The notes under the pieces are model-generated. The model saw only the letters and a list, made by a program, of their open reading frames with translations. It ran no database searches and was not told the DNA's origin. The translations under genes and the position numbers were made by a program. A stretch of DNA of 64,000 bases, from positions 59,308,104 to 59,372,103 of the forward strand of contig CM037587.1 of NCBI GenBank assembly GCA_021018995.1, read 5' to 3'. Below, piece after piece: positions 1 through 64,000 of the stretch. Origin of the DNA: Chloranthus sessilifolius (taxonomy: Eukaryota > Streptophyta > Magnoliopsida > Chloranthales > Chloranthaceae). Every line of letters begins with the position of its first letter. The stretch's first letter is position 1.

Positions 1-900
1 TCTAAAAAGTATAACTTTTCACCCCTTAACATGAGCTTTGATAGACCTATGAGTGGACTAATAAATTCTTGTTGAGTATGTCTTGTAGATAGCAGTAAAA
101 GGCAGTCATAGTGCAGAAATCCATCTCTCAGTGTAGTTCAGACCCAACAATGGCCCACTTAGAGTATGCAGCAACAGCAAAGCAGCTATAAAGGAGTGAA
201 AACAGGCTGAAAACAACATGTCGAAAGGTTACTGGAACCTATCGATAGGATCTGAAGGCTGAAAAAATGAAGAAGTCATGAGGATGGGAGTATTCCATAG
301 GATCCAAAGCCTATCGCGCAATCGAAAATGAAAAGGGAGCATCCTATCGAATGGTTGCCTGAGCTCGAAGAGAACCTATCAAGAAGTCAAGAACCTATCG
401 ATAGGAGCTAGAAGCAAACCTATCAAAATTTATTATGCAGAGATCAACCTATCGAAAGGATTCTCCAACCTGTCGAACACACCAGATGAAGGCTGTGGAT
501 GCTGAAGCTCTATTCTCAGGAGCAACCTATCGGAACGTATCGAAAGGATCCTGAATCCTAGCGAAAGGAACAAAAGGCCTGTTGGAATCTATCGAAAGCC
601 TCAAGAACCTATCAAAATCGACTGAAGGACTTCTCAGAAAAGCTGTTGTGCACACACTGCAAGTTGGTGACCTACTGCATGCAATCCGAGGCACTCTGGT
701 GATCGACACGAAGTTTCTAGAAGTGCCCTGGGAAACTCTAACCGACCCATGTGCTCTCCCCCAACTCTAACTAACTGTGAGAGCCTTCTAGAAGGGGAAT
801 AAAAGAGGGAATAACAGAATTATTCCAGCTGAGCTGTGATTGGCGGGAAAAATAGATCTGAGGCTGAAGGGGAGAGCTATATAAGGAGGGAAGCTGCCAG
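1..900 (+). mobile_element. Truncated LTR (U3) of Athila-type element G, plus orientation
   Basis: This matches the LTR start at 33014 (TGTTAATC) from about its seventh base. It carries repeated CCTATCGAAAGG-type motifs between about 220 and 620, including a perfect CCTATCGATAGG at 238-249, and a TATATAAGG box at 882-890. It stops abruptly near 900, where it meets the opposing LTR. No R/U5, primer site or internal region follows. Confidence 0.8.
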
Positions 901-2517
901 CAATGAATTGAGATTAAATCCAGAGTCCAGATCTTGCAAGTGAGGGGAATATTAAGTGAAATTGGAAATAGAAAATGGAGAGAAGCAGCTTGGAGTTTGG
1001 TCTTGCAGCAATTGGATTGAGCTGACAGTGTCACAAAGAATTCAGAGTGCATCAATCCCTCATCTGGCTATAAGCTCAGCTGCAGGGTAAAAGGATCTTA
1101 TCCAAGTCAGAGATTTGGATTGATCTTAAGGCTATGATCTGTCCACTTCAATGGTCACAGATCATCTAATAGATTCACCCCCATCTCAGGCATCAGAACA
1201 TTATAATCACTACAAATGCTGCAACTGTCAGGCCACAGACACAGGCAATTGTAGGAACATCAGGTCTAGGGAGATCAAATGGTATCTAAGAGGTCTACCA
1301 GTTAAGTGGGTGAGCTATTCCCATCTACACGAATCTGATCGAGCACCAAATGAAACTAGATGAACTATGGATCTAATTAAAACAATAAAATCAGCATTGC
1401 ATTGAAATAAACTCACTATACAATGAAATGTTCTTAGATTTGTAGTCTGTGCATTATCTGACCCTCAATAACACTCTCAACTCTCTCCAATTATAGATCC
1501 ATCCTCACTCCTTGCTACTTCAAATAATTAGCCAACCATAGTTGGGCAAAAAGGAAGAATAGGAAATTTCGATGCCAGATCTGATCTCGAGAATTGATCC
1601 CCCCTCTTTCTGGCAGCTTCCCTCCTTATATAGCTCTCCCCTTCAGCCTTAGATCTGTTTTTCTCACCAATCACAGCTCAGCTGGAATAATTCTGTTATT
1701 CCCTCTTTTATTCCCCTTCTAGAAGCCTCTCTCAGTTAGTTAGAGTTGGGGGAGAACACGTGGGTCGGTTAGGATTTCCCAGGGCACTTCTAAAAACTTC
1801 GTGCCGGTCACAGGAGTGCCTCAGATTGCGTGCAGCAAGTCACCAACTTGCAATGTGTGCACAGCAGCTTCTCTGAGAAGTCCTTCAGTTGATTTCAATA
1901 GGTTCTTCAGGATTTCGATAGGTTCCAATAGGCCTTTTGTTCCTTTCCATAGGATTCAGGATCCTTTCGATAGGTTCCGATAGGTTGCTCCTGAGAATAG
2001 AGCTCCAGCATCCACAGTCTTCATCTGGTGTGTTCGACAGGGTGGGGAATCCTTTCGATAGGTTAATCTCTGTGTAATAAATTTTGATAGGTTTGCTTCT
2101 AGCTCCTATCGACAGGTTCTAAACTTCTCAATAGGTTCTCTTCGAGCCCAGGCAGCCATTCAATAGGATGCTCCCTTTTCATTTTTGACTGCGCGATAGG
2201 TTCTGGATCCTATCGAATACTCCCATCCTCACGACTTCTTCCTTTTTTCAGCCTTCAGATCCTATCGACAGGTTTCAGTAACCTCTCGACAGGTTGTTTT
2301 CAGCCTGTTTTCACTCCTTTGAAGCTGCTTTGATGTTGCTGCATGCTCTAAGTGGGCTATTGTTGGGTCTGAACTGCACTGAGAGATGGATTTCTGCACT
2401 ATGACTGCCTTTTACTACAATCTATAAGACATACTCAACATGCATTTATTAGTTCACTCATAGGTCTATCAAAGCTCATGTTAAGGGGTGAAAAGTGGTA
2501 CTTTTCAGAGATTAACA
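901..2517 (-). mobile_element. 3' LTR of element G, minus orientation (U5 end missing)
   Basis: Read on the minus strand, it starts at 2517 with TGTTAATC directly after a purine tract (2518-2530), as a 3' LTR should. U3 holds many CCTATCGA motifs (about 1890-2290) and a TATA box near 1634. The R/U5 part resembles the LTR of element B (shared CCCAACTATGGTTGGCTAA). The terminal 300-400 bp of U5, judged against B, are missing where it meets the opposing arm near 900. Confidence 0.8.
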
Positions 2518-2530
2518 CACCCCCAAACCT
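2518..2530 (-). other. Polypurine tract of element G (copy I)
   Basis: The minus strand reads AGGTTTGGGGGTG immediately before the LTR start TGTTAAT. The same tract precedes the A2 3' LTR at 62890-62902. Confidence 0.8.
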
Positions 2531-4321
2531 AAGCTTTGCAAGTCCCTGAGCAAAGAAAGAATAAAGAAAACTAAAATGCCACTTTTGTAGGGAGCACAGA
2601 TGCATTTAGCATATGCATCAAACCTTTTGAAGCCCTAGGTGATCTCTAGTGGAGGAGTGAAGTCTCCTGAGGGTTTTCACTGAAGGTACCCCTAAACTTC
2701 TCCAATAAAATCAATTAACACTAATGCAACTTGCTAAAACAGAGTTCAAGTAAAATAAAATAAATTCCACACCATGTCCATTCAGTTTTAGAGGATTTTC
2801 AGCAGAAAAATCATCAGTTCAAAACTGAAATTCAGTTGTAATTCCTTCATTATCAATCAGCTCATGTCAAGGCATTATGCCTAAAAATTAATGCAGAGTT
2901 TACCCTTAATTTAAGAATTTTGTTTTGATAATGCCCCAAACAAATTAGAATTCTGACCCAAGTCTTACCAGGGTTGTTCACTCACAACAAAAGTAGAAGG
3001 GTGCATCATTTCTCACAGTTCAAGAGCAGTTACAGCCCTCAAATAGGATTGCAAGCATGAGCATAGGCATTGCTCTAATTTCTGAAATTTTTTAGTCCTC
3101 TTCACCATAGATCAAACAAATCCTAGTCTCCACCTGACAGCTCAATCCATTTCAGATTAGTAAGGTCTTTTTATTGGGTTGTAATGTGGCTTATGGGTGA
3201 AATTTGTAAAAGAATAAAAGGGGTAAAAAGGATTCAAATTGAGAAATCAATAAAGGTAAGGAGGTGGTCTAGACAACACATTCTTCATTTCAGCAAAATT
3301 CCATCTACTTCTTGAATTTTCATATTTGAAGTGACCAGTTTCTTATCCTCATTTCAATCTTTCAATGAAATGACTTCTCTTTCTCATTCATTTTCTTTGA
3401 TTTTCTGTTTTTACTTTTCTTTTTGTTTCTTTCTCCATTTTTTCTTTTTATGGGCTGGAATGCCACAATACTACCAAATGTGCTTCCTTCTCTTTCAACC
3501 AAATTTTAAACCTTGCTCCTCTAGCCTCACTTCTCCTCATTTTTCCTGATTTCTCAAATCGAGAGTGAACTGAAATAGGTCAAGGGGTTTTGGGTTCAAA
3601 TTTTCTGATTTTTATTAAAGAAAAGCTGGGATTTTAAAGGCTCAAATGGTGTGTATCAAGGGCAGTTCAAAGGTGGGAAAATTTTAGGCTCAAACTGTCC
3701 AAGGGATGGCCTTACTTCATGTCCTCAATGTCATGAATGCTGTCAAGCTGTTTCAACTTGGATTTGCCTAACTTCTAGTGAGCAAAACTAGATCCCATCA
3801 GTCCTTAGAGCAGAAAAGATTGTCAAGACACTCTTCAAGAAATTTTTATTTTTTTTACGCCCAAATCTCACTAGGTATGACCTTCCATCAAATTTCTGGG
3901 AGATATCCTCACAATTTTCTCTCATTTCAGGTTTACTAAACATCAATTTTTGAAAATTCTTGACATTTGCTTCATGAAAAATGTTAAAACTACAGCTCAT
4001 TTCAGTTTCAAAAAGTTTTTAATTTCCTCTTTTTCCAAAAATCAGGTGGGAAATCACTTCATTTTCAAAAACTTTTTTTTTTTTCAACATTGTTGCACTA
4101 GCATTAACTCATTTCATTGGCACACCTGCCATACCCCAAACTAAAATTAAACAGTGTCCTCACTGTTCAGAGAGCATGGTAACCATGAAAAGGGTAGATG
4201 AAGAAATAGATGCACAATAAGCACAAAGAAAGACAGAGTACAGAAAAGAAACTATGATTAAGAGCTAACATATGTACATGGTCTAAATCATTAAGGGAAA
4301 AGAAACAAAAATAGTCTATAT
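2531..4321 (-). other. 3' noncoding region of element G (copy I)
   Basis: This is 1.8 kb without a credible ORF. On the minus strand it aligns with the A2 region between the extra ORF and the 3' LTR (61110-62889), for example the stretch around CACCTAGTGAGATTTGGGC and the tract CTGAGCAAAG next to the purine tract. It contains T-rich runs near 3400-3450 and 4071-4086. Small ORFs here are chance. Confidence 0.75.
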
Positions 4322-4532
4322 TTATTTACAAGCATCATCAAGCCAATCATAAAAGTTTGCCAAAATTTTTAAATCCTCCTTGGATAAAGGAGATTTTCCT
4401 TTAGGTTGGGACTTTTGGGTGGACTGCTTGGGGGCCTCCTCAGACTGGGTAGCAGATTTCTTGGTTTTCTTGGCAGAAGCAGCAGCAGAGTCAGAATCAG
4501 AATCAGAATGGAAGAGGATAGTAGGATCTAGG
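4322..4532 (-). pseudogene. C-terminal tail of the extra ORF of element G (truncated by A1)
   Basis: About 70 residues on the minus strand end in a TAA at 4322-4324. The fragment is Ser/Asp-rich (HSDSDSDSAAASAKK), then Lys/Gln/Ser-rich, and finishes with a short acidic, aromatic end. The A2 extra ORF has a similar Ser/Asp-rich tail before its stop, at the same place relative to the 3' noncoding region, so I read this as the tail of the homologous extra ORF. The A1 LTR begins at 4533 and cuts off everything upstream. An ATG inside the LTR would start a chance fusion frame. Copy II (37329-37539) has a CAG-to-TAG stop here. Confidence 0.65.
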
Positions 4533-4827
4533 TGTTGAGAACTGGAAAATACCATTTTCCACCCCTTAACCTGAGTCTTGATAGACCTTTGAGAGTACTA
4601 AATAAGTGTTTTTAGCGTTTGTTTTATAGCTAACAATAAAGGCCGGCTTAACCCTGAAAGCAGCTTAAAAGTGCCAAAAATATGATGACTCATGCTAATC
4701 TAGTGGAAGAAGGAGAAGGGACAACCTCACTGGCTGTCAAAATGCCTAAACTAAAGAGGGCAAAGGCCTGGTTTCAACCTGGAAAGTGGTTTGGAGCTAT
4801 TCAAACAAAAGAATGCATTACAGAATG

Positions 4828-5045
4828 CTTTTCGAAAGGATTCCTGAACTATTCGAAAAGAACCTGAACTTTGCGAAAAGAACTAAAAGCTCCAGGCTTA
4901 GTTTTCGAAGAGCACCTGAACTATTCGAAAAGATTCCTGACCTATTCGAAAAGAAGAGAACTCCTTGTGAACAGCACCAGAACTATGCGAAAAGAGCTTC
5001 AGAAGTCACAGTACCTTGAGAAAAGTTCTCCAAATTGTGCGAAAT
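4828..5045 (+). promoter_or_regulatory. TTCGAA palindrome cluster in A1 U3
   Basis: There are about nine motifs of the form CTATTCGAAAAG, CTTTTCGAAAGG or TTTGCGAAAAGA, spaced 10-40 bp apart. Examples are 4828-4839 and 4849-4860. The same 12-mer appears in reverse orientation (CTTTTCGAATAG) upstream of the A2 extra ORF at 58240-58251 and 58271-58282. Confidence 0.75.
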
Positions 5046-5400
5046 GGTATTCTGAAGACTCCCAGCATGTGCAAGGGCAATTCAGTAATCTCTGCATGCG
5101 CCCCAATGCATTTAAAAACCCAGGGACATTTCGAAAGATTCTGAGCATGAACCAAAGACATATTCCACTCCATGTGAACACCCAAAGATGAAATTCCTTG
5201 GCGATAACTTCTAAAAGCTCAAACACATTTTTGAATTACATAACAGAATTGATGCTTTTGCCACCTGATTGGCTGAACCAAATCAAGCAGTTCTGATTGG
5301 CCAAAACAGATCTGGATCCTTGTGCTCAACTCCTATTGGTTGGTACAAATCTAACCAATTCTGATTGGTTGATACACATCAAAGCTGGACTTAGGGAAAA

Positions 5401-5410
5401 CTATAAATAG
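5401..5410 (+). promoter_or_regulatory. TATA box of A1 LTR
   Basis: CTATAAATAG, downstream of several ATTGG boxes and conserved in A2 (38397-38406) and the 3' LTR (63771-63780). Confidence 0.75.
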
Positions 5411-6409
5411 ACGAACCATTTGCCCAATTTGGGTATCCAAATTTTGAGTTTCATTTCTGCTGCCCCATTTCCAATTCAGATAGCTTGTCTGGAACCTCTG
5501 TAATAGGCTAGCTTTTATTTGTAACTGAGAACTGTGAGATACTTATGTAATTCAAGTGAGAATTGTATTCAAGACTACAAATCCGAGAGCTGTTTAAGCT
5601 GTGCTCTGTAATTGTAATGGTGAATTTGAAAAGGTTGCTTTCAACAGTACGTTCTCAATCGGATTCATATTAAGGGTTCCTTGTGATCTCCTTACTCATT
5701 AGATTCCTTTAGATTTACTATTTTTAAAAGCAATTTCCCTTATTTCATTATCCCTGTGAGAATCTGCGTTTGTAACCTAATTTCTTACAGCATTTGTAGT
5801 GGTGCTCATGTTTTGAATCAAGGATTCGGATTGAAGACTATTGGATGATCTGTGTCCATTGAAGTGGACAGACCATAGCCATAAGTTCAACTCAATTCTA
5901 ATCCTTTAATTAGATTACTTTCTCTTGCATCTGTGCTGGTAGCCAGATGAAGATTTGATACTGTCTCATCTGTTTTATACTAATTCTCATTCTGCAATCA
6001 AGTACTAAGTCGAAGTTAGATATTATTTCTCCATTCTTATTAATTTGCATCAAATTCCCCCAACTCGGATATGGATCATTTAGTTTAATTTTTACTTTTA
6101 TCATTTAGTTAATGTGACAAATTCAACCTCCCATTTTATGTGCTTTGTAGATAGGATCAGAGGTTAGATCTGGTAGCTCAGATCTGGAGGTTTATCATAC
6201 ATTTTAAATCAATTCCCTGTGGACGATCTTTTACTCACATTTAAAACATGCTACAATTGGCCCTGATCTTGCAGGCTAATTAACTCTCTCTGTGCTGATA
6301 TTTTTTTTATTATTCTTTTTAGTTTTCCAAATGCAGTATAATTCATCATTTATAAATCTATTTTCAAAACACAAATAAATCATGCACACTTAGAACAACA
6401 ACAAGTTTT

Positions 6410-6427
6410 TGGCGTCATTGCCGGGGA
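6410..6427 (+). other. Primer binding site, tRNA-Asp type (A1)
   Basis: TGGCGTCATTGCCGGGGA matches the complement of the plant tRNA-Asp 3' end (TGGCGCCGTTGCCGGGGA) except at two positions. A2 has one mismatch (52254-52271). Confidence 0.8.
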
Positions 6428-6599
6428 ATAGATTTTAAAATTGGTAGACCTAAGTTTTTTTTTATTATTGATACATCAGTGCTAACTGTTCTATTGTTTA
6501 AATTTGTGCAGTTATTCCTATACATTTGAGCTTGGAATCTACTCTGTAAGGAATACTGAAGGTTTGCTTTGCATAATTTTACTATCTGTTTCTGTGTTG

Positions 6600-7947
6600 C
6601 ATGTTTGGTAGGAGGACTCCCAATCCTGAGATTGTCCCTCTGAATTTAGAAGTTTAAAGGCTACAAAGAACCAGACAAATATCATAGAATTTCACTGAAA
6701 CTGCTACTATGGGTGAGCAACTTAGACTTTTGAGAGATTACTTTGCACCTGGTGCATATAATTCCCTATTTTGTATCCAATTTCCTACTGTTGAAGGAAA
6801 TTATGAGATCAAATCATCAACTATCCAAATGCTTCCTTCCTTCCATGGTTTGAGTAAGGAAGATCCATACAAGCATGTGGATGAATTCTTGTCTCTTTGT
6901 ACCACGTTCAACATAGATGGACTGGGTCCAGAGGCAACCAAGCTCAGGCTTTTTCCTTTTTCATTAAAGGACAAAGCTAGAGCATGGCTGTCCATGTTTC
7001 CACCAAACAATATTACTTCTTGGAATGATTTGCAATGTCAATTTTTAGCCAAATACTTCCCTATTTCTAAGACCGGTCAGTTGAGATAAAATATTGTTTC
7101 CTTCTCACAACACTCAACTGAAACTTTTCATGAAGCATGGGAAAGGTTTAAAGAACTTTTAAGGCAATGTCCTCATTATCAAATTCCCCAATGGCAGCTT
7201 ATTCAAAGCTTCTATCAGGGAATTGATCAAAAGGGCAAGAATATGGTAGATGCTTCCTGTGGAGGCACCTATTTGCAAAAAACAGTTGAGGAGGTCTGGG
7301 ACCTATTTGAAGTTATTGGTGAAAATTCAACTCAACAGGAATCTTTGTCAAGAAACATTGAGAATCCTGCTCAGTTGAACAATTAGCAGACCACCAAGGG
7401 AAAGATTTATGAGGTGAATGAGTTAGAAAGGAAGATGGATAATTTGACCACTAAGTTTGATAGATTGATGGACTCACTTAAAAATCCAATGGTTGCAAGA
7501 GTAGGCATGTCTGATATGTCAGTCCCCTACTCATTCCCATGATCAATGTCCAGCTACACCACAGTTCCTAGATCTAGTGGTGGAGCAAGCTCATGCTGCC
7601 CAATCGTTTGGATAGATGTAATCTAATGAATATGCAGCACCACAGTTCCCAGATCTAGTGGTGGAGCAAGCTCATGCTGCCTAATCATTTGGATAGATGC
7701 AATTTAATGAATATGCATGGAGAGGACACCCCAATTTAAGGTGGAGCCAGGGCAATTATCAATCACAACAACAGCAACAACCAAAGAACCAAATACCTTT
7801 CAAAACTGCTCAGCCTTACCAGCAGAATTTTTATACCAAGCCAAATTTTCAGCAGCCCATTCCACAACAGATGGCACAACACATGCGACAATGCACGCTC
7901 GATTCAAACCCCTTCCAGATCCCTTTCTTTTGAAGACCAAGTTCTAA
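6600..7947 (+). pseudogene. Athila gag (A1), with stops and frameshifts
   Basis: This would encode the nucleocapsid/capsid polyprotein. The likely frame starts upstream of the internal ATG at 6709, because RRTLNPEI-type residues are conserved in A2 and B before MGEQ. The capsid homology includes RLFPFSLKDKARAWL, and beyond the first stop the frame continues with a second capsid part (HEAWERFKELLRQCPH). Breaks: TAA at 7087-7089 (CAA in A2), TAG at 7384-7386 (CAG in A2), a deletion near 7505 that removes the start of the knuckle, and later frameshifts. A Gln-rich segment follows (about 7750-7880). The zinc knuckle (CLICQSPTHSHDQC in A2) is damaged here. Confidence 0.85.
7556..7712 (+). repeat. 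Short tandem duplication inside gag (A1)
   Basis: Two adjacent copies of about 80 bp (CACAGTTCC.AGATCTAGTGG through TTTGGATAGATG.AAT) encode VVEQAHAAQSF-like residues twice. The same duplication is in A2 (53405-53560), so it predates the block duplication. It is in frame with stops in between. Confidence 0.8.
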
Positions 7948-8024
7948 CTTCACTCCAGAATTTAGGGTCTTTAACTCAGACTATAAACTTTCACAGTTAG
8001 AGTATAAAGAAGATTGAAGAAACA

Positions 8025-9274
8025 TTGGGTCAACTTTCAAATACTTTGGCCAAAAGAGAGGAAGGCAGGTTACCCAGCCAACCCTTGAACAATCCTAAAG
8101 GACAGTTCATGGTTGGAGATGACTCTGTTTCACATGAAGAAGTAAAAGCTATCACTACTTTGAGAAGTGGAAGAGTTGTAAATAACAATGTGAATCCTGA
8201 AAAAGAAGAAGAAAAAATTAAGGAAACTGCGAGGAACATGCAGCAGGAGCAGCATGATGTTAGCATTGGGGGTACTGATGTACCTCAGAAAAATAAAAAA
8301 AATGAAAAAATAAAAAATAAAAAAAACTCTGGTGATGATTTTAAAGCTATAAATGAAGGACTAGTTCCTCATTTACCATTTCCCCATGCCATAAAATCTG
8401 CACCCCCTTTTGATAAAGGGATACAAAAATAGACGAAACGATGGAGACTTTCAAGCAAGTCAAGATAAATCTATCTTTTCTTGATGCAATCAAACAAGTT
8501 CTAGCATATGCAAAATTTTTGAAAGATATTTGCACTCACAAAAGACAATCTAGGATACAGTTATCCAAGAAGGTCTTTGCTGTGGAAAGAGTTAAACAGG
8601 TTTCGTCCATTACCACACCTCCTAAACTTCAAGATCCTGGAATCCCCACAATCCCTTGCATTATTGGGGAACATACCATTGAAAAGGCTTTATTAGATTT
8701 GGGTGCGAGTGTCAACCTGCTTCCATATTCTATATATGAGAAATTAGGTTTGGGAGAGTTAAAACCCACTCATGTGGTGTTACAACTAGCAGACAGATCT
8801 GAAAGAAAGCCAGTTGGGATGATTGAGGATGTATTGGTAGGGGTAGATAAGTTTTTCTACCCTGCTAATTTTTTGGTATTGGACATGGAACCTACAAAAA
8901 GCAGATCTTCCATCCCTATCATTTTGGGGAGACCATTCCTGGCTACAGCCAATGCTTGCATTCAATGCAGGTCTGGTATTATGGAAGTGTCTTTTGGAAA
9001 TATGAAGCTGATAGAAGAAACTTTACCACAGTTTTTGCAGGGTGAAGATTTAACCACAGATTTTGAAGATGTTTGGAGAAATGTTATGGAAGAGACAGTT
9101 TGTGCCTCAAAGTCTGAGGAGGTTAATGTTGTGCAAGGAACTCATGATCAATCAGCAAGGTTTTCTTCATGGAAACCTGTTGTTCTTCCCCTTCCACAAA
9201 TAACCAAGGTACCTCTGTTACCTTCTTTTCTCAAATTTCATCGATGTAGAAATGAAGCATTACGGAAAATTTGA
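8025..9274 (+). pseudogene. Gag C-terminal linker and aspartic protease (A1)
   Basis: The first frame (8025-8432) is a charged linker with MGQLSNTLAKREEGRLPSQP and ITTLRSGR, found in Athila polyproteins between gag and protease. The second (8441-9274) contains the protease. The active-site triplet is changed to DLGAS within ALLDLGASVNLLPYSIYEKLG, and the flap/ILGRPFLATA motif follows about 85 residues later. A frameshift near 8430 separates the two frames, and a deletion at 9005 (compared with 54840-54920 in A2) removes about 80-90 bp. Confidence 0.85.
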
Positions 9275-10668
9275 AATATGTGTTTTTAGGAGACCATAAA
9301 ACATTGCCTGTGATTATTTCTTCTTCCCTCACTGAGGAGCAGGAGGAAGAGTTGTTGATTGTATTGAAACAGCATAAGAGGGCAATTGGCTGGACTATTG
9401 CTGATTTGGGAGGAATCAGTCCAGCTGTTTGCATGCATAAAATTCACTTAAAAGAAGATGCAAAACCTTCTAGAGAAATGCAAAGGAGGCTGAATCCTCA
9501 TATGCAAGAAGTGGTCATGAAAGAGGTTGTTAAGTTGTTAGATGCAGGGGTCATTTACCCCATCTCAGATTCAGCTTGGGTGGCACCTACACAGGTGGTA
9601 CCTAAGAAATCGGGGATTACTGTGGTAACCTCAGATTCTGGTGAGCTCATTTCAACCAGACAAACAACTGGTTGGCAGGTCTGTATTGATTACAGAAAGC
9701 TCAACACAATGACCAGAAAAGATCATTTCCCTCTTCCATTCATTGATCAAATTTTAGATAAGCTAACAGGAAAAGCTTATTATTGATTTCTTGATGGTTA
9801 CTCTGGTTACAACCAGATTCCTGTCTATCCACAAGATCAGGAAAAGACCACATTCACTTGCCCCTTTGGCACTTTTGCCTATAGGAGGGTGCCTTTTGGT
9901 CTTTGTAATGCTCCTGTTACCTTTCAAGGATGTATGTACTCCATTTTCTCTTATATGATTGACCAATTTATGGAGATTTTTATGGATGACTTTTTAATAT
10001 ATGGAGACAGTTTTGCCCAGTGTTTACATCATCTTAGCTTGGTGTTACAGAGATGTGAGGAAACCAATTTAGTTTTGAGCTGGGAGAAGAGCCATTTCAT
10101 GGTCACCCAAGGCATTGTCCTTGGCTATGTTGTCTCCCACAAGGGCATTGAGGTGGACAGTGTAAAAATTGATTTAATTGCACATTTGCCTCCTCCTAAA
10201 ACTGTTAAGCAAATCAAAAGTTTTCTGGGGCATACCGGATTTTACAGGAGGTTCATTAAGGACTTCAGTAAAATATCCAAGCCTCTTTGCCATTTATTGG
10301 GCCAAGATGTTCCATTTGTTTTCAATAATGAATGCCTTAAGGCATTTGAATTCTTAAAAAATTGTTTGATTTCAGTTTCAATACTACAGTCTCCAGATTA
10401 TTCACTGCCTTTTGAGCTGATGTGTGATGCATCAGATTATGCTTTGGGAGTTGTTCGTGGGCAGAGAAAGGATAAGCTGCTTCATGTCATAGCTTATGCC
10501 AGTAGATCGATGATTGATGCACAACTTAATTACACAACAACAGAGAAAGAGCTGCTGGTAGTTGTTTTTGCCTTGGAGAAGTTTAGGTCATATGTTTTGG
10601 GTTCACAAATTGTGGTGTTCACTGACCACTCAGCCCTGAAATACCTTTTGTCTAAGAAGGATATCTAA
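9271..10668 (+). pseudogene. Reverse transcriptase and RNase H (A1)
   Basis: RT motifs in order: VQVVPKKSGIT-like start, WQVCIDYRKLN, DHFPLPFIDQ, then a TGA at 9784-9786 where A2 has TGT. The frame then resumes with FGTFAYRRVPFGLCNAP and the catalytic FMDDF box, connection residues (FLGHTGFYRRFIKDFSKISKPLC) and RNase H (LMCDASDYALGV, TTTEKELLVVVFALEKFRSY, FTDHSALKYLL). A TAA replaces a codon at 10666-10668, directly before the tandem array region. Confidence 0.9.
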
Positions 10669-11826
10669 CCAAGATTAATCAGGTGGATCCTCCTATTAAA
10701 GGAGTTTGATTTACAGATTAAAGATAAAAAGGGTGTGGAAAATGTAATGGCCAATTGCCTAGAATTGCTCGAGATTGATAGGTTGCCTATCAATGAATCT
10801 TTCCCTGATGAGCAACTTTTTGCTATTAGTGTACACACCCCTTGATGCACAGCTTAATTACACAACAACAGAGAAAGAGCTGCTGGTAGTTGTTTTTGCC
10901 TTGGAGAAGTTTAGGTCATATGTTTTGGGTTCACAAATTGTGGTGTTCACTGACCACTCAGCCCTGAAATACCTTTTGTCTAAGAAGGATATCTAACCAA
11001 GATTAATCAGGTGGATCCTCCTATTAAAGGAGTTTGATTTACAGATTAAAGATAAAAGGGTGTCTAGAATTCTGTCTGCTGAGATTGATAGGTTGCCTAT
11101 CAATGAATCTTTCCCTGATGAGCAACTTTTTGCTATTAGTGTACACACCCCTTGATGCACAGCTTAATTACACAACAACAGAGAAAGAGCTGCTGGTAGT
11201 TGTTTTTGCCTTGGAGAAGTTTAGGTCATATGTTTTGGGTTCACAAATTGTGGTGTTCACTGACCACTCAGCCCTGAAATACCTTTTGTCTAAGAAGGAT
11301 ATCTAACCAAGATTAATCAGGTGGATCCTCCTATTAAAGGAGTTTGATTTACAGATTAAAGATAAAAAGGGTGTGGAAAATGTGGGGGCTGGCCACCTGT
11401 CTAGAATTCTGTCTGCTGAGATTGATAGGTTGCCTATCAATGAATCTTTCCCTGATGAGCAACTTTTTGCTATTAGTGTACACACCCCTTGATGCACAGC
11501 TTAATTACACAACAACAGAGAAAGAGCTGCTGGTAGTTGTTTTTGCCTTGGAGAAGTTTAGGTCATATGTTTTGGGTTCACAAATTGTGGTGTTCACTGA
11601 CCACTCAGCCCTGAAATACCTTTTGTCTAAGAAGGATATCTAACCAAGATTAATCAGGTGGATCCTCCTATTAAAGGAGTTTGATTTACAGATTAAAGAT
11701 AAAAAGGGTGTGGAAAATGTGGTGGCTGGCCACCTGTCTAGAATTCTGTCTGCTGAGATTGATAGGTTGCCTATCAATGAATCTTTCCCTGATGAGCAAC
11801 TTTTTGCTATTAGTGTACACACCCCT
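10516..11826 (+). repeat. Four-unit tandem array of the RNase H/integrase linker (A1 only)
   Basis: Units start at GATGCACA: 10516, 10844, 11154 and 11491 (about 328, 310, 337 and 336 bp). Each carries the RNase H C-terminus and the linker to integrase. Junctions read CCCCTTGATGCAC, joining CCCCTTGGTTTGC to ATTGATGCACAAC at a shared TTG. Unit 2 has a 20-30 bp internal loss and unit 1 has its own changes. A2 has a single copy here (56400-56740), so the array arose after the block duplication. Confidence 0.95.
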
Positions 11827-11886
11827 TGGTTTGCAAATATAGTCAACTTTTTGGCTACTAGAAGGACCCCTCAACACTAGAATAAA

Positions 11887-13002
11887 ATGGATAAAGATCT
11901 TTTCTTCTCAAAGGTTAAACATTTTATTTGGGAGGATCCTTATCTGTTCAAGATTTGTGCAGACCAAATAATTAGAAGATGTGTCCATGAAGAAGATTTC
12001 CATAGCATACTTTCCATGTGTCATGAACAGGCCTGTGGAGGTCATTTTAGTGGCAACAAAACTGCTGCAAAAGTTTTACAGTGTGGATTTTATTGGCCCA
12101 CACTCTTCAAAGATGCACTGCAGCATTGTAAGTCGTGTCAGAATTGCCAGAGATTGGGCAGCATTTCCAAGAGAAATTCAATGCCTTTACAGCCTATTTT
12201 GGTAGTAGAATTGTTTGATATTTGGGGGATAGATTTTATGGGACCTTTTCCTCTTTCAAATGATTTTAATTTCATCTTAGTAGCTGTGGATTATGTATCC
12301 AAATGGGTTGAAGCCACAGCCACTAAAACCATTGACCACAGAGTTGTCCTGAAATTCTTAAAGGACAACATCTTTTCTAGGTTTGGTTCCCCCAGAGCCA
12401 TTATCAGTGATGGGGGAAGCTATTTTTGTAACAAGCATTTTGAAGTTCTATTGAAAAAGTACTCTGTGACTCACAGAGTAGCTACTCCATATCATCCACA
12501 GACCAGTGGACAAGTGGAGATTTCCAATAGAGAAATCAAACATATACTGGAAAAGACTGTGAAGAAGGACAGAAAAGATTGGTCCCTTAAACTGAATGAT
12601 GCATTGTGGGCATATAGGACAGCCTATAAAACCCCAATTGGCATGTCCCCATTCAGATTGGTCTTTGGTAAAGCATGCCATTTACCAGTGGAGTTAGAAT
12701 ATAAAGCCTTTTGGGCTATTAAAACCTTGAACATGGATCTTATTACTGCTGGTAATCACAGGAAACTGCAGCTCGCTGAGTTGGAGGAGCTGAGGATGGA
12801 TGCATACACCAATGTAAGATCTTACAAAGAAAAAGTTAAGGCTTTCTATGACAAAAATCTGCTGAGAAAAGAGTTCATAGCTGGCTCTAAGGTATGGCTA
12901 TTCAACTCAAAACCTAAGTTTTTTCCTGGAAAGCTGAGATCCAAATGGGAAGGGCCATATACTATCATTCAAGCATCTCCTTCTAGGGCTGTTGAAATTT
13001 AA
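11887..13002 (+). pseudogene. Integrase (A1), C-terminus truncated
   Basis: An open frame of 371 codons. It includes the zinc-finger region (H...H and [11 protein letters not shown]), the catalytic core ([37 protein letters not shown]) and the GPY-type C-terminal region ([15 protein letters not shown]). No chromodomain is present, as expected for Athila. The frame is uninterrupted in this stretch, unlike the upstream domains, but homology with A2 (57880-57904) stops at GCTGTTGAAATT and the sequence then enters element B. Confidence 0.9.
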
Positions 13003-13015
13003 CTGAGCATCAATT
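12990..13015. other. Head-on recombination junction between A1 integrase and reversed B RNase H
   Basis: GGGCTGTTGAAATT continues in A2 as ATGGACCC, but here as TAACTGAGCATC, which is minus-strand B RNase H. The B fragment starts mid-domain, so both elements were cut. Confidence 0.9.
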
Positions 13016-13950
13016 ATTGTCTTGCTTGTATAAGCAACCACACAAGGTAACTTATCCTTTCTCAGCCCCAAAACTGCACCAATTGCAAAATCTGATGCAT
13101 CACACATAAGCTCAAATGGTAAAGAATAATCAGGGGCTTGTAGGACAGGTGCAGAGGTCAAACATCTTTTCAAAAACTCAAAAGTAGTGCGACATTCATT
13201 ATTTAATATAAAAGGAATCTCTTAGCGTAGCAAGCGATAAAGAGGTTTTGAAATTTTACTGAAATCTTTGATGAATCTCCTGTAAAAACCAGCATGCCCC
13301 AAAAAGGATCGTACTTGCTTGACAATTTTAGGTGGGGGCAGATGTGCAATCAAATCAATTTTAGCCTGGTCAACCTCTATGCCTTTATGGGAAACATGTC
13401 CAAGGACAATGCCTTGGGTGACCATAAAGTGACTCTTTTCCCAACTTAAGACCAAGTTGGTCTCTTCACATCTCTGCAGCATTAGGCTGAGATGATGTAG
13501 GCACTGGCTAAAACTGTCCTCAAAAACAAAAAAATTATCCATGAATATCTCTAAAAATTGGTCAATCATATCCGAGAAGATGGCATACATACACCTTTGG
13601 AAAGTTGCAGGGGCATTACACAATTCAAATGACATCCTCCTACAAGCAAAGGCGTCAAATGGACATGTGAAAGTTATTTTCTCCTGATCTTATCAATACA
13701 CAAGAATCTAGTTATACTCAGAGTATCCATCAAGAAAGTAATAAAAAGCTTTGCCTGCCAAGTTATCGAAAATTTGGTCTATGAAGGGCAAAGAAAAATG
13801 GTCTTTTCTAGATTTTGAATTGAGCTTTCGATAATCAATGCATACTCTCCAACCAGTGGTCTCTCTGATTGGAATTAACTCATGAGAATTTGATTTAACC
13901 ACATTGATTCCAGATTATTTAGGTACCACCTGCGTAGGTGCCATCCATTC
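13003..13950 (-). pseudogene. Reverse transcriptase and RNase H start (B)
   Basis: Reading leftwards from about 13950: the first part has ETTGWRVCIDYRKLN and HFSLPFIDQIFDN, then after a break MSFELCNAPATFQRCM, the catalytic box reads FMDNF (an Asp-to-Asn change against FMDDF), then FLGHAGFYRRFIKDFSKISKPL and RNase H LMCDASDFAIGAVLG. Several stops separate the frames (for example near 13222 and 13700). Dead enzyme. Confidence 0.85.
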
Positions 13951-14291
13951 AAAATCTGAAATGGGATAGATGACTCTTGTATCTAACAATTTAACCACCT
14001 CCTTCATCACTACTTCTTGCATATGGGGGTTTAATTTTCTCTGCATCTCTCTAGAGGGCTTGAAACCCTCTTCCAGATGGATCTTAGGCAAGTAAACTAC
14101 AGGATTAATTCCTCCCAGATCAGCAATAGTCTAACCTATTGCTCTCTTATGCCTTTTCAATACGCCCAACAGTTCTTCTTCCTACTCCTCAGTGAGGGAA
14201 GAAGAAATTATCATAGGCAACTTCTAATTTACTCCTAAAAATGCATATTTCAAAGACTTGGGGAGTTGTTTTAGCGCCACATCAGGTGGGC

Positions 14292-15007
14292 TTATGAGTG
14301 AAGACAACAAAGGTGTCTTAGAAGGTGGAGGAAGAACACAGCTGGTTTCCAAGGAGGATACTTTACTGACCCCACATCAGAATTTAAGGTTTTTACCTCT
14401 TGAATCACAGGTGTGGGGGCCTTCTCTTCCATAATTTCACTCCAAACATTTTCAAAAACATCAAATATGTCATCATAATACAACAGCTTGGGTAAAGTTT
14501 CTTCCACAAGCCCATCCAGCAAATCAGTCATAAAACAGTCCTCAATATCCAAGTGAGGCTGATTTGCTGTATTGTAGACATTCAGTTTTACTTTCATATT
14601 ACTAAAAGATACCTCTATTACACTTGGTCTACATTGTATACAAGCATTGGTAGTGGCAAAGAATGGCCTGCCCAAAATTACAGGAATGGGGGTAGTGCAC
14701 TTGCTTGGTTTCATATCAAGAACCAGAAAGTCTGCGGATAAAAGAACTTGTTAACCCCAACTAATACATCTTCAATAATTTCCACTGACCTCCTTTCAGA
14801 TCTGTCAACCAACTGTTATACCACATGTGTAGGCTTCAATTCTCCCAAACCTAACTTCTCATATACTGAATATGGAAGTAGATTCACGCTGGCCCCCAGA
14901 TCTAACAAGGCTTTTTCACTGGTGTGATCTCCAATGATGCAGGGGATTGTGGGAACTCTAGGATCTTGGAGTTTTGTTGGGGTTGTAATAGATAAAACTT
15001 GGTTCAC
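14292..15007 (-). pseudogene. Aspartic protease (B)
   Basis: The motif LLDLGASVNLLPYSVYEKLG lies near 14900. A damaged stretch follows, then IPVILGRPFFATTNACIQC. The fragments are in two frames broken around 14750-14815. Downstream residues (PWKPAVFFLHLL) match the protease-RT linker of A2. Same family as the A proteases. Confidence 0.85.
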
Positions 15008-15546
15008 TTTTTTAACAGAAAAGATCTTCTTAGATAGGTGTATCCTTGACTATCTCTTATGTGTGTAAATTCTTTCAAAAACTTGGCATAGGCTGGCACT
15101 TGCTTGATTGCATCAAGTAAAGGCAAGTTGATATTTACTTGTTTAAATATTTCTATCATTTCCTCAACTTTAGCATTCCCCTTATCAAAAGGAGAAGGAC
15201 CTTGTGCGTTGAGAAATGTCAAATGAGGGACTAATCTCTCATTTACTGCTTTAGCAATCTCATCAATTTTTTCCTTATTTCTATTTTCATTTTTTTGTTG
15301 GGGTTCATCCACACCCACCTTATTTCTCATATATTGCTCCTGCTGCATATCATGATGGGTTGTTCTTTCTTTTTCTGCACTCCTAGCAAGCTCAACACCA
15401 ACTTTGTTGTTAACCAGCCTCCCACTTCTCAAAGTGGTGATGGATTTAGCTTCTTCATATGATGAAGAAAACTCACTCACCATATACTGTCCTTTTGGAT
15501 TGTTCATAGGCTGACTAGACAGTCTCCCCTCTTCTCTCCTAGTCAA
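15004..15546 (-). pseudogene. Gag-protease linker (B)
   Basis: About 180 codons beginning TRREEGRLSSQPMNNPKGQY. It includes ITTLRSGR and a charged region, and ends with FKQVNINLPLLDAIKQVPAYAKFLKE, matching the A linker. One frameshift separates it from the protease. Confidence 0.85.
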
Positions 15547-15839
15547 AGTATTGGATAGCTAACCAAGGTGGTTCTCTATCTTCTTAATACTTTGACTATG
15601 GGAGTTAATAGTTTGAGACAAAGAGCTCAGGTTCTGTAATGAAGCCAGAACCTGCTCTTCAAATGAGGGTGTTCTAGAGGGTGTTGAGGCTGGTGCATTT
15701 TGATGCAAAGGTTGTGCCATTGGCTGGGCCAAAGGCTATTGATATTGGGGCCTTGGGAAGAAATTATGTTAGTAAGGTTGAGCAGTTCTATAGGGCATTG
15801 GTTGTTGCTGCTAGTTTTGGAAATTGTCCTGCCTCCACC

Positions 15840-16961
15840 TCAGGTTGGAGTGGTTTCTCCAAGGATAACTAGTAGCTGGCTGCTGTCCAAGGACTGAGTA
15901 GCATTAGCATGCTCCATAACCAGATTAGAAAATTGTGCAGTAGAGGGACATTCTTCAAGGGAGTGAGTGGGAGACTGACATATCAGACATGTCTCTTTCA
16001 CTTTGGCAGCCATTGGAGACTGCATTACTCCCATCAATTTATCAAACTTCTGAGTCAAACTATCTACCTTTCTCTCCATATCATTGTAACCACTGACCTC
16101 ATACATTCTTTCTCTTGTTGTGTTCTCTTTCATCAATTTAGCTAGACTCTCAATGTCCCTAGACAAGGTCTCCTGCTGCATTGAATTCTCTCCAATAACC
16201 TCAGACAACTCTGAGGCTTCATCAGTTGTTTTATGGAGGTAAGTACTTCCACAAGAGGCATCCACCATATTTCTATTTTTTGGATCAATTCCTTGATAGA
16301 AACTTTGTACAAGTTGCCATTGAGGAATTTGGTGATGGGGACATTGCCTTAACAGCTCTTTGAATCTTTCCCAAGCCTCATTGAAGCTTTTAGTTGAGAA
16401 TTGAGAAAATGATATAATATTTTTTCTCAACTGACTTGTTCTAGACATGGGAAAGAACTTAGACAGGAATTGACATTACAGGTCATTCCAAGAGGTAATA
16501 CTATTGGCTGGGAGTATAGACAGCCAGGCCTTGGCTTTGTCCTTTAATAAAAAAGGAAAGAGCCTAAGCTTGGTGGCTTCCTCCCCCAAACCAGTAATAT
16601 GAAAAGTAGTACACAAAGCAAGAAATTCATCAACATATTTGTATGGGTCCTCTTTACTCAACCCATGGAAAGAAGGTAATATCTGAATTGTTGAAGACTT
16701 GATCTCATAATTTTCCTCCACAGTAGGAAATAGTATATAGAAAGGAGAATTATATGCACCAGGTGCACAATATTCTCTCAACAATCTAGGTTGCTCACCC
16801 ATTTTAGCAATCTCAGATTCAGTAGGTGTATGTGTAGCTTGTCTAGACCTAAGAATCCTCTCAACTTCATGATTTAATGGTAAAATCTCAGGGTTGAGAG
16901 TTCTTCTTCCAAACATACACCACACACAAACACAATGTACAACACAGACAAAATACAACAC
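15840..16961 (-). pseudogene. Gag (B) with zinc knuckle
   Basis: Two frames. The first (16961-16476) contains RRTLNPEILPLNHEVERILR, then MGEQPRLLREYCAPGAYNSP and LRLFPFLLKDKAKAWLS. The second (16448-15840) contains FNEAWERFKELLRQCPHHQ, DASCGSTYLHK and an intact CX2CX4HX4C knuckle (CLICQSPTHSLEEC). A stop and short gap near 16450-16476 split them. The Gln-rich segment from 15840 down to about 15550 is frameshifted. Confidence 0.9.
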
Positions 16962-17223
16962 AGATCACGACAAACACAAATACAAACACAGACAACTACT
17001 ACTACATATCTAAAAATTCACAGACAAACACAAATGCAAACTCAAGCACAGCTTACTCCTCCTTTTAGTAAAATTGCTCCTATCAGCCACAGCTCAAAAT
17101 CTTCAAAAATTCAAAACACTAAAAAAGAGAAACTTAAGTAATTAGTTAAGCACAAAATAGACAATTACAAATTTAAAATCTAAAATAAGAAAAACTTAGA
17201 TCTATCAATTCTAAAAACACAGA

Positions 17224-17241
17224 TCCCCAATAGCGGTGCCA
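17224..17241 (-). other. Degenerate tRNA-Asp primer binding site (B)
   Basis: The minus strand reads TGGCACCGCTATTGGGGA, four mismatches from the tRNA-Asp complement, at the expected place just inside the LTR. Confidence 0.6.
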
Positions 17242-18315
17242 AAACCTTATTATTTGTCTTTACCTTGTAATTATTAAGATGTTAAAAATAGTAAACTAAA
17301 AGAAAAATCACAGCAGAAATAAAATGCACACCAAGGTAAAAACACAATCCTGCAAGAATTTAGGATTGTTGTAGTAAGTTTTAAAAGATAAGTAAGGGTT
17401 GTCCATAGGGAAATGTGTTAAAGAATTTGGGAAATCTCTATATCTGCTACAGATCTGGCACTCTATTCTATTCTAACTTAAAACAAAGAAAGAAAGAGAA
17501 AGAGGAGAGGTTTTCTGGGGTTGTCACCTTAAACTACAAACTAAAGAAAATTAAATCTAAATATAAATTGATCCAAAGATGAGTAGAAAATAGATTTGAA
17601 GAAAAGAGAAAAGGTTTTGGGGAATTAAAATCAAATATGGCGAATAGCAGCTTGGGATTTGGTCTCACTGAAAATTGATTGGTTAAACAGTAATGCAAGG
17701 GATGGATCTGCAGCTATCCTCTATCTGGCTACAAGCACAAATGCAAGGTAGAATCATCCAATCTAAACTAGAGGGTTGAATTGATCTTAAGGGTATGATT
17801 TATCCACTTCAAAGGTCACAGATCATCCTAGAGATTTCCTTCAATGCAAAGGCTTCAATTAGAACAAGAAAACCACTACAGATGCTATGGATACAAGGCT
17901 ACAAGCTCAGGCATCCACAGGAGCATTAGATCTAGGAAAATTTAATAGAAATCAAAAGATCTACAGGTTAAATGAATGGGCATTCCCAAATACATAAATC
18001 CTATGGAAAATCTAATGAAACCAAAAGATCTATAGATTTAAATGATCATTAAAACTAATAATTCATTGATTCAAATACATCTTATAATAAATTGTCATCA
18101 GATCTGCAGTCTCTGCATCGTCCGATCCTCATACAAAGCTCTCAAACCTCTCAATTTTATAGATCTACCTCACCCTAGTTGTTACAAGAGTTTAGCCAAC
18201 CATAGTTGGGCTAAAGAGAGAATGGAGAAGAGGGAAAAAGGCTGAAATTTTGGAGGAAAAGAGAATTAAAAATTGATCTTTGGATTTCTCTGGATCCTCT
18301 TCTGTTGTGCTTCTC

Positions 18316-18327
18316 CTCTATTTATAC
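18316..18327 (-). promoter_or_regulatory. TATA box of B LTR
   Basis: The minus strand reads GTATAAATAGAG, at the same relative place as in the other LTRs of this lineage. Confidence 0.7.
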
Positions 18328-18593
18328 TCTTCCCCCTCTGTTCTCGGATTTGTGGTAACCAATCAGAACAAGAGAGAATAATTCTCTTATGCATGCTAAT
18401 GTTGCTGATTTCTCTTCTAGAAGCTCCCACGAATTAGTTAGAATTGGGCAAGCACACATTGGTAGTTAGAGAATTCACATTCGTGCCCATTTGAATTCCA
18501 AGAATACCCTCCAAGGTTGTCAACATGCCTCGAGGCATGTGCAGCAAGTCACTGAATCGATGTGCATTCTCGGCTGCCACTGAGAAGTTCCAA

Positions 18594-19045
18594 ATCTGTG
18601 CCTCGAGAGGTTCAAAGAAGCTCTCGACAGGTTTTGAATGTGATTTTGCTTCATTCGACAGGTTAAAAATAGCCTTCAATAGGTTGTCTCTATCTATTCA
18701 ACTGGTTCTGTATGCAATGGCCTGACAGGTTGCTACACCTTTCATTGCTCGATAGGTTCAAGGAACCTCTCGACATCTTGATTGGCTTCAAGTATCCTTT
18801 TGACAGGATACTTTACACTGGTCTTAACTACTCGATAGGTTCTGGGAACCTCTCGAGAGCTTCAAATACTACATCCAACCCTCTCGACTGCTCCATTTAA
18901 CCACTCGACAAGTTGAAAGATCTGCTCAACTGCTTTACAAGCTTTAGCCAACCTCTCGATAGGTTCTGAGATCCTATCGACATCTTGATTTCTTCACATT
19001 AGAACCTCTTGACAGCTTGCTCTTCAACACCTAGACCACTCGACA
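18594..19045 (-). promoter_or_regulatory. TCGA-core motif cluster in B U3
   Basis: About 15 degenerate copies of CTCGATAGGTT, CTCGACAGGTT and ATCGACATC occur, including CTCTCGAGAG at 18850-18859. The core resembles the G motif CCTATCGATAGG with A-to-C and T-to-C changes. Confidence 0.65.
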
Positions 19046-19454
19046 AGTTAGTTTGTTTGCTTCCATCGCTTATACACAACTTGGGGAGCTAGAATTCAGC
19101 TATCCAGTACTCAGTGCCCTTTTGAGGGGTTCATTCTTCCTCAGATGCAGCTTCTTTTGCTCCCATGTTTACATAGTAATACGCATGCCATTGCCATAGA
19201 ATTCTGAGGCTCCTTGAATCTACTTGATGGCTGGCTTTTTGGGCTGCATGAGCAACTATTGAAGTTGTTCTGTATTTTCTCATTGATGCAACTCTCCAAC
19301 AGGTCTCTTCTTAGCACTTTTGGATGGATTGTTGCACGATGATTGTAATTTATTGCTAACTACAAAACACACTCAAAACACATTATTAGTCAAATGAAAG
19401 GTTCGTCAAAGGTCAGGTTAGGAGGTGAAAAATGGTATTTTTCACTGATTAACA

Positions 19455-19932
19455 TGTAATACATGTGCCAAGCCAATCTGGCCCCCTACAGCAAAAGTGG
19501 GGTTTTGAAGGAGAATTTTGTCTTTGCTGAACCCCCTAGCCAGTTCACTTATGCTTCATGTTGTGATCACATAACAAAAAAAAAATTCATTGCACCTAAC
19601 TTATATAAGCATTTATTTGTGCAGGAAAAATCCACATCAAAGGCGAATAAAACGTTGAATGAAGCAAGTAGCCTTGGAGGCCCTCTTTTTTGCCAAAATC
19701 AAACCCATCCTGCAGGCAATCAGATACAATACAAGGGAAGCAGAGCATGCGATAAGAAGGGAAAAAGCACTAATATTCCAAAGAAGCCAAAAAACCATCC
19801 AAAAGAAAGTGAACGAAGCATCACATCATCCATTACAAATTGATCAAAATCCCAAAAAGAATATGCCCCAGAATGTCTAAAGTTCAAAACCAGGAGTTAA
19901 GCCTAATCCTTGGTGGCGCCCTTCGATTACTT
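19455..19932. other. E sequence downstream of the PMD gene
   Basis: This starts with one half of the E palindrome (ACATGTAATACATGTGCCAAG, 19453-19473) at the border with B. The rest is A/T-rich noncoding sequence. ORFs here are chance. Confidence 0.5.
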
Positions 19933-20697
19933 TCATCGACGTGAAGAGCTTTGATAGGTCCGAATATCTCCTACCCAGGTCCATGCCTGAGAAAGTCGGC
20001 TGAGTAGGGAGCGCGACTCCTTTTCACGGGCACACTGCAAGACAATAACCAATTAGATTAGTTGAAAGATAAATGGCAAGGCAATAATCAAAGAACGGTC
20101 AGAATGATACTCACCACTTCCACGTCTCGAAGGCTAACAATATTGTAGTAATAATCTGCCTGGTTCACCGCCGACTCGTAGTCCTACACAAAAAGGAAAG
20201 AGCCATTCAGCTACTGGCATCAGCACATGCATTTTTCTAAGAAACAAGCATGCAAAAGGAGAAAACTTGCTTACCCCAGGAACCAATTCAGGAGGAGGGA
20301 TCCAGATTGTGCCAGTAGATATGTGGGCCTGCTCCTCTAGGCCTTACATAAACCACCCAGGAAAGAATCATCGAGGCGCCTGAAGGTCCCTTGAACCTCT
20401 ATAGTCGAACTACCAAAGGCGCCAACACCAGAGGCACCTAAGGAACCAACTCTTGTAGCATCAGCAGTACCCGCCGCCGCCCCATCATCATCATCAGAAT
20501 CACCTCCCTGCTCAAACTGTGAAAAGAAATAGGGTTTCCATTAGTCGAGATCACAAGTCAACCAAAGCCACAGGGAACTAATCTGAAAGAGAAGGAAGAA
20601 CTACCTGACAGCGTGGGCTGTCAAAAGCTAAGAAGTTTGCACCAGGAACGAAGCGTGGGAGAAGAGACCGATAAGGAAAAGACTCATACCACATCCG

Positions 20698-20702
20698 ATA
20701 GT
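20698..20702. repeat. Target site duplication of F (left)
   Basis: ATAGT, repeated exactly at 23988-23992. Confidence 0.95.
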
Positions 20703-21031
20703 TGTTAAGCACTGATTTTTGCCACTTTCTACACCTTTAAACCTGACTTTTGCTAAGCCTTAGAGCTGTTTATGATTACTTTTAGCTTATTTTGCAGTTT
20801 AGGGAGAAAGTGCGGCCTTAGTGCAGTTTTGTGGTAACAAGGTGCCAATGAGAGAAAAATGAGCTGAGAAGAAAGGGAGTCTCGCATGAAAACTATGTGG
20901 CTTCAGCTTAAGCAGTCTCGGAGCTACAACTTGGTACCTATTGCAGCAGCTGATGTCTAATTTGTGAAGTGGAGCATCAACCAACCTTCCATCCAATCTT
21001 GCCGAAAGCTGCATTTGGAGCTTAAAACCTA

Positions 21032-21951
21032 TCGAGTTCTGCTGGTGATCCTATCGAAGTGAAGCTTCCAAGCCTATCGACCTCTTCAAGTGCTGATTTT
21101 TAATCTCCTCAGGAACCCGTCGAAACCTACAGCTTCAGCCCCCTTGAACATGTCGAATGGTGAGGAAGCTGGAGCAGCCAAACCCGTCGACAACGAGAAG
21201 CTTCCAATCCTTTAGAACAGCAGCAACTCCAAGCTCTCCATCCTCTCGAGATACACTTCAAGACCCTAGCTTCAAACATGTCGCCTTGTTGAAGCTGCCA
21301 CCAAACCTGATAAGCAAAGCAACGTAAACTTTTCAAACAAGGGATTAAAGCCACAGGTTCAACAAGTGTGCAAGTCGAGTAGACCAACTTGCAGCTCCAG
21401 CCATCTAATCAGCATCAGCATGTAACCTGTCAAATGGAGCAGTGAACCTTGCAGCCATTCTACCGATCTACTGCTGAAATGCCAAACTCTCAATCCTGTC
21501 GGCATTGTATAGAAATTTCTATACTTTTAAACCTATCGAACAGCATAGCTTCAACATTTCGACAGCATAAAACTGCAGCTCCCAATCCCATTGTACCTGT
21601 CGACTGGTTCAACACCTTGAACCTATCGAAATACCCAGCTGCAGCCCATCACCAACCTATCAAGCAGTTCAAGGGGGTGCAACCTATCGAAATGCTGGAA
21701 GGAACCTATCGAATGGTGACAGATCTGCAGCTTTCAATCCTATCGAACTCCCCAGCCTTGCAGCCTTCAATCCTATCGAAAAACCCAGCTGCAGCTCCCA
21801 CCTTTTCATCCTATCGAATAGTTGGTCCAGCAGCTCTTGCACCTATCGACAGCTTTGCAAAGTCTGAACCTATCGAATGCTACCTAGCTGCAACCTATCG
21901 AATGCTACCTATCGAATCCTATCGAATTCTACAGCTTTGAACCTATCGAAT
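21032..21951 (+). promoter_or_regulatory. AACCTATCGAA motif cluster in solo LTR F
   Basis: At least fifteen copies of (A)ACCTATCGAA, CCTATCGAATGCTACC and similar occur, densest at 21590-21950, separated by CAGCTGCAGC-like spacers. The core is shared with the G LTR (CCTATCGATAGG), but here mostly as half palindromes in one orientation. A second pair is at 22378-22415. Confidence 0.7.
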
Positions 21952-22019
21952 ACTACAAGCAGCAGCAGCCTTCTAGCAAACTTCCATGCAAGTTTTAGCT
22001 GCAATGCAGCCCACAGCAC

Positions 22020-22352
22020 CCTTTGACCGATGAGATTTCTCAATCCATTAAGACGCCCAACCTCCGGCTTTCTCCAATCGGCCGATGTGCAGTCAAGATC
22101 CTATCCAACGGTCGACTTCTCAGAAAGTACCTCAAATCTGACGTCTGATGTGTAGCTGCACATACATTCATATATATATATATATATATATATATACTTC
22201 TTCCTTCAGCCTTTGACCGCTTAAATCTCTCAACCTCCCAAATCTGTCAAGATGCAGTCAAGATCCCATCCAACCACCGATTGCTCAGACAGACACTCAC
22301 ACCTGGCGTCTTAAGTGCAGCTGTAGTATATATATATATATATATATATATT
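22020..22352 (+). repeat. Tandem duplication with (TA)n ends in F
   Basis: Two units of about 150-185 bp, each containing CCTTTGACCG, GCAGTCAAGATCC and CTCAGA..., and each ending in a TA run (22170-22196 and 22327-22352). Confidence 0.8.
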
Positions 22353-22834
22353 GGTTGTTTCAACCTCCAATTAGAAACTATCGAATGGTTCAAGTGGCTG
22401 CAGCTCATCCTATCGAAATGCTTCAAGCTTATTCCTTCAACGCTGCAACCAGGGGATTTAAAATCAGCAGTTTAGTAAAATAGGGCCCATTTGGGGCTGT
22501 TTTGGTGACAACCAGCAGAAGTACATTGGGCTGTTTTTTGAAATAATTACAGCAGGGATATTTTGGGGTCAGCCAAGAATAATTTGTGGGCAATCACTTG
22601 AGGTGTGCAACTGGAAAAAGGGGCAGCTTGGGTCTATTTTTGTGGACAACAAGTATAAAGATGAGTAGCTGAGTATTTTTTATAAACAAGGGCAAATTTG
22701 GGAACTCCAATGCACAGAAAATGCTGCACATGAGTAGGAGCTAATTTTTGGCGGGAATGCAATCTACACATGTATGGGATCCATCTCTGCTCTCTGATTG
22801 GCTGAAACCCAAGGCACAAGGATCAAGGCATATG

Positions 22835-22842
22835 TATAAATA
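22835..22842 (+). promoter_or_regulatory. TATA box of F
   Basis: TATAAATA follows a CTGATTGGCTG box (22795-22805), the same arrangement as in the A LTR. Confidence 0.65.
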
Positions 22843-25592
22843 CCCATCTATTTTGTTGTTTTTCTTCAGCAAGGAAAGTAGGAATGAAGGAATAGCCTGA
22901 GTTCTCTTTAGCTCATTTAGGTTTAATTTAGGTTTTTATTTTCCTTTTTCTTTTCCCCCTTCTCTCTCTAATCCAGCCTGTTGGATTAGATCTAGATAGC
23001 AGCTCAGATCTGTTTTGTAATTGTAAGTTCGGCATGAAGAACTGTGGATCGATGTATAGACTACAGATCTAAGAGTATTTTCATTATAAGAGTGACCTTG
23101 TTTGCAATGATAATGTTGTTTTTAATGCTTAGTTAGATCTAATGATCTTGTGGTCCCATTAGATTCTCGATCGGATTTGTGTAGAGGAGCTTGTTAATCA
23201 GCTCACCCACTTAACTGGTAGATCTCTTGATGACCATCAGATTTCCCTGGGTTTGACATGCCTGTAATTCCCTGAGTCTGTGACCTTAGAATTGCAGCAT
23301 CTGTAGTAGTTTTAATTATTCTAATTGAGGCTCTGGCTTTGTAGGAGATCTCTAGGATGGTTTGTGACCATTAAAGTGGACAGATCATAACCTTAAGGTA
23401 AATATAAGCTCAGGCTTCAATTGGATTTATCTGCTGCAATCCATGGATTCGATAAAGTCTATAGGATGGTTTATGACCATTAAAGTGGACATATCATAGC
23501 CTTAAGACCAGGTGGATCCTGTGATTTAGAGTGGAATTTATACCCTGCAGCTGTGCTTATAGCCAGTTGAGGGATGGATGCATATCCTCATATCTTGATC
23601 TGTTTTGTAATAAGAACCAGGTCCTGGCTACCTATTTCTCACCATTTGATCCTTATTTGTCCATCCATCTTCCTCCATCTTTTAGTTTAGTTTTATTTCA
23701 GTTTTGTAGAATTAGATCTAGTGACACAGAAAAACTCTCTTTCTTTTCTCTGTTTTCATAGAATTGTGAATTGCCAGATATGTAGCCAGATCTAGAGGTC
23801 TACTATACTCCTAGGTTTAGATCACTACTCCCTGTGGGACAAACTCTTATTAAAACTTGCTATAAAGGACCCTGTATCTTGCAGGTCTAGGATATTTTTG
23901 ATGTGCTGAATTCATTCTCTGTTTTATTTTGATTTTATTTTGATTTTACCATTACACAATAAATCAGCACACTAGAAATTCCCAACAATAGTCCTCGGGC
24001 ATAAGCAAGGCATCGAAAGGGACCTCATTTTGAAGGAATCCGGAAGTGAGCTTCTCTATACTACCCACTGGTGCCATGACATCTGCAGGAGGAGCTGAGG
24101 GCATGGTAGGATAGTCCCGATACTGATTAACTACTCGCTCCCCCAGGTAATAAGCCCTGGCCCAGGCCACATAGAAAAAGATGACGCGACGATCGATGAA
24201 GAGGCGAGATGGACCTACAGTGGCTCGATCCCAATAAAGAGAACCAATGTAGGGGTCATATATAATATACCCAAATCAAGGAGTGTTCGATCAGTCAAAC
24301 ATGCTGCACAATATAAAGGAGAAGCTCATAAATCAAAAAGGGGAAAGATAGCCTTACCTGCTTCGGTATCAGCAGGTCAAATTGGGACCTCAGGCCAATC
24401 TCCAGGTGTTTCATGCCAACATCTCTGCGGCGGTGTGTATTCTAATTTCTCAGAAGCAGATAAGTGTATATATCAGATTGAAGAAGGGGGCAGCCAGGCT
24501 AAAAGTGCAAATACCCCCACGCTTGACAAGAGTAGTGCATAAGAGACAGGTCAGAAACAGAGAATGATCATCCAAATAAATTAAGGGAAGCAAAAGTGTT
24601 AAAGGTTACCTCCAAAGCAGGCCAAAATCCAATGACGAACTTTGCATTGCCGGCAGAGACTCGGACTAGGTTGGACATTAACACGGAGTAGCCGGCCCCT
24701 CCCCAGTCATATCTATGCACGTCATTCCAATTGTCCACGAGGCTAAGTAAGGCTAGAGAGACCCGTCCGCCACTGGCATTTGAGAAGAGGGTCTTGCCCA
24801 GTAGCAAGAGGAGCGAGATGTCGGCCAAAATAACCGTGCGCTCGGGCTCAATAAAAATGTCCACTTCTGGTTGTCCCAGATCTACCAACTCATTCATCTC
24901 AAAAAGGTCAGATAGCCATGACATTTTGACCTCAGTACCATGTAGACTTCTGGAGAGGGGATAAGCCCCTATCAATCGAATGATCTCATCCTGATCAGGC
25001 ACTGCAAGGTTGCCCACTGGAACCCACCCTATTCGGATCCCCGTAATCATGGCCTAATCTACGAGAGTCAACGTCATCTCGGTCGTGGCAATGTGAAAGG
25101 TCATGGTTTTCGGATGGAAATGCTCAATAAGGGCCCTCAAATAGGCCGGGTCAACTTGCATGGCAGGGCATGAGAGGAGCTCTCCAAAGTCGGCCTGTCC
25201 AAGCAGGAACTTCACGATCGGTGGGAGGTAGTGATAAAACTGCTAAAAGTCCAACCAACCTCCTCGAAACATGATATAGGGCAAGGCTTGCACCAAGGTA
25301 AAAGAGGCGTCAGATCATAAAAGCATAGCAATGTCGCACAAGAAGAAAAAAAAACACTTAATTTATCCCTTTACCTTGCTGGTGATACCAGAATTGGAGA
25401 TATGAATATCTTGCTGATGGAGGAGGCCAGCATGGGCGGCCTCACCCTGCATTTTGTACCAAGAGCTGGCAGGGCGTTCCACCACAAAGAATTGTAATCC
25501 TCGGGGACCATAAACCATTTTCGGCTCCTCTTCTTGTTCTTCCACCTGCATGTATTCTTCTTAGCTCGACATTCTGGGGCAAATACGAGCAA

Positions 25593-26286
25593 TCATGTTA
25601 AGTTTGATCAAATGCTAAGAAACCATTGTGCTACAGATCAAGGGAAGGTAAGTATGCTAATCCCCTCTCCTTTTTTTTTCAAACAAAGAAAAACAAAATA
25701 ATAATAATAAATTTTCGCTTCCTTTTTACAAAATTAAAAACAAAAAAAATCCTTTCTTTATGTGCAAAAATAAAAATAAAAATTAAAAACAAAAAAAAAT
25801 CCTTTCTTTATGTGCAAAAATGAAAACAAAAATTATATATATAAAATTTCTTTCTTTATGTGCAAAAAAATAAAAACAAAAAGAAAAATGGATATATGTC
25901 CTAATTAAACCCATTAAAAAAGCAAAAATAGGGCATCATTCATGGAATAAACATCAAACCCATCATCAATAATCATGCTTACAAGAGAAATAACCCATTT
26001 ATCATCTAAGAAAGCAAGATTCATAAACACATTGCAAAAGATTTCAAGAAAAATAAAAAAAGAATAAGTTTAAAGTAATTACTTAAAAAAAAAAGTAGGT
26101 CCTTGATCCGGCGTAGAGCGGGTGTTTAATTGGCGCGAGCAAACACCTACAATGAAGCACGCTTGGAATCGATCTAAGGGAACCCTAGGAAGGTGACCTA
26201 TTTAGGTTTGGAGAGGGAGGGAGAGAAAATTTCAAAATAACCCTCTTTTGGCTCAGGCTCGGAGGGTTTAAAATCATCCCCAGGTT
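25593..26286. repeat. A-rich upstream region of the PMD gene with short repeats
   Basis: 25740-25890 holds three copies of TCCTTTCTTTATGTGCAAAAA followed by A-rich spacers, about 58 bp per unit. The rest is A-rich, apart from GGTTTGGAGAGGGAGGGAGAG at 26205-26225. No gene is seen. Confidence 0.7.
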
Positions 26287-26368
26287 TTGCTTGGCGCATG
26301 TATTACATGTGACAAGTGTATTTTGGCCCCCATTTGGCTTGGCACAAGTAATACATATGCCAGGCTAC
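26287..26368 (-). promoter_or_regulatory. E-type palindromes upstream of the PMD gene
   Basis: There are two copies: GCTTGGCGCATGTATTACAT plus GTGACAAG (26290-26316), and GCTTGGCACAAGTAATACAT plus ATGCCAGG (26337-26365). They lie 700 bp upstream of the first PMD exon. The same palindrome is repeated in the E LTR (27797-27956). Confidence 0.75.
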
Positions 26369-26539
26369 TTTCGGGTTGGGTTCTGGCTAGGTATGGTTTG
26401 TACACACCTGGTCTGACCCCTTTTCCTTTGTTTTATTGTTTTGTAGGTGCACACACCCCCAAATGGCATATCAACTCTCATTTGACTTGCCCGGGAAGCT
26501 GTGCTAGAATAAATGAATCGAGATCGATGAGCATGCTCA

Positions 26540-26800
26540 AAGAATCCCGATCACATAAAATAACAGCAAAAAAGTCCAAAATAAAATACACATAAAGTAA
26601 CAACAAAAAAGTCCAAAAAAAATACACATAAAATAACAGTAAAAAGTCCAAAAAATATCCACATAAAATAACAACAAAAAGTCTAAAAAATTCACATAAA
26701 ATAATAGCAAAAAGTTCAAAAAAAATTCACATAAAATAATAGCAAAATGTCTAAAAAAATACAAAAAAATTACCAAAAAATTCATATAAAATCCTGCATA
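26540..26800. repeat. AT-rich tandem repeat
   Basis: About six to seven units of 36-42 bp with core CACATAAAATAACAGCAAAA then AGTCCAAAAAA. The minus-strand hydrophobic ORF through it is produced by the repeat. Confidence 0.85.
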
Positions 26801-27379
26801 AAATAAAAAATTCTACAATATTCAAAAATGGCACACTCCCAAAAAGCATTGTGACAGCTTTTCGCTCCGCTCAAAAAACCGTGCTAAATTAATTTTGGGA
26901 TCGTTGAGTTCGCCCAAAGACTTCGAACTCTTCTTCATGCAAGTGCACCTGTGACCAATCAAATAGGGTAGTCAATGCCTCATAGGGTTGGACGCAAACT
27001 GTGGACCTTTGCGTATTTGCTTCACACCTATCTTCAAGTATGGGTCGATCACCCTCTTAATCACGGAGCTATTGGATTCAGAATGAAACTGAAATATCAA
27101 ACATCCTCAATCATCTCGAGAAGTTGACATTTTTCCCATCATATTAGGCTTTCACAACTTGCTCCATCTCGGTTATGCCTAGTAATGTCGCTAAGTGCTT
27201 GGGGACCGATGACCTTGAGAAACGGACGTTTTTCTCGACATACAAGACTTTCATTTTCTCACCATGTTACTCACCTGATGTTTGAGGTTTGTTTTGAATA
27301 TAGTGGGCCCATCAGTAATGCCTTAGGCCTCTTCAAATGTCTCTTATCTTTGGCATTCGATCATTAGTGATCAGATACT
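26801..27379. other. Noncoding interior of E before its 3' LTR
   Basis: I see no gene or clear repeat. It leads into the purine tract. Small ORFs are not supported. Confidence 0.5.
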
Positions 27380-27392
27380 AAAGAGGGGCATC
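27380..27392 (+). other. Polypurine tract of E
   Basis: AAAGAGGGGCATC directly before the LTR start TATAGACACCC. Confidence 0.7.
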
Positions 27393-27796
27393 TATAGACA
27401 CCCAAATTTGGCCCAAGGCCCGATCAAAGCACACTTCGAGAGAGGCGCACTTTCGAGCTTCTGATGGTAGGTATCATAACTTTAGAAACCTTCCTAAAAC
27501 CTTAAGAGTCATCCCAAACCCTTAGGAATCACCCTTGATCCCTTAGAAACCAATCCCAACCTTTAGAAACCCTTCCGAACCCATACCTAGACTTTCCTGG
27601 GCAATGATTAAAGAGTGGTGCATTAGGACTAGATGAGATCTTCTACTATAATTGAATCATATACCATTGAAAAGTAAAAGTCTTCAGCTTTCCAACAAGC
27701 CAAGAATCATCTCATTCGGACTTGTACATCGAAAGATATCGCGTTTCAAATTTTTCGGTAAAATTAGAGTTTTGAGTGGGGCATCCATAAGAATTT

Positions 27797-27956
27797 GGTG
27801 CATGTAATACATGCGCCAAGCCATTTCTGGGAAGAAATGGCTTGGCGCAAGTATTAGTTGCGCTAGGTTTAAGTGGGTCCGCCCGCGGCCTTGCAACTTC
27901 CCATGCACTATTTTATTGTACCTTTGCCTAGCGCATCTATTAGTTGCGCCAGGCTT
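27797..27956 (+). promoter_or_regulatory. E palindrome cluster in LTR
   Basis: Three copies of a 27-bp palindrome: GGTGCATGTAATACATGCGCC (27800-27820), CTTGGCGCAAGTATTAGTTG then CGCTAGG (27841-27868), and CTAGCGCATCTATTAGTTGC then GCCAGG (27928-27953). Confidence 0.75.
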
Positions 27957-28230
27957 AGCTATAGTAACCCTAGGTTTTTTGTTCGAATTTCATCTTTGGG
28001 GTTTGACTTGTTGACCATCTTGATGCCTTGGGTGTTTTTCACTTATTCTGTTGCACCCTTCCTTATCCTATTTGCAACCCTCAAGTGATTTGAAACACTA
28101 CCCTATCATCCACCATTAGAGTAGCCTTCACACTTTTCCAAGCTCTTGAGAACCTAGGAAACCTTAGATGCTAGATAACCTAATTGATAAACTAATTTAG
28201 CCTCTAAGCACCCTCCTAACCTGTAATTTT

Positions 28231-28240
28231 CCTATAAATA
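28231..28240 (+). promoter_or_regulatory. TATA box of E LTR
   Basis: CCTATAAATA, about 275 bp downstream of the palindromes. Confidence 0.65.
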
Positions 28241-29014
28241 GAGAGGTACCCCTCTTTTTGAAAGGGCTTGAAAATTTTCCCAAGAGAGAAGATTAAGAAA
28301 GAAGCTCCCTCTCCCTTTGGTGCCCCCTTTTGCATACAAATTCTAGAATATCCAAACCTTCTTTAATTTTTCCTCAAAAATCCCCTAGTTTAGGTGAGAG
28401 CCATCCTCTAGCTTTCCTCCTCTACCTCTTAGCTATCAAGCCCTAGGAGTTAGAACCCCTGTTCTAACCATACAAGCCATTGGAAGCTCACTGAAGCATG
28501 TCAACACAAGAATCCACGGTGGTACAACAAGGGCCCGAGAGCTCCGACTCTCCCCTCTACTCCTCTACCTTCTTTGTTTTTCCTCTATCCTCACATTTGT
28601 GTCATTATGCCACCAAAATTTTGGTAGGAACAGAGAGGCCCAAATAGGATTTTAGTGTCCTAGGGCAAGAGGAAGGACTTTTTTACTTCTTCTATTTTAT
28701 TTTTATTTTGGTCATAAGTAGAGACTGCATTAAGCGGGTTGATCGGGTGCCTAACACCTCCCGATCGATAACCGAAGCCCCTACCCAAGAGTCTTTGGCA
28801 TAGACCGGTGAATCAGAGTTATATTTGGCACTTCGGTGCATTTAATATTGATTTAGGTTTCCCAGGAAACCAAAAGCTTCGGGTGGCGACTCTAAATTTT
28901 TTACGAGTGCGCATCGTCGCGACGGGATCATCAAAAATCCGCGGTTGCACAATATTTAGCATAAACAAGCTATCAGACGTAAAATAGACCTATACAAGAA
29001 GTAGATTTTCAAGC

Positions 29015-29114
29015 TCTTGAGTTAGCGGGATCACTTGAACCGAGACATCAAGCTCCCGAGTTAGCGGGATCACTTGTTTTTAAGAATACGTAGCCAAGCT
29101 CCAGAGTTAGCAGG
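29015..29114. repeat. Triplicated short hairpin in D LTR
   Basis: Three copies of CAAGCTCCCGAGTTAGCGGG then (A/G)TCACTTG, starting near 29020, 29052 and 29092. CAAG/CTTG and CCCG/CGGG can pair within each. Confidence 0.75.
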
Positions 29115-29607
29115 AACACTTGACTCAAAACAAAGCAAGCGTGTATAGGAAATCGAGGGAAATAAGACGTGGAAATTGCAAGGTATCAAGCATGTGAGAG
29201 TATCATGAGTAAATAACATATTCGAATATATCTAACATAAAGTTATAGAATTAATACAAAGCAAGACGTAAGCATATTCATGCATCAAAACTAAAAACTA
29301 GCATAACTAGTTGAATAATAATAATGTATGTATTATGTCTTGCTATCAAGATTAGAATGAGAAAATAGCATATAAACCAATAAGGTCAAATCCCTACCTT
29401 GCGATTAAGTCTACGTGTTACACGTGCATGAATCCAAGCTATTGTCCCCTGTTTACGAGCTCTTCGTGAGCACCTAAGATGCATATAAACATGTTAAGTA
29501 TGCATAACATATTTATTGGGTCACTACAAACTCTGTACGTGTAGAATATATGATAGACTAGACCTAAGGCTCAACACAACACACACACACACACATGCAC
29601 ACCCAGG

Positions 29608-29720
29608 GTTGTCGCGGCAAGGCATAGGGTTGCCACGGCAAGCCACTCAGCTAACACCTTGCCGCAGCAACCCAAATCTTACCATGACAAGTCTGATAAA
29701 CTTAGCTTGCTGCGTGCTTC
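29608..29720 (-). promoter_or_regulatory. CTTGCCGCGGCAAG palindrome cluster in D LTR
   Basis: Five degenerate copies: GTTGTCGCGGCAAG, GTTGCCACGGCAAG, CTTGCCGCAGCAAC, CTTACCATGACAAG and CTTGCTGCGTGC. The same motif occurs upstream of the D extra ORF at 32508-32583. Confidence 0.8.
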
Positions 29721-30649
29721 TTCCTCTGGTTGTGGTTCTCAATTTCCCCTGAGCTTCCTCTCTCAGCTTATGTGTCCTTTACACTATCTTAAGTTTAATT
29801 TTGATAGAGAGTATATATTTTAATTTGGTGTGCGAGGTTCCGAAGCATTAGAAATCCAAGATTTCGGCTCCAAAACCATAGCTACAATAGATCTTACGAA
29901 ATTTTGATCTGATCTTTCAAAATCGACACTACTTTCCTATAAGCTATTTCGAGAAATTAATCTATTACGTAAGTTGCGTTATGGAGTACCTTTTTCTTTG
30001 GTTTCCTAGGTTGCAACAACGTCAAAATGATAGAGATGTTGAAATTGTGAAGTTGGTTTTGGAGATCTTGATTGTATGGTTGTGAGGAAAATCGAAAGAT
30101 CAGACGGTTGCTTCCCTCGTCTTAAATGATCCAGGGGTTTTAAGAACTTAATTTGGGATTTTCCCCCATGGTAAGAAATGAGATTTAGAGGGAAATAAGA
30201 CTTCTTTTTTCTCTGCAGGGATTTGCTTGGCTTTGTATACTGACTTTGTATACCGAAGTGGGAGAGATAAGAGGGATAGCTAAAGGCTTTATTTGCTTTT
30301 GCACTTGACGTGCATGGGAATTAATAGTGACTCACACCAACGTGGAGTCAGTTGGCAGAAGAATGGTTATAAGCTTTATAAGGCTTAGTTTCAATGTTTT
30401 TTCTGTTACACTTGTTATGGGTGTATGGGCTGGTGTAGAAATTCAAGAGTAGATTTAATACACAAATATTGAGTATATGGGGTACCTGGTTTAGTTTTAA
30501 TAAATGTACTAGGCCACTAAGGGCCCCACAATTTATCTGTCATCAACACTAATCCAAAACAGCTCTTTGTGTCCCGATGATAAGCACAAACCCGATCCTT
30601 CCCAAGTCCGTACCCGATATTGGCAGGTTTATGTTTGGCAGTTGTTACA

Positions 30650-30662
30650 CCCTCCCCTCCTT
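30650..30662 (-). other. Polypurine tract of D
   Basis: The minus strand reads AAGGAGGGGAGGG next to the LTR start TGTAACA. Confidence 0.8.
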
Positions 30663-30783
30663 AAGGGATTTTCGTCCTCGAAAATAAATGAAGAACAACT
30701 ATCTAACAATTAACCAAAGCGGAGTACATATAAAAATTTTGGTCGAAAAGAAACAAATATGTATGAAACAGAATCAATGACAG

Positions 30784-30833
<50 letters not shown>

Positions 30834-31379
30834 ACATATAGATGTAAGAAAGACAAGAATAAATAGTGTGAACATTAATATGCTGAAGTTCTAACACATT
30901 CACCTCCTATATGGCAGTATATATTATAAAATAAAAACACTACGTAAAGTAAGCATGGAGAGTGTGGTACTCACTAGGCTATTGCCCATTCGGGCTTCTA
31001 TCAGCTGAAGATGGTTCGGTATACATCTGAGTGGCCTCCGGCACCAATGTGGCTGCATTGCAAGTGTACGCAAATTCGAAATTCCATGCCCGACCAACGT
31101 AAGGGGATGAGGCGGTTTTAAAGGTATGCCTCGTCAAGATAATCAAGGCGTTCGTGGAGCATGTAGTTATTTCGGTGAAGGTTTTCAAATTGTAGGAGGT
31201 TTTGTTGTTGGTTCTCCATCATTTGACGAGCAAGGTCAGACATTGTAAATGTTTCTCCTTGAGAGGGTATCGACCCTGTGGGTGTGGTTCTAGACTATTG
31301 CGGGGTAGCATGGGCTGGAATATGGTGTTCAACATGAACAGGTGGTTGGGGAGCTTGCCAAACTTTAACGGATTGCTAA
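30663..31379 (-). other. D sequence between extra ORF and LTR
   Basis: This contains a (TA)n microsatellite at 30786-30831 and the decayed C-terminal part of the extra ORF. I see no other gene. Confidence 0.6.
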
Positions 31380-32228
31380 CACCGTTGAGAAGTGTTCTTT
31401 CATTTGGCTGGGGGGTATCTGATATGGGTTTACATTGTTAGCGTCTTTATGACCTTTAAGGAGTCGGGAGATGATATGTGCATATGGAAGAGATGCCATA
31501 GGGGCGGGAACATTGTCGAGAAGATGAATGCTTACGTATATAATACCCTCCTAGACTAATCTCGGGGCATTGAGCCACCGGTTTTCATGGACGGCAAAGA
31601 GGGCATGCAAAAGAGCGTCGCGTCTCTCACGCTCATGTTGCATTGGGTATAGGTTGTGTCTAAACACAACATCGAAAAATCACATATCTTACGGTAATTG
31701 ACTTCAATGAACAGATATACCGAGAGCAATTTGTCCTCCGGTAATTTTAGTGGTGATGTGGGTAAATTTCACTTCTCTAAGTTGAGGGGCTAGGAGATCT
31801 TGACTAGCATCATACGTCGTACTACAATCCATAGCTTTGGCTATGTCATGAAGTTCGAAATGGAATTTACGTCCATCGATCTCGATGTCTAATTCACTGT
31901 CGAACTCAACAACTTTTAAATTTTGGAAAAACAGCTGTACAAGTCGGGTGTAAAAATGTGAATGTACGGGTCAAAAGAGGGCTTCTAGACCTGCTTGTTT
32001 AAGATAAATTCATGACCATGCGGTCATGTCGGTAGGGGCGAGCAAGGTCTGGTCAAAAAGCCAATCAGGTTCAATTGCCTTTGCGTTCCACCATGGAACG
32101 GGCTCTTCATGATCCATGGGTGGATCAGAATGGGATTGGAAGGTTGATGGGGCTTTGCCCTTAGATTTTTCTGATGCTTTTGGCCATACGGGCTTAAGTT
32201 TAGAGGCAGTGGTCTTCCTAGGAGGCAT
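31380..32228 (-). pseudogene. Extra ORF of D, 'putative plant transposon protein' type, broken
   Basis: It starts MPPRKTTASKLKPVWPKASE at 32228, a basic NLS-like N-terminus. The first frame stops at 32010. Beyond it, in other frames, the conserved domain is clear: TRLVQLFFQNLKVVEFDS, IDGRKFHFELHDIAKAM, FRHNLYPMQHERERRDALLH, ALFAVHENRWLNAPRLV and LPYAHIISRLLKG. The same blocks occur in order in the C (43430-42750) and A2 (58980-59650) extra ORFs. Several stops (near 32010, 31700 and 31540) mark it as dead. Function is unknown. I infer a nuclear regulator from its neighbours. Confidence 0.75.
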
Positions 32229-32272
32229 TGTAACTACAAAAAATTAAAATAAATTGCAAAGAGAGGAAAAAA

Positions 32273-32280
32273 TAGGGTTT
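32273..32280 (-). promoter_or_regulatory. Telo-box upstream of D extra ORF
   Basis: AAACCCTA on the minus strand, 45 bp before the ATG. Similar boxes precede the C and A2 extra ORFs. Confidence 0.6.
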
Positions 32281-32507
32281 TACCTCAATTACACACCGAA
32301 GTTCAAACAATAGCGCAATGAATTGAGTTGGAGAAGATATGCCAACCGCGGTTCTCAAATGTGCGAAGGATTTGGCACAAAAATTGGAGGATTTCGAACT
32401 TAAAATGGATGTGTGTGTCACGAGACGTATAAAACCAGAGTCCCCATAAATGAAAATGACAAGAAAATAGAAATTTGGAGCTTTTCTGCCCCACATATAT
32501 GCTTATG

Positions 32508-32583
32508 AGTTGCCATGACAACACTTAATTCTTGTCGCGGCAAGTAGCTTGCCGCGGCCAGCCTAATTCTTGCTGCGGCAAAG
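32508..32583 (-). promoter_or_regulatory. CTTGCCGCGGCAAG palindrome cluster upstream of D extra ORF
   Basis: Four copies: GTTGCCATGACAAC (32509-32522), CTTGTCGCGGCAAG (32531-32544), CTTGCCGCGGCCAG (32549-32562) and CTTGCTGCGGCAAAG (32569-32583). A CATATATG TATA-like site (32493-32500) follows on the minus strand. Confidence 0.8.
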
Positions 32584-33013
32584 CCATTAAGCCTTGGGTT
32601 GGTACAATCTATGCATGAGAATTGGTTTTAGGTTAACTTGTTGACACCCTCCTGTGTCTAGTATCTCAATGTATAATTTAAAATGGTGCTATAATAATTT
32701 TCATCCTTAGGAGGGCTCTGAATATTTTAATTCCTACCAAATCTAAGATAGAAATTGTTTAACTAAACCTAGAAGTTAACTTTGATACACTTAGTTGAGC
32801 ATAGTTTGCATAGTTTAACTGTTTCGGGTTAAATATTTTCATTTATGTATATTAGTAGGTCGCGTGTGAACCATGCAAAATTATGTCATACTCAGTTCTC
32901 AACCGTTAAGACCTAAGTTATACACACATTTTAATGGAAACGCATATAGAAATTTATATCATAAATTAAGAAATCAATCTAACTGATGCAATAATTTGCT
33001 TACCTTAGATAAA
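32584..33013. other. D noncoding sequence up to the G insertion
   Basis: AT-rich sequence with no gene or repeat. It presumably lay between pol and the extra ORF of D. Confidence 0.5.
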
Positions 33014-35510
33014 TGTTAATCTTTGAAAAGTATAACTTTTCACCCATTAACATGAGCTTTGATAGACCTATGAGTGGACTAATAAATTCTTGTTGAGTAT
33101 GTCTTGTAGATAGTAGTAAAAGGCAGTCATAGTGCAGAAATCCATCTCTCAGTGCAGTTCAGACCCAACAATGGCCCACTTAGAGTATGCAGCAACAGCA
33201 AAGCAGCTATAAAGGAGTGAAAACAGGATGAAAACAACATGTCGATAGGTTACTGGAACCTATCGATAGGATCTGAAGGCTGAAAAAAGGAAGAAGTCAT
33301 GAGGATGGGAGTATTCCATAGGATCCAGAACCTATCGCGCAATCGAAAACGAAAAGGGAGCATCCTATCGAATGGTGGCCTGAGCTCGAAGAGAACCTAT
33401 CAAGAAGTCTGGAACCTGTCGATAGGAGCTAGAAGCAAACCTATCAAAATTTATTACGCAGATATCAACCTATCGAAAGGATTCTCCAAACTGTCGATCA
33501 CACCTGATGAAGGTTGTGGATGCTGAAGCTCTATTCTCAGGAGCAACCTATCAGAATGTATCGAAAGGATCCTAAATCCTAGCGAAAGGAACAAAAGGCC
33601 TATTGGAATCTACCGAAAGCCTCAAGAACCTATCAAAATCGACTAAAGGACTTCTCAGTTGTGCACACACTGCAAGTTGGTGACCTACTGCATGCAATCC
33701 GAGGCACTCTGGTGATCGACACGAAGTTTCTAGAAGTGCCCTGGGAAACTCTAACCGACCCATGTGCTCTCCCCCAACTCTAACTAACTGTGAGAGCCTT
33801 CTAGAAGGGGAATAAAAGAGAGAATAATAGAATTATTCCAGCTGACCTGTGATTGGCGAGAAAAATAGATCTAAGGCTGAAGGGGAGAGCTATATAAGGA
33901 GAGAAGCTGCCTGCAATGAATTGAGATTAAATCCAGAGTTCAAATCTTGCAAGTGAGGGGAATATTTAGTGAAATTGGAAATAGAAAATGGAAAGAAGCA
34001 GCTTGGAGTTTGGTCTTGCTGTAATTAGATTGAGCTGACAGTGTCAGAAAGAATTCAGAGTGCATCAATCCCTCATCTGGCTATAAGCACAGCTGCAGGG
34101 TAAAAGAATCTTATCCAAGTCAGAGATTTAGATTGATCTTAAGGCTATGATCTGTCCACTTCAATGGTCACAGATCATCTAATAAATTCACCCCCATCTC
34201 AGGCATCAGAACATTATAATCACTACAAATGCTGCAATGTCAGGCCACAGACACAGGCAATGGCAGGAACATCAGGTCTAGGGAGATCAAATGGTATCTA
34301 AGAGGTCTACCAGTTAAGTGGGTGAGCTATTACCATCTACACAAATCCGATCGAGCACCAAATGAAACCAGATGAACTATGGATCTAATTAAAACAATAA
34401 AATCAGCATTGCATTGAAATAAACTCACTATACAATGAAATGCTCTCAGATTTGTAGTCTGTGCATTATCTGACCCTCAATAACACTCTCAACTCTCTCC
34501 AATTATAGATCCATCCTCACTCCTTGCTACTTCAAATAATTAGCCAACCATAGTTGGGCAAAAAGGAAGAATAGGAAATTTCGATGCAAGCTCTGATCTT
34601 GAGAATTGGTCCCCCCTCTTATATAGCTCTCCCCTTCAGCCCCAGATCTATTTTTCTCGCCAATCACAACTCAGCTGGAATAATTCTGTTATTCCCTCTT
34701 TTATTTCCCTTCTAGAAGGCTCTCTTAGTTAGTTAGAGTTGGGGGAGAGCACGTGGGTCGGTTAGGATTTCCCAGGGCACTTCTAAAAACTTCGTGCCGG
34801 TCACAAGAGTGCCTCAGATTGCGTGCAGCAGGTCACCAACTTGCAGTGTGTGCACAATAGCTTTTCTGAGAAGTCCTTCAGTTGATTTCGATAGGTTCTT
34901 CAGGCTTTCGATAGGTTCCAATAGGCCCTTTGTTCCTTTCGATAGGATTCAGGATCCTTTCGATAGGTTCCGATAGGTTGCTCCTGAGAATAGAGCTCCA
35001 GCATCCACAGCCTTCATCTGGTGTGATCGACAGGGTGGGGAAACCTTTCGATAGTTTAATCTCTGCGTAACAAATTTTGATAGGTTTGCTTCTAGCTCCT
35101 ATCGACAGGTTCCAGACTTCTCAATAGGTTCTCTTCTAGCTCAGGCAGCCATTCAATAGGATGCTCCCTTTTCATTTTTGACTGCGCGATAGGTTCTGGA
35201 TCCTATCAAATACTCCCATCCTCACGACTTCTTCCTTTTTTTAGCCTTCAGATCCTATCGACAGGTTCCAGTAAACACTCGACAGGTTGTTTTCAGCCTG
35301 TTTTCACTCCTTTAAAGCTGCTTTGCTGTTGCTGCATGCTCTAAGTGGGCTATTGTTGGGTCTGAACTGCACTGAGAGATGGATTTCTGCACTATGACTG
35401 CCTTTTACTGCTATCTATAAGACATACTCCACAAGCATTTATTAGTTCACTCATAGGTCTATCAAAGCTCATGTTAAGGGGTGAAAAGTGGTACTTTTCA
35501 GAGATTAACA
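33014..35510. repeat. Large inverted repeat of two opposed G LTRs (copy II)
   Basis: Arms are 33014-33905 and 34617-35510, with a loop of about 710 bp. The left arm starts with a full TGTTAATC. TATA boxes lie at 33890 (plus) and about 34622 (minus). CCTATCGATAGG is at 33259-33270. Compared with copy I, about 16 bp (TCTGGCAGCTTCCCTC) are missing at the loop/right-arm border. Confidence 0.9.
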
Positions 35511-35523
35511 CACCCCCAAACCT
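35511..35523 (-). other. Polypurine tract of G (copy II)
   Basis: Minus strand AGGTTTGGGGGTG before the LTR start. Confidence 0.8.
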
Positions 35524-37328
35524 AAGCTTTGCAAGTCCCTGAGCAAAGAAAGAATAAAGAAAACTAAAATGCCACTTTTGTAGGGAGCACAGATGCATTT
35601 AGCACATGCATCAAACCTTTTGAAGCCCTAGGTGATCCCTAGTGGAGGAGTGAAGTCTCCTGAGGGTTTTCAGTGAAGGTACCCCTAAACTTCTCCAATA
35701 AAATCAATTAACACTAATGCAACTTGCTAAAACAGAGTTCAAGTAAAATAAAATAAACTCCACACCATGTCCATTCAGTTTTAGAGGATTTTCAGCAGAA
35801 AAATCATCAGTTCAAAACTGAAATTCTGTTGTAATTCCTTCATTATCAATCAGCTCATGTCAAGGCATTATGCCTAAAAATGAATGCAGAGTTTACCCTT
35901 CATTTAAGAATTTTGTTTTGATAATGCCCCAAACAAATTAGAATTCAGACCCAAGTCTTACCAAGGCTGTTCACTCACAACAAAAGTAGAAGGGTGCATC
36001 ATTTCTCACAGGTCAAGAGCAGTTACAGCCCTCAAATAGGACTGCAAGCATGAGCATAGGCATTGCTCTAATTTCTGAAATTTTTTAGTCCTCTTCACCA
36101 TAGATCAAACAAATCCTTGTCTCCACCTGACAGCTCAATCCATTTCAGATTAGTAAGGTCTTTTTATTGGGTTGTAATGTGGCTTATGGGTGAAATTTGT
36201 AAAAGAATAAAAGGGGCAAAAAGGATTCAAATTGAGAAATCAATAAAGGTAAGGAGGTGGTCTAGACAACACATTCTTCATTTCAGCAAAATTCCATCTA
36301 CTTCTTGAATTTTCAGATTTGAAGTGATCAGTTTCTTATCCTCATTTCAATCTTTCAATGAAATGACTTCTCTTTCTCATTCATTTTCTTTGATTTTCTG
36401 TTTTTACTTTTCTTTTTGTATGTTTTTTTTTTGTTTTTCTCTCCATTTTTTCTTTTTATGGGCTGGAATGCCACAATACCATCAAATGTGCTTCCTTCTC
36501 TTTCAACCAAATTTTAAACCTTGCTCCTCTAGCCTCACTTCTCCTCCTTTTTCCTGATTTCTCAAATTGAGAGTGAACTGAAATAGGTCAAGGGGTTTTG
36601 GGTTCAAATTTTCTAATTTTTATTAAAGAAAAGTTGGGATTTTAAAGGTTCAAATGGTGTGTATCAAGGGCAGTTCAAAGGTGGGAAAATTTTAGGCTCA
36701 AACTGTCCAAGGGATGGCCTTACTTCATGTCCTCAATGTCATGAATACTGTCAAGCTGTTTCAACTTGGATTTGCCTAACTTCTAGTGAGCAAAACTAGA
36801 TCCCATCAGTCCTTAGAGCGGAAAAGATTGTCAAGACACTCTTCAAGAAATTTTTATTTTTTTTAGGCCCAAATCTCACTAGGTATGGTCTTCCATCAAA
36901 TTTCTGGGAGATATCCTCACAATTTTCTCTCATTTCAGGTTTACTAAACATCAATTTTTGAAAATTCTTGACATTTGCTTCATGAAAAATGTTAAAATTA
37001 CAACTCATTTCAGTTTCAAAAAGTTTTTAATTTCCTCTTTTTCCAAAAATCAGGTGGGAAATTACTTCATTTTCAAAAACTTTTTTTTTTTCAACATTGT
37101 TGCACTAGCATTAACTCATTTCATTGGCACACCTGCCATACCCCAAACTAAAATTAAACAGTTTCCTCACTGTTCAGAGAGCATGGTAACCATGAAAAGG
37201 GTAGATGAAGAAATAGATGCACAATAAGCACAAAGAAAGACATAGTACAGAAAAGAAACTATGATTAAGAGCTAACATATGTACATGGTCTAAATCATTA
37301 AGGGAAAACAAACAAAAATAGTCTATAT
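35524..37328 (-). other. 3' noncoding region of G (copy II)
   Basis: Same as 2531-4321 with minor changes, for example a small insertion near 36420. No gene. Confidence 0.75.
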
Positions 37329-37539
37329 TTATTTACAAGCATCATTAAGCCAATCATACAAGTCTGCTAAAATTTTCAAATCCTCCTTGGACAAAGGAGC
37401 TTTTCCTTCAGGTTGGGACTTCTGGGTGGACTACTTGGGGGCCTCCTCAGACTGGGCAGCAGATTTCTTAGTTTTCTTGGCAGAAGCAGTAGCAGAGTTA
37501 GAATCAGAATCAGAACGGAAAAGGATAGTAGGATCTAGG
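37329..37539 (-). pseudogene. C-terminal tail of G extra ORF (copy II)
   Basis: Same as 4322-4532 but with a stop. GACTACTTGGG here against GACTGCTTGGG in copy I means CAG became TAG on the minus strand. The A2 LTR follows at 37540. Confidence 0.65.
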
Positions 37540-39320
37540 TGTTGAGAACTGGAAAATGCCACTTTCCACCCCTTAACCTAAGTCTTGATAGACCTTTGAG
37601 AGTACTAAATAAGTGTTTTTAGCATTTGTTTTATAGCTAACAATAAAGGCAGGCTTAACCCTGAAAGCAGGTTAAAAGTGCCAAAAAGATGATGACTCAT
37701 GCTAATCTAGTGGAAGAAGGAGAAGGGACAACCTCACTGGCTGTCAAAATGCCTAAACTAAACAGGGCAAAGGCCTGGTTTCAACCTGGAAAGAGGTTTG
37801 GAGCTATTCAAACAAAAGAATGCATTACAGAATGCTTTTCGAAAGGATTCCTGAACTATTCGAAAAGAACCTGAACTTTACGAAAAGAACTAAACGCTCC
37901 AGGCTTAGTTTTCGAAGAGCACCTGAACTATTCAAAAAGATTCCTAACCTATTCGAAAAGAAGAGACCTCCTTGCGAACAACACCAGAACTGTGCGAAAA
38001 GAGCTTCAGAAGTCACATTACCTTGCGAAAAGTTCTCCAAACTGTACGAAATGGTATTCTGAAGACTCCCAGCATCTGTAAGGGCAATTCAGTAATCTCT
38101 GCACGCACCCCAATGCATTTAAAAACCCAGGGACATTTCGGAAGATTCTGAGCACGAACCAAAGGCATATTCTACTCCATGTGAAGACCCAAAGATGAAA
38201 TTACTTGGCGGGAACTTCTAAAAGCTCAAACAGATTTTTGAATTACATAACAGAATTGATGCTTCACACCGATTGGTGAACTGCATCAAGCATTGGCCAA
38301 AATAGACCTGGATCCTTGTGCTCGACTCCTATTGGTTAATACAGATCTAACCAATTCTGATTGGTTGATACACATCTGAGCTGGACTTGGGGAAAACTAT
38401 AAATAGACGAACCATTTGCCCAATTTGGGTATCCAGATTTTGAGTTTCATTTTTGCTGCCCCATTTCCAATTCAGATAGCTTGTCTGGAACCTCTATAAT
38501 AGCCTAGCTTTTATTTGTAACTGAGAACTGTGAGATACTTATGTAATTCAAGTGAGAATTGTATTCAAGACTACAAATCCGAGAGTCGTTAAGTCAGGTT
38601 TCGCAATTGTAATGGTGAATTTGAAAAGGTTGCTTTCAACAGTACGTTCTCAATCAGATTCATGTTGAGGGTTCCTTGTGATCTCCTTACTCATTAGATT
38701 CCTTTAGATTTACTATTTTTTAAAGCAATTTCCCTTATTTCATTATCCCTGTGAGAATCTGCGTTTGTAACCTAATTTCTTACAGCATTTGTAGTGGTGC
38801 TCATGTTCTGAATCAAGGATTCGGATTGAAGACTATTGGATGATCTGTGTCCATTGAAGTGGACAGACCATAGCCATAAGTTCAACTCAATTCTAATCCT
38901 TGAATTGGATTACTTTCTCTTACATTTGTCCTGGTAGCCAGATGAAGATTTGATACTGTCTCATCTGTTTTATACTAATTCTCATTCTGCAATCAAGTAC
39001 CAAGTCGAAGTTAGATATTATTTCTCCATTCTTATTAATTTGCATCAAATTCCCCCAACTCGGATCTGGATCATTTAGTTTAATTTTTACTTTTGTCATT
39101 TAGTTAATGTGACAAATTCAACCTCCCATTTTATGTGCATTGTAGATAGGATCAGAGGTCAGATCTGGTAGCTCAGATCTGGAGGTTTATCGTGCATTTT
39201 AAATCAATTCCCTGTGGACGATCTTTTACTCACTTACATTTAGAACTTGCTACAATTGGCCCTGATCTTGCAGGCTAATTAACTCTCTCTGTGCTGATAT
39301 TTTTTTTATTATTCTTTTTA
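37540..39320 (+). repeat. 5' LTR of A2, first part
   Basis: Begins TGTTGAGAACTGG. The TTCGAA motif cluster spans about 37837-38050 and the TATA box CTATAAATAG is at 38397-38406. It is interrupted at TTTTA by element C and resumes at 52166. Confidence 0.9.
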
Positions 39321-41888
39321 TGTGACAGCCCGGATTTCGGCACCCCGAAACCCGCGCCATCAGCACGATCATCTTGACCGTGCCCCTCAACTATGCACGG
39401 AACACTGGTATATCAAGCATAAAATAAATAAGAACAACTTGCGGAATTTAAATCTACATAAAAACACTTCTCAAAAGACAGTTCTACCCTCATGCTTCTG
39501 CATGAAGGGAGAACCGATCCGAACCATCGATGATAACTATCATCATGGATGGTTCGCCCAAAAGAATACTCTGATATCCACATACACAAGGTTTAATCAA
39601 AAACCAGGCTTGACATACCAAGCCGTACAATCTCCAACTAAAACTCCTCAAAGTTGCACAGCAGAGTCCTCTAGAAGAAGTCCTCTGGAGGTGGCTCTAA
39701 CTCCTCGCCGGCCGCAAGGTCCGACTCACCGGTCGGCGTCTCCCCAAGCCTCGGCAATTGCTAGTAGTGGACTGCGGACGTATAGTCTATAGGGTGAGCT
39801 ACATCCTAGCTCAATAGGGAAATGTAACACGATTGAACATATAAAATATAACTCACATGTATTCTATGATATGCATGCATGATGTGTCTATGCATTTGTT
39901 GATGAAAAACAAGTTAAAATGCTTCAATTATCGTAGATTTCTTATGTCTTTTAGTTAATCATGAATGACGCCAGAAGGCCTAAAGAAAACTTAAACTTCA
40001 ACTTAAATAATCCCCGAGCAATATAGCATCGAGCCCCGAGATACCCTTCATCGTCATCTATATAGACAGCTTTTAAATGTATTCTGGGAATACCAATAGT
40101 ACCCAAGCCCTTTCCCGGGATTGGTGGCGGGTTTCACATCTCATCAACACCTGGTGTGCTTACTCAGACGGATAAGCCTCCGTCGCCCTGGATTAGCCGT
40201 CGGCCAGATCGGTCACGGATATCCCGCCGTCATATCAAACCTCAAATAACAAAAATATCGGTGCCTTACATATAGTTATTCACCTGTAATTGTGCTATCT
40301 TATATCGCTTAGGCCTCATCAAGCATGATTCAATCATGGATACATCCACAGGATGTATCCGTTCACTTGCATCACACCTGATGCCTTTACTTCTTCACTT
40401 CATCATCCCCTGGGGATGGTCCATTTAAGATCTCTTATGAACGTCACACACACACACTTTTCATAATCATTGAGTAGTAAAACATTTGAATTGAATTGAT
40501 ATCATTACATACATGCACTTGTAAAATAAAGTACATGTTCAGGGTGTTCCTACCTCAAGTCTTTAGATCAATGCATCAAGGTCCCGCGTGGCTCCTTGTG
40601 CACTCGTTCTCACGCACTCACCTATGGTACCATATAACATGTGAAACACATCACAAAGGATGCTATAGAGAAGGTATAAGATCCCCAAGAATCTTAAAGT
40701 CAAACCAAAAGTCAACATAGTTTACTACGATTTCGAACTCCAAAATCGATTAATCGAATCGATTCGATTAATCGATTTCCAAAATCGATTAATCGAAAGT
40801 CAATATCGATTAATCAAGCAATTTCGATTAATCGAAATTCTCCTTTTCGCAAAGTCCATTCTCGCTCGAATAAATAATTGTCATTCGATTAATCGAATCC
40901 AATTTCGATTAATCGAAATTCTTCTTTTCGCAAAGTAAATTTCTTTATTCGAGCAATAATGAGCTTTCATTCGATTAATCGAATCCAAATTGGAATAACC
41001 GAAATCCTTCTTTTCGCAAAGCAGACCCTTATTTCGAATAGTCGATTTTCACAAGTTGATTAATCGATTCCAAATCGATTAATCGAAACCAAAATCGATT
41101 AATCGAAATCCCATTTCGATTAGTCGATTTTTCCTTAAGTTATTTCCTCCAACCCCCGGGTCCATCGGAGGTGCTCGACGATTAATCGATTCTCAAATCG
41201 ATTAATCGAAATCAAAGTCGATTAATCGAAATTCAATTCGATTAATCAAATCGGTCCTCTGACTCTTCAACTTCACGCCAATTTCGATTAATCGACCAAT
41301 TTCGATTAATCGAAATTGTCGATTCAAGCTGTTCTTCCCAATCTTTTTCCATACTTTTTCTTCTATCTTTCTAAGCCATTATCCTATGATTTAACCCACA
41401 TTTTACTGCAACTTAACCCCTATAATCTATGCATCTTATTTACAAAAAATTTACCTTGGATAGACCTCAAGTTGAGTTCTATCAATGGTTGGAAGGCTAG
41501 GGTTTCTAGCTTTGGTTCTAACGGATCCCTTGCGTCGAATCCGGCCTCTTTAATGCTTGACTCCCTCTTCCAAACAGTTGCAATAACTCCTCTCTTACTC
41601 CTCTCTCTTTCTCTCTCTTCTTTACTTCTCTCAACCACCAAAACATGAAAGTTAGGGTTTTCAACCCTTTTTATCTTATCTCTTTTTCTCGGCGTGGAGC
41701 ACATACACACTCATCAGTGTATGTAACTCTACAACTCCTCTATCTCTCCACTCTTCTACACTGATTCACACATCACTTCTGCTCATCTCACCTTAAGTTC
41801 ATCAATGAACTATCTCATGGTCAAACCTAAGACCAATCGGGCACGGATCCCGAGGTCATAGTTCAATGTGATTTTTCGGGCTATTACA
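39321..41888 (-). repeat. 3' LTR of C
   Basis: 2,568 bp. Nearly identical to 49531-52160 apart from many small indels. Contains about 20 TCGATTAATCGA motifs (40735-41325). Confidence 0.95.
40735..41325 (-). promoter_or_regulatory. TTTCGATTAATCGAAA palindrome cluster in 3' LTR of C
   Basis: About 20 copies of the TCGATTAATCGA palindrome or close variants, extended in several cases to TTTCGATTAATCGAAA, interspersed with CTTTTCGCAAAG. Confidence 0.9.
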
Positions 41889-41901
41889 TCCTCCCCACCT
41901 T
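41889..41901 (-). other. Polypurine tract of C
   Basis: Minus strand AAGGTGGGGAGGA before TGTAATAGCCC. It is preceded by TTTTCGAGGACGAAAATTCCC, a Tekay hallmark. Confidence 0.85.
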
Positions 41902-42293
41902 GGGAATTTTCGTCCTCGAAAATCACCCAAAGGTGTGGTGGTGTACCCTCCCTCCCCCCCCCCCCCGCACACTTGGAGGTGAGGTGGTTCATTTGACTCA
42001 TACGTATTTAAGTCTCCACACATTCACACAACACAAACATGGAAGTAAAATCTAACAAAATTGAACAATTTATATAAAAAGTTTAATTTGTATTAAGGAT
42101 TGAATATTTTGTTACAATGCCAATAAGTTACGTACAAGAAAAGTATGTATAAATCAAAATGCAAAATACATAGACGACTCAAACAGTCTCCTCGCCAGGC
42201 TGATCTGGTGCCGAGCAGTCAGGCATGGGGTGGCGGCTGGTGGCGGATGTGGATGTGGAGGAACCGTCCGTGGTGGGATGGAAGACGGGTCCT
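41902..42293 (-). other. Spacer between C extra ORF and 3' LTR
   Basis: This contains a run of about 13 C (41955-41967) and no clear gene. A C-terminal remnant of the extra ORF may reach in to about 42180. Confidence 0.5.
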
Positions 42294-43662
42294 CTATGGA
42301 AGGCGGTGCGTCCGTCCCCATTCTTCTTCATATCCATGTAGGTGTGGGGTAGATGAATCGAGGGTGTGAAACATGAGGAAATCAATCCTCCTGTTCTTCC
42401 TCTCGTTATTCTCTTTCATTCTGGCCAACACGTCCTCTGTGGTAGGACCGGATGGAGCAGGGCCCCAGCGGAAGGATGAGGTGGGTGGCGCGGGCGCGGA
42501 GTGTGGAGGTGGTGTCGGCGTGGTGTGGTGTGGAGGGAACCCTCTCCACAGATGGCTCTGGGTAGTGGTGTGCCCCACCCTCAAGTGGGTCCCTGGCCGA
42601 GGTGGTGGGGGTGGTGGCGGCACTGCTGCCGCCGCTTGGGGTCACAAGGAGCGGGACCCGGAGCTGGTAGGGTCCGCTTCAAAAGGTTGTAGCTACGGGT
42701 CCATGAAGACTTTGTGAACGTCTTCACGCGATCCGTAGCCCTCACCTCGTGAGGAGAAATAGTGTAGGAGGGCTCGCCAGAGTAGCACTCCAACATGCTC
42801 GAGATGAGCCGAGCATACGGCATCTTCTCCTTGGGCCGCATGTTGCCCTTCATCAGCTTACTCTTGATGTACCGCATCCCCTCAAGGATGACCATGGTAG
42901 CATCAAACCATCGGCCACAGAAGGCCGCGTAAAGTGCATGTTGCACTTTATCCACGCGCTCCGTGTCGTGGCGCATCGGGTAAAGGTTGCATTTTATTAT
43001 GGAGTCGAGCATCCACATGTAGGGTGGAAGGTCGACCCTCTTGATGGACGTGCCCGACCCCTTCTTCCCGTTGGTCATGCGAGTCATGACCTCTTCAAAA
43101 CGGGGTTCCTTTTCAAAGGGTGGGAATAGGGTAGTCTCGGGAGTAAAGTCGAGGTAGCATTCAAGCACCTCATGTATGTGTCGACGAGTGATCGTATAGA
43201 GACGACCCTCGATCTTGGTTATAATACAATCGTCGCTAGGGCCATTGGTTAGCCCTTGGTAGAACAACCTCACCAATCTAGGGTAATAGGAACCCCGGAT
43301 TGGTTTGAGAAGGTTGCCGAGTCCGGCACTGGTTAGGTAGTTCTGAGCCCATTGGGTCTCGCCCGGTAAATCGGGATTTGTGAATAGGGTAGGGTCGATG
43401 GTGTATTCGACCTCAAAGGTCTTGGCAGCCCACCACTGCTTGGTAGCCCCACGTTGGTGGGTGGTGGTGGCATGGGGGTGGATCCGCGGGAAGACTCGCG
43501 CGTAGATGCGCCCGTCGAACCGGAGGTGGTCTCCGATTCCGACGGTGATGGAGTCCTCACCGGCGATGGGGTAGGTGGTGGTGGTGCGGCGTTCTTACGC
43601 CTAACCGGTAGCTTGGAGGTTGCCTTCTTCGAAGACAAACGTGTTTTGGGCGGCATTTTCAC
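42294..43662 (-). pseudogene. Extra ORF of C, 'putative plant transposon protein' type, frameshifted
   Basis: The start is MPPKTRLSSKKATSKLPVRR at about 43656 (ATG ATG context), a basic N-terminus followed by a Pro/Ser-rich stretch. After a frameshift near 43440 the conserved domain runs: TFEVEYTIDPTLF, GLGNLLKPIRGSYYPRLVRL, FYQGLTNG, ITKIEGRLYTITRRHIHEVL, VDLPPYMWMLDSIIKCNLYP, ALYAAFCGRWFDATMVILEG, MPYARLISSMLECYSGE. A further frameshift near 42600 leads to a Pro-rich segment and a basic/acidic helix (ARMKENNERKNRRIDFLMFH). The same blocks occur in A2 and D. Downstream of pol, with its own TATA and telo-box. Confidence 0.8.
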
Positions 43663-43707
43663 TAAACTAGAGTTTATCTACTTCAATCGAAAGAAAAAGT
43701 TTGATTC

Positions 43708-43715
43708 TAGGGTTT
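43708..43715 (-). promoter_or_regulatory. Telo-box upstream of C extra ORF
   Basis: Minus strand AAACCCTA(G), about 50 bp before the ATG. Confidence 0.6.
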
Positions 43716-43869
43716 ACCATGGTTTTCAAAGGTGAATACGGTAGATTGCGGGTGCGAATCGTCGAAAAATCGAACCCTAGACCGGTCGGATAGTTGGAGA
43801 AGAAGAAGGAAGTCAAACGCCCAAAGTCCTAAGCTCAAATGATTTCGAATGGGGAATGAAATCCCAAAC

Positions 43870-43880
43870 TTATATATATA
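43870..43880 (-). promoter_or_regulatory. TATA box between palindrome cluster and C extra ORF
   Basis: CTATATATATAAG on the minus strand, directly downstream of the TCGATTAATCGA cluster and about 215 bp before the ATG. Confidence 0.65.
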
Positions 43881-43887
43881 GGCCTCG

Positions 43888-44460
43888 GCTCGATTAATCG
43901 AAATTCCATTTCGATTAATCGAAATTTAAAACTAGGTTAAGCCGCTTAAAATCGATTAATCGATTTCCCAAATCGATTAATCGAAAGTCAAATTCGATTA
44001 ATCGAAAATATTTCGATTAATCGGAATCGTGTCTGTTTAAAACTTCAAATTTTTAAGCTCACTGGCGCTTGCCACCGACATCAAATCCATTTCGATTAAT
44101 CAAATCGGCTACAACTTCAACTTTTCTAAACTTTCTTAAGTATTCGACATCGAATCCATTTCGATTAATCGAAATTCAAAAATCAGTTCGATTAATCGAA
44201 ATTGTCCATTTGACTCTAACATCTCTCAAGTCCTCTAAGTAACTCGATTAATCGAAAATCCAATTCGATTAATCGAATTACAAAATCGATTAATCGAAAT
44301 TCCATTTCGATCAATCGAAACTCTATTTCTATGTATATTCTAACTCAAATTTTTCATTTCCTGTCACTGGCACACGCCAGTCGACTAATCGAACAAAATC
44401 GATTAATCGAAATTCCAAATCGATTAATCGATTTGAAATTCGATTAATCGGTTTTGCCCT
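43888..44460 (-). promoter_or_regulatory. TTTCGATTAATCGAAA palindrome cluster upstream of C extra ORF
   Basis: About 17 copies of TCGATTAATCGA or close variants in 570 bp. The same motif fills the LTR. It lies between the chromodomain and the extra ORF, where no LTR sequence is present. Confidence 0.9.
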
Positions 44461-44595
44461 ATTTCTACAAAATTTCAATCTTTTTCTTTCTTTGACTATT
44501 TTTTGACAATTTATGACAGATTGGATCAAAATTTCCATTGAATTTTTAAGTATAGTGGAAATTTCACAAACGTGGTTGCGGTTTACATCGAATTC

Positions 44596-45990
44596 TCACG
44601 TTGTTGGAAACAAGGCCGGATATTGTTCTTTCACATCGGCCTCTCGTTCCCAAGTAGCCTCTTCTTTTGGATGATTGTTCCACCGAACAAGCACTAAGGG
44701 AATCACTTTAGTGCGCAGTACTTGCTCTTTTCGATCCAGAATCTCCACTGGTTCCTCTATCATGCTCATGTCCTCACACATCTCTATAGGTTGCTTTCCT
44801 AACACATGAGACGGATCATTCACGTACTTTCTGAGCATCGATATGTGGAAGACATTATGTACTCGATCAAATAGCGGTGGTAAACTAATGCGATATGCAA
44901 CTTCACCTACTCTTCCCAAAATTTCAAATGGCCCAACATATCGTGGACATAACTTCCTCTCTTGCCAAATCTCATTACACCTTCATAGGTGACACCTTCA
45001 CAAACACATGCTCGCCCACCTTGTAATCAACACTAGTCCGCTTCACATCGGTAACTTTTCTGCTTCTACTCAGGCCGCCTTCAACCTTTCTCTGATAATT
45101 CGGACAACGGTGGCGTTGTCTTCAAGCAGTTTCGGTCCTAATACAAATTTCTCACCTGTTTCCTCCCAATTCAGAGGTGACTTGCATCGTCCATCTACAG
45201 AGCTTCATACGTGCCATGCCAATGCTCGTTTGAAAATCATTGTTATATGCGAACTCGAGCATCGGTAGATACTCATCCCAAAGATCCTTGCATATCAAGC
45301 ATGCAAGCTCGAGCATGTCTTCTATCACTTGATTCACCCGCTCTGTCGCCCCATCGGTTTGAGGATGGATTTGAACTAAAGTCTAATCGTGTTCCCATTC
45401 CTTCTTGAAATTTCTTCCAAAACTTGGGCGTATATAGTGGATCACGATGCGAAACTATCTTGCTTGGAATCCATGTAATCTTACAATCTCCTTCATGTAT
45501 AAATTCTTGATCTTCTGCGGTATATGTAGTATATATGGCAAAAGTCTGTTGATTTGGTCAATCGGTCTCTGACGACCCAAATGGCATTGTGTCTCTTAGC
45601 GATGCAGGTAATCCAACAATGAAATCCATTGAGATCGATTCCACTTCCATTACGGTATTGGTAAAGGTTGCAATAGTCCGGGGATGTCTATGATCAACCT
45701 TCACTTCGACAAGTCAAACATCGTGACACATACTACGTCTTGTTTGATCCTCTCCACGATAATTCTTTTTCAAATCTTGGTACATTTTGGTGCTACCGGG
45801 GTGGATAGCATAATTTGACTTATGAGCTTCATCAAGAATTGTTCGTCTTAGATCGGCATTGTCCGGATGCATAGACGGCCTTTAAACAACAAAGAACCAT
45901 CTTCTTTTTACGAAGTCCGACGATGCCTTCATTCACGTCTTGATAAATCTTCGTTAATGTCGGATCCTTCATCATAGATCGTGGATATGC
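44596..45990 (-). pseudogene. Integrase C-terminus and chromodomain (C)
   Basis: The open end (44919-44596) reads GRVGEVAYRISLPPLFDRVH, VFHISMLRKYV, then the chromodomain core VLVRWNNHPKEEATWEREAD, which targets integration to chromatin in chromoviruses. Upstream is decayed integrase, for example WDEYLPMLEFAYNNDFQTSI near 45240. Many frameshifts. Confidence 0.85.
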
Positions 45991-47683
45991 TCAAATATCA
46001 GCGGCTTCTTGATATATTAGCCAAAAGGATCCAGTGTCCTTTGACTTAATGATCGGATCATAGTATGCCTGGTCTTCCAATAAATTCCATCGGTGCATAC
46101 TCAAAATCAAGGAAGCTGAACCTTTTCGACTCAATGCATCGGCCACTACATTCGCCTTGCCAGGATGGTATTGTATAGAGCAATCGTAGTCCTTGAGGAA
46201 TTCCATCCATCTGCGCTGTCTCATATTGAGCTCCTTCTGTGTGAACAGATATCGGAGGCTCTTATGATCGGTGAAAATTTCAAATGTTTCACCATACAAG
46301 TAGTGTCTCCAAATTTTCAAAAAAAAATGACGCCGCCAGTTCCAAGTCATGAGTCGGGTAATTTTTCTCGTGTTCTTTCAACTGTCTTGATCCGTAAGCT
46401 ATCACCTTCTTGTGTTGGTTGAGCACACAACCAAGGCCATTGTATGACGCGTCGCTGTACACTGCGTATCCTCCACTGCCTGAAGGAATTGCCAACACTG
46501 GAGCCGAAGTGAGTCTCGTTTTGAGTTCTTGAAAACTCTTCTCGCATGCCTCACTCCACTCAAACCTTGAATCTTTACGTGTCAGCTTCGTGAGAGGTCC
46601 CGATATCTTTGAAAACCCCTCAACGAAACGTCGATAATAGCCTGCTAAGCCCAGAAAACTTCGGACATCGGTCACTGTCTTTGGCTGCTCCCATTTAACT
46701 ACTGCTTCTATCTTTGCTGGGTCTACCGTGACACCGTGCTTCGAGACGACATGTCCCAAAAAGCTAACTTCTTCCAACCAAAACTCACACTTACTAAGTT
46801 TGGCGTACAATTGGTGTTCACGTAGCATTTGTAGAGCAATCCTCAAGTGTTCTTCGTGTTCTGTCTTGGATTTGGAGTATATTAGTATATCATCAACGAA
46901 CACTACCACGCAGGAGTCCAAGTGTGGTTTAAACACTCGGTTCATCAGATCCATAAATGACGCTGGAGCATTCGTTAATCCAAACGGCATCACAAGGAAT
47001 TCATAGTGTCCATACCGTGTCCGGAAAGCTGTCTTCTGTATGTCCTCTGCCTTGACTCGCAACTGATGATACCCAGATCTTAGGTCGATCTTGGAAAAAT
47101 ACCTTGCTCCTTGCAGTTGGTCGAATAGATCGTCAATTCTAGGCAAAGGGTAGCGGTTCTTCACAGTAAGTTTGTTCAATTGTCGATAGTCAATGCATAG
47201 TCGCATTGACCCATCTTTCTTCTTGACAAATAAGACCGGTGCTCCCCATGGAGACACGCTCGGTCTAACAAACCCCTTGTCCATTAGTTCTTGTAGTTGT
47301 TCCTTCAACTCCTTTAACTCAGCGGGAGCCATTCTATAAGGTGCTTTTGAAATAGGCTCCGTTCCTGGTGCTAAGTCAATGGCGAATTCTACTTCTCTTT
47401 CTGGAGGTAATCCAGGCAATTCTTCCGGAAACACGTCAGCGAAGTCTCGCACAATTGCTATCTCAGAAATGACGTTCTTTTCCTCCTTGTCCTCCTTTAA
47501 GAAAGCTAAGTATCCACTGCATCCCTTTCTGATCATTTTCTCGCCCTTCTGCTTTGAGATCAAGTGGGTACCTTGAAACCGAAATGATCTTCTTGTGTTG
47601 GGTCCGAAAATGACTACCTTGTTCTTGCAATCAATGGTCGCACAATCATAATCCATGCCAAGGATCACATCAAACCCTTGCAT
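45991..47683 (-). pseudogene. Reverse transcriptase-RNase H (C)
   Basis: A frame of 464 codons (47683-46289): [11 protein letters not shown] (protease end), [37 protein letters not shown], catalytic [28 protein letters not shown], and RNase [14 protein letters not shown]. At a run of eight A (46319-46326) the frame shifts into [20 protein letters not shown] and [15 protein letters not shown]. The protein is otherwise intact through RT, which makes C the youngest looking pol in the window. Confidence 0.9.
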
Positions 47684-47926
47684 GTCTAATGACTAACTTT
47701 GCTTCCAATTCATGCACTTCTAAGTCTTGAATCGCCACGACGATGGATTTGTAAGCTAACTCGTGTCTACTAACTCTCCTGAATAGACACGATAGGACGA
47801 AATCCAACGTCTCGAACAATCTTCATCTTCTTAGCAAAACGTGGAGTGAATGAGTGGGTAGACCCGGTCTATCAACACTCGGCGTCATGTCTAAATACAC
47901 TTCCTTCTCATACATAGTTAGAGTAC
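47684..47926 (-). pseudogene. Protease region (C), decayed
   Basis: After the putative intron: GTLTMYEKEVYLDMTPSV, then HSF..PRFAKKM-like residues in shifted frames. Catalytic Asp-Ser/Thr-Gly is not recognisable. Confidence 0.6.
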
Positions 47927-48081
47927 CTATAGTATACATACACACATACAGTAATTTACACATCAAAATGCACTCTCAGTTTATATTAAAAGAATCTACA
48001 CTATTCCTAATGCATGCACCTTTTTCCATCTAAAATTCTTTATGAAACGGAATTTTTCTTTAATAAAATAAAATTTCTCAC
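47927..48081 (-). other. Candidate spliceosomal intron between gag and protease of C
   Basis: Minus strand: CAAG|GTGAGAAATTTTATTTT ... GTATACTATAG|GTACTC. 155 nt, AT-rich, with a stop inside. Removing it joins the nucleocapsid frame (ending DVIQ) to the protease start (GTLTMYEKE) in one frame. Confidence 0.55.
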
Positions 48082-49300
48082 CTTGGATGACGTCGTGCAC
48101 ATTCCCTGCTTCCTGAGCAGTGACTGCATAGGCTCTCCCCCTAACAATCGGCTTCCTTGCTTGAATGGGTCGTGGTGCTGTAACTGAAGCCGTCTTGCCC
48201 TTGTCTGTCTCAGGGCAATCCTTGATCAAGTGGCCCACCTTGCCACATCGGAAACAACCTCTAGTTCCGATTCTCAGCCTGATCCTATGCGGCTTGCCAC
48301 ATCTGGCACACGTCTCTCGAGGTGCGGAAGATACGGTACGAGAACCCTGTGTGACAGTAGCGCCAGTAGACATGGCAGGGCTCTCATAGCGAAAAGGTCT
48401 CCCCGACGCAAGTAATGGAAACCTCTGTTGGTGTTGCTGTTGCGCCGGCCTTCCAAAACCTCCCTGAAACTGTGGTCTCTGACTCTGACCCACGAACCTC
48501 AGCTTTTTATTCACCGGTTCGTAGTTCCCCATCCTTCCGTGGTCAAGTCCTCTCTGTTGCTCTCTCTGTCTATATCTGTTTGTGTTCTCCTCTTCTACAA
48601 CCAATGCTTTGCTCATGACCTCTTCATAGGTCCTCAGTTGAAATGGAGCTACGCCTCCCCTAACTTCAGGCTTCAAACCTTGCTGAAACCTTTTGGACTT
48701 CATCACTTCAGTAGCGACGTAGTCCGGTGCAAAACGGGCAAGTCGTAGAAACTCTACCCCATACTCTCTGACTGTCATCCTCCCTTGTACTAGCTGTAGG
48801 AACTGAATCTCAAGCTGGTTCCTCACTACTTAAAATATTGTTTGTTGAATTCCTCAACGAATTCCTCCCAAGTCCAAGGCAACTCTGGGGTCTCGAGTCC
48901 CGAGTCCTTATCACGGACTTCCACCAAGGCCCGCCTCCCCATCCAACATGTAAGCTGCCCATCTTACGCCTCGTCTCCGTCTTAGTGCAAGTTAGCACGC
49001 TAAAGACTTTCTCCATCTCCATCAACCAATTCTCGCCGCCATCGTGTTGCACTTGAGAAAATGAAGGAGGTCTCATCCTCCTAAACTCTGAAAAGATGAG
49101 GGCACGGCAGATCCTGCGTGGTGTAGGTGTGGCTGTCATTCTCTTGACATGAGTGCAAAGGATGCTTGTTGTGCCATGGCGGTGCCATAGTCTCCATAGT
49201 GTGCATCATCCTTTGTCGCTCCTCTCTATCTTCTTGTCTTTCTCTCAATCTTTCTTGCTCTCTTAGATCTTGATCCTGATGATCTCGATCCTCTTCCTCA
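48082..49300 (-). pseudogene. Gag (C), Tekay type
   Basis: Two frames: 49139-48810 (FRRMRPPSFSQVQHDGGENW, LMEMEKVF) and 48826 onward (LEIQFLQLVQGRMTVREYGV, EFLRLARFAPDY, KRFQQGLKPEVRGGV), then the zinc knuckle CFRCGKVGHLIKDC (CX2CX4HX4C), preceded by CARCGKPH. The frames are shifted near 48820. Bases 49140-49300 hold a weaker N-terminus. Confidence 0.85.
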
Positions 49301-49512
49301 CGCGCACACTCGCTTCGGCCACGCCTCGTTACCTCCTAAAGGCACTCTATTGGTAGGGGAGATGAAATCATCTCCACTACGCAAACTCCTTTGATGGCCT
49401 CCCTTGGTGGCTCTCCTCTAGGCCGACATTGCGGTGCATTTGAAACTAAAGTTTCGTTAGCAGAAGCCCCTATGTTCTGACGAAAGAACCCTTGTCAGAA
49501 TTGCTAAAAGAA

Positions 49513-49529
49513 AATGGCTTTGATACCAA
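49513..49529 (-). other. Primer binding site, tRNA-iMet type (C)
   Basis: Minus strand TTGGTATCAAAGCCA, one base after the LTR. It matches TGGTATCAGAGC of the initiator tRNA-Met complement with one mismatch. Confidence 0.85.
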
Positions 49530-49530
49530 C

Positions 49531-52160
49531 TGTGACAGCCCGGATTTCGGCACCCCGAAACCCGCGCCATCAGCACGATCATCTTGACCGTGCCCCTCAA
49601 CTATGCACGGAACACTGTATATCAAGCATAAAATAAATAAGAACAACTTGCGGAATTTAAATCTACATAAAAACACTTCTCAAAAGTTCTACCCTCATGC
49701 TTCGCATGAAGGAGAACTGATCCAACCATCGATGATAACTATCATCATGGATGGTTCAGAAAGAATACTCGATATCCACATACACAAGGTTTAATCAAAA
49801 ACCGGGCTTGACATACCAAGCCGTACAATCTCCAACTAAAACTCCTCAAAGTTGCACAGAGTCCTCTAGAAGAAGTCCTCCGAGGTGGCTCTAACTCCTC
49901 GCCGGCCGCAAGGTCCGACTCACCGGGGTCAGCGTCTCCTGAAGCCTCGGCAGCTGCTAGTAGTGGACCTGCGACGTATAGTCTATAGGGTGAGGTACAT
50001 CCTAGCTCAATAGGGAACAGAACACGATTGAACATATAAAATATAACTCACATGTATTCTATGATATGCATGCATGATGTGTCTATGCATTTGTTGATGA
50101 AAAACAGTTAAAAATGCTTCAATTACTGGTAGATTTCTTATGTCTTTTAGTTAATCATGAATGACGCTGAGAAGGCCTAAAGCAAAACTTAAACTTCAAC
50201 TTAAATAATCCCCGAGCAATATAGCATCGAGCCCCGACGAGATACCCTTCATCGTCATCTATATAGACAGTTTTAAATGTATTCCCTGGGAATACCAATA
50301 GTACCCAAGCCCCTTTCCCCTGGGGATTGGTGGCGGGGTTTCACATCTCATCAACACCCCTGGGGTGTGCTTACTCTGTACGGATAAGCCTCCGTACTGG
50401 CCTACGGATTAGCCGCCGTATCGGTCACGGATATCCTGCCGCGTCAGTCGTGGTTATCCCGCCACGTCGGTGGGGTAACCTATCAAACCTCAAATAACAA
50501 AAATATCGGTGCCTTACATATAGTTATTCACCGTATAATTGTGCTATCTTATATCAGTTAGGCCTCATCAAGCATGATTCAATCATGGATACATCCCTGG
50601 GATGTATCCGTTCACTTGCATCACACCTGATGCCTTTACTTCTTCACTTCATCATGCCCTGGGGATGGTACATTTAAGATCTCTTATGAATGTCACACAC
50701 ACACTTTTCATAATCATTGAGTAGTAAAACATTTGAATTGAATTGATATCATTACATACATGCTCTTGTAAAATAAAGTACATGTTAGGTGTTCCCTACC
50801 TCAAGTCTTTAGTCGATCAATGCATCAAGGTCCCGCGTGGCTCCTTGTGCACTCGTTCTCACGCACACCTATGGTACCATATAACATGTGATACACATCA
50901 CAAAGGATGCTATAGAGAAGGTATAAGATCCCCCAAGAATCTTAAAGTCAAACCAAAAGTCAACATAGTTTACTACAGTCGATTAATCGAACTCCAAAAT
51001 CGATTAATCGAATCTGATTCGATTAATCGATTTCCAAAATCGATTAATCGAAAGTCAATATCGATTAATCGAAGCAATTTCGATTAATCGAAATTCTCCT
51101 TTTCGCAAAGTCCATTCTCAGTTCGAACAGTCGAATTGTCATTCGATTAATCGAATCCAATTTCGATTAATCGAAATTCTTCTTTTCGCAAAGTAAATTT
51201 ACTGTTCGAACAGTCGAGCTTTCATTCGATTAATCGAATCCAATTTCGATTAATCGAAATCCTTCTTTTCGCAAAGCAGACCCTTAGTTCGAATAGTCGA
51301 TTTTCACAAGTTGATTAATCGATTCCAAATCGATTAATCGAAACCAAAATCGATTAATCGAAATCCCATTTCGATTAGTCGATTTTTCCTTAAGTTATTT
51401 CCTCCAACCCCTGGGGTCCACTGGAGGTTCTCAGTCGATTAATCGATTCTCAAATCGATTAATCGAAATCCAAAGTCGATTAATCGAAATTCAATTCGAT
51501 TAATCGAAATCGGGGTCCTCTGACTCTTCAACTTCCTGGCCAATTTCGATTAATCGAAACCCAATTTCGATTAATCGAAATTGTCAGATTCAACCTTCCC
51601 AATCTTTTCTTTAATCTTTTCCATACTTTTTCTTCTATCTTTCTAAGCCATTATCCTATGATTTAACCCACATTTTTACTGCACTTAACCCCTATAATCT
51701 ATGCATCTTATTTACAAAAAAAATTTACCTTGGATAGACCTCAAGTTGATTTCTATCAATGGTTGGAAGGCTAGGGTTTCTAGCTTTGGTTCTAACGGAT
51801 CCTCATGCGTCAATCCCGCCTCTTTAATGCTTGACTCCTCTTCCAAAGCTTGCAATAACTCCTCTCTTACTCCTCTCTCTTTCTCTCTCTTCTTTACTTC
51901 TCTCAACCACCAAAACATGAAAGTTAGGGTTTTCAACCCTTTTTATCTTATCTCTTTTTCTCGGCGTGGAGCACATACACACTCATCAGTGTATGTAACT
52001 CTACAACTCCTCTATCTCTCCACTCTTCTACACTGATTCACACATCACTTCTGCTCATCTCACCTTAAGTTCATCAATGAACTATCTCATGGTCAAACCT
52101 AAGACCAATTGGGCACGGATCCCGAGGTCATAGTTCAATGTGATTTTTCGGGCTATTACA
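49531..52160 (-). repeat. 5' LTR of C
   Basis: 2,630 bp with about 20 TCGATTAATCGA motifs (50975-51590). Small length differences from the other LTR concentrate at CTG, CAG and CCTGG sites. Confidence 0.95.
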
Positions 52161-52165
52161 TTTTA
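52161..52165. repeat. Target site duplication of C (right)
   Basis: TTTTA, repeated at 39316-39320. Confidence 0.9.
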
Positions 52166-52244
52166 GTTTTCCAAATGCAGTATAATCCATCATTTATAAA
52201 TCTGTTTTCAAAACACAAATAAATCATGCACACTTAGAACAGCA
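52166..52244 (+). repeat. 5' LTR of A2, last part
   Basis: Continues the LTR after element C and ends around AGAACAGCA. Confidence 0.8.
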
Positions 52245-52253
52245 ATAAGTTTT

Positions 52254-52271
52254 TGGCGTCGTTGCCGGGGA
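52254..52271 (+). other. Primer binding site, tRNA-Asp (A2)
   Basis: TGGCGTCGTTGCCGGGGA, one mismatch from the tRNA-Asp complement. Confidence 0.85.
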
Positions 52272-52451
52272 ATAGATTTTAAAATTGGTAGACCTAAGTT
52301 TTTTTTTATTATTGATACATCAGTGCTAACTGTTCTATTGTTTAAATTTGTGCAGTTATTCCTATACATTTGCGCTTGGAATCTACTCTGTAAGGAATAC
52401 TGAAGGTTTGCTTTGCATAATTTTACTCTCTGTTTCTGTGTTGTATGTTTG

Positions 52452-53469
52452 TAGGAGGACTCTCAATCCTGAGATTGTCCCTCTGAATTTAGAAGTTGAA
52501 AGGCTACTAAGAACCAGACAAATATCACAGAATTTTGCTGAAACTGCTACTATGGGTGAGCAACCTAGACTTTTGAGAGATTACTTTGCACCTGGTGCAT
52601 ATAATTCCCCATTTTGTATCCAATTTCCTACTGTTGAAGGAAATTATGAGATCAAATCATCAACTATCCAAATGCTTCCTTCCTTCAATGGTTTGAGTAA
52701 GGAAGATCCATACAAGCATGTGGATGAATTCTTGTCTCTTTGTACCACGTTTAACATAGCTGGACTGGGTCCAGAGGCAACCAAGCTCAGGCTTTTTCCT
52801 TTTTCATTAAAGGACAATGCTAGAGCATGGCTGTCCATGTTGCCACCAAACAGTATTACTTCTTGGAATGATTTGCAATGTCAATTTTTAGCCAAATACT
52901 TCCCTATGTCTAAGACCAGTCAGTTGAGACAAAATATTGTTTCCTTGTTTCAACACTCAACTGAAACTTTTCATGAAGCATGGGAAAGGTTTGAAGAACT
53001 TTTAAGGCAATGTCCTCATCATCAAATTCCCTAATGGCAGCTTGTTCAAAGCTTCTATCAGGGAATTGATCAAAAGGGCAAGAATATGGTAGATTCTTCC
53101 TGTGGAGGCACCTATTTGCAAAAAATAGTTGAGGAGGTCTGGGACCTATTTGAAGTTATTGGTGAAAATTTAACTCAACAGGAATCTTTGTCAAGAGACA
53201 TTAAGAATCCTGCTCGGTTGAACAATCAGCAGACCACCAAGGGAAAGATTTATGAGGTGAATGAGTTGGAAACGAAGATGGATAATTTGACCACTAAGTT
53301 TGATAGATTGATGGACTCACTTAAAAATCCAATGGTTGTAAGAGTGGAGGAGGCATGTCTGATATGCCAGTCCCCTACTCATTCCCATGATCAATGTCCA
53401 GCTGCACCACAGTTCCTAGATCTAGTGGTGGAGCAAGCTCATGCTGCCCAATCGTTTGGACAGATGTAA
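52452..53469 (+). pseudogene. Gag (A2)
   Basis: RRTLNPEIVPLNLEVERLLR, MGEQPRLLRDYFAPGAYNSP, LRLFPFSLKDNARAWLSMLP and HEAWERFEELLRQCPHHQIP are open to a TAA at 53032 (CAA in A1). The frame continues with YLQKIVEEVWDLFEVIGEN and an intact CX2CX4HX4C knuckle, CLICQSPTHSHDQC. A start upstream of MGEQ is likely because those residues are conserved in B. Confidence 0.9.
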
Positions 53470-53560
53470 TCTAATGAATATGCCGCACCACAGTTCCCAG
53501 ATCTAGTGGTGGAGCAAGCTCATGCTACCCAATCGTTTGGATAGATGTAATCTAATGAAT
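53405..53560 (+). repeat. Short tandem duplication inside gag (A2)
   Basis: Same two-unit repeat as 7556-7712 in A1. Confidence 0.8.
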
Positions 53561-53871
53561 ATGCATGGAGAGGACACCCCAATTTAAGGTGGAGCTAGGG
53601 AAATTATCAATCACAACAACATCAACAACCAAAGAACCAAATACCTTTCAAAACTGCGTAGCCTTACCAGTAGATTTTTTATACCAAGCCAAATTTTCAG
53701 CTGCCCATTCCACAACAGATGGCACAACCTGTGTAGCAATCTGCTCCAGTTCAAACCCCTTCCAGATCCCCTTCTTTTGAAGACCAAGTTCTAACTGCAC
53801 TCCATAATTTAGGGTCTTTAACTCAGACTATAAACTTTCACAGTCAGAGTATAAAGAAGATTTAAGAAACA

Positions 53872-54881
53872 TTGGGTCAACTTTCAAATACTTTGGCCAA
53901 AAGAGAGGAAGGCAGGTTACCCAGCCAACCCTTGAACAATCCTAAAGGACAGTTCATGGTTGGAGATGACTCTGTTTCACATGAAGAAGTAAAAGCTATC
54001 ACTACTTCGAGAAGTGGAAGAGTTGTAAATAACAGTGTGAATCCTGAAAAAGAAGAAGAAAAAATTGAGGAAACTGCGAGAAACATGCAGCAGGAGCAGC
54101 ATGATGTTAGCATTGGGGGTACTGATGTACCTCAGAAAAATCAAAAAAATGAAAAAAAAACTATGGTGATGATTCTAAAGCTATAAATGAAGGACCAGTT
54201 CCTCATTTACCATTTCCCCATGCCATAAAATATGCATCCCCTTTTGATAAAGGGAATACAAAAGTAGACGAAATGATAGAGACTTTCAAGCAAGTCAAGA
54301 TAAATCTACCTTTTCTTGATGCAATCAAACAAGTCCTAGCATATGCAAAATTTTTGAAAGATATTTGCACTCACAAAAGACAATCTAGGATACAGTTATC
54401 CAAGAAGGTCTTTGCTGTGGAAAGAGTTAAACAGGTTTTGTCCATTACCACACCTCCTAAACTTCAAGATCCTGGAATCCCCACAATCCCTTGCATTATT
54501 GGAGAACATACCATTGAAAAGGCTTTATTAGATTTGGGTGCTAGTGTCAACCTGCTTCCATATTCTATATATGAGAAACTAGGTTTGGGAGAGTTAAAAC
54601 CCACTCATGTGGTGTTACAACTAGCAGACAGATCTAAAAGAAAGCCAGTTGGGATGATTGAGGATGTATTGGTAAGGGTAGATAAGTTTTTCTACCCTGC
54701 TGATTTTTTGGTATTGGAAATGGAACCTACAAAAAGCAGATCTTCCATCCCTGTCATTTTGGGGAGACCATTCCTGGCTACAGCCAATGCTTACATTCAA
54801 TGCAGGTCTGGTATTATGAAAGTGTCTTTTGGAAATATGAAGGTAAAGTTAAATATTTACAATGCAATTACACAACCTTAA
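53872..54881 (+). pseudogene. Gag-protease linker and protease (A2)
   Basis: The linker MGQLSNTLAKREEGRLPSQP runs to a frameshift near 54170. The protease frame (54273-54881) has ALLDLGASVNLLPYSIYEKL and IPVILGRPFLATANAYIQC. It continues past the A1 deletion to VKLNIYNAITQP. Confidence 0.9.
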
Positions 54882-55001
54882 TTCAGTTCTGAGGAATGTT
54901 TTTTTGTTGATTAGTTGGATGAACTAGTAGAAGAAACTTTACCATAGTTTTTACAGTGTGAAGATTTAACCACAGATTTTGAAGATGTTTAGAGAAATGT
55001 T

Positions 55002-56790
55002 ATGGAAGAGATAGTTTGTGCCTCAAAGTCTGAGGAGGTTAATGCTGTGCAAGTAACTCATGATCAATCAGCAAGGTTTTCTTCATGGAAACCTGCTGTT
55101 CTTCCCCTTCCACAAACAGCCAAGGTGCCTCTGTTACCTTCTTTTCTCAGCCCACCTGATGTAGAGCTGAAACAGTTACCAGAAAATTTGAAATATGTGT
55201 TTTTAGGAGACCATAAAACATTGCCTGTGATTATTTCTTCTTCCCTCACTGAGGAGCAGGAGGAAGAGTTGTTGATTGTATTGAAACAGCATAAGAGGGC
55301 AATTGGCTGGACTATTGCTGATTTGGGAGGAATCAGTCCAGCTGTTTGCATGCATAAAATTCACTTAAAAGAAGATGCAAAACCTTCTAGAGAAATGCAA
55401 AGGAGGCTGAATCCTCATATGCAAGAAGTGGTCATGAAAGAGGCTGTTAAGTTGTTGGATGCAGGGTGGAACCTACACAGGTGGTACCTAAGAAATCGGG
55501 GATTACTATGGTAAGCTTAGATTTTGGTGAGCTCATTTCAACCAGACAAACAACTGGTTGGCGGGTTTGTATTGATTACAGAAAGCTCAACACAATGACC
55601 AGAAAAGACCATTTCCCTCTTCCATTCATTGATCAAATTTTAGATAAGCTAGCAGGAAAAGCTTATTATTGTTTTCTTGATGGTTACTCTATTTACAACC
55701 AGATTCCTGTGTATCCACAAGATCAGGAAAAGACCACATTCACTTGCCCCTTTGGCACTTTTGCCTATAGGCGGGTGCCTTTTGGTCTTTGTAATGCTCT
55801 TGCTACCTTTCAAGGATGTATGTACTCCATTTTCTCTGATATGATTGACCAATTTATGGAGATTTTTATGGATGATTTTTCAATATATGGAGACAGTTTT
55901 GCCTAGTATTTACATCATCTCAGCTTGGTGTTACAGAGATGTGAGGAAACCAATTTAGTTTTGAGCTGGGAGAAGAGCCATTTCATGGTCACCCAAGGCA
56001 TTGTCCTTGGCCATGTTGTCTCCCACAAGGGCATTGAGGTGGACAGAGTAAAAATTGATTTAATTGCACATTTGCCTCCTCCTAAAACTGTTAAGCAAAT
56101 CATAAGTTTTCTGGGGCATGCCGAATTTTACAGGAGGTTCATTAAGGACTTCAGTAAAATATCCAAGCCTCTTTGCCATTTATTGTGCCAAGATATTCCG
56201 TTTGTTTTCAATAATGAATGCCTTAAGGCATTTGAATACTTAAAAAATTGTTTGATTTCAGTTCCAATACTACAGTCTCCAGATTATTCACTGCCTTTTG
56301 AGCTGATGTGTGATGCATCAGATTATGCTTTGGGAGCTGTTCGTGGGCAGAGAAAGGATAAGCTGCCTCATGTCATAGCTTATGCCAGTAGATCGATGAT
56401 TGATGCACAACTCAATTACACAACAACAGGGAAAGAGCTGCTGGCAGTTGTTTTTGCCTTGGAGAAGTTCAGGTCATATGTTTTGGGTTCACAAATTGTG
56501 GTGTTCACTACCACTCAGCCCTGAAATACCTTCTGTCTAAGAAGGATACCAAACCAAGATTAATCAGGTGGATCCTCCTATTAAAGGAGTTTGATTTGCA
56601 GATTAAAGATAAAAAGGTTGTGGAAAATGTGGTGGCTGACCACCTGTCTAGAATTCTGTCTGCTGAGATTGATAGGTTGTCTATCAATGAATCTTTCCCT
56701 GATGAGCAACTTTTTGCTACCAGTGTACATACCCCTTGGTTTGCAAATATAGTCAACTTTTTAGCTACTGGAAGGACCCCTCAACACTAG
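55002..56790 (+). pseudogene. Reverse transcriptase and RNase H (A2)
   Basis: Frames 55002-55514, 55466-55906, 55925-56524 and 56596-56790. Contains WRVCIDYRKLN, DHFPLPFIDQ, FGTFAYRRVPFGLCN, catalytic FMDDF, FLGHAEFYRRFIKDF, LMCDASDYALGAV and TGKELLAVVFALEKF. Breaks: a deletion near 55466, TAG near 55905 (CAG in A1), and loss of a base in TTCACTACCACTCAG near 56508. Confidence 0.9.
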
Positions 56791-56796
56791 AATAAA

Positions 56797-58020
56797 ATGG
56801 ATAAAGATCTTTTCTTCTCAAAGGTTAAACATTTTATTTGGGAGAATCCTTATCTGTTCAAGATTTGTGCAGACCAAATAATTAGAAGATGTGTCCATGA
56901 AGAAGATTTCCATAGCATACTTTCCATGTGTCATGAATAGGCCTGTGTAGGTCATTTTAGTGGCAACAAAACTGTTGCAAAAGTTTTGCAATGTGGATTT
57001 TATTGGCCCACACTCTTCAAAGATCAAAGATGTAAGTCTTGTCGTCAATTGTGAGATTGGGCAAAGATTTCAAGAGAAATTCAATGCCTTTACAGCCTAT
57101 TTTGGTAGTGGAATTGTTTGATATTTGGGGGATAGATTTTATGGGACCTTTTCCTCCTTCAAATGGTTTTAATTTCATCTTAGTAGCTGTGGATTATGTA
57201 TCCAAATGGGTTGAAGCCACAGCCACTAAAACCAATGACCACAGAATTGTCCTGAAATTCTTAAAGGACAACATCTTTTCTAGGTTTGGTTCCCCCAGAG
57301 CCATTATCAGTGATGGGGGAAGCCATTTTTGTAACAAGCATTTTGAAGTTCTATTGAAAAAGTACTCTGTGACTCTCAGAGTAGCTACTCCGTATCATCC
57401 ACAGACCAGTGGACAAGTGGAGATTTCCAATAGAGAAATCAAACATATACTGGAAAAGACTATGAAGAAGGACAGAAAAGATTGGTCCCTTAAACTGAAT
57501 GATGCATTGTGGGCATATAGGACAGCCTATAAAACCCCAATTGGCATGTCCCCATTCAGATTGGTCTTTGGTAAAGCATGCCATTTACTAGTGGAGTTAG
57601 AATATAAGGCCTTTTGGGCTATTAAAACCTTGAACATGGATCTTACTACTGCTGGTAATCACAGGAAACTGCAGCTTGCTGAGTTGGAGGAGCTGAGGAT
57701 GGATGCATACACCAATGCAAGATCTTACAAAAAAAAAAGTTAAGGCTTTATATGACAAAAATCTGTTGAGAAAAGAGTTCATAGCTGGCTCTAAGGTATG
57801 GCTATTCAACTCAAAACTTAAGTTTTTTCCTGGAAAGTTGAGATCCAAATGGGAAGGGCCATATACTATCATTCAATCATCTCCTTCTGGGGCTGTTGAA
57901 ATTATGGACCCAAGTGATGGGAGAACCTTGAAAGTAAATGGTCAAAGGCTCAAACCATGCATTGAAAATACCTTGGAGCCTGTGCTGACCATCTATCATC
58001 AAGAGCCTCCACAAATCTGA
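56797..58020 (+). pseudogene. Integrase (A2), full length but broken
   Basis: Integrase zinc region with a TAG near 56938 (CAG in A1) and a rearranged CKSCQNC region near 57030, then intact [33 protein letters not shown] and [18 protein letters not shown] run of A near 57729-57738 shifts the frame into the C-terminus ([20 protein letters not shown]), ending at TGA 58018-58020. No chromodomain. Confidence 0.9.
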
Positions 58021-58135
58021 TGATAAACAACTGTATCATATGTATTTTAATTGTGTTTGTTTGGTAATTTTTGCGTAGTTTTATTTCTCTCTGTTGTAGT
58101 CATGTTTTACACTCAATTTGAGAAGTTTATAGTAT

Positions 58136-58440
58136 GTGAAAAATCAATTCGCAAAGAAAATAAATTCGTTTCGAAAAGTATAATTTCCTTTTCGAAAAGG
58201 ATCTGGACCTGTAACCAACTGCTTAAAAAGAATGATAAACTTTTCGAATAGATGTTTCTGAAGCCTTTTACTTTTCGAATAGGTGGTTCTGAAGCTTTTT
58301 GCCTTTCGAATGGTACTGATGCCATTCTCCTTTTCAAAAAAGGACTGTTTTGAACTTTTCGAAGACTTCAAAGATGCTTTGCGAAAATCAATTTAAGCAC
58401 ATTTAAACCCTTTCGAAGCAAGGGTTTCATATTCGAAAGC
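58136..58440 (+). promoter_or_regulatory. TTCGAA palindrome cluster upstream of A2 extra ORF
   Basis: About ten TTCGAA-core motifs, including the perfect CCTTTTCGAAAAGG (58187-58200) and CTTTTCGAATAG (58240-58251 and 58271-58282). These are the same motifs as in the LTR, in the other orientation. Confidence 0.85.
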
Positions 58441-58610
58441 ATTCCCAGAGTGTCCTGTTTCACAGAAAACCCATTTTCCTTCTATCCCTGCGTGCTTTTG
58501 GAGCTTAGATCCAATTTCCTTCATTTCTATTCCTCTGAGTAAGCTTGAAGAGAAGGACCCATTGCTTCTGATCCTGGTGGATTTAATCAAACGATCAAAG
58601 ATTTCAAGCA

Positions 58611-58619
58611 AAACCCTAG
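58611..58619 (+). promoter_or_regulatory. Telo-box upstream of A2 extra ORF
   Basis: AAACCCTAG, 97 bp before the ATG at 58716, in a sequence that looks like a plant 5' UTR. Confidence 0.6.
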
Positions 58620-58715
58620 ATTTCGGTATTTTTCTTTGCATATCCTATGTTTCTGTTTTACAAAGTTGATTTCTGTGTCAGCATACATTGTGTGAGATTC
58701 AAACAAAGTTTTAAA

Positions 58716-61109
58716 ATGGGGAAAGCTGAAAAATCACTGGCTGCAATGTTCCCTAGGTCTTCTGCTAAGAAAGTTAGTAAACTCTCCACCAAAGGAAAAG
58801 CCAAAACCTCAGCCAAGAGGAAACTTTCGATAGATAAAGCTGATAAGATTAAGAAAGGGAAGAAGGTTAGACATGAGGAACCCATCCCAGCAGCTGACCC
58901 TAGTCCTGAGCCTGAGCTTCCTCCTCTTCCTATGCATTTGGTACTGCCAAACCCTTTCATTGAAGCTCAGAAGCTGATCCCAGAGCTTATTATTGATGAA
59001 ACTTTTTTCTTGAACAAACCTGAATGTAAGCTATCCTTGAACTACATCGGGGATGCTTCACTGAGAAATATCCTAACCCCTCTTCCTGAGAAAATCTATC
59101 CAAGAATGGTGAGATTATGGTACCAAAACATGGTGAAAGTGACTGAGAAGGATGCTAATGTCCCAACTCTTATAATTTTCATTGATGATTGTGATTTAAA
59201 CAGTCACTTATGAAGACATTGGAAATGCCTTGGGAATACCATTTCAGCATGATCCGGCTGGTCCTTTGGCTGCACCAGAGACAGCTTCTTTTAGAGAAAT
59301 GGCTGCACATCTAACCCAAGGCATAGTTGGAACTGGACAATCCATCATGAGGAGAGACTTAGCACCTCAATTTTTGCTGATGGATTCCATTTTGAGAGGA
59401 TGTTTTTATGTCACTGGGCATAGTCAGGAAAGAAGGACACCCATTTTGGAGGCCCTCTTTCATTTTTCAAAAGGGCAATTCTTCAATGCCCCTATGCTGA
59501 TTTTTGAAGCCATGGCTGACATTAGTGCCAAGATAAAGAAGGAACAAAAAATAGCTGGAATACCATTTGGAAGGCTGATCATAGCCCTACTTAGGGCCAA
59601 ATTTGACATTGATGAGCAAGAGCCATTTGAAATGTATCCCCTCATGCTTTTAGGAAGAGGGCTTGGACTACAAGCCAAACCATGTTGGATAGAATGAGGG
59701 AGGAAGCTGAGCCAGCTCAAGAACCTGATATACCTGCACCTGAGGTGACCAGCTCTTTAGTTGCACCCACTGCCCCTGCAATTGCCAGAGAACCTGCTAT
59801 ACCGGAACCAGAGGTGACCAACTCTTTAGCTGCACCTATTGCACCTGAAGCTGACATTGAGCATACTACCATTGCGAAAGTGACTAGCTCTTTAGCTGCA
59901 CCCATTGTTGAGGAGGTCATCATCTTACCCACTTCACCTAGCACAACTCCTATTCCTTCACCCATTCCAGCAGTACCATCACTCATCACCACCATAATCC
60001 CAATTGCAGACTATCCCCCTACACCAACCACTCTAGCCATACTTACACCACCAATTTCACCTAACAATGTCCAAGATATCGCCACAGATTTTGTTGAACA
60101 CTCTCCTAGCACTCCTCTCCTCCAAAGCTTCTCAGGTTCACCTGCTCATTCAACTCATACACCTAAAATCACTCATACCCCTGAACCTGAGATATTCACA
60201 ACAGAGGCCTATTCATCTTTGATGGGATCTATCTTGGAGAATATTGGGCTTCAATCTGTTCCCATACCTGACCCTCCTCATTTCACCCATTTGGCTACTT
60301 CCCCCTTTACAGCCATTTCACCCATTGCCCCTCAACCATCTACATCAATTTTACCAGCCCCTACTTTGCATACCACACCCACACCTGACACAATTAACCA
60401 AATCTTCACCTTTCTCCAATCCATCCAAGCCCAACTACAGATCAACACAGACAACCAGCCTGTGACAAATTCCATTCTCCAAACCTTGGCCTCCACATCC
60501 CAAACAACCACCGTAGCCACAGTACCTTTTGTTTCTGACCATGCTACCCAATTCGAACCTGAGGCAATACTTTTAGATTCACTTACACCCATCCTTAATG
60601 TCTCTGATCAAGCCACCACTGCTGGAATACATATGGTCCCCTACCACTCCATTCCCATCCCATGTTTTGCCACTCTTAAAAGGGCTATGGAAGATAACCC
60701 TTACATCTTTCACGACGTCCTTAAGGGGATTGCGGATTTCCACACTTACATCAAAACCCCTTATGAAGAACAGATTCAGAAGCTGGAGCTGTTTATGAAA
60801 TTTGAGAGAGAAAAGATGCGAGACCTGTTGAGCCAAACATTTCAGATGGTTAGGAGTGAGCAGCACAAAGTTACCATGTTACAAGAATGTCTGGCACAAG
60901 AAAAACTGAGGAGTGAGAGACTTGAAAAATATATTGGCCTCACCAAAAAGATCAAATCTGAGGAGTACACCGAGCTTCAAGCCACAATCCAGGAGAAAGC
61001 TAAATCGAGTTCAGACTCCAATACTGACTCAAGTTCTGACTCTAACAGTGATTCCAATTCTAACCCCATTGAACCAACTTATGATACAGATTTTGACCCC
61101 AGTTATTAG
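58716..61109 (+). pseudogene. Extra ORF of A2, 'putative plant transposon protein' type, two compensating frameshifts
   Basis: Start MGKAEKSLAAMFPRSSAKKV at 58716. I preferred this ATG over the upstream one (58647) because it begins the basic NLS-like region. The conserved domain includes LRNILTPLPEKIYPRMVRLW and YQNM. After a one-base shift near 59200 it continues with EDIGNALGIPFQ, MRRDLAPQFLLMDSILRGCF, ERRTPILEALFHFSKGQFFN and APMLIFEAMADI. A second shift near 59680 returns to the first frame, with a long Pro/Thr/Ser-rich region, a coiled coil (about 60760-60990, EEQIQKLELFMKFEREKM) and an acidic Ser/Asp tail. Homologous to the C and D extra ORFs. Athila elements often have such 3' ORFs ('env-like'). 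I see no signal peptide or transmembrane segment here. Confidence 0.8.
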
Positions 61110-62889
61110 AATACCTTGTACATGTTTGTTTTGTTGGTTCGGTAGTGTGCAATTAATGTTTACTGTTGACTTTTGTAATTTGCAATTACTGTGCATTTCT
61201 TGTCTTTCTTCTCTGTCAATCTGCTCTTCGTTTTTTGTTCTTTTCTTTTTGCTCATGCACTTCTGGACCAGTGAGGACACTGCTCATCATAAGTTTGAGG
61301 GTGAGGCAGAATTGCCAATAGTTTAGTTAACATCAATACAGCATATGAGCAGCAGAATTTTTGAAATTGAAGTGTTTTCACACCCGCTTATTTTTGAAAA
61401 AAAATGAGGAAGTTAAAACTTTTTAAAATTAATTTCCTAAAGTAATTCTAATACTTTCATGAAGTGAATGTCAGAAAATTTTCAAAAGAAAATTGATGTT
61501 TTAGTAAACCTAAAAAGAGAGGAAACAGTGATGATATACCTCAGGAATTTGATAGAAAACCACACCTAGTGAGATTTGGGCCTGAAATGTATTCTTTGGA
61601 GGTATGAATTAGCAATTTTTTCTGCTCTAGGGACTGTTTGAACTTGCTTACTATCACTAGAAGTTACACATATCCAAATTGAAATAATTTGACAGCAATC
61701 ATGATATTAAAGACATGATGTAAGGCCCCCTTTTGGACAATTTGAACTTCAAAAAAATCCCCACCTTTTAAAACGGCCCTTGGTACACACCATTTGAGCT
61801 TTATAAATCTAAGATTTCTTTGAAACCTCATTAACAAACCTCATCAACCTCATTTAGCTGAATCCTCACTCTAAAAATTCAGAAGGTAAAGGAAAGGAAG
61901 CTGAAGAAAGGAGAGTTGGGTAACAGTTGATGATAGAAAAAAAAATAGTTGAAGGGAAATGATGTATCAGCAGAAGAAGTGTGGCATTCCAGTCAAATGT
62001 CATTTTGTAAAAAAAAAAAAAAAAAAAAAAAACAAAGAACAAAAAAAAAGGGGAAGAAAAGTCATTTCATTTGAAGTTTGAAAAAGAAAGAGAAAAAGAT
62101 GGTCACTTTGGCTCTGAAAATTCAAAGGAGAAAATGAAATTGTGATGAATTAAAGGTGTATCTGTCACTTCCTTACCTTGACTGACTTCTAGATTTTGGA
62201 ATCCATTCCAACCCCTTTATTCTTGATAAATTTCACCCATAAGCCACATTACAACCCAAGTTAAAGTCCTTACTGATCAATGATGGATTGAGCTGTCACA
62301 TGGAGATAAGGATTTGTATAATCTATGGTGAAAAGAGCAGTGAATTCAGAACTAAAAAGCAATGCCTATGCTCCTGCTTACAGCCCTATTTGAGGGCTAT
62401 AACTGCTCTTGAGCTGTGTGAAATAGTACAACCCTCTTACTTGCATGATGAGTGAAAATCCTGGAGAGAGTTGAATTTAAAATCAACTTATTGGGGTAAC
62501 ATCAAAACTAAATTCTCAAATAGAAGGCAAGCTTTTCATTAATTTGTCTTGTAAAAACTTTTTGACACAAACTGAGTGAATGGTAAAAGGAATTACAGCA
62601 GAATTTTAGTTTTAAACTGATATTTTCTTGAGATTCCTCTACTGACCGATGGGTGTGAATAACTGATTGGATGAAAGTGCTTAATGTAACTGCATTGATA
62701 TTAACTGATTTATTGGAGAAGTTTGTGGGTACCTTCACTGAAACCCTCAGGAGACTTCACTCCTCCACTAGGGATCACCCAGGGGTTTAAAAGGCTTGTT
62801 GCATACTAAATGCAACTGTGCTCTCTACAAAAATGGTTTTTTTCATTCTGTTTTTAAATTTTGTCTTTGCTCAGGGACTAGCAAAGCTT
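61110..62889 (+). other. 3' noncoding region of A2
   Basis: No gene. Matches the minus strand of 2531-4321 and 35524-37328. Contains an A run of about 23 (62009-62031) and A/G-rich stretches. Confidence 0.75.
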
Positions 62890-62902
62890 AGGTTTGGGGG
62901 TG
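62890..62902 (+). other. Polypurine tract of A2
   Basis: AGGTTTGGGGGTG directly before the 3' LTR start. Confidence 0.85.
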
Positions 62903-64000
62903 TGTTAAGAACTGGAAAATACCATTTTCCATCCCTTAACCTGAGTCTTGATAGACCTTTGAGAGTACTAAATAAGTGTTTTTAGCGTTTGTTTTATAGT
63001 TAACAATAAAAGTAGGCTTAACCCTGAAAGCAGCTTAAAAGTGCTAAAAAGATGATGACTCATGCTAATCTAGTGGAAGAAGGAGAAGGGACAACCTCAC
63101 TGGCTGTCAAAATGCCTAAACTAAAGAGGGCAAAAGCCTGGTTTCAACCTGGAAAGAGGTTTGGAGCTATTCAAACAAAAGAATGCATTATAGAATGCTT
63201 TTCAAAAGGATTCCTGAACTATTCGAAAAGAACCTGAACTTTGCGAAAAGAACTAAAAGCTCTAGGCTTAGTTTTCGAAGAACACCTGAACTATTCGAAA
63301 AGATTTCTGACCTATTCGAAAAGAAGAGAACTCCTTGAGAACAGCACCAGAACTGTGCGAAAAGAGCTTCAGAAGTTACAGTACCTTGCGAAAAGTTCTC
63401 CAAACTGTGCGAAATGGTATTCTGAAGACTCCCCGCATCTGCAAGGGCAATTCAGTAATCTCTGCATGCGCCCCAATGCATTTAAAAATTCAGGGACATT
63501 TCAGAAGATTCTGAGCACGAACCAAAGGCATATTCCACTCCATGTGAACACCCAAAGATGAAATTACTTGGCGGGAACTTCTAAAAGCTCAAATAGATTT
63601 TTGAATTACATAACAGAATTGATGCTTCTGTCACCTGATTGGCTGAACCAGATCAAGCAGTTCTGATTGGCCAAAACAGATCTAGATCCTTGTGCTCGAC
63701 TCCTATTGGTTGATACAGATCTAACCAATTCTGATTGGTTGATACACATCTGAGCTGGACTTGGGGAAAACTATAAATAGACAAACCATTTGCCCAAGTT
63801 GGGTATCCAGATTTTGAGTTTCATTTCTGCTGCCCCATTTCCAATTCAGATAGCTTGTCTGGAACCTCTGTAATAGCCTAGCTTTTATTTGTAACTGAGA
63901 ACTATGAGATACTTATGTAATTCAAGTGAGAATTGTATTCAAGACTACAATTCCGAGAGCTGCTTAAGCTGTGCTCTGTAATTGTAATGGTGAATTTGAA
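62903..64000 (+). repeat. 3' LTR of A2 (cut by window end)
   Basis: Begins TGTTAAGAACTGGAAAATACC. TTCGAA cluster at about 63199-63415 and TATA box CTATAAATAG at 63771-63780. Matches the 5' LTRs with a few percent changes. Confidence 0.9.

Follow-up and report, generated by a model that had tools for sequence, protein, structure and literature searches.

Among the LTR retrotransposon families that we distinguish in the window (the whole 64-kb stretch of Chloranthus sessilifolius DNA analysed here), family C is a chromovirus-like element whose minus-strand orientation is given by its RT, gag and chromodomain, and in which an extra ORF lies between pol and the 3' LTR:

39321..41887, minus strand: 3' LTR of C, from a self-BLAST LTR pair, with 13 exact copies of TCGATTAATCGA and an array at 40743-41318
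42584..43657, minus strand: extra ORF of C, broken, with Transposase_32 (PF20167) in the piece 42584-43594
43870..43880, minus strand: TATA-like box between palindrome array and extra ORF, read from the sequence
43888..44450, minus strand: pre-ORF array, with 12 exact copies of TCGATTAATCGA and 17 sites within one mismatch of the 10-bp core
44599..44982, minus strand: end of C pol, SH3_Tf2-1 and chromodomain (Pfam)
49531..52159, minus strand: 5' LTR of C, from self-BLAST, with a palindrome array at 50979-51583

All 43 exact copies of TCGATTAATCGA in the 64 kb fall either in the two C LTRs (13 and 18) or in the gap before the extra ORF (12), while a second motif of the C LTR, CTTTTCGCAAAG, is missing from that gap. 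The start codon of the extra ORF, at 43657, is in a different frame from the Transposase_32 piece, and the Pfam match itself (2.2e-9, 37.9 bits) is under the curated cut-off of 45.

Family A is known here from one locus, the window copy, and families D and E from the following features:

4533..6403, plus strand: LTR of A, copy A1, from self-BLAST with ends by eye; TTCGAAAAG/GCGAAAAG sites at 4828-4995
58170..58363, plus strand: pre-ORF sites of A, of the CTTTTCGAA type, with one exact CCTTTTCGAAAAGG
58716..61109, plus strand: extra ORF of A, in more than one frame, with a basic N-terminus, a P/T/S-rich stretch and an acidic C-terminus
62904..64000, plus strand: 3' LTR of A, cut by the window end; sites at 63222-63396, TATA at about 63772
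28949..30650, minus strand: LTR of D, ends set by eye from TG/CA and a polypurine stretch; CTTGCCGCGGCAAG sites, degenerate, at 29608-29671
31368..32230, minus strand: extra ORF of D, broken, homologous to that of C
32531..32582, minus strand: pre-ORF sites of D, from the sequence, the degenerate-word test and the 10-mer scan
24571..25242, minus strand: extra-ORF pieces of E, plant mobile domain (Pfam 3.5e-5 and 4.3e-5, both under cut-off)
26291..26363, no strand assigned: two E palindromes between extra ORF and LTR
27380..28943, plus strand: LTR of E, ends by eye; three palindromes at 27795-27952, TATA at about 28233

The sequence-only reading of this DNA had held that A, C, D and E each carry a palindrome clustered in the LTR and again before an extra ORF, and this is confirmed, more weakly for D and E. 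In all four elements the most LTR-like internal stretch is the gap before the extra ORF, which shares with the LTR 54 8-mers in A (mean 22.7, sd 7.7), 157 in C (40.3, 28.6), 42 in D (23.0, 9.7) and 50 in E (22.3, 7.9). In a degenerate-word test the observed value was reached by none of 60 shuffles in any family; the top word was of the palindrome type in A, C and D, and in E an AT-rich word different from the palindrome. Clusters were missing from the coding stretches counted; TTCGAAAA, for instance, occurs five times in LTR A1, six times in the A gap and not at all in those parts of gag-pol, extra ORF and 3' UTR that were counted. Several particulars of that reading did not survive. The exact palindrome given for D does not occur in the window, which has three degenerate copies in the LTR and three in the gap; that given for A occurs once, in the gap, the A LTR carrying half-site variants; E falls outside the span 28952..62889 to which it had been assigned; and the pre-ORF clusters, described as far from any LTR, are in reality about 1 to 4.5 kb away. 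The palindromes of the D LTR are found downstream of its TATA-like words and not upstream. The case of E consists of the window plus a pattern count. The window has five copies (two in the gap, three in the LTR) within six mismatches of a 25-bp consensus built from those same sites, with no other site within six mismatches and none within seven in five surrogates. The E extra ORF is antisense to the E LTR, whose orientation we infer from its TATA word.

Three further families of the window have LTR arrays:

20707..23988, plus strand: solo LTR of G, ATAGT on both sides, by eye; 17 copies of CCTATCGA upstream of TATA words
17250..19454, minus strand: LTR of B, ends by eye, with a CCTCTCGA / CCTATCGA array
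1..2517, strand unassigned: LTRs of F, in apparently inverted orientation, with a CCTATCGA array

By eye, the end of a likely extra ORF of F lies at about 4325-4530 on the minus strand.

A, C and D have homologous extra ORFs (BLASTP against C, 4e-18 and 1e-10 for A, 4e-13 and 2e-11 for D), which are of the Transposase_32 kind; that of E has a plant mobile domain. PF20167 lies between pol and the 3' LTR, and 18 of 18 aligned rows match it at E<=1; the middle of the A ORF (59200-59694) is Transposase_32-like (Pfam 7.1e-4), and none of the four D pieces has a Pfam match of its own. In the 18 rows scanned there was no DUF1985 or DUF287 at E<=1, and DUF1985 matches only the piece of family E, weakly (E 0.12). 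Basic N-termini, as had been described for A, C and D, are visible by eye, as are C-terminal stretches that appear helical or coiled-coil. Pfam finds no known DNA-binding domain in these proteins; the PDB gave no match for the C protein and, for an 18-row profile, only one at E=1.9, a protein database search gave 614 candidates of which none was significant, and a plasmid collection gave no match. An AlphaFold model of the C extra ORF with seven aligned pieces (pLDDT 40, pTM 0.22) was too poor for use.

The layout recurs beyond the window. A loose first look at the genome gave 13,855 candidate domains, of which 150 were scored, and we examined 58 further loci which together with A, C and D of the window make 61. 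The 58 were chosen, not sampled at random: the 30 best Pfam matches, which form two nucleotide clusters (27 + 3), were joined by 28 selected for their diversity out of three lists, with 150, 150 and 119 places. A de novo scan of 992 palindromic 10-mers, skipping 250 bp on either side of the domain, gave an upstream palindrome with p<=1e-6 (Poisson, first-order model, uncorrected for the 992 words) at 50 of the 61 loci and no significant one at the other 11. At 39 of those 50 the same palindrome also ranked first of 992 downstream, and at 11 it did not; the chosen word had no site in the domain coding stretch at any of the 61 loci, and of the 33 control windows a single one, lying in a tandem duplication, attained 1e-6. 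TTTCGATTAATCGAAA has 23,671 exact copies in the genome, against none for the reversed word.

The earlier observation that the motif differs by family while the layout stays the same is supported, and the motif follows the clade of the extra ORF in a nearly diagonal matrix. The clade's own palindrome was found upstream in 37/39 H, 5/5 C, 8/9 D, 2/2 I, 5/5 M and 1/1 A loci, and downstream in 35/39, 5/5, 9/9, 2/2, 0/5 and 1/1 respectively, where for D, I and most H loci the "LTR" is the stretch downstream of the ORF and not a mapped LTR pair. Both I loci carry two versions of the motif, each at both places, and the sister clades C and D have unrelated palindromes. In a protein tree of 26 rows C, I and H with L055 correspond to the starred sets and D stands at 94/96; matrix loci outside the tree were mostly placed by query or BLAST similarity, and as L035, L057 and L058 (H) and L053 and L054 (M) were placed partly by motif, the agreement is for them partly circular. 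Off the diagonal there are, for example, 15 upstream copies of A's AT-rich word, spread over 12 of 39 H loci, and 24 downstream copies of the C/I core, in two of 39 H loci; the M word is present downstream at three of five C loci, and the D word has three sites in the I domain stretch. For M, no LTR array was found in the stretches examined, including 5 kb more downstream and 4 kb upstream of L052, only scattered sites. We considered a TTGATCGATCAA array at L055 as a new family and rejected it, the L055 protein being in the H clade; the array probably belongs to a neighbouring element, and we would guess the same of a downstream TCGACTAGTCGA array at L057. As the clades are families, with A a single locus, the matrix amounts to six independent points, and common descent within a family would equally yield the agreement between motif and clade.

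At the pre-ORF arrays of C a TATA-like box follows the last core by 8-10 bp at five of five loci (the window copy and 4/4 relatives), at those of M by 14 and 36 bp (2/2), and in the H LTR by 11-18 bp after the last box at the four loci examined (4/4). A standard TATA word between array and ATG was absent from 13 of the 20 loci tested, the ATG places of L059-L062 and L039 being assumed. Flanks between cores mostly carry less than 1 bit per base; cores near 2 bits are a consequence of the site-picking procedure.

Taken together, these observations suggest that one regulator controls both promoters, and perhaps that this regulator is the extra protein itself. In such a design the LTR promoter would drive gag-pol and an apparent internal promoter the Transposase_32 extra ORF; the family-specific, short, CpG-containing palindromes arrayed in the LTR and repeated just before the extra ORF would be cis-regulatory sites through which one sequence-specific, probably dimeric regulator acts on both at once; and, as the least certain step, that regulator may be the extra-ORF protein, an activator or anti-silencing factor switching on its own family. 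On this reading the protein would itself bind the palindrome. We put at about 0.5 the probability that a two-promoter, one-motif design of this kind, with the extra-ORF protein as a self-recognising regulator, is common to several plant LTR retrotransposon lineages. Against it stand the M family, with no LTR copy in the stretches examined, the lack of a known DNA-binding domain and of a PDB relative, the core shared by C and I, the missing TATA words at 13 of 20 loci, the 11 of 61 loci with no significant upstream palindrome and the 11 of 50 where it does not rank first downstream, the second motif of the C LTR, and the matrix having six independent points.

The main rival, which we consider unlikely albeit a serious contender, is that host transcription factors, for instance stress factors, bind the palindromes for both promoters and the extra protein acts otherwise, a view favoured for the boxes of Sireviruses by Bousios et al. 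2010 (PMC2829016). C and I have the core CGATTAATCG in common and distant proteins, so that the pairing of motif with protein is not one to one; CTTTTCGCAAAG is present in the LTRs of both A and C, CCTATCGA is common to F, G and part of B, and family H has the core CGGACGTCCG in common with the published Usier box. A conserved host factor would, however, favour one motif, whereas the sisters C and D have unrelated palindromes, the A LTR array is unlike those of B, F and G, and in the published Sireviruses, as far as excerpts of that account go, pre-ORF boxes accompany an env-like ORF (nine with, four without). A role of the arrays as RNA or single-strand structures, with hairpins of the genomic RNA that either supply small-RNA silencing or escape it, or that steer reverse transcription, seems to us improbable: z-scores against shuffles range from -5.2 to -7.1 in five of five folded array pieces, as expected of any palindrome array, but the sites of C, M and the H LTR adjoin TATA-like boxes, sites of a family's own motif are avoided in the coding stretch of the domain, and perfect palindromes without a loop fit binding by a dimer, as is established. 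Slightly less probable still is passive copying, in which a duplicated LTR piece came to lie before the extra ORF, or recombination homogenises the two, with no trans-acting factor; BLAST does align one 210-bp stretch of the C gap to the LTR at 75%, yet flanks between cores are variable and the layout is also found in elements with unrelated palindromes. Chance or base composition might be invoked for the few, degenerate D and E copies of the window, and AT-rich words repeat as well, but as an overall account it is extremely improbable given the 8-mer sharing, the de novo scan and the motif-clade matrix. Chance clustering is rejected for A, C and D by 8-mer sharing, shuffles and the 10-mer scan, the support for E being weaker, and the genome counts, scan and matrix make it very unlikely for C, H and I.

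The layout has a precedent, and the sequence-only reading, sustained in part (layout, family-specific motif, agreement with clade), erred in regarding it as undescribed for LTR retrotransposons. Excerpts of Bousios et al. 2010 (PMC2829016) report that Ty1/copia Sireviruses carry palindromic repeats both in the LTR and ahead of the env-like ORF; these RM boxes are CpG-bearing and in many copies in the upper LTR before the TATA, 77 of the 79 copies in the linker lie before ENV, most have a CGG-CCG signature, and host factors were suggested. The same layout is found in A, C, D, H and I, in E within the window, and in M upstream only. Compared with those excerpts, the present elements include chromovirus-like and Athila-like Ty3/gypsy ones, with other motifs and a Transposase_32 ORF.

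The labels Athila-like and Tat/Ogre-like are ones we presume from domain order and recall, not from an RT tree. C and D, with SH3_Tf2-1/chromodomain, are not Sireviruses. A CGG-CCG core occurs in H, and the words of A, C, I, D, M and E are without it. AGGGGGAG polypurine tracts are repeated two to three times in six of the seven H loci examined (one tract in L038), with none in the same sense in two loci each of I, D, C and M; judged by these tracts, and not by pol, family H looks like a Sirevirus.

The VANC proteins of VANDAL DNA transposons, as the available parts of Hosaka et al. 2017 (PMC5735166) describe them, pair a protein class (DUF1985 + DUF287) with short family-specific motifs in the element's non-coding DNA, YAGTATTAY and AGTTGTCC, both non-palindromic, and binding and demethylation were demonstrated. 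Here too a motif is repeated in non-coding DNA and differs between related families, but for the sharing by C and I and by F, G and B; unlike VANC, the protein is Transposase_32 in place of DUF1985/DUF287, and our case is built from sequence where that in the VANC account is experimental. Partial texts on Retand and Grande (TRP28, gene23; PMC11963269, PMC7264820) place an antisense extra ORF between pol and the 3' LTR, with a promoter of its own reported for gene23, DNA binding predicted for TRP28 and tandem repeats nearby; in contrast to A, C and D, these ORFs are antisense with another Pfam domain, and the texts in that extent describe no LTR-gap palindrome. E is, we infer, most similar to these elements. 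A Transposase_32 extra ORF with a nuclear localisation signal is reported in sunflower Athila (PMC11728184), with domain and place as here and a nuclear prediction, and the excerpted account describes no palindrome analysis. Relative to the open-licence literature, then, what appears new is that Ty3/gypsy elements have this layout, that the protein is shared and that motif and clade agree.

Somewhat short of even odds, and so tentatively, the Transposase_32 extra ORF may be a mobile gene for a self-recognising regulator, a dimeric DNA-binding protein carried by Ty1/copia Sireviruses, chromovirus-like and Athila-like elements whose specificity diverges in step with the palindrome of its own promoter and LTR, a retrotransposon counterpart of VANC that arose in two superfamilies or spread through both. 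No function has been agreed on for the env-like and other extra ORFs of plant LTR retrotransposons, and unrelated lineages with one palindrome at both promoters, matching the clade of the protein, turn this into a concrete question of binding. If the protein does bind its own palindrome, a very abundant class of plant elements would consist of units that regulate themselves and diverge in their motifs, and "env-like" would have to be revised as a term for them.

Four LTR retrotransposon families of the window (A, C, D and E) had been proposed, in the sequence-only reading, to carry a family-specific palindrome clustered in the LTR and again in the stretch preceding an extra ORF (hereafter the gap). 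The window is made up of plant LTR retrotransposons nested in one another, among them:

39321-52159, minus strand: family C element, chromovirus-like, with gag, RT, SH3_Tf2-1, chromodomain and then the extra ORF
Plus strand: family A, with an extra ORF that has a weak Transposase_32 match (7.1e-4)
Family D: an LTR and a broken extra ORF
Family E, unlike A, C and D: pieces with a plant mobile domain, lying antisense to its LTR
20707-23988: family G, an apparent solo LTR of 3.3 kb with 17 CCTATCGA and, by eye, matching 5-bp flanks

The extra ORF of C runs in sense with its element and has a Transposase_32 match, and BLASTP shows homology among the extra proteins of A, C and D (4e-18, 1e-10, 4e-13, 2e-11 and 6e-9). 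No chromodomain was found in the scanned pieces of family A, whose domain order we take to be Athila-like. One plant mobile domain piece of E (24571-25053, minus strand) has a weak match (E 0.12) to DUF1985, a domain named in VANC proteins, and the G solo LTR probably sits within element E. A 13-kb stretch occurs twice at ~95% identity (1-12999 against 33014-39320 plus 52154-57903), and its second copy is split by the C element, which seems to have been inserted after the duplication despite the lower identity of its LTRs (92.7%). The pol of the A1 element holds a tandem duplication with units of about 310-337 bp (10514-11828), and family F (1-2517) has two LTR stretches inverted to each other (1-903 and 1607-2509, 91.8% identical).

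The proposed clustering before the extra ORF is borne out, in that 8-mer sharing with the LTR is highest in the gap in all four elements. The sharpest case is C, where all 43 exact 12-mers in the window lie in LTRs or gap, and TTCGAAAA of A occurs 5 times in the LTR, 6 times in the gap and not once in the ~12 kb of gag-pol counted. For D and E the palindrome is present at both places, but its copies are few and degenerate; the support for E comes from a consensus taken from its own sites, and its palindrome was not chosen by the shuffle test. The exact E palindrome occurs 117 times in the genome versus 0 for the reversed word. A further word, CTTTTCGCAAAG, occurs three times per C LTR (40843, 40924, 41010; 51099, 51182, 51265) but is absent from the C gap; two A LTRs hold a single copy apiece on the opposite strand (4869; 63239).

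The layout is also found outside the window. A search of the 2.17-Gb genome with PF20167 (Transposase_32) gave 13,855 first-look candidates, of which 150 were scored, and all 150 loci listed passed the cut-off. The top 30 (L005-L034) are of a single kind, family H, which is not in the window; at up to 3 mismatches to CACGGACGTCCGTG, the number of copies preceding the extra ORF is 5 to 11 in 26 of the 30 (L005 0; L017 3; L012 and L032 4), and 28 hold 1 to 5 after it (none in L007 and L010). With 28 further loci selected for diversity and A, C and D of the window added, the set was scanned for every non-AT palindromic 10-mer (992 words) without reference to the motifs proposed earlier; 50/61 loci reached p<=1e-6 for an upstream palindrome, versus 1/33 control windows (within the tandem duplication at 10.5-11.8 kb). 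The same palindrome ranks first downstream in 39 of the 50, the others being L007, L010, L035, L038, L039, L041, L047, L052, L055, L057 and window A (rank 2). None reached p<=1e-6 upstream in L005, L043, L045, L046, L048-L051, L053, L054 and L058; six of these loci belong to the D type, and the D consensus finds 0 to 2 upstream sites in them. Other palindrome arrays, TTGATCGATCAA and TCGACTAGTCGA, lie in L055 (36-400) and L057 (3261-3713), and probably come from neighbouring elements.

The expected covariation of motif with protein was largely recovered. In the extra-ORF protein tree (26 rows), C and the further clade I are starred, D carries 94/96, the further clade M 69/95, and H is starred with L055 inside; against these clades the motif matrix is nearly diagonal, with some off-diagonal counts. 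The own motif occurs upstream in H 37/39, C 5/5, D 8/9, I 2/2, M (CCTCGCGAGG) 5/5 and A 1/1, downstream in H 35/39, C 5/5, D 9/9, I 2/2, M 0/5 and A 1/1, and within the coding stretch of the Transposase_32 domain in 0/61. C and D are sister clades with unrelated palindromes; contrary to a strict one-to-one rule, CGATTAATCG is common to C and I, and I has a second motif, CGATGCATCG, at both places. CpG occurs in every one of the palindromes (H, C/I, D, M, A, E). Shared ancestry by itself would produce such agreement of motif and clade, and since clades and element families coincide here, the six clades amount to six points only.

Each family probably has a single regulator for which its palindromes serve as promoter sites. 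In C and 4/4 relatives, a TATA-like box lies 8-10 bp past the last core before the extra ORF, and in the window copy the start codon is ~220 bp further on; in 2/2 M loci the box lies 14 or 36 bp past the last core. The remaining 13 of the 20 loci examined gave no such box. The LTR of H apparently starts just a few bases past the final AGGGGGAG tract; in it, a TATA word follows the last box after 11 bp in three loci and after 18 bp in one more. The corresponding distance in the LTR is ~250 to 400 bp for A, B, E, F and G and ~690 bp for C, where only one such word was found; in the D LTR the TATA words precede the array. The arrays are not simple tandem repeats, since flanks between cores mostly hold <1 bit per base; the core's own high information is partly a product of site picking. 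RNA folding is uninformative on mechanism, since any such array folds well.

That this regulator is the extra-ORF protein itself is a prediction to which we give slightly less than an even chance. It is favored by the position of the arrays before the extra ORF, by the change of motif with protein between sister clades, and by the make-up of the A protein, which, judged by eye, runs from a basic N-terminus through a stretch rich in P/T/S to an acidic C-terminus; against it stand the lack of a known or modelled DNA-binding fold, the departure of M downstream and the core common to C and I. VANC acts as the proposed mechanism would, but the Transposase_32 extra proteins are not VANC members (DUF1985 in 0/18 rows).

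The assertion that LTR retrotransposons offered no such description does not hold, as Bousios et al. 2010 (PMC2829016) describe palindromic repeated motifs upstream of the TATA in Sirevirus LTRs, extra linker copies in nine Sireviruses with an env-like gene (77/79 upstream of that gene) and no linker motif in four without one; those authors considered stress factors of the host as well as an internal promoter. The present finding thus extends a known layout and is not its first description. Our searches of the open-access PMC literature turned up no report of the layout in Ty3/gypsy elements, no paper tying it to Transposase_32 and no proposal that the extra protein binds the palindromes. The D relatives L043 and L044 have SH3_Tf2-1 before the gap (L043 also a chromodomain), and integrase core matches lie upstream in I (L056) and in M (L064), the latter also with a Ty3-type RNase H. 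H has repeated AGGGGGAG tracts, which the same source (PMC2829016) gives as a Sirevirus mark. The Transposase_32 domain and the layout therefore seem to be common to both superfamilies (Ty1/copia and Ty3/gypsy), the H side being read from its AGGGGGAG tracts and not from pol.
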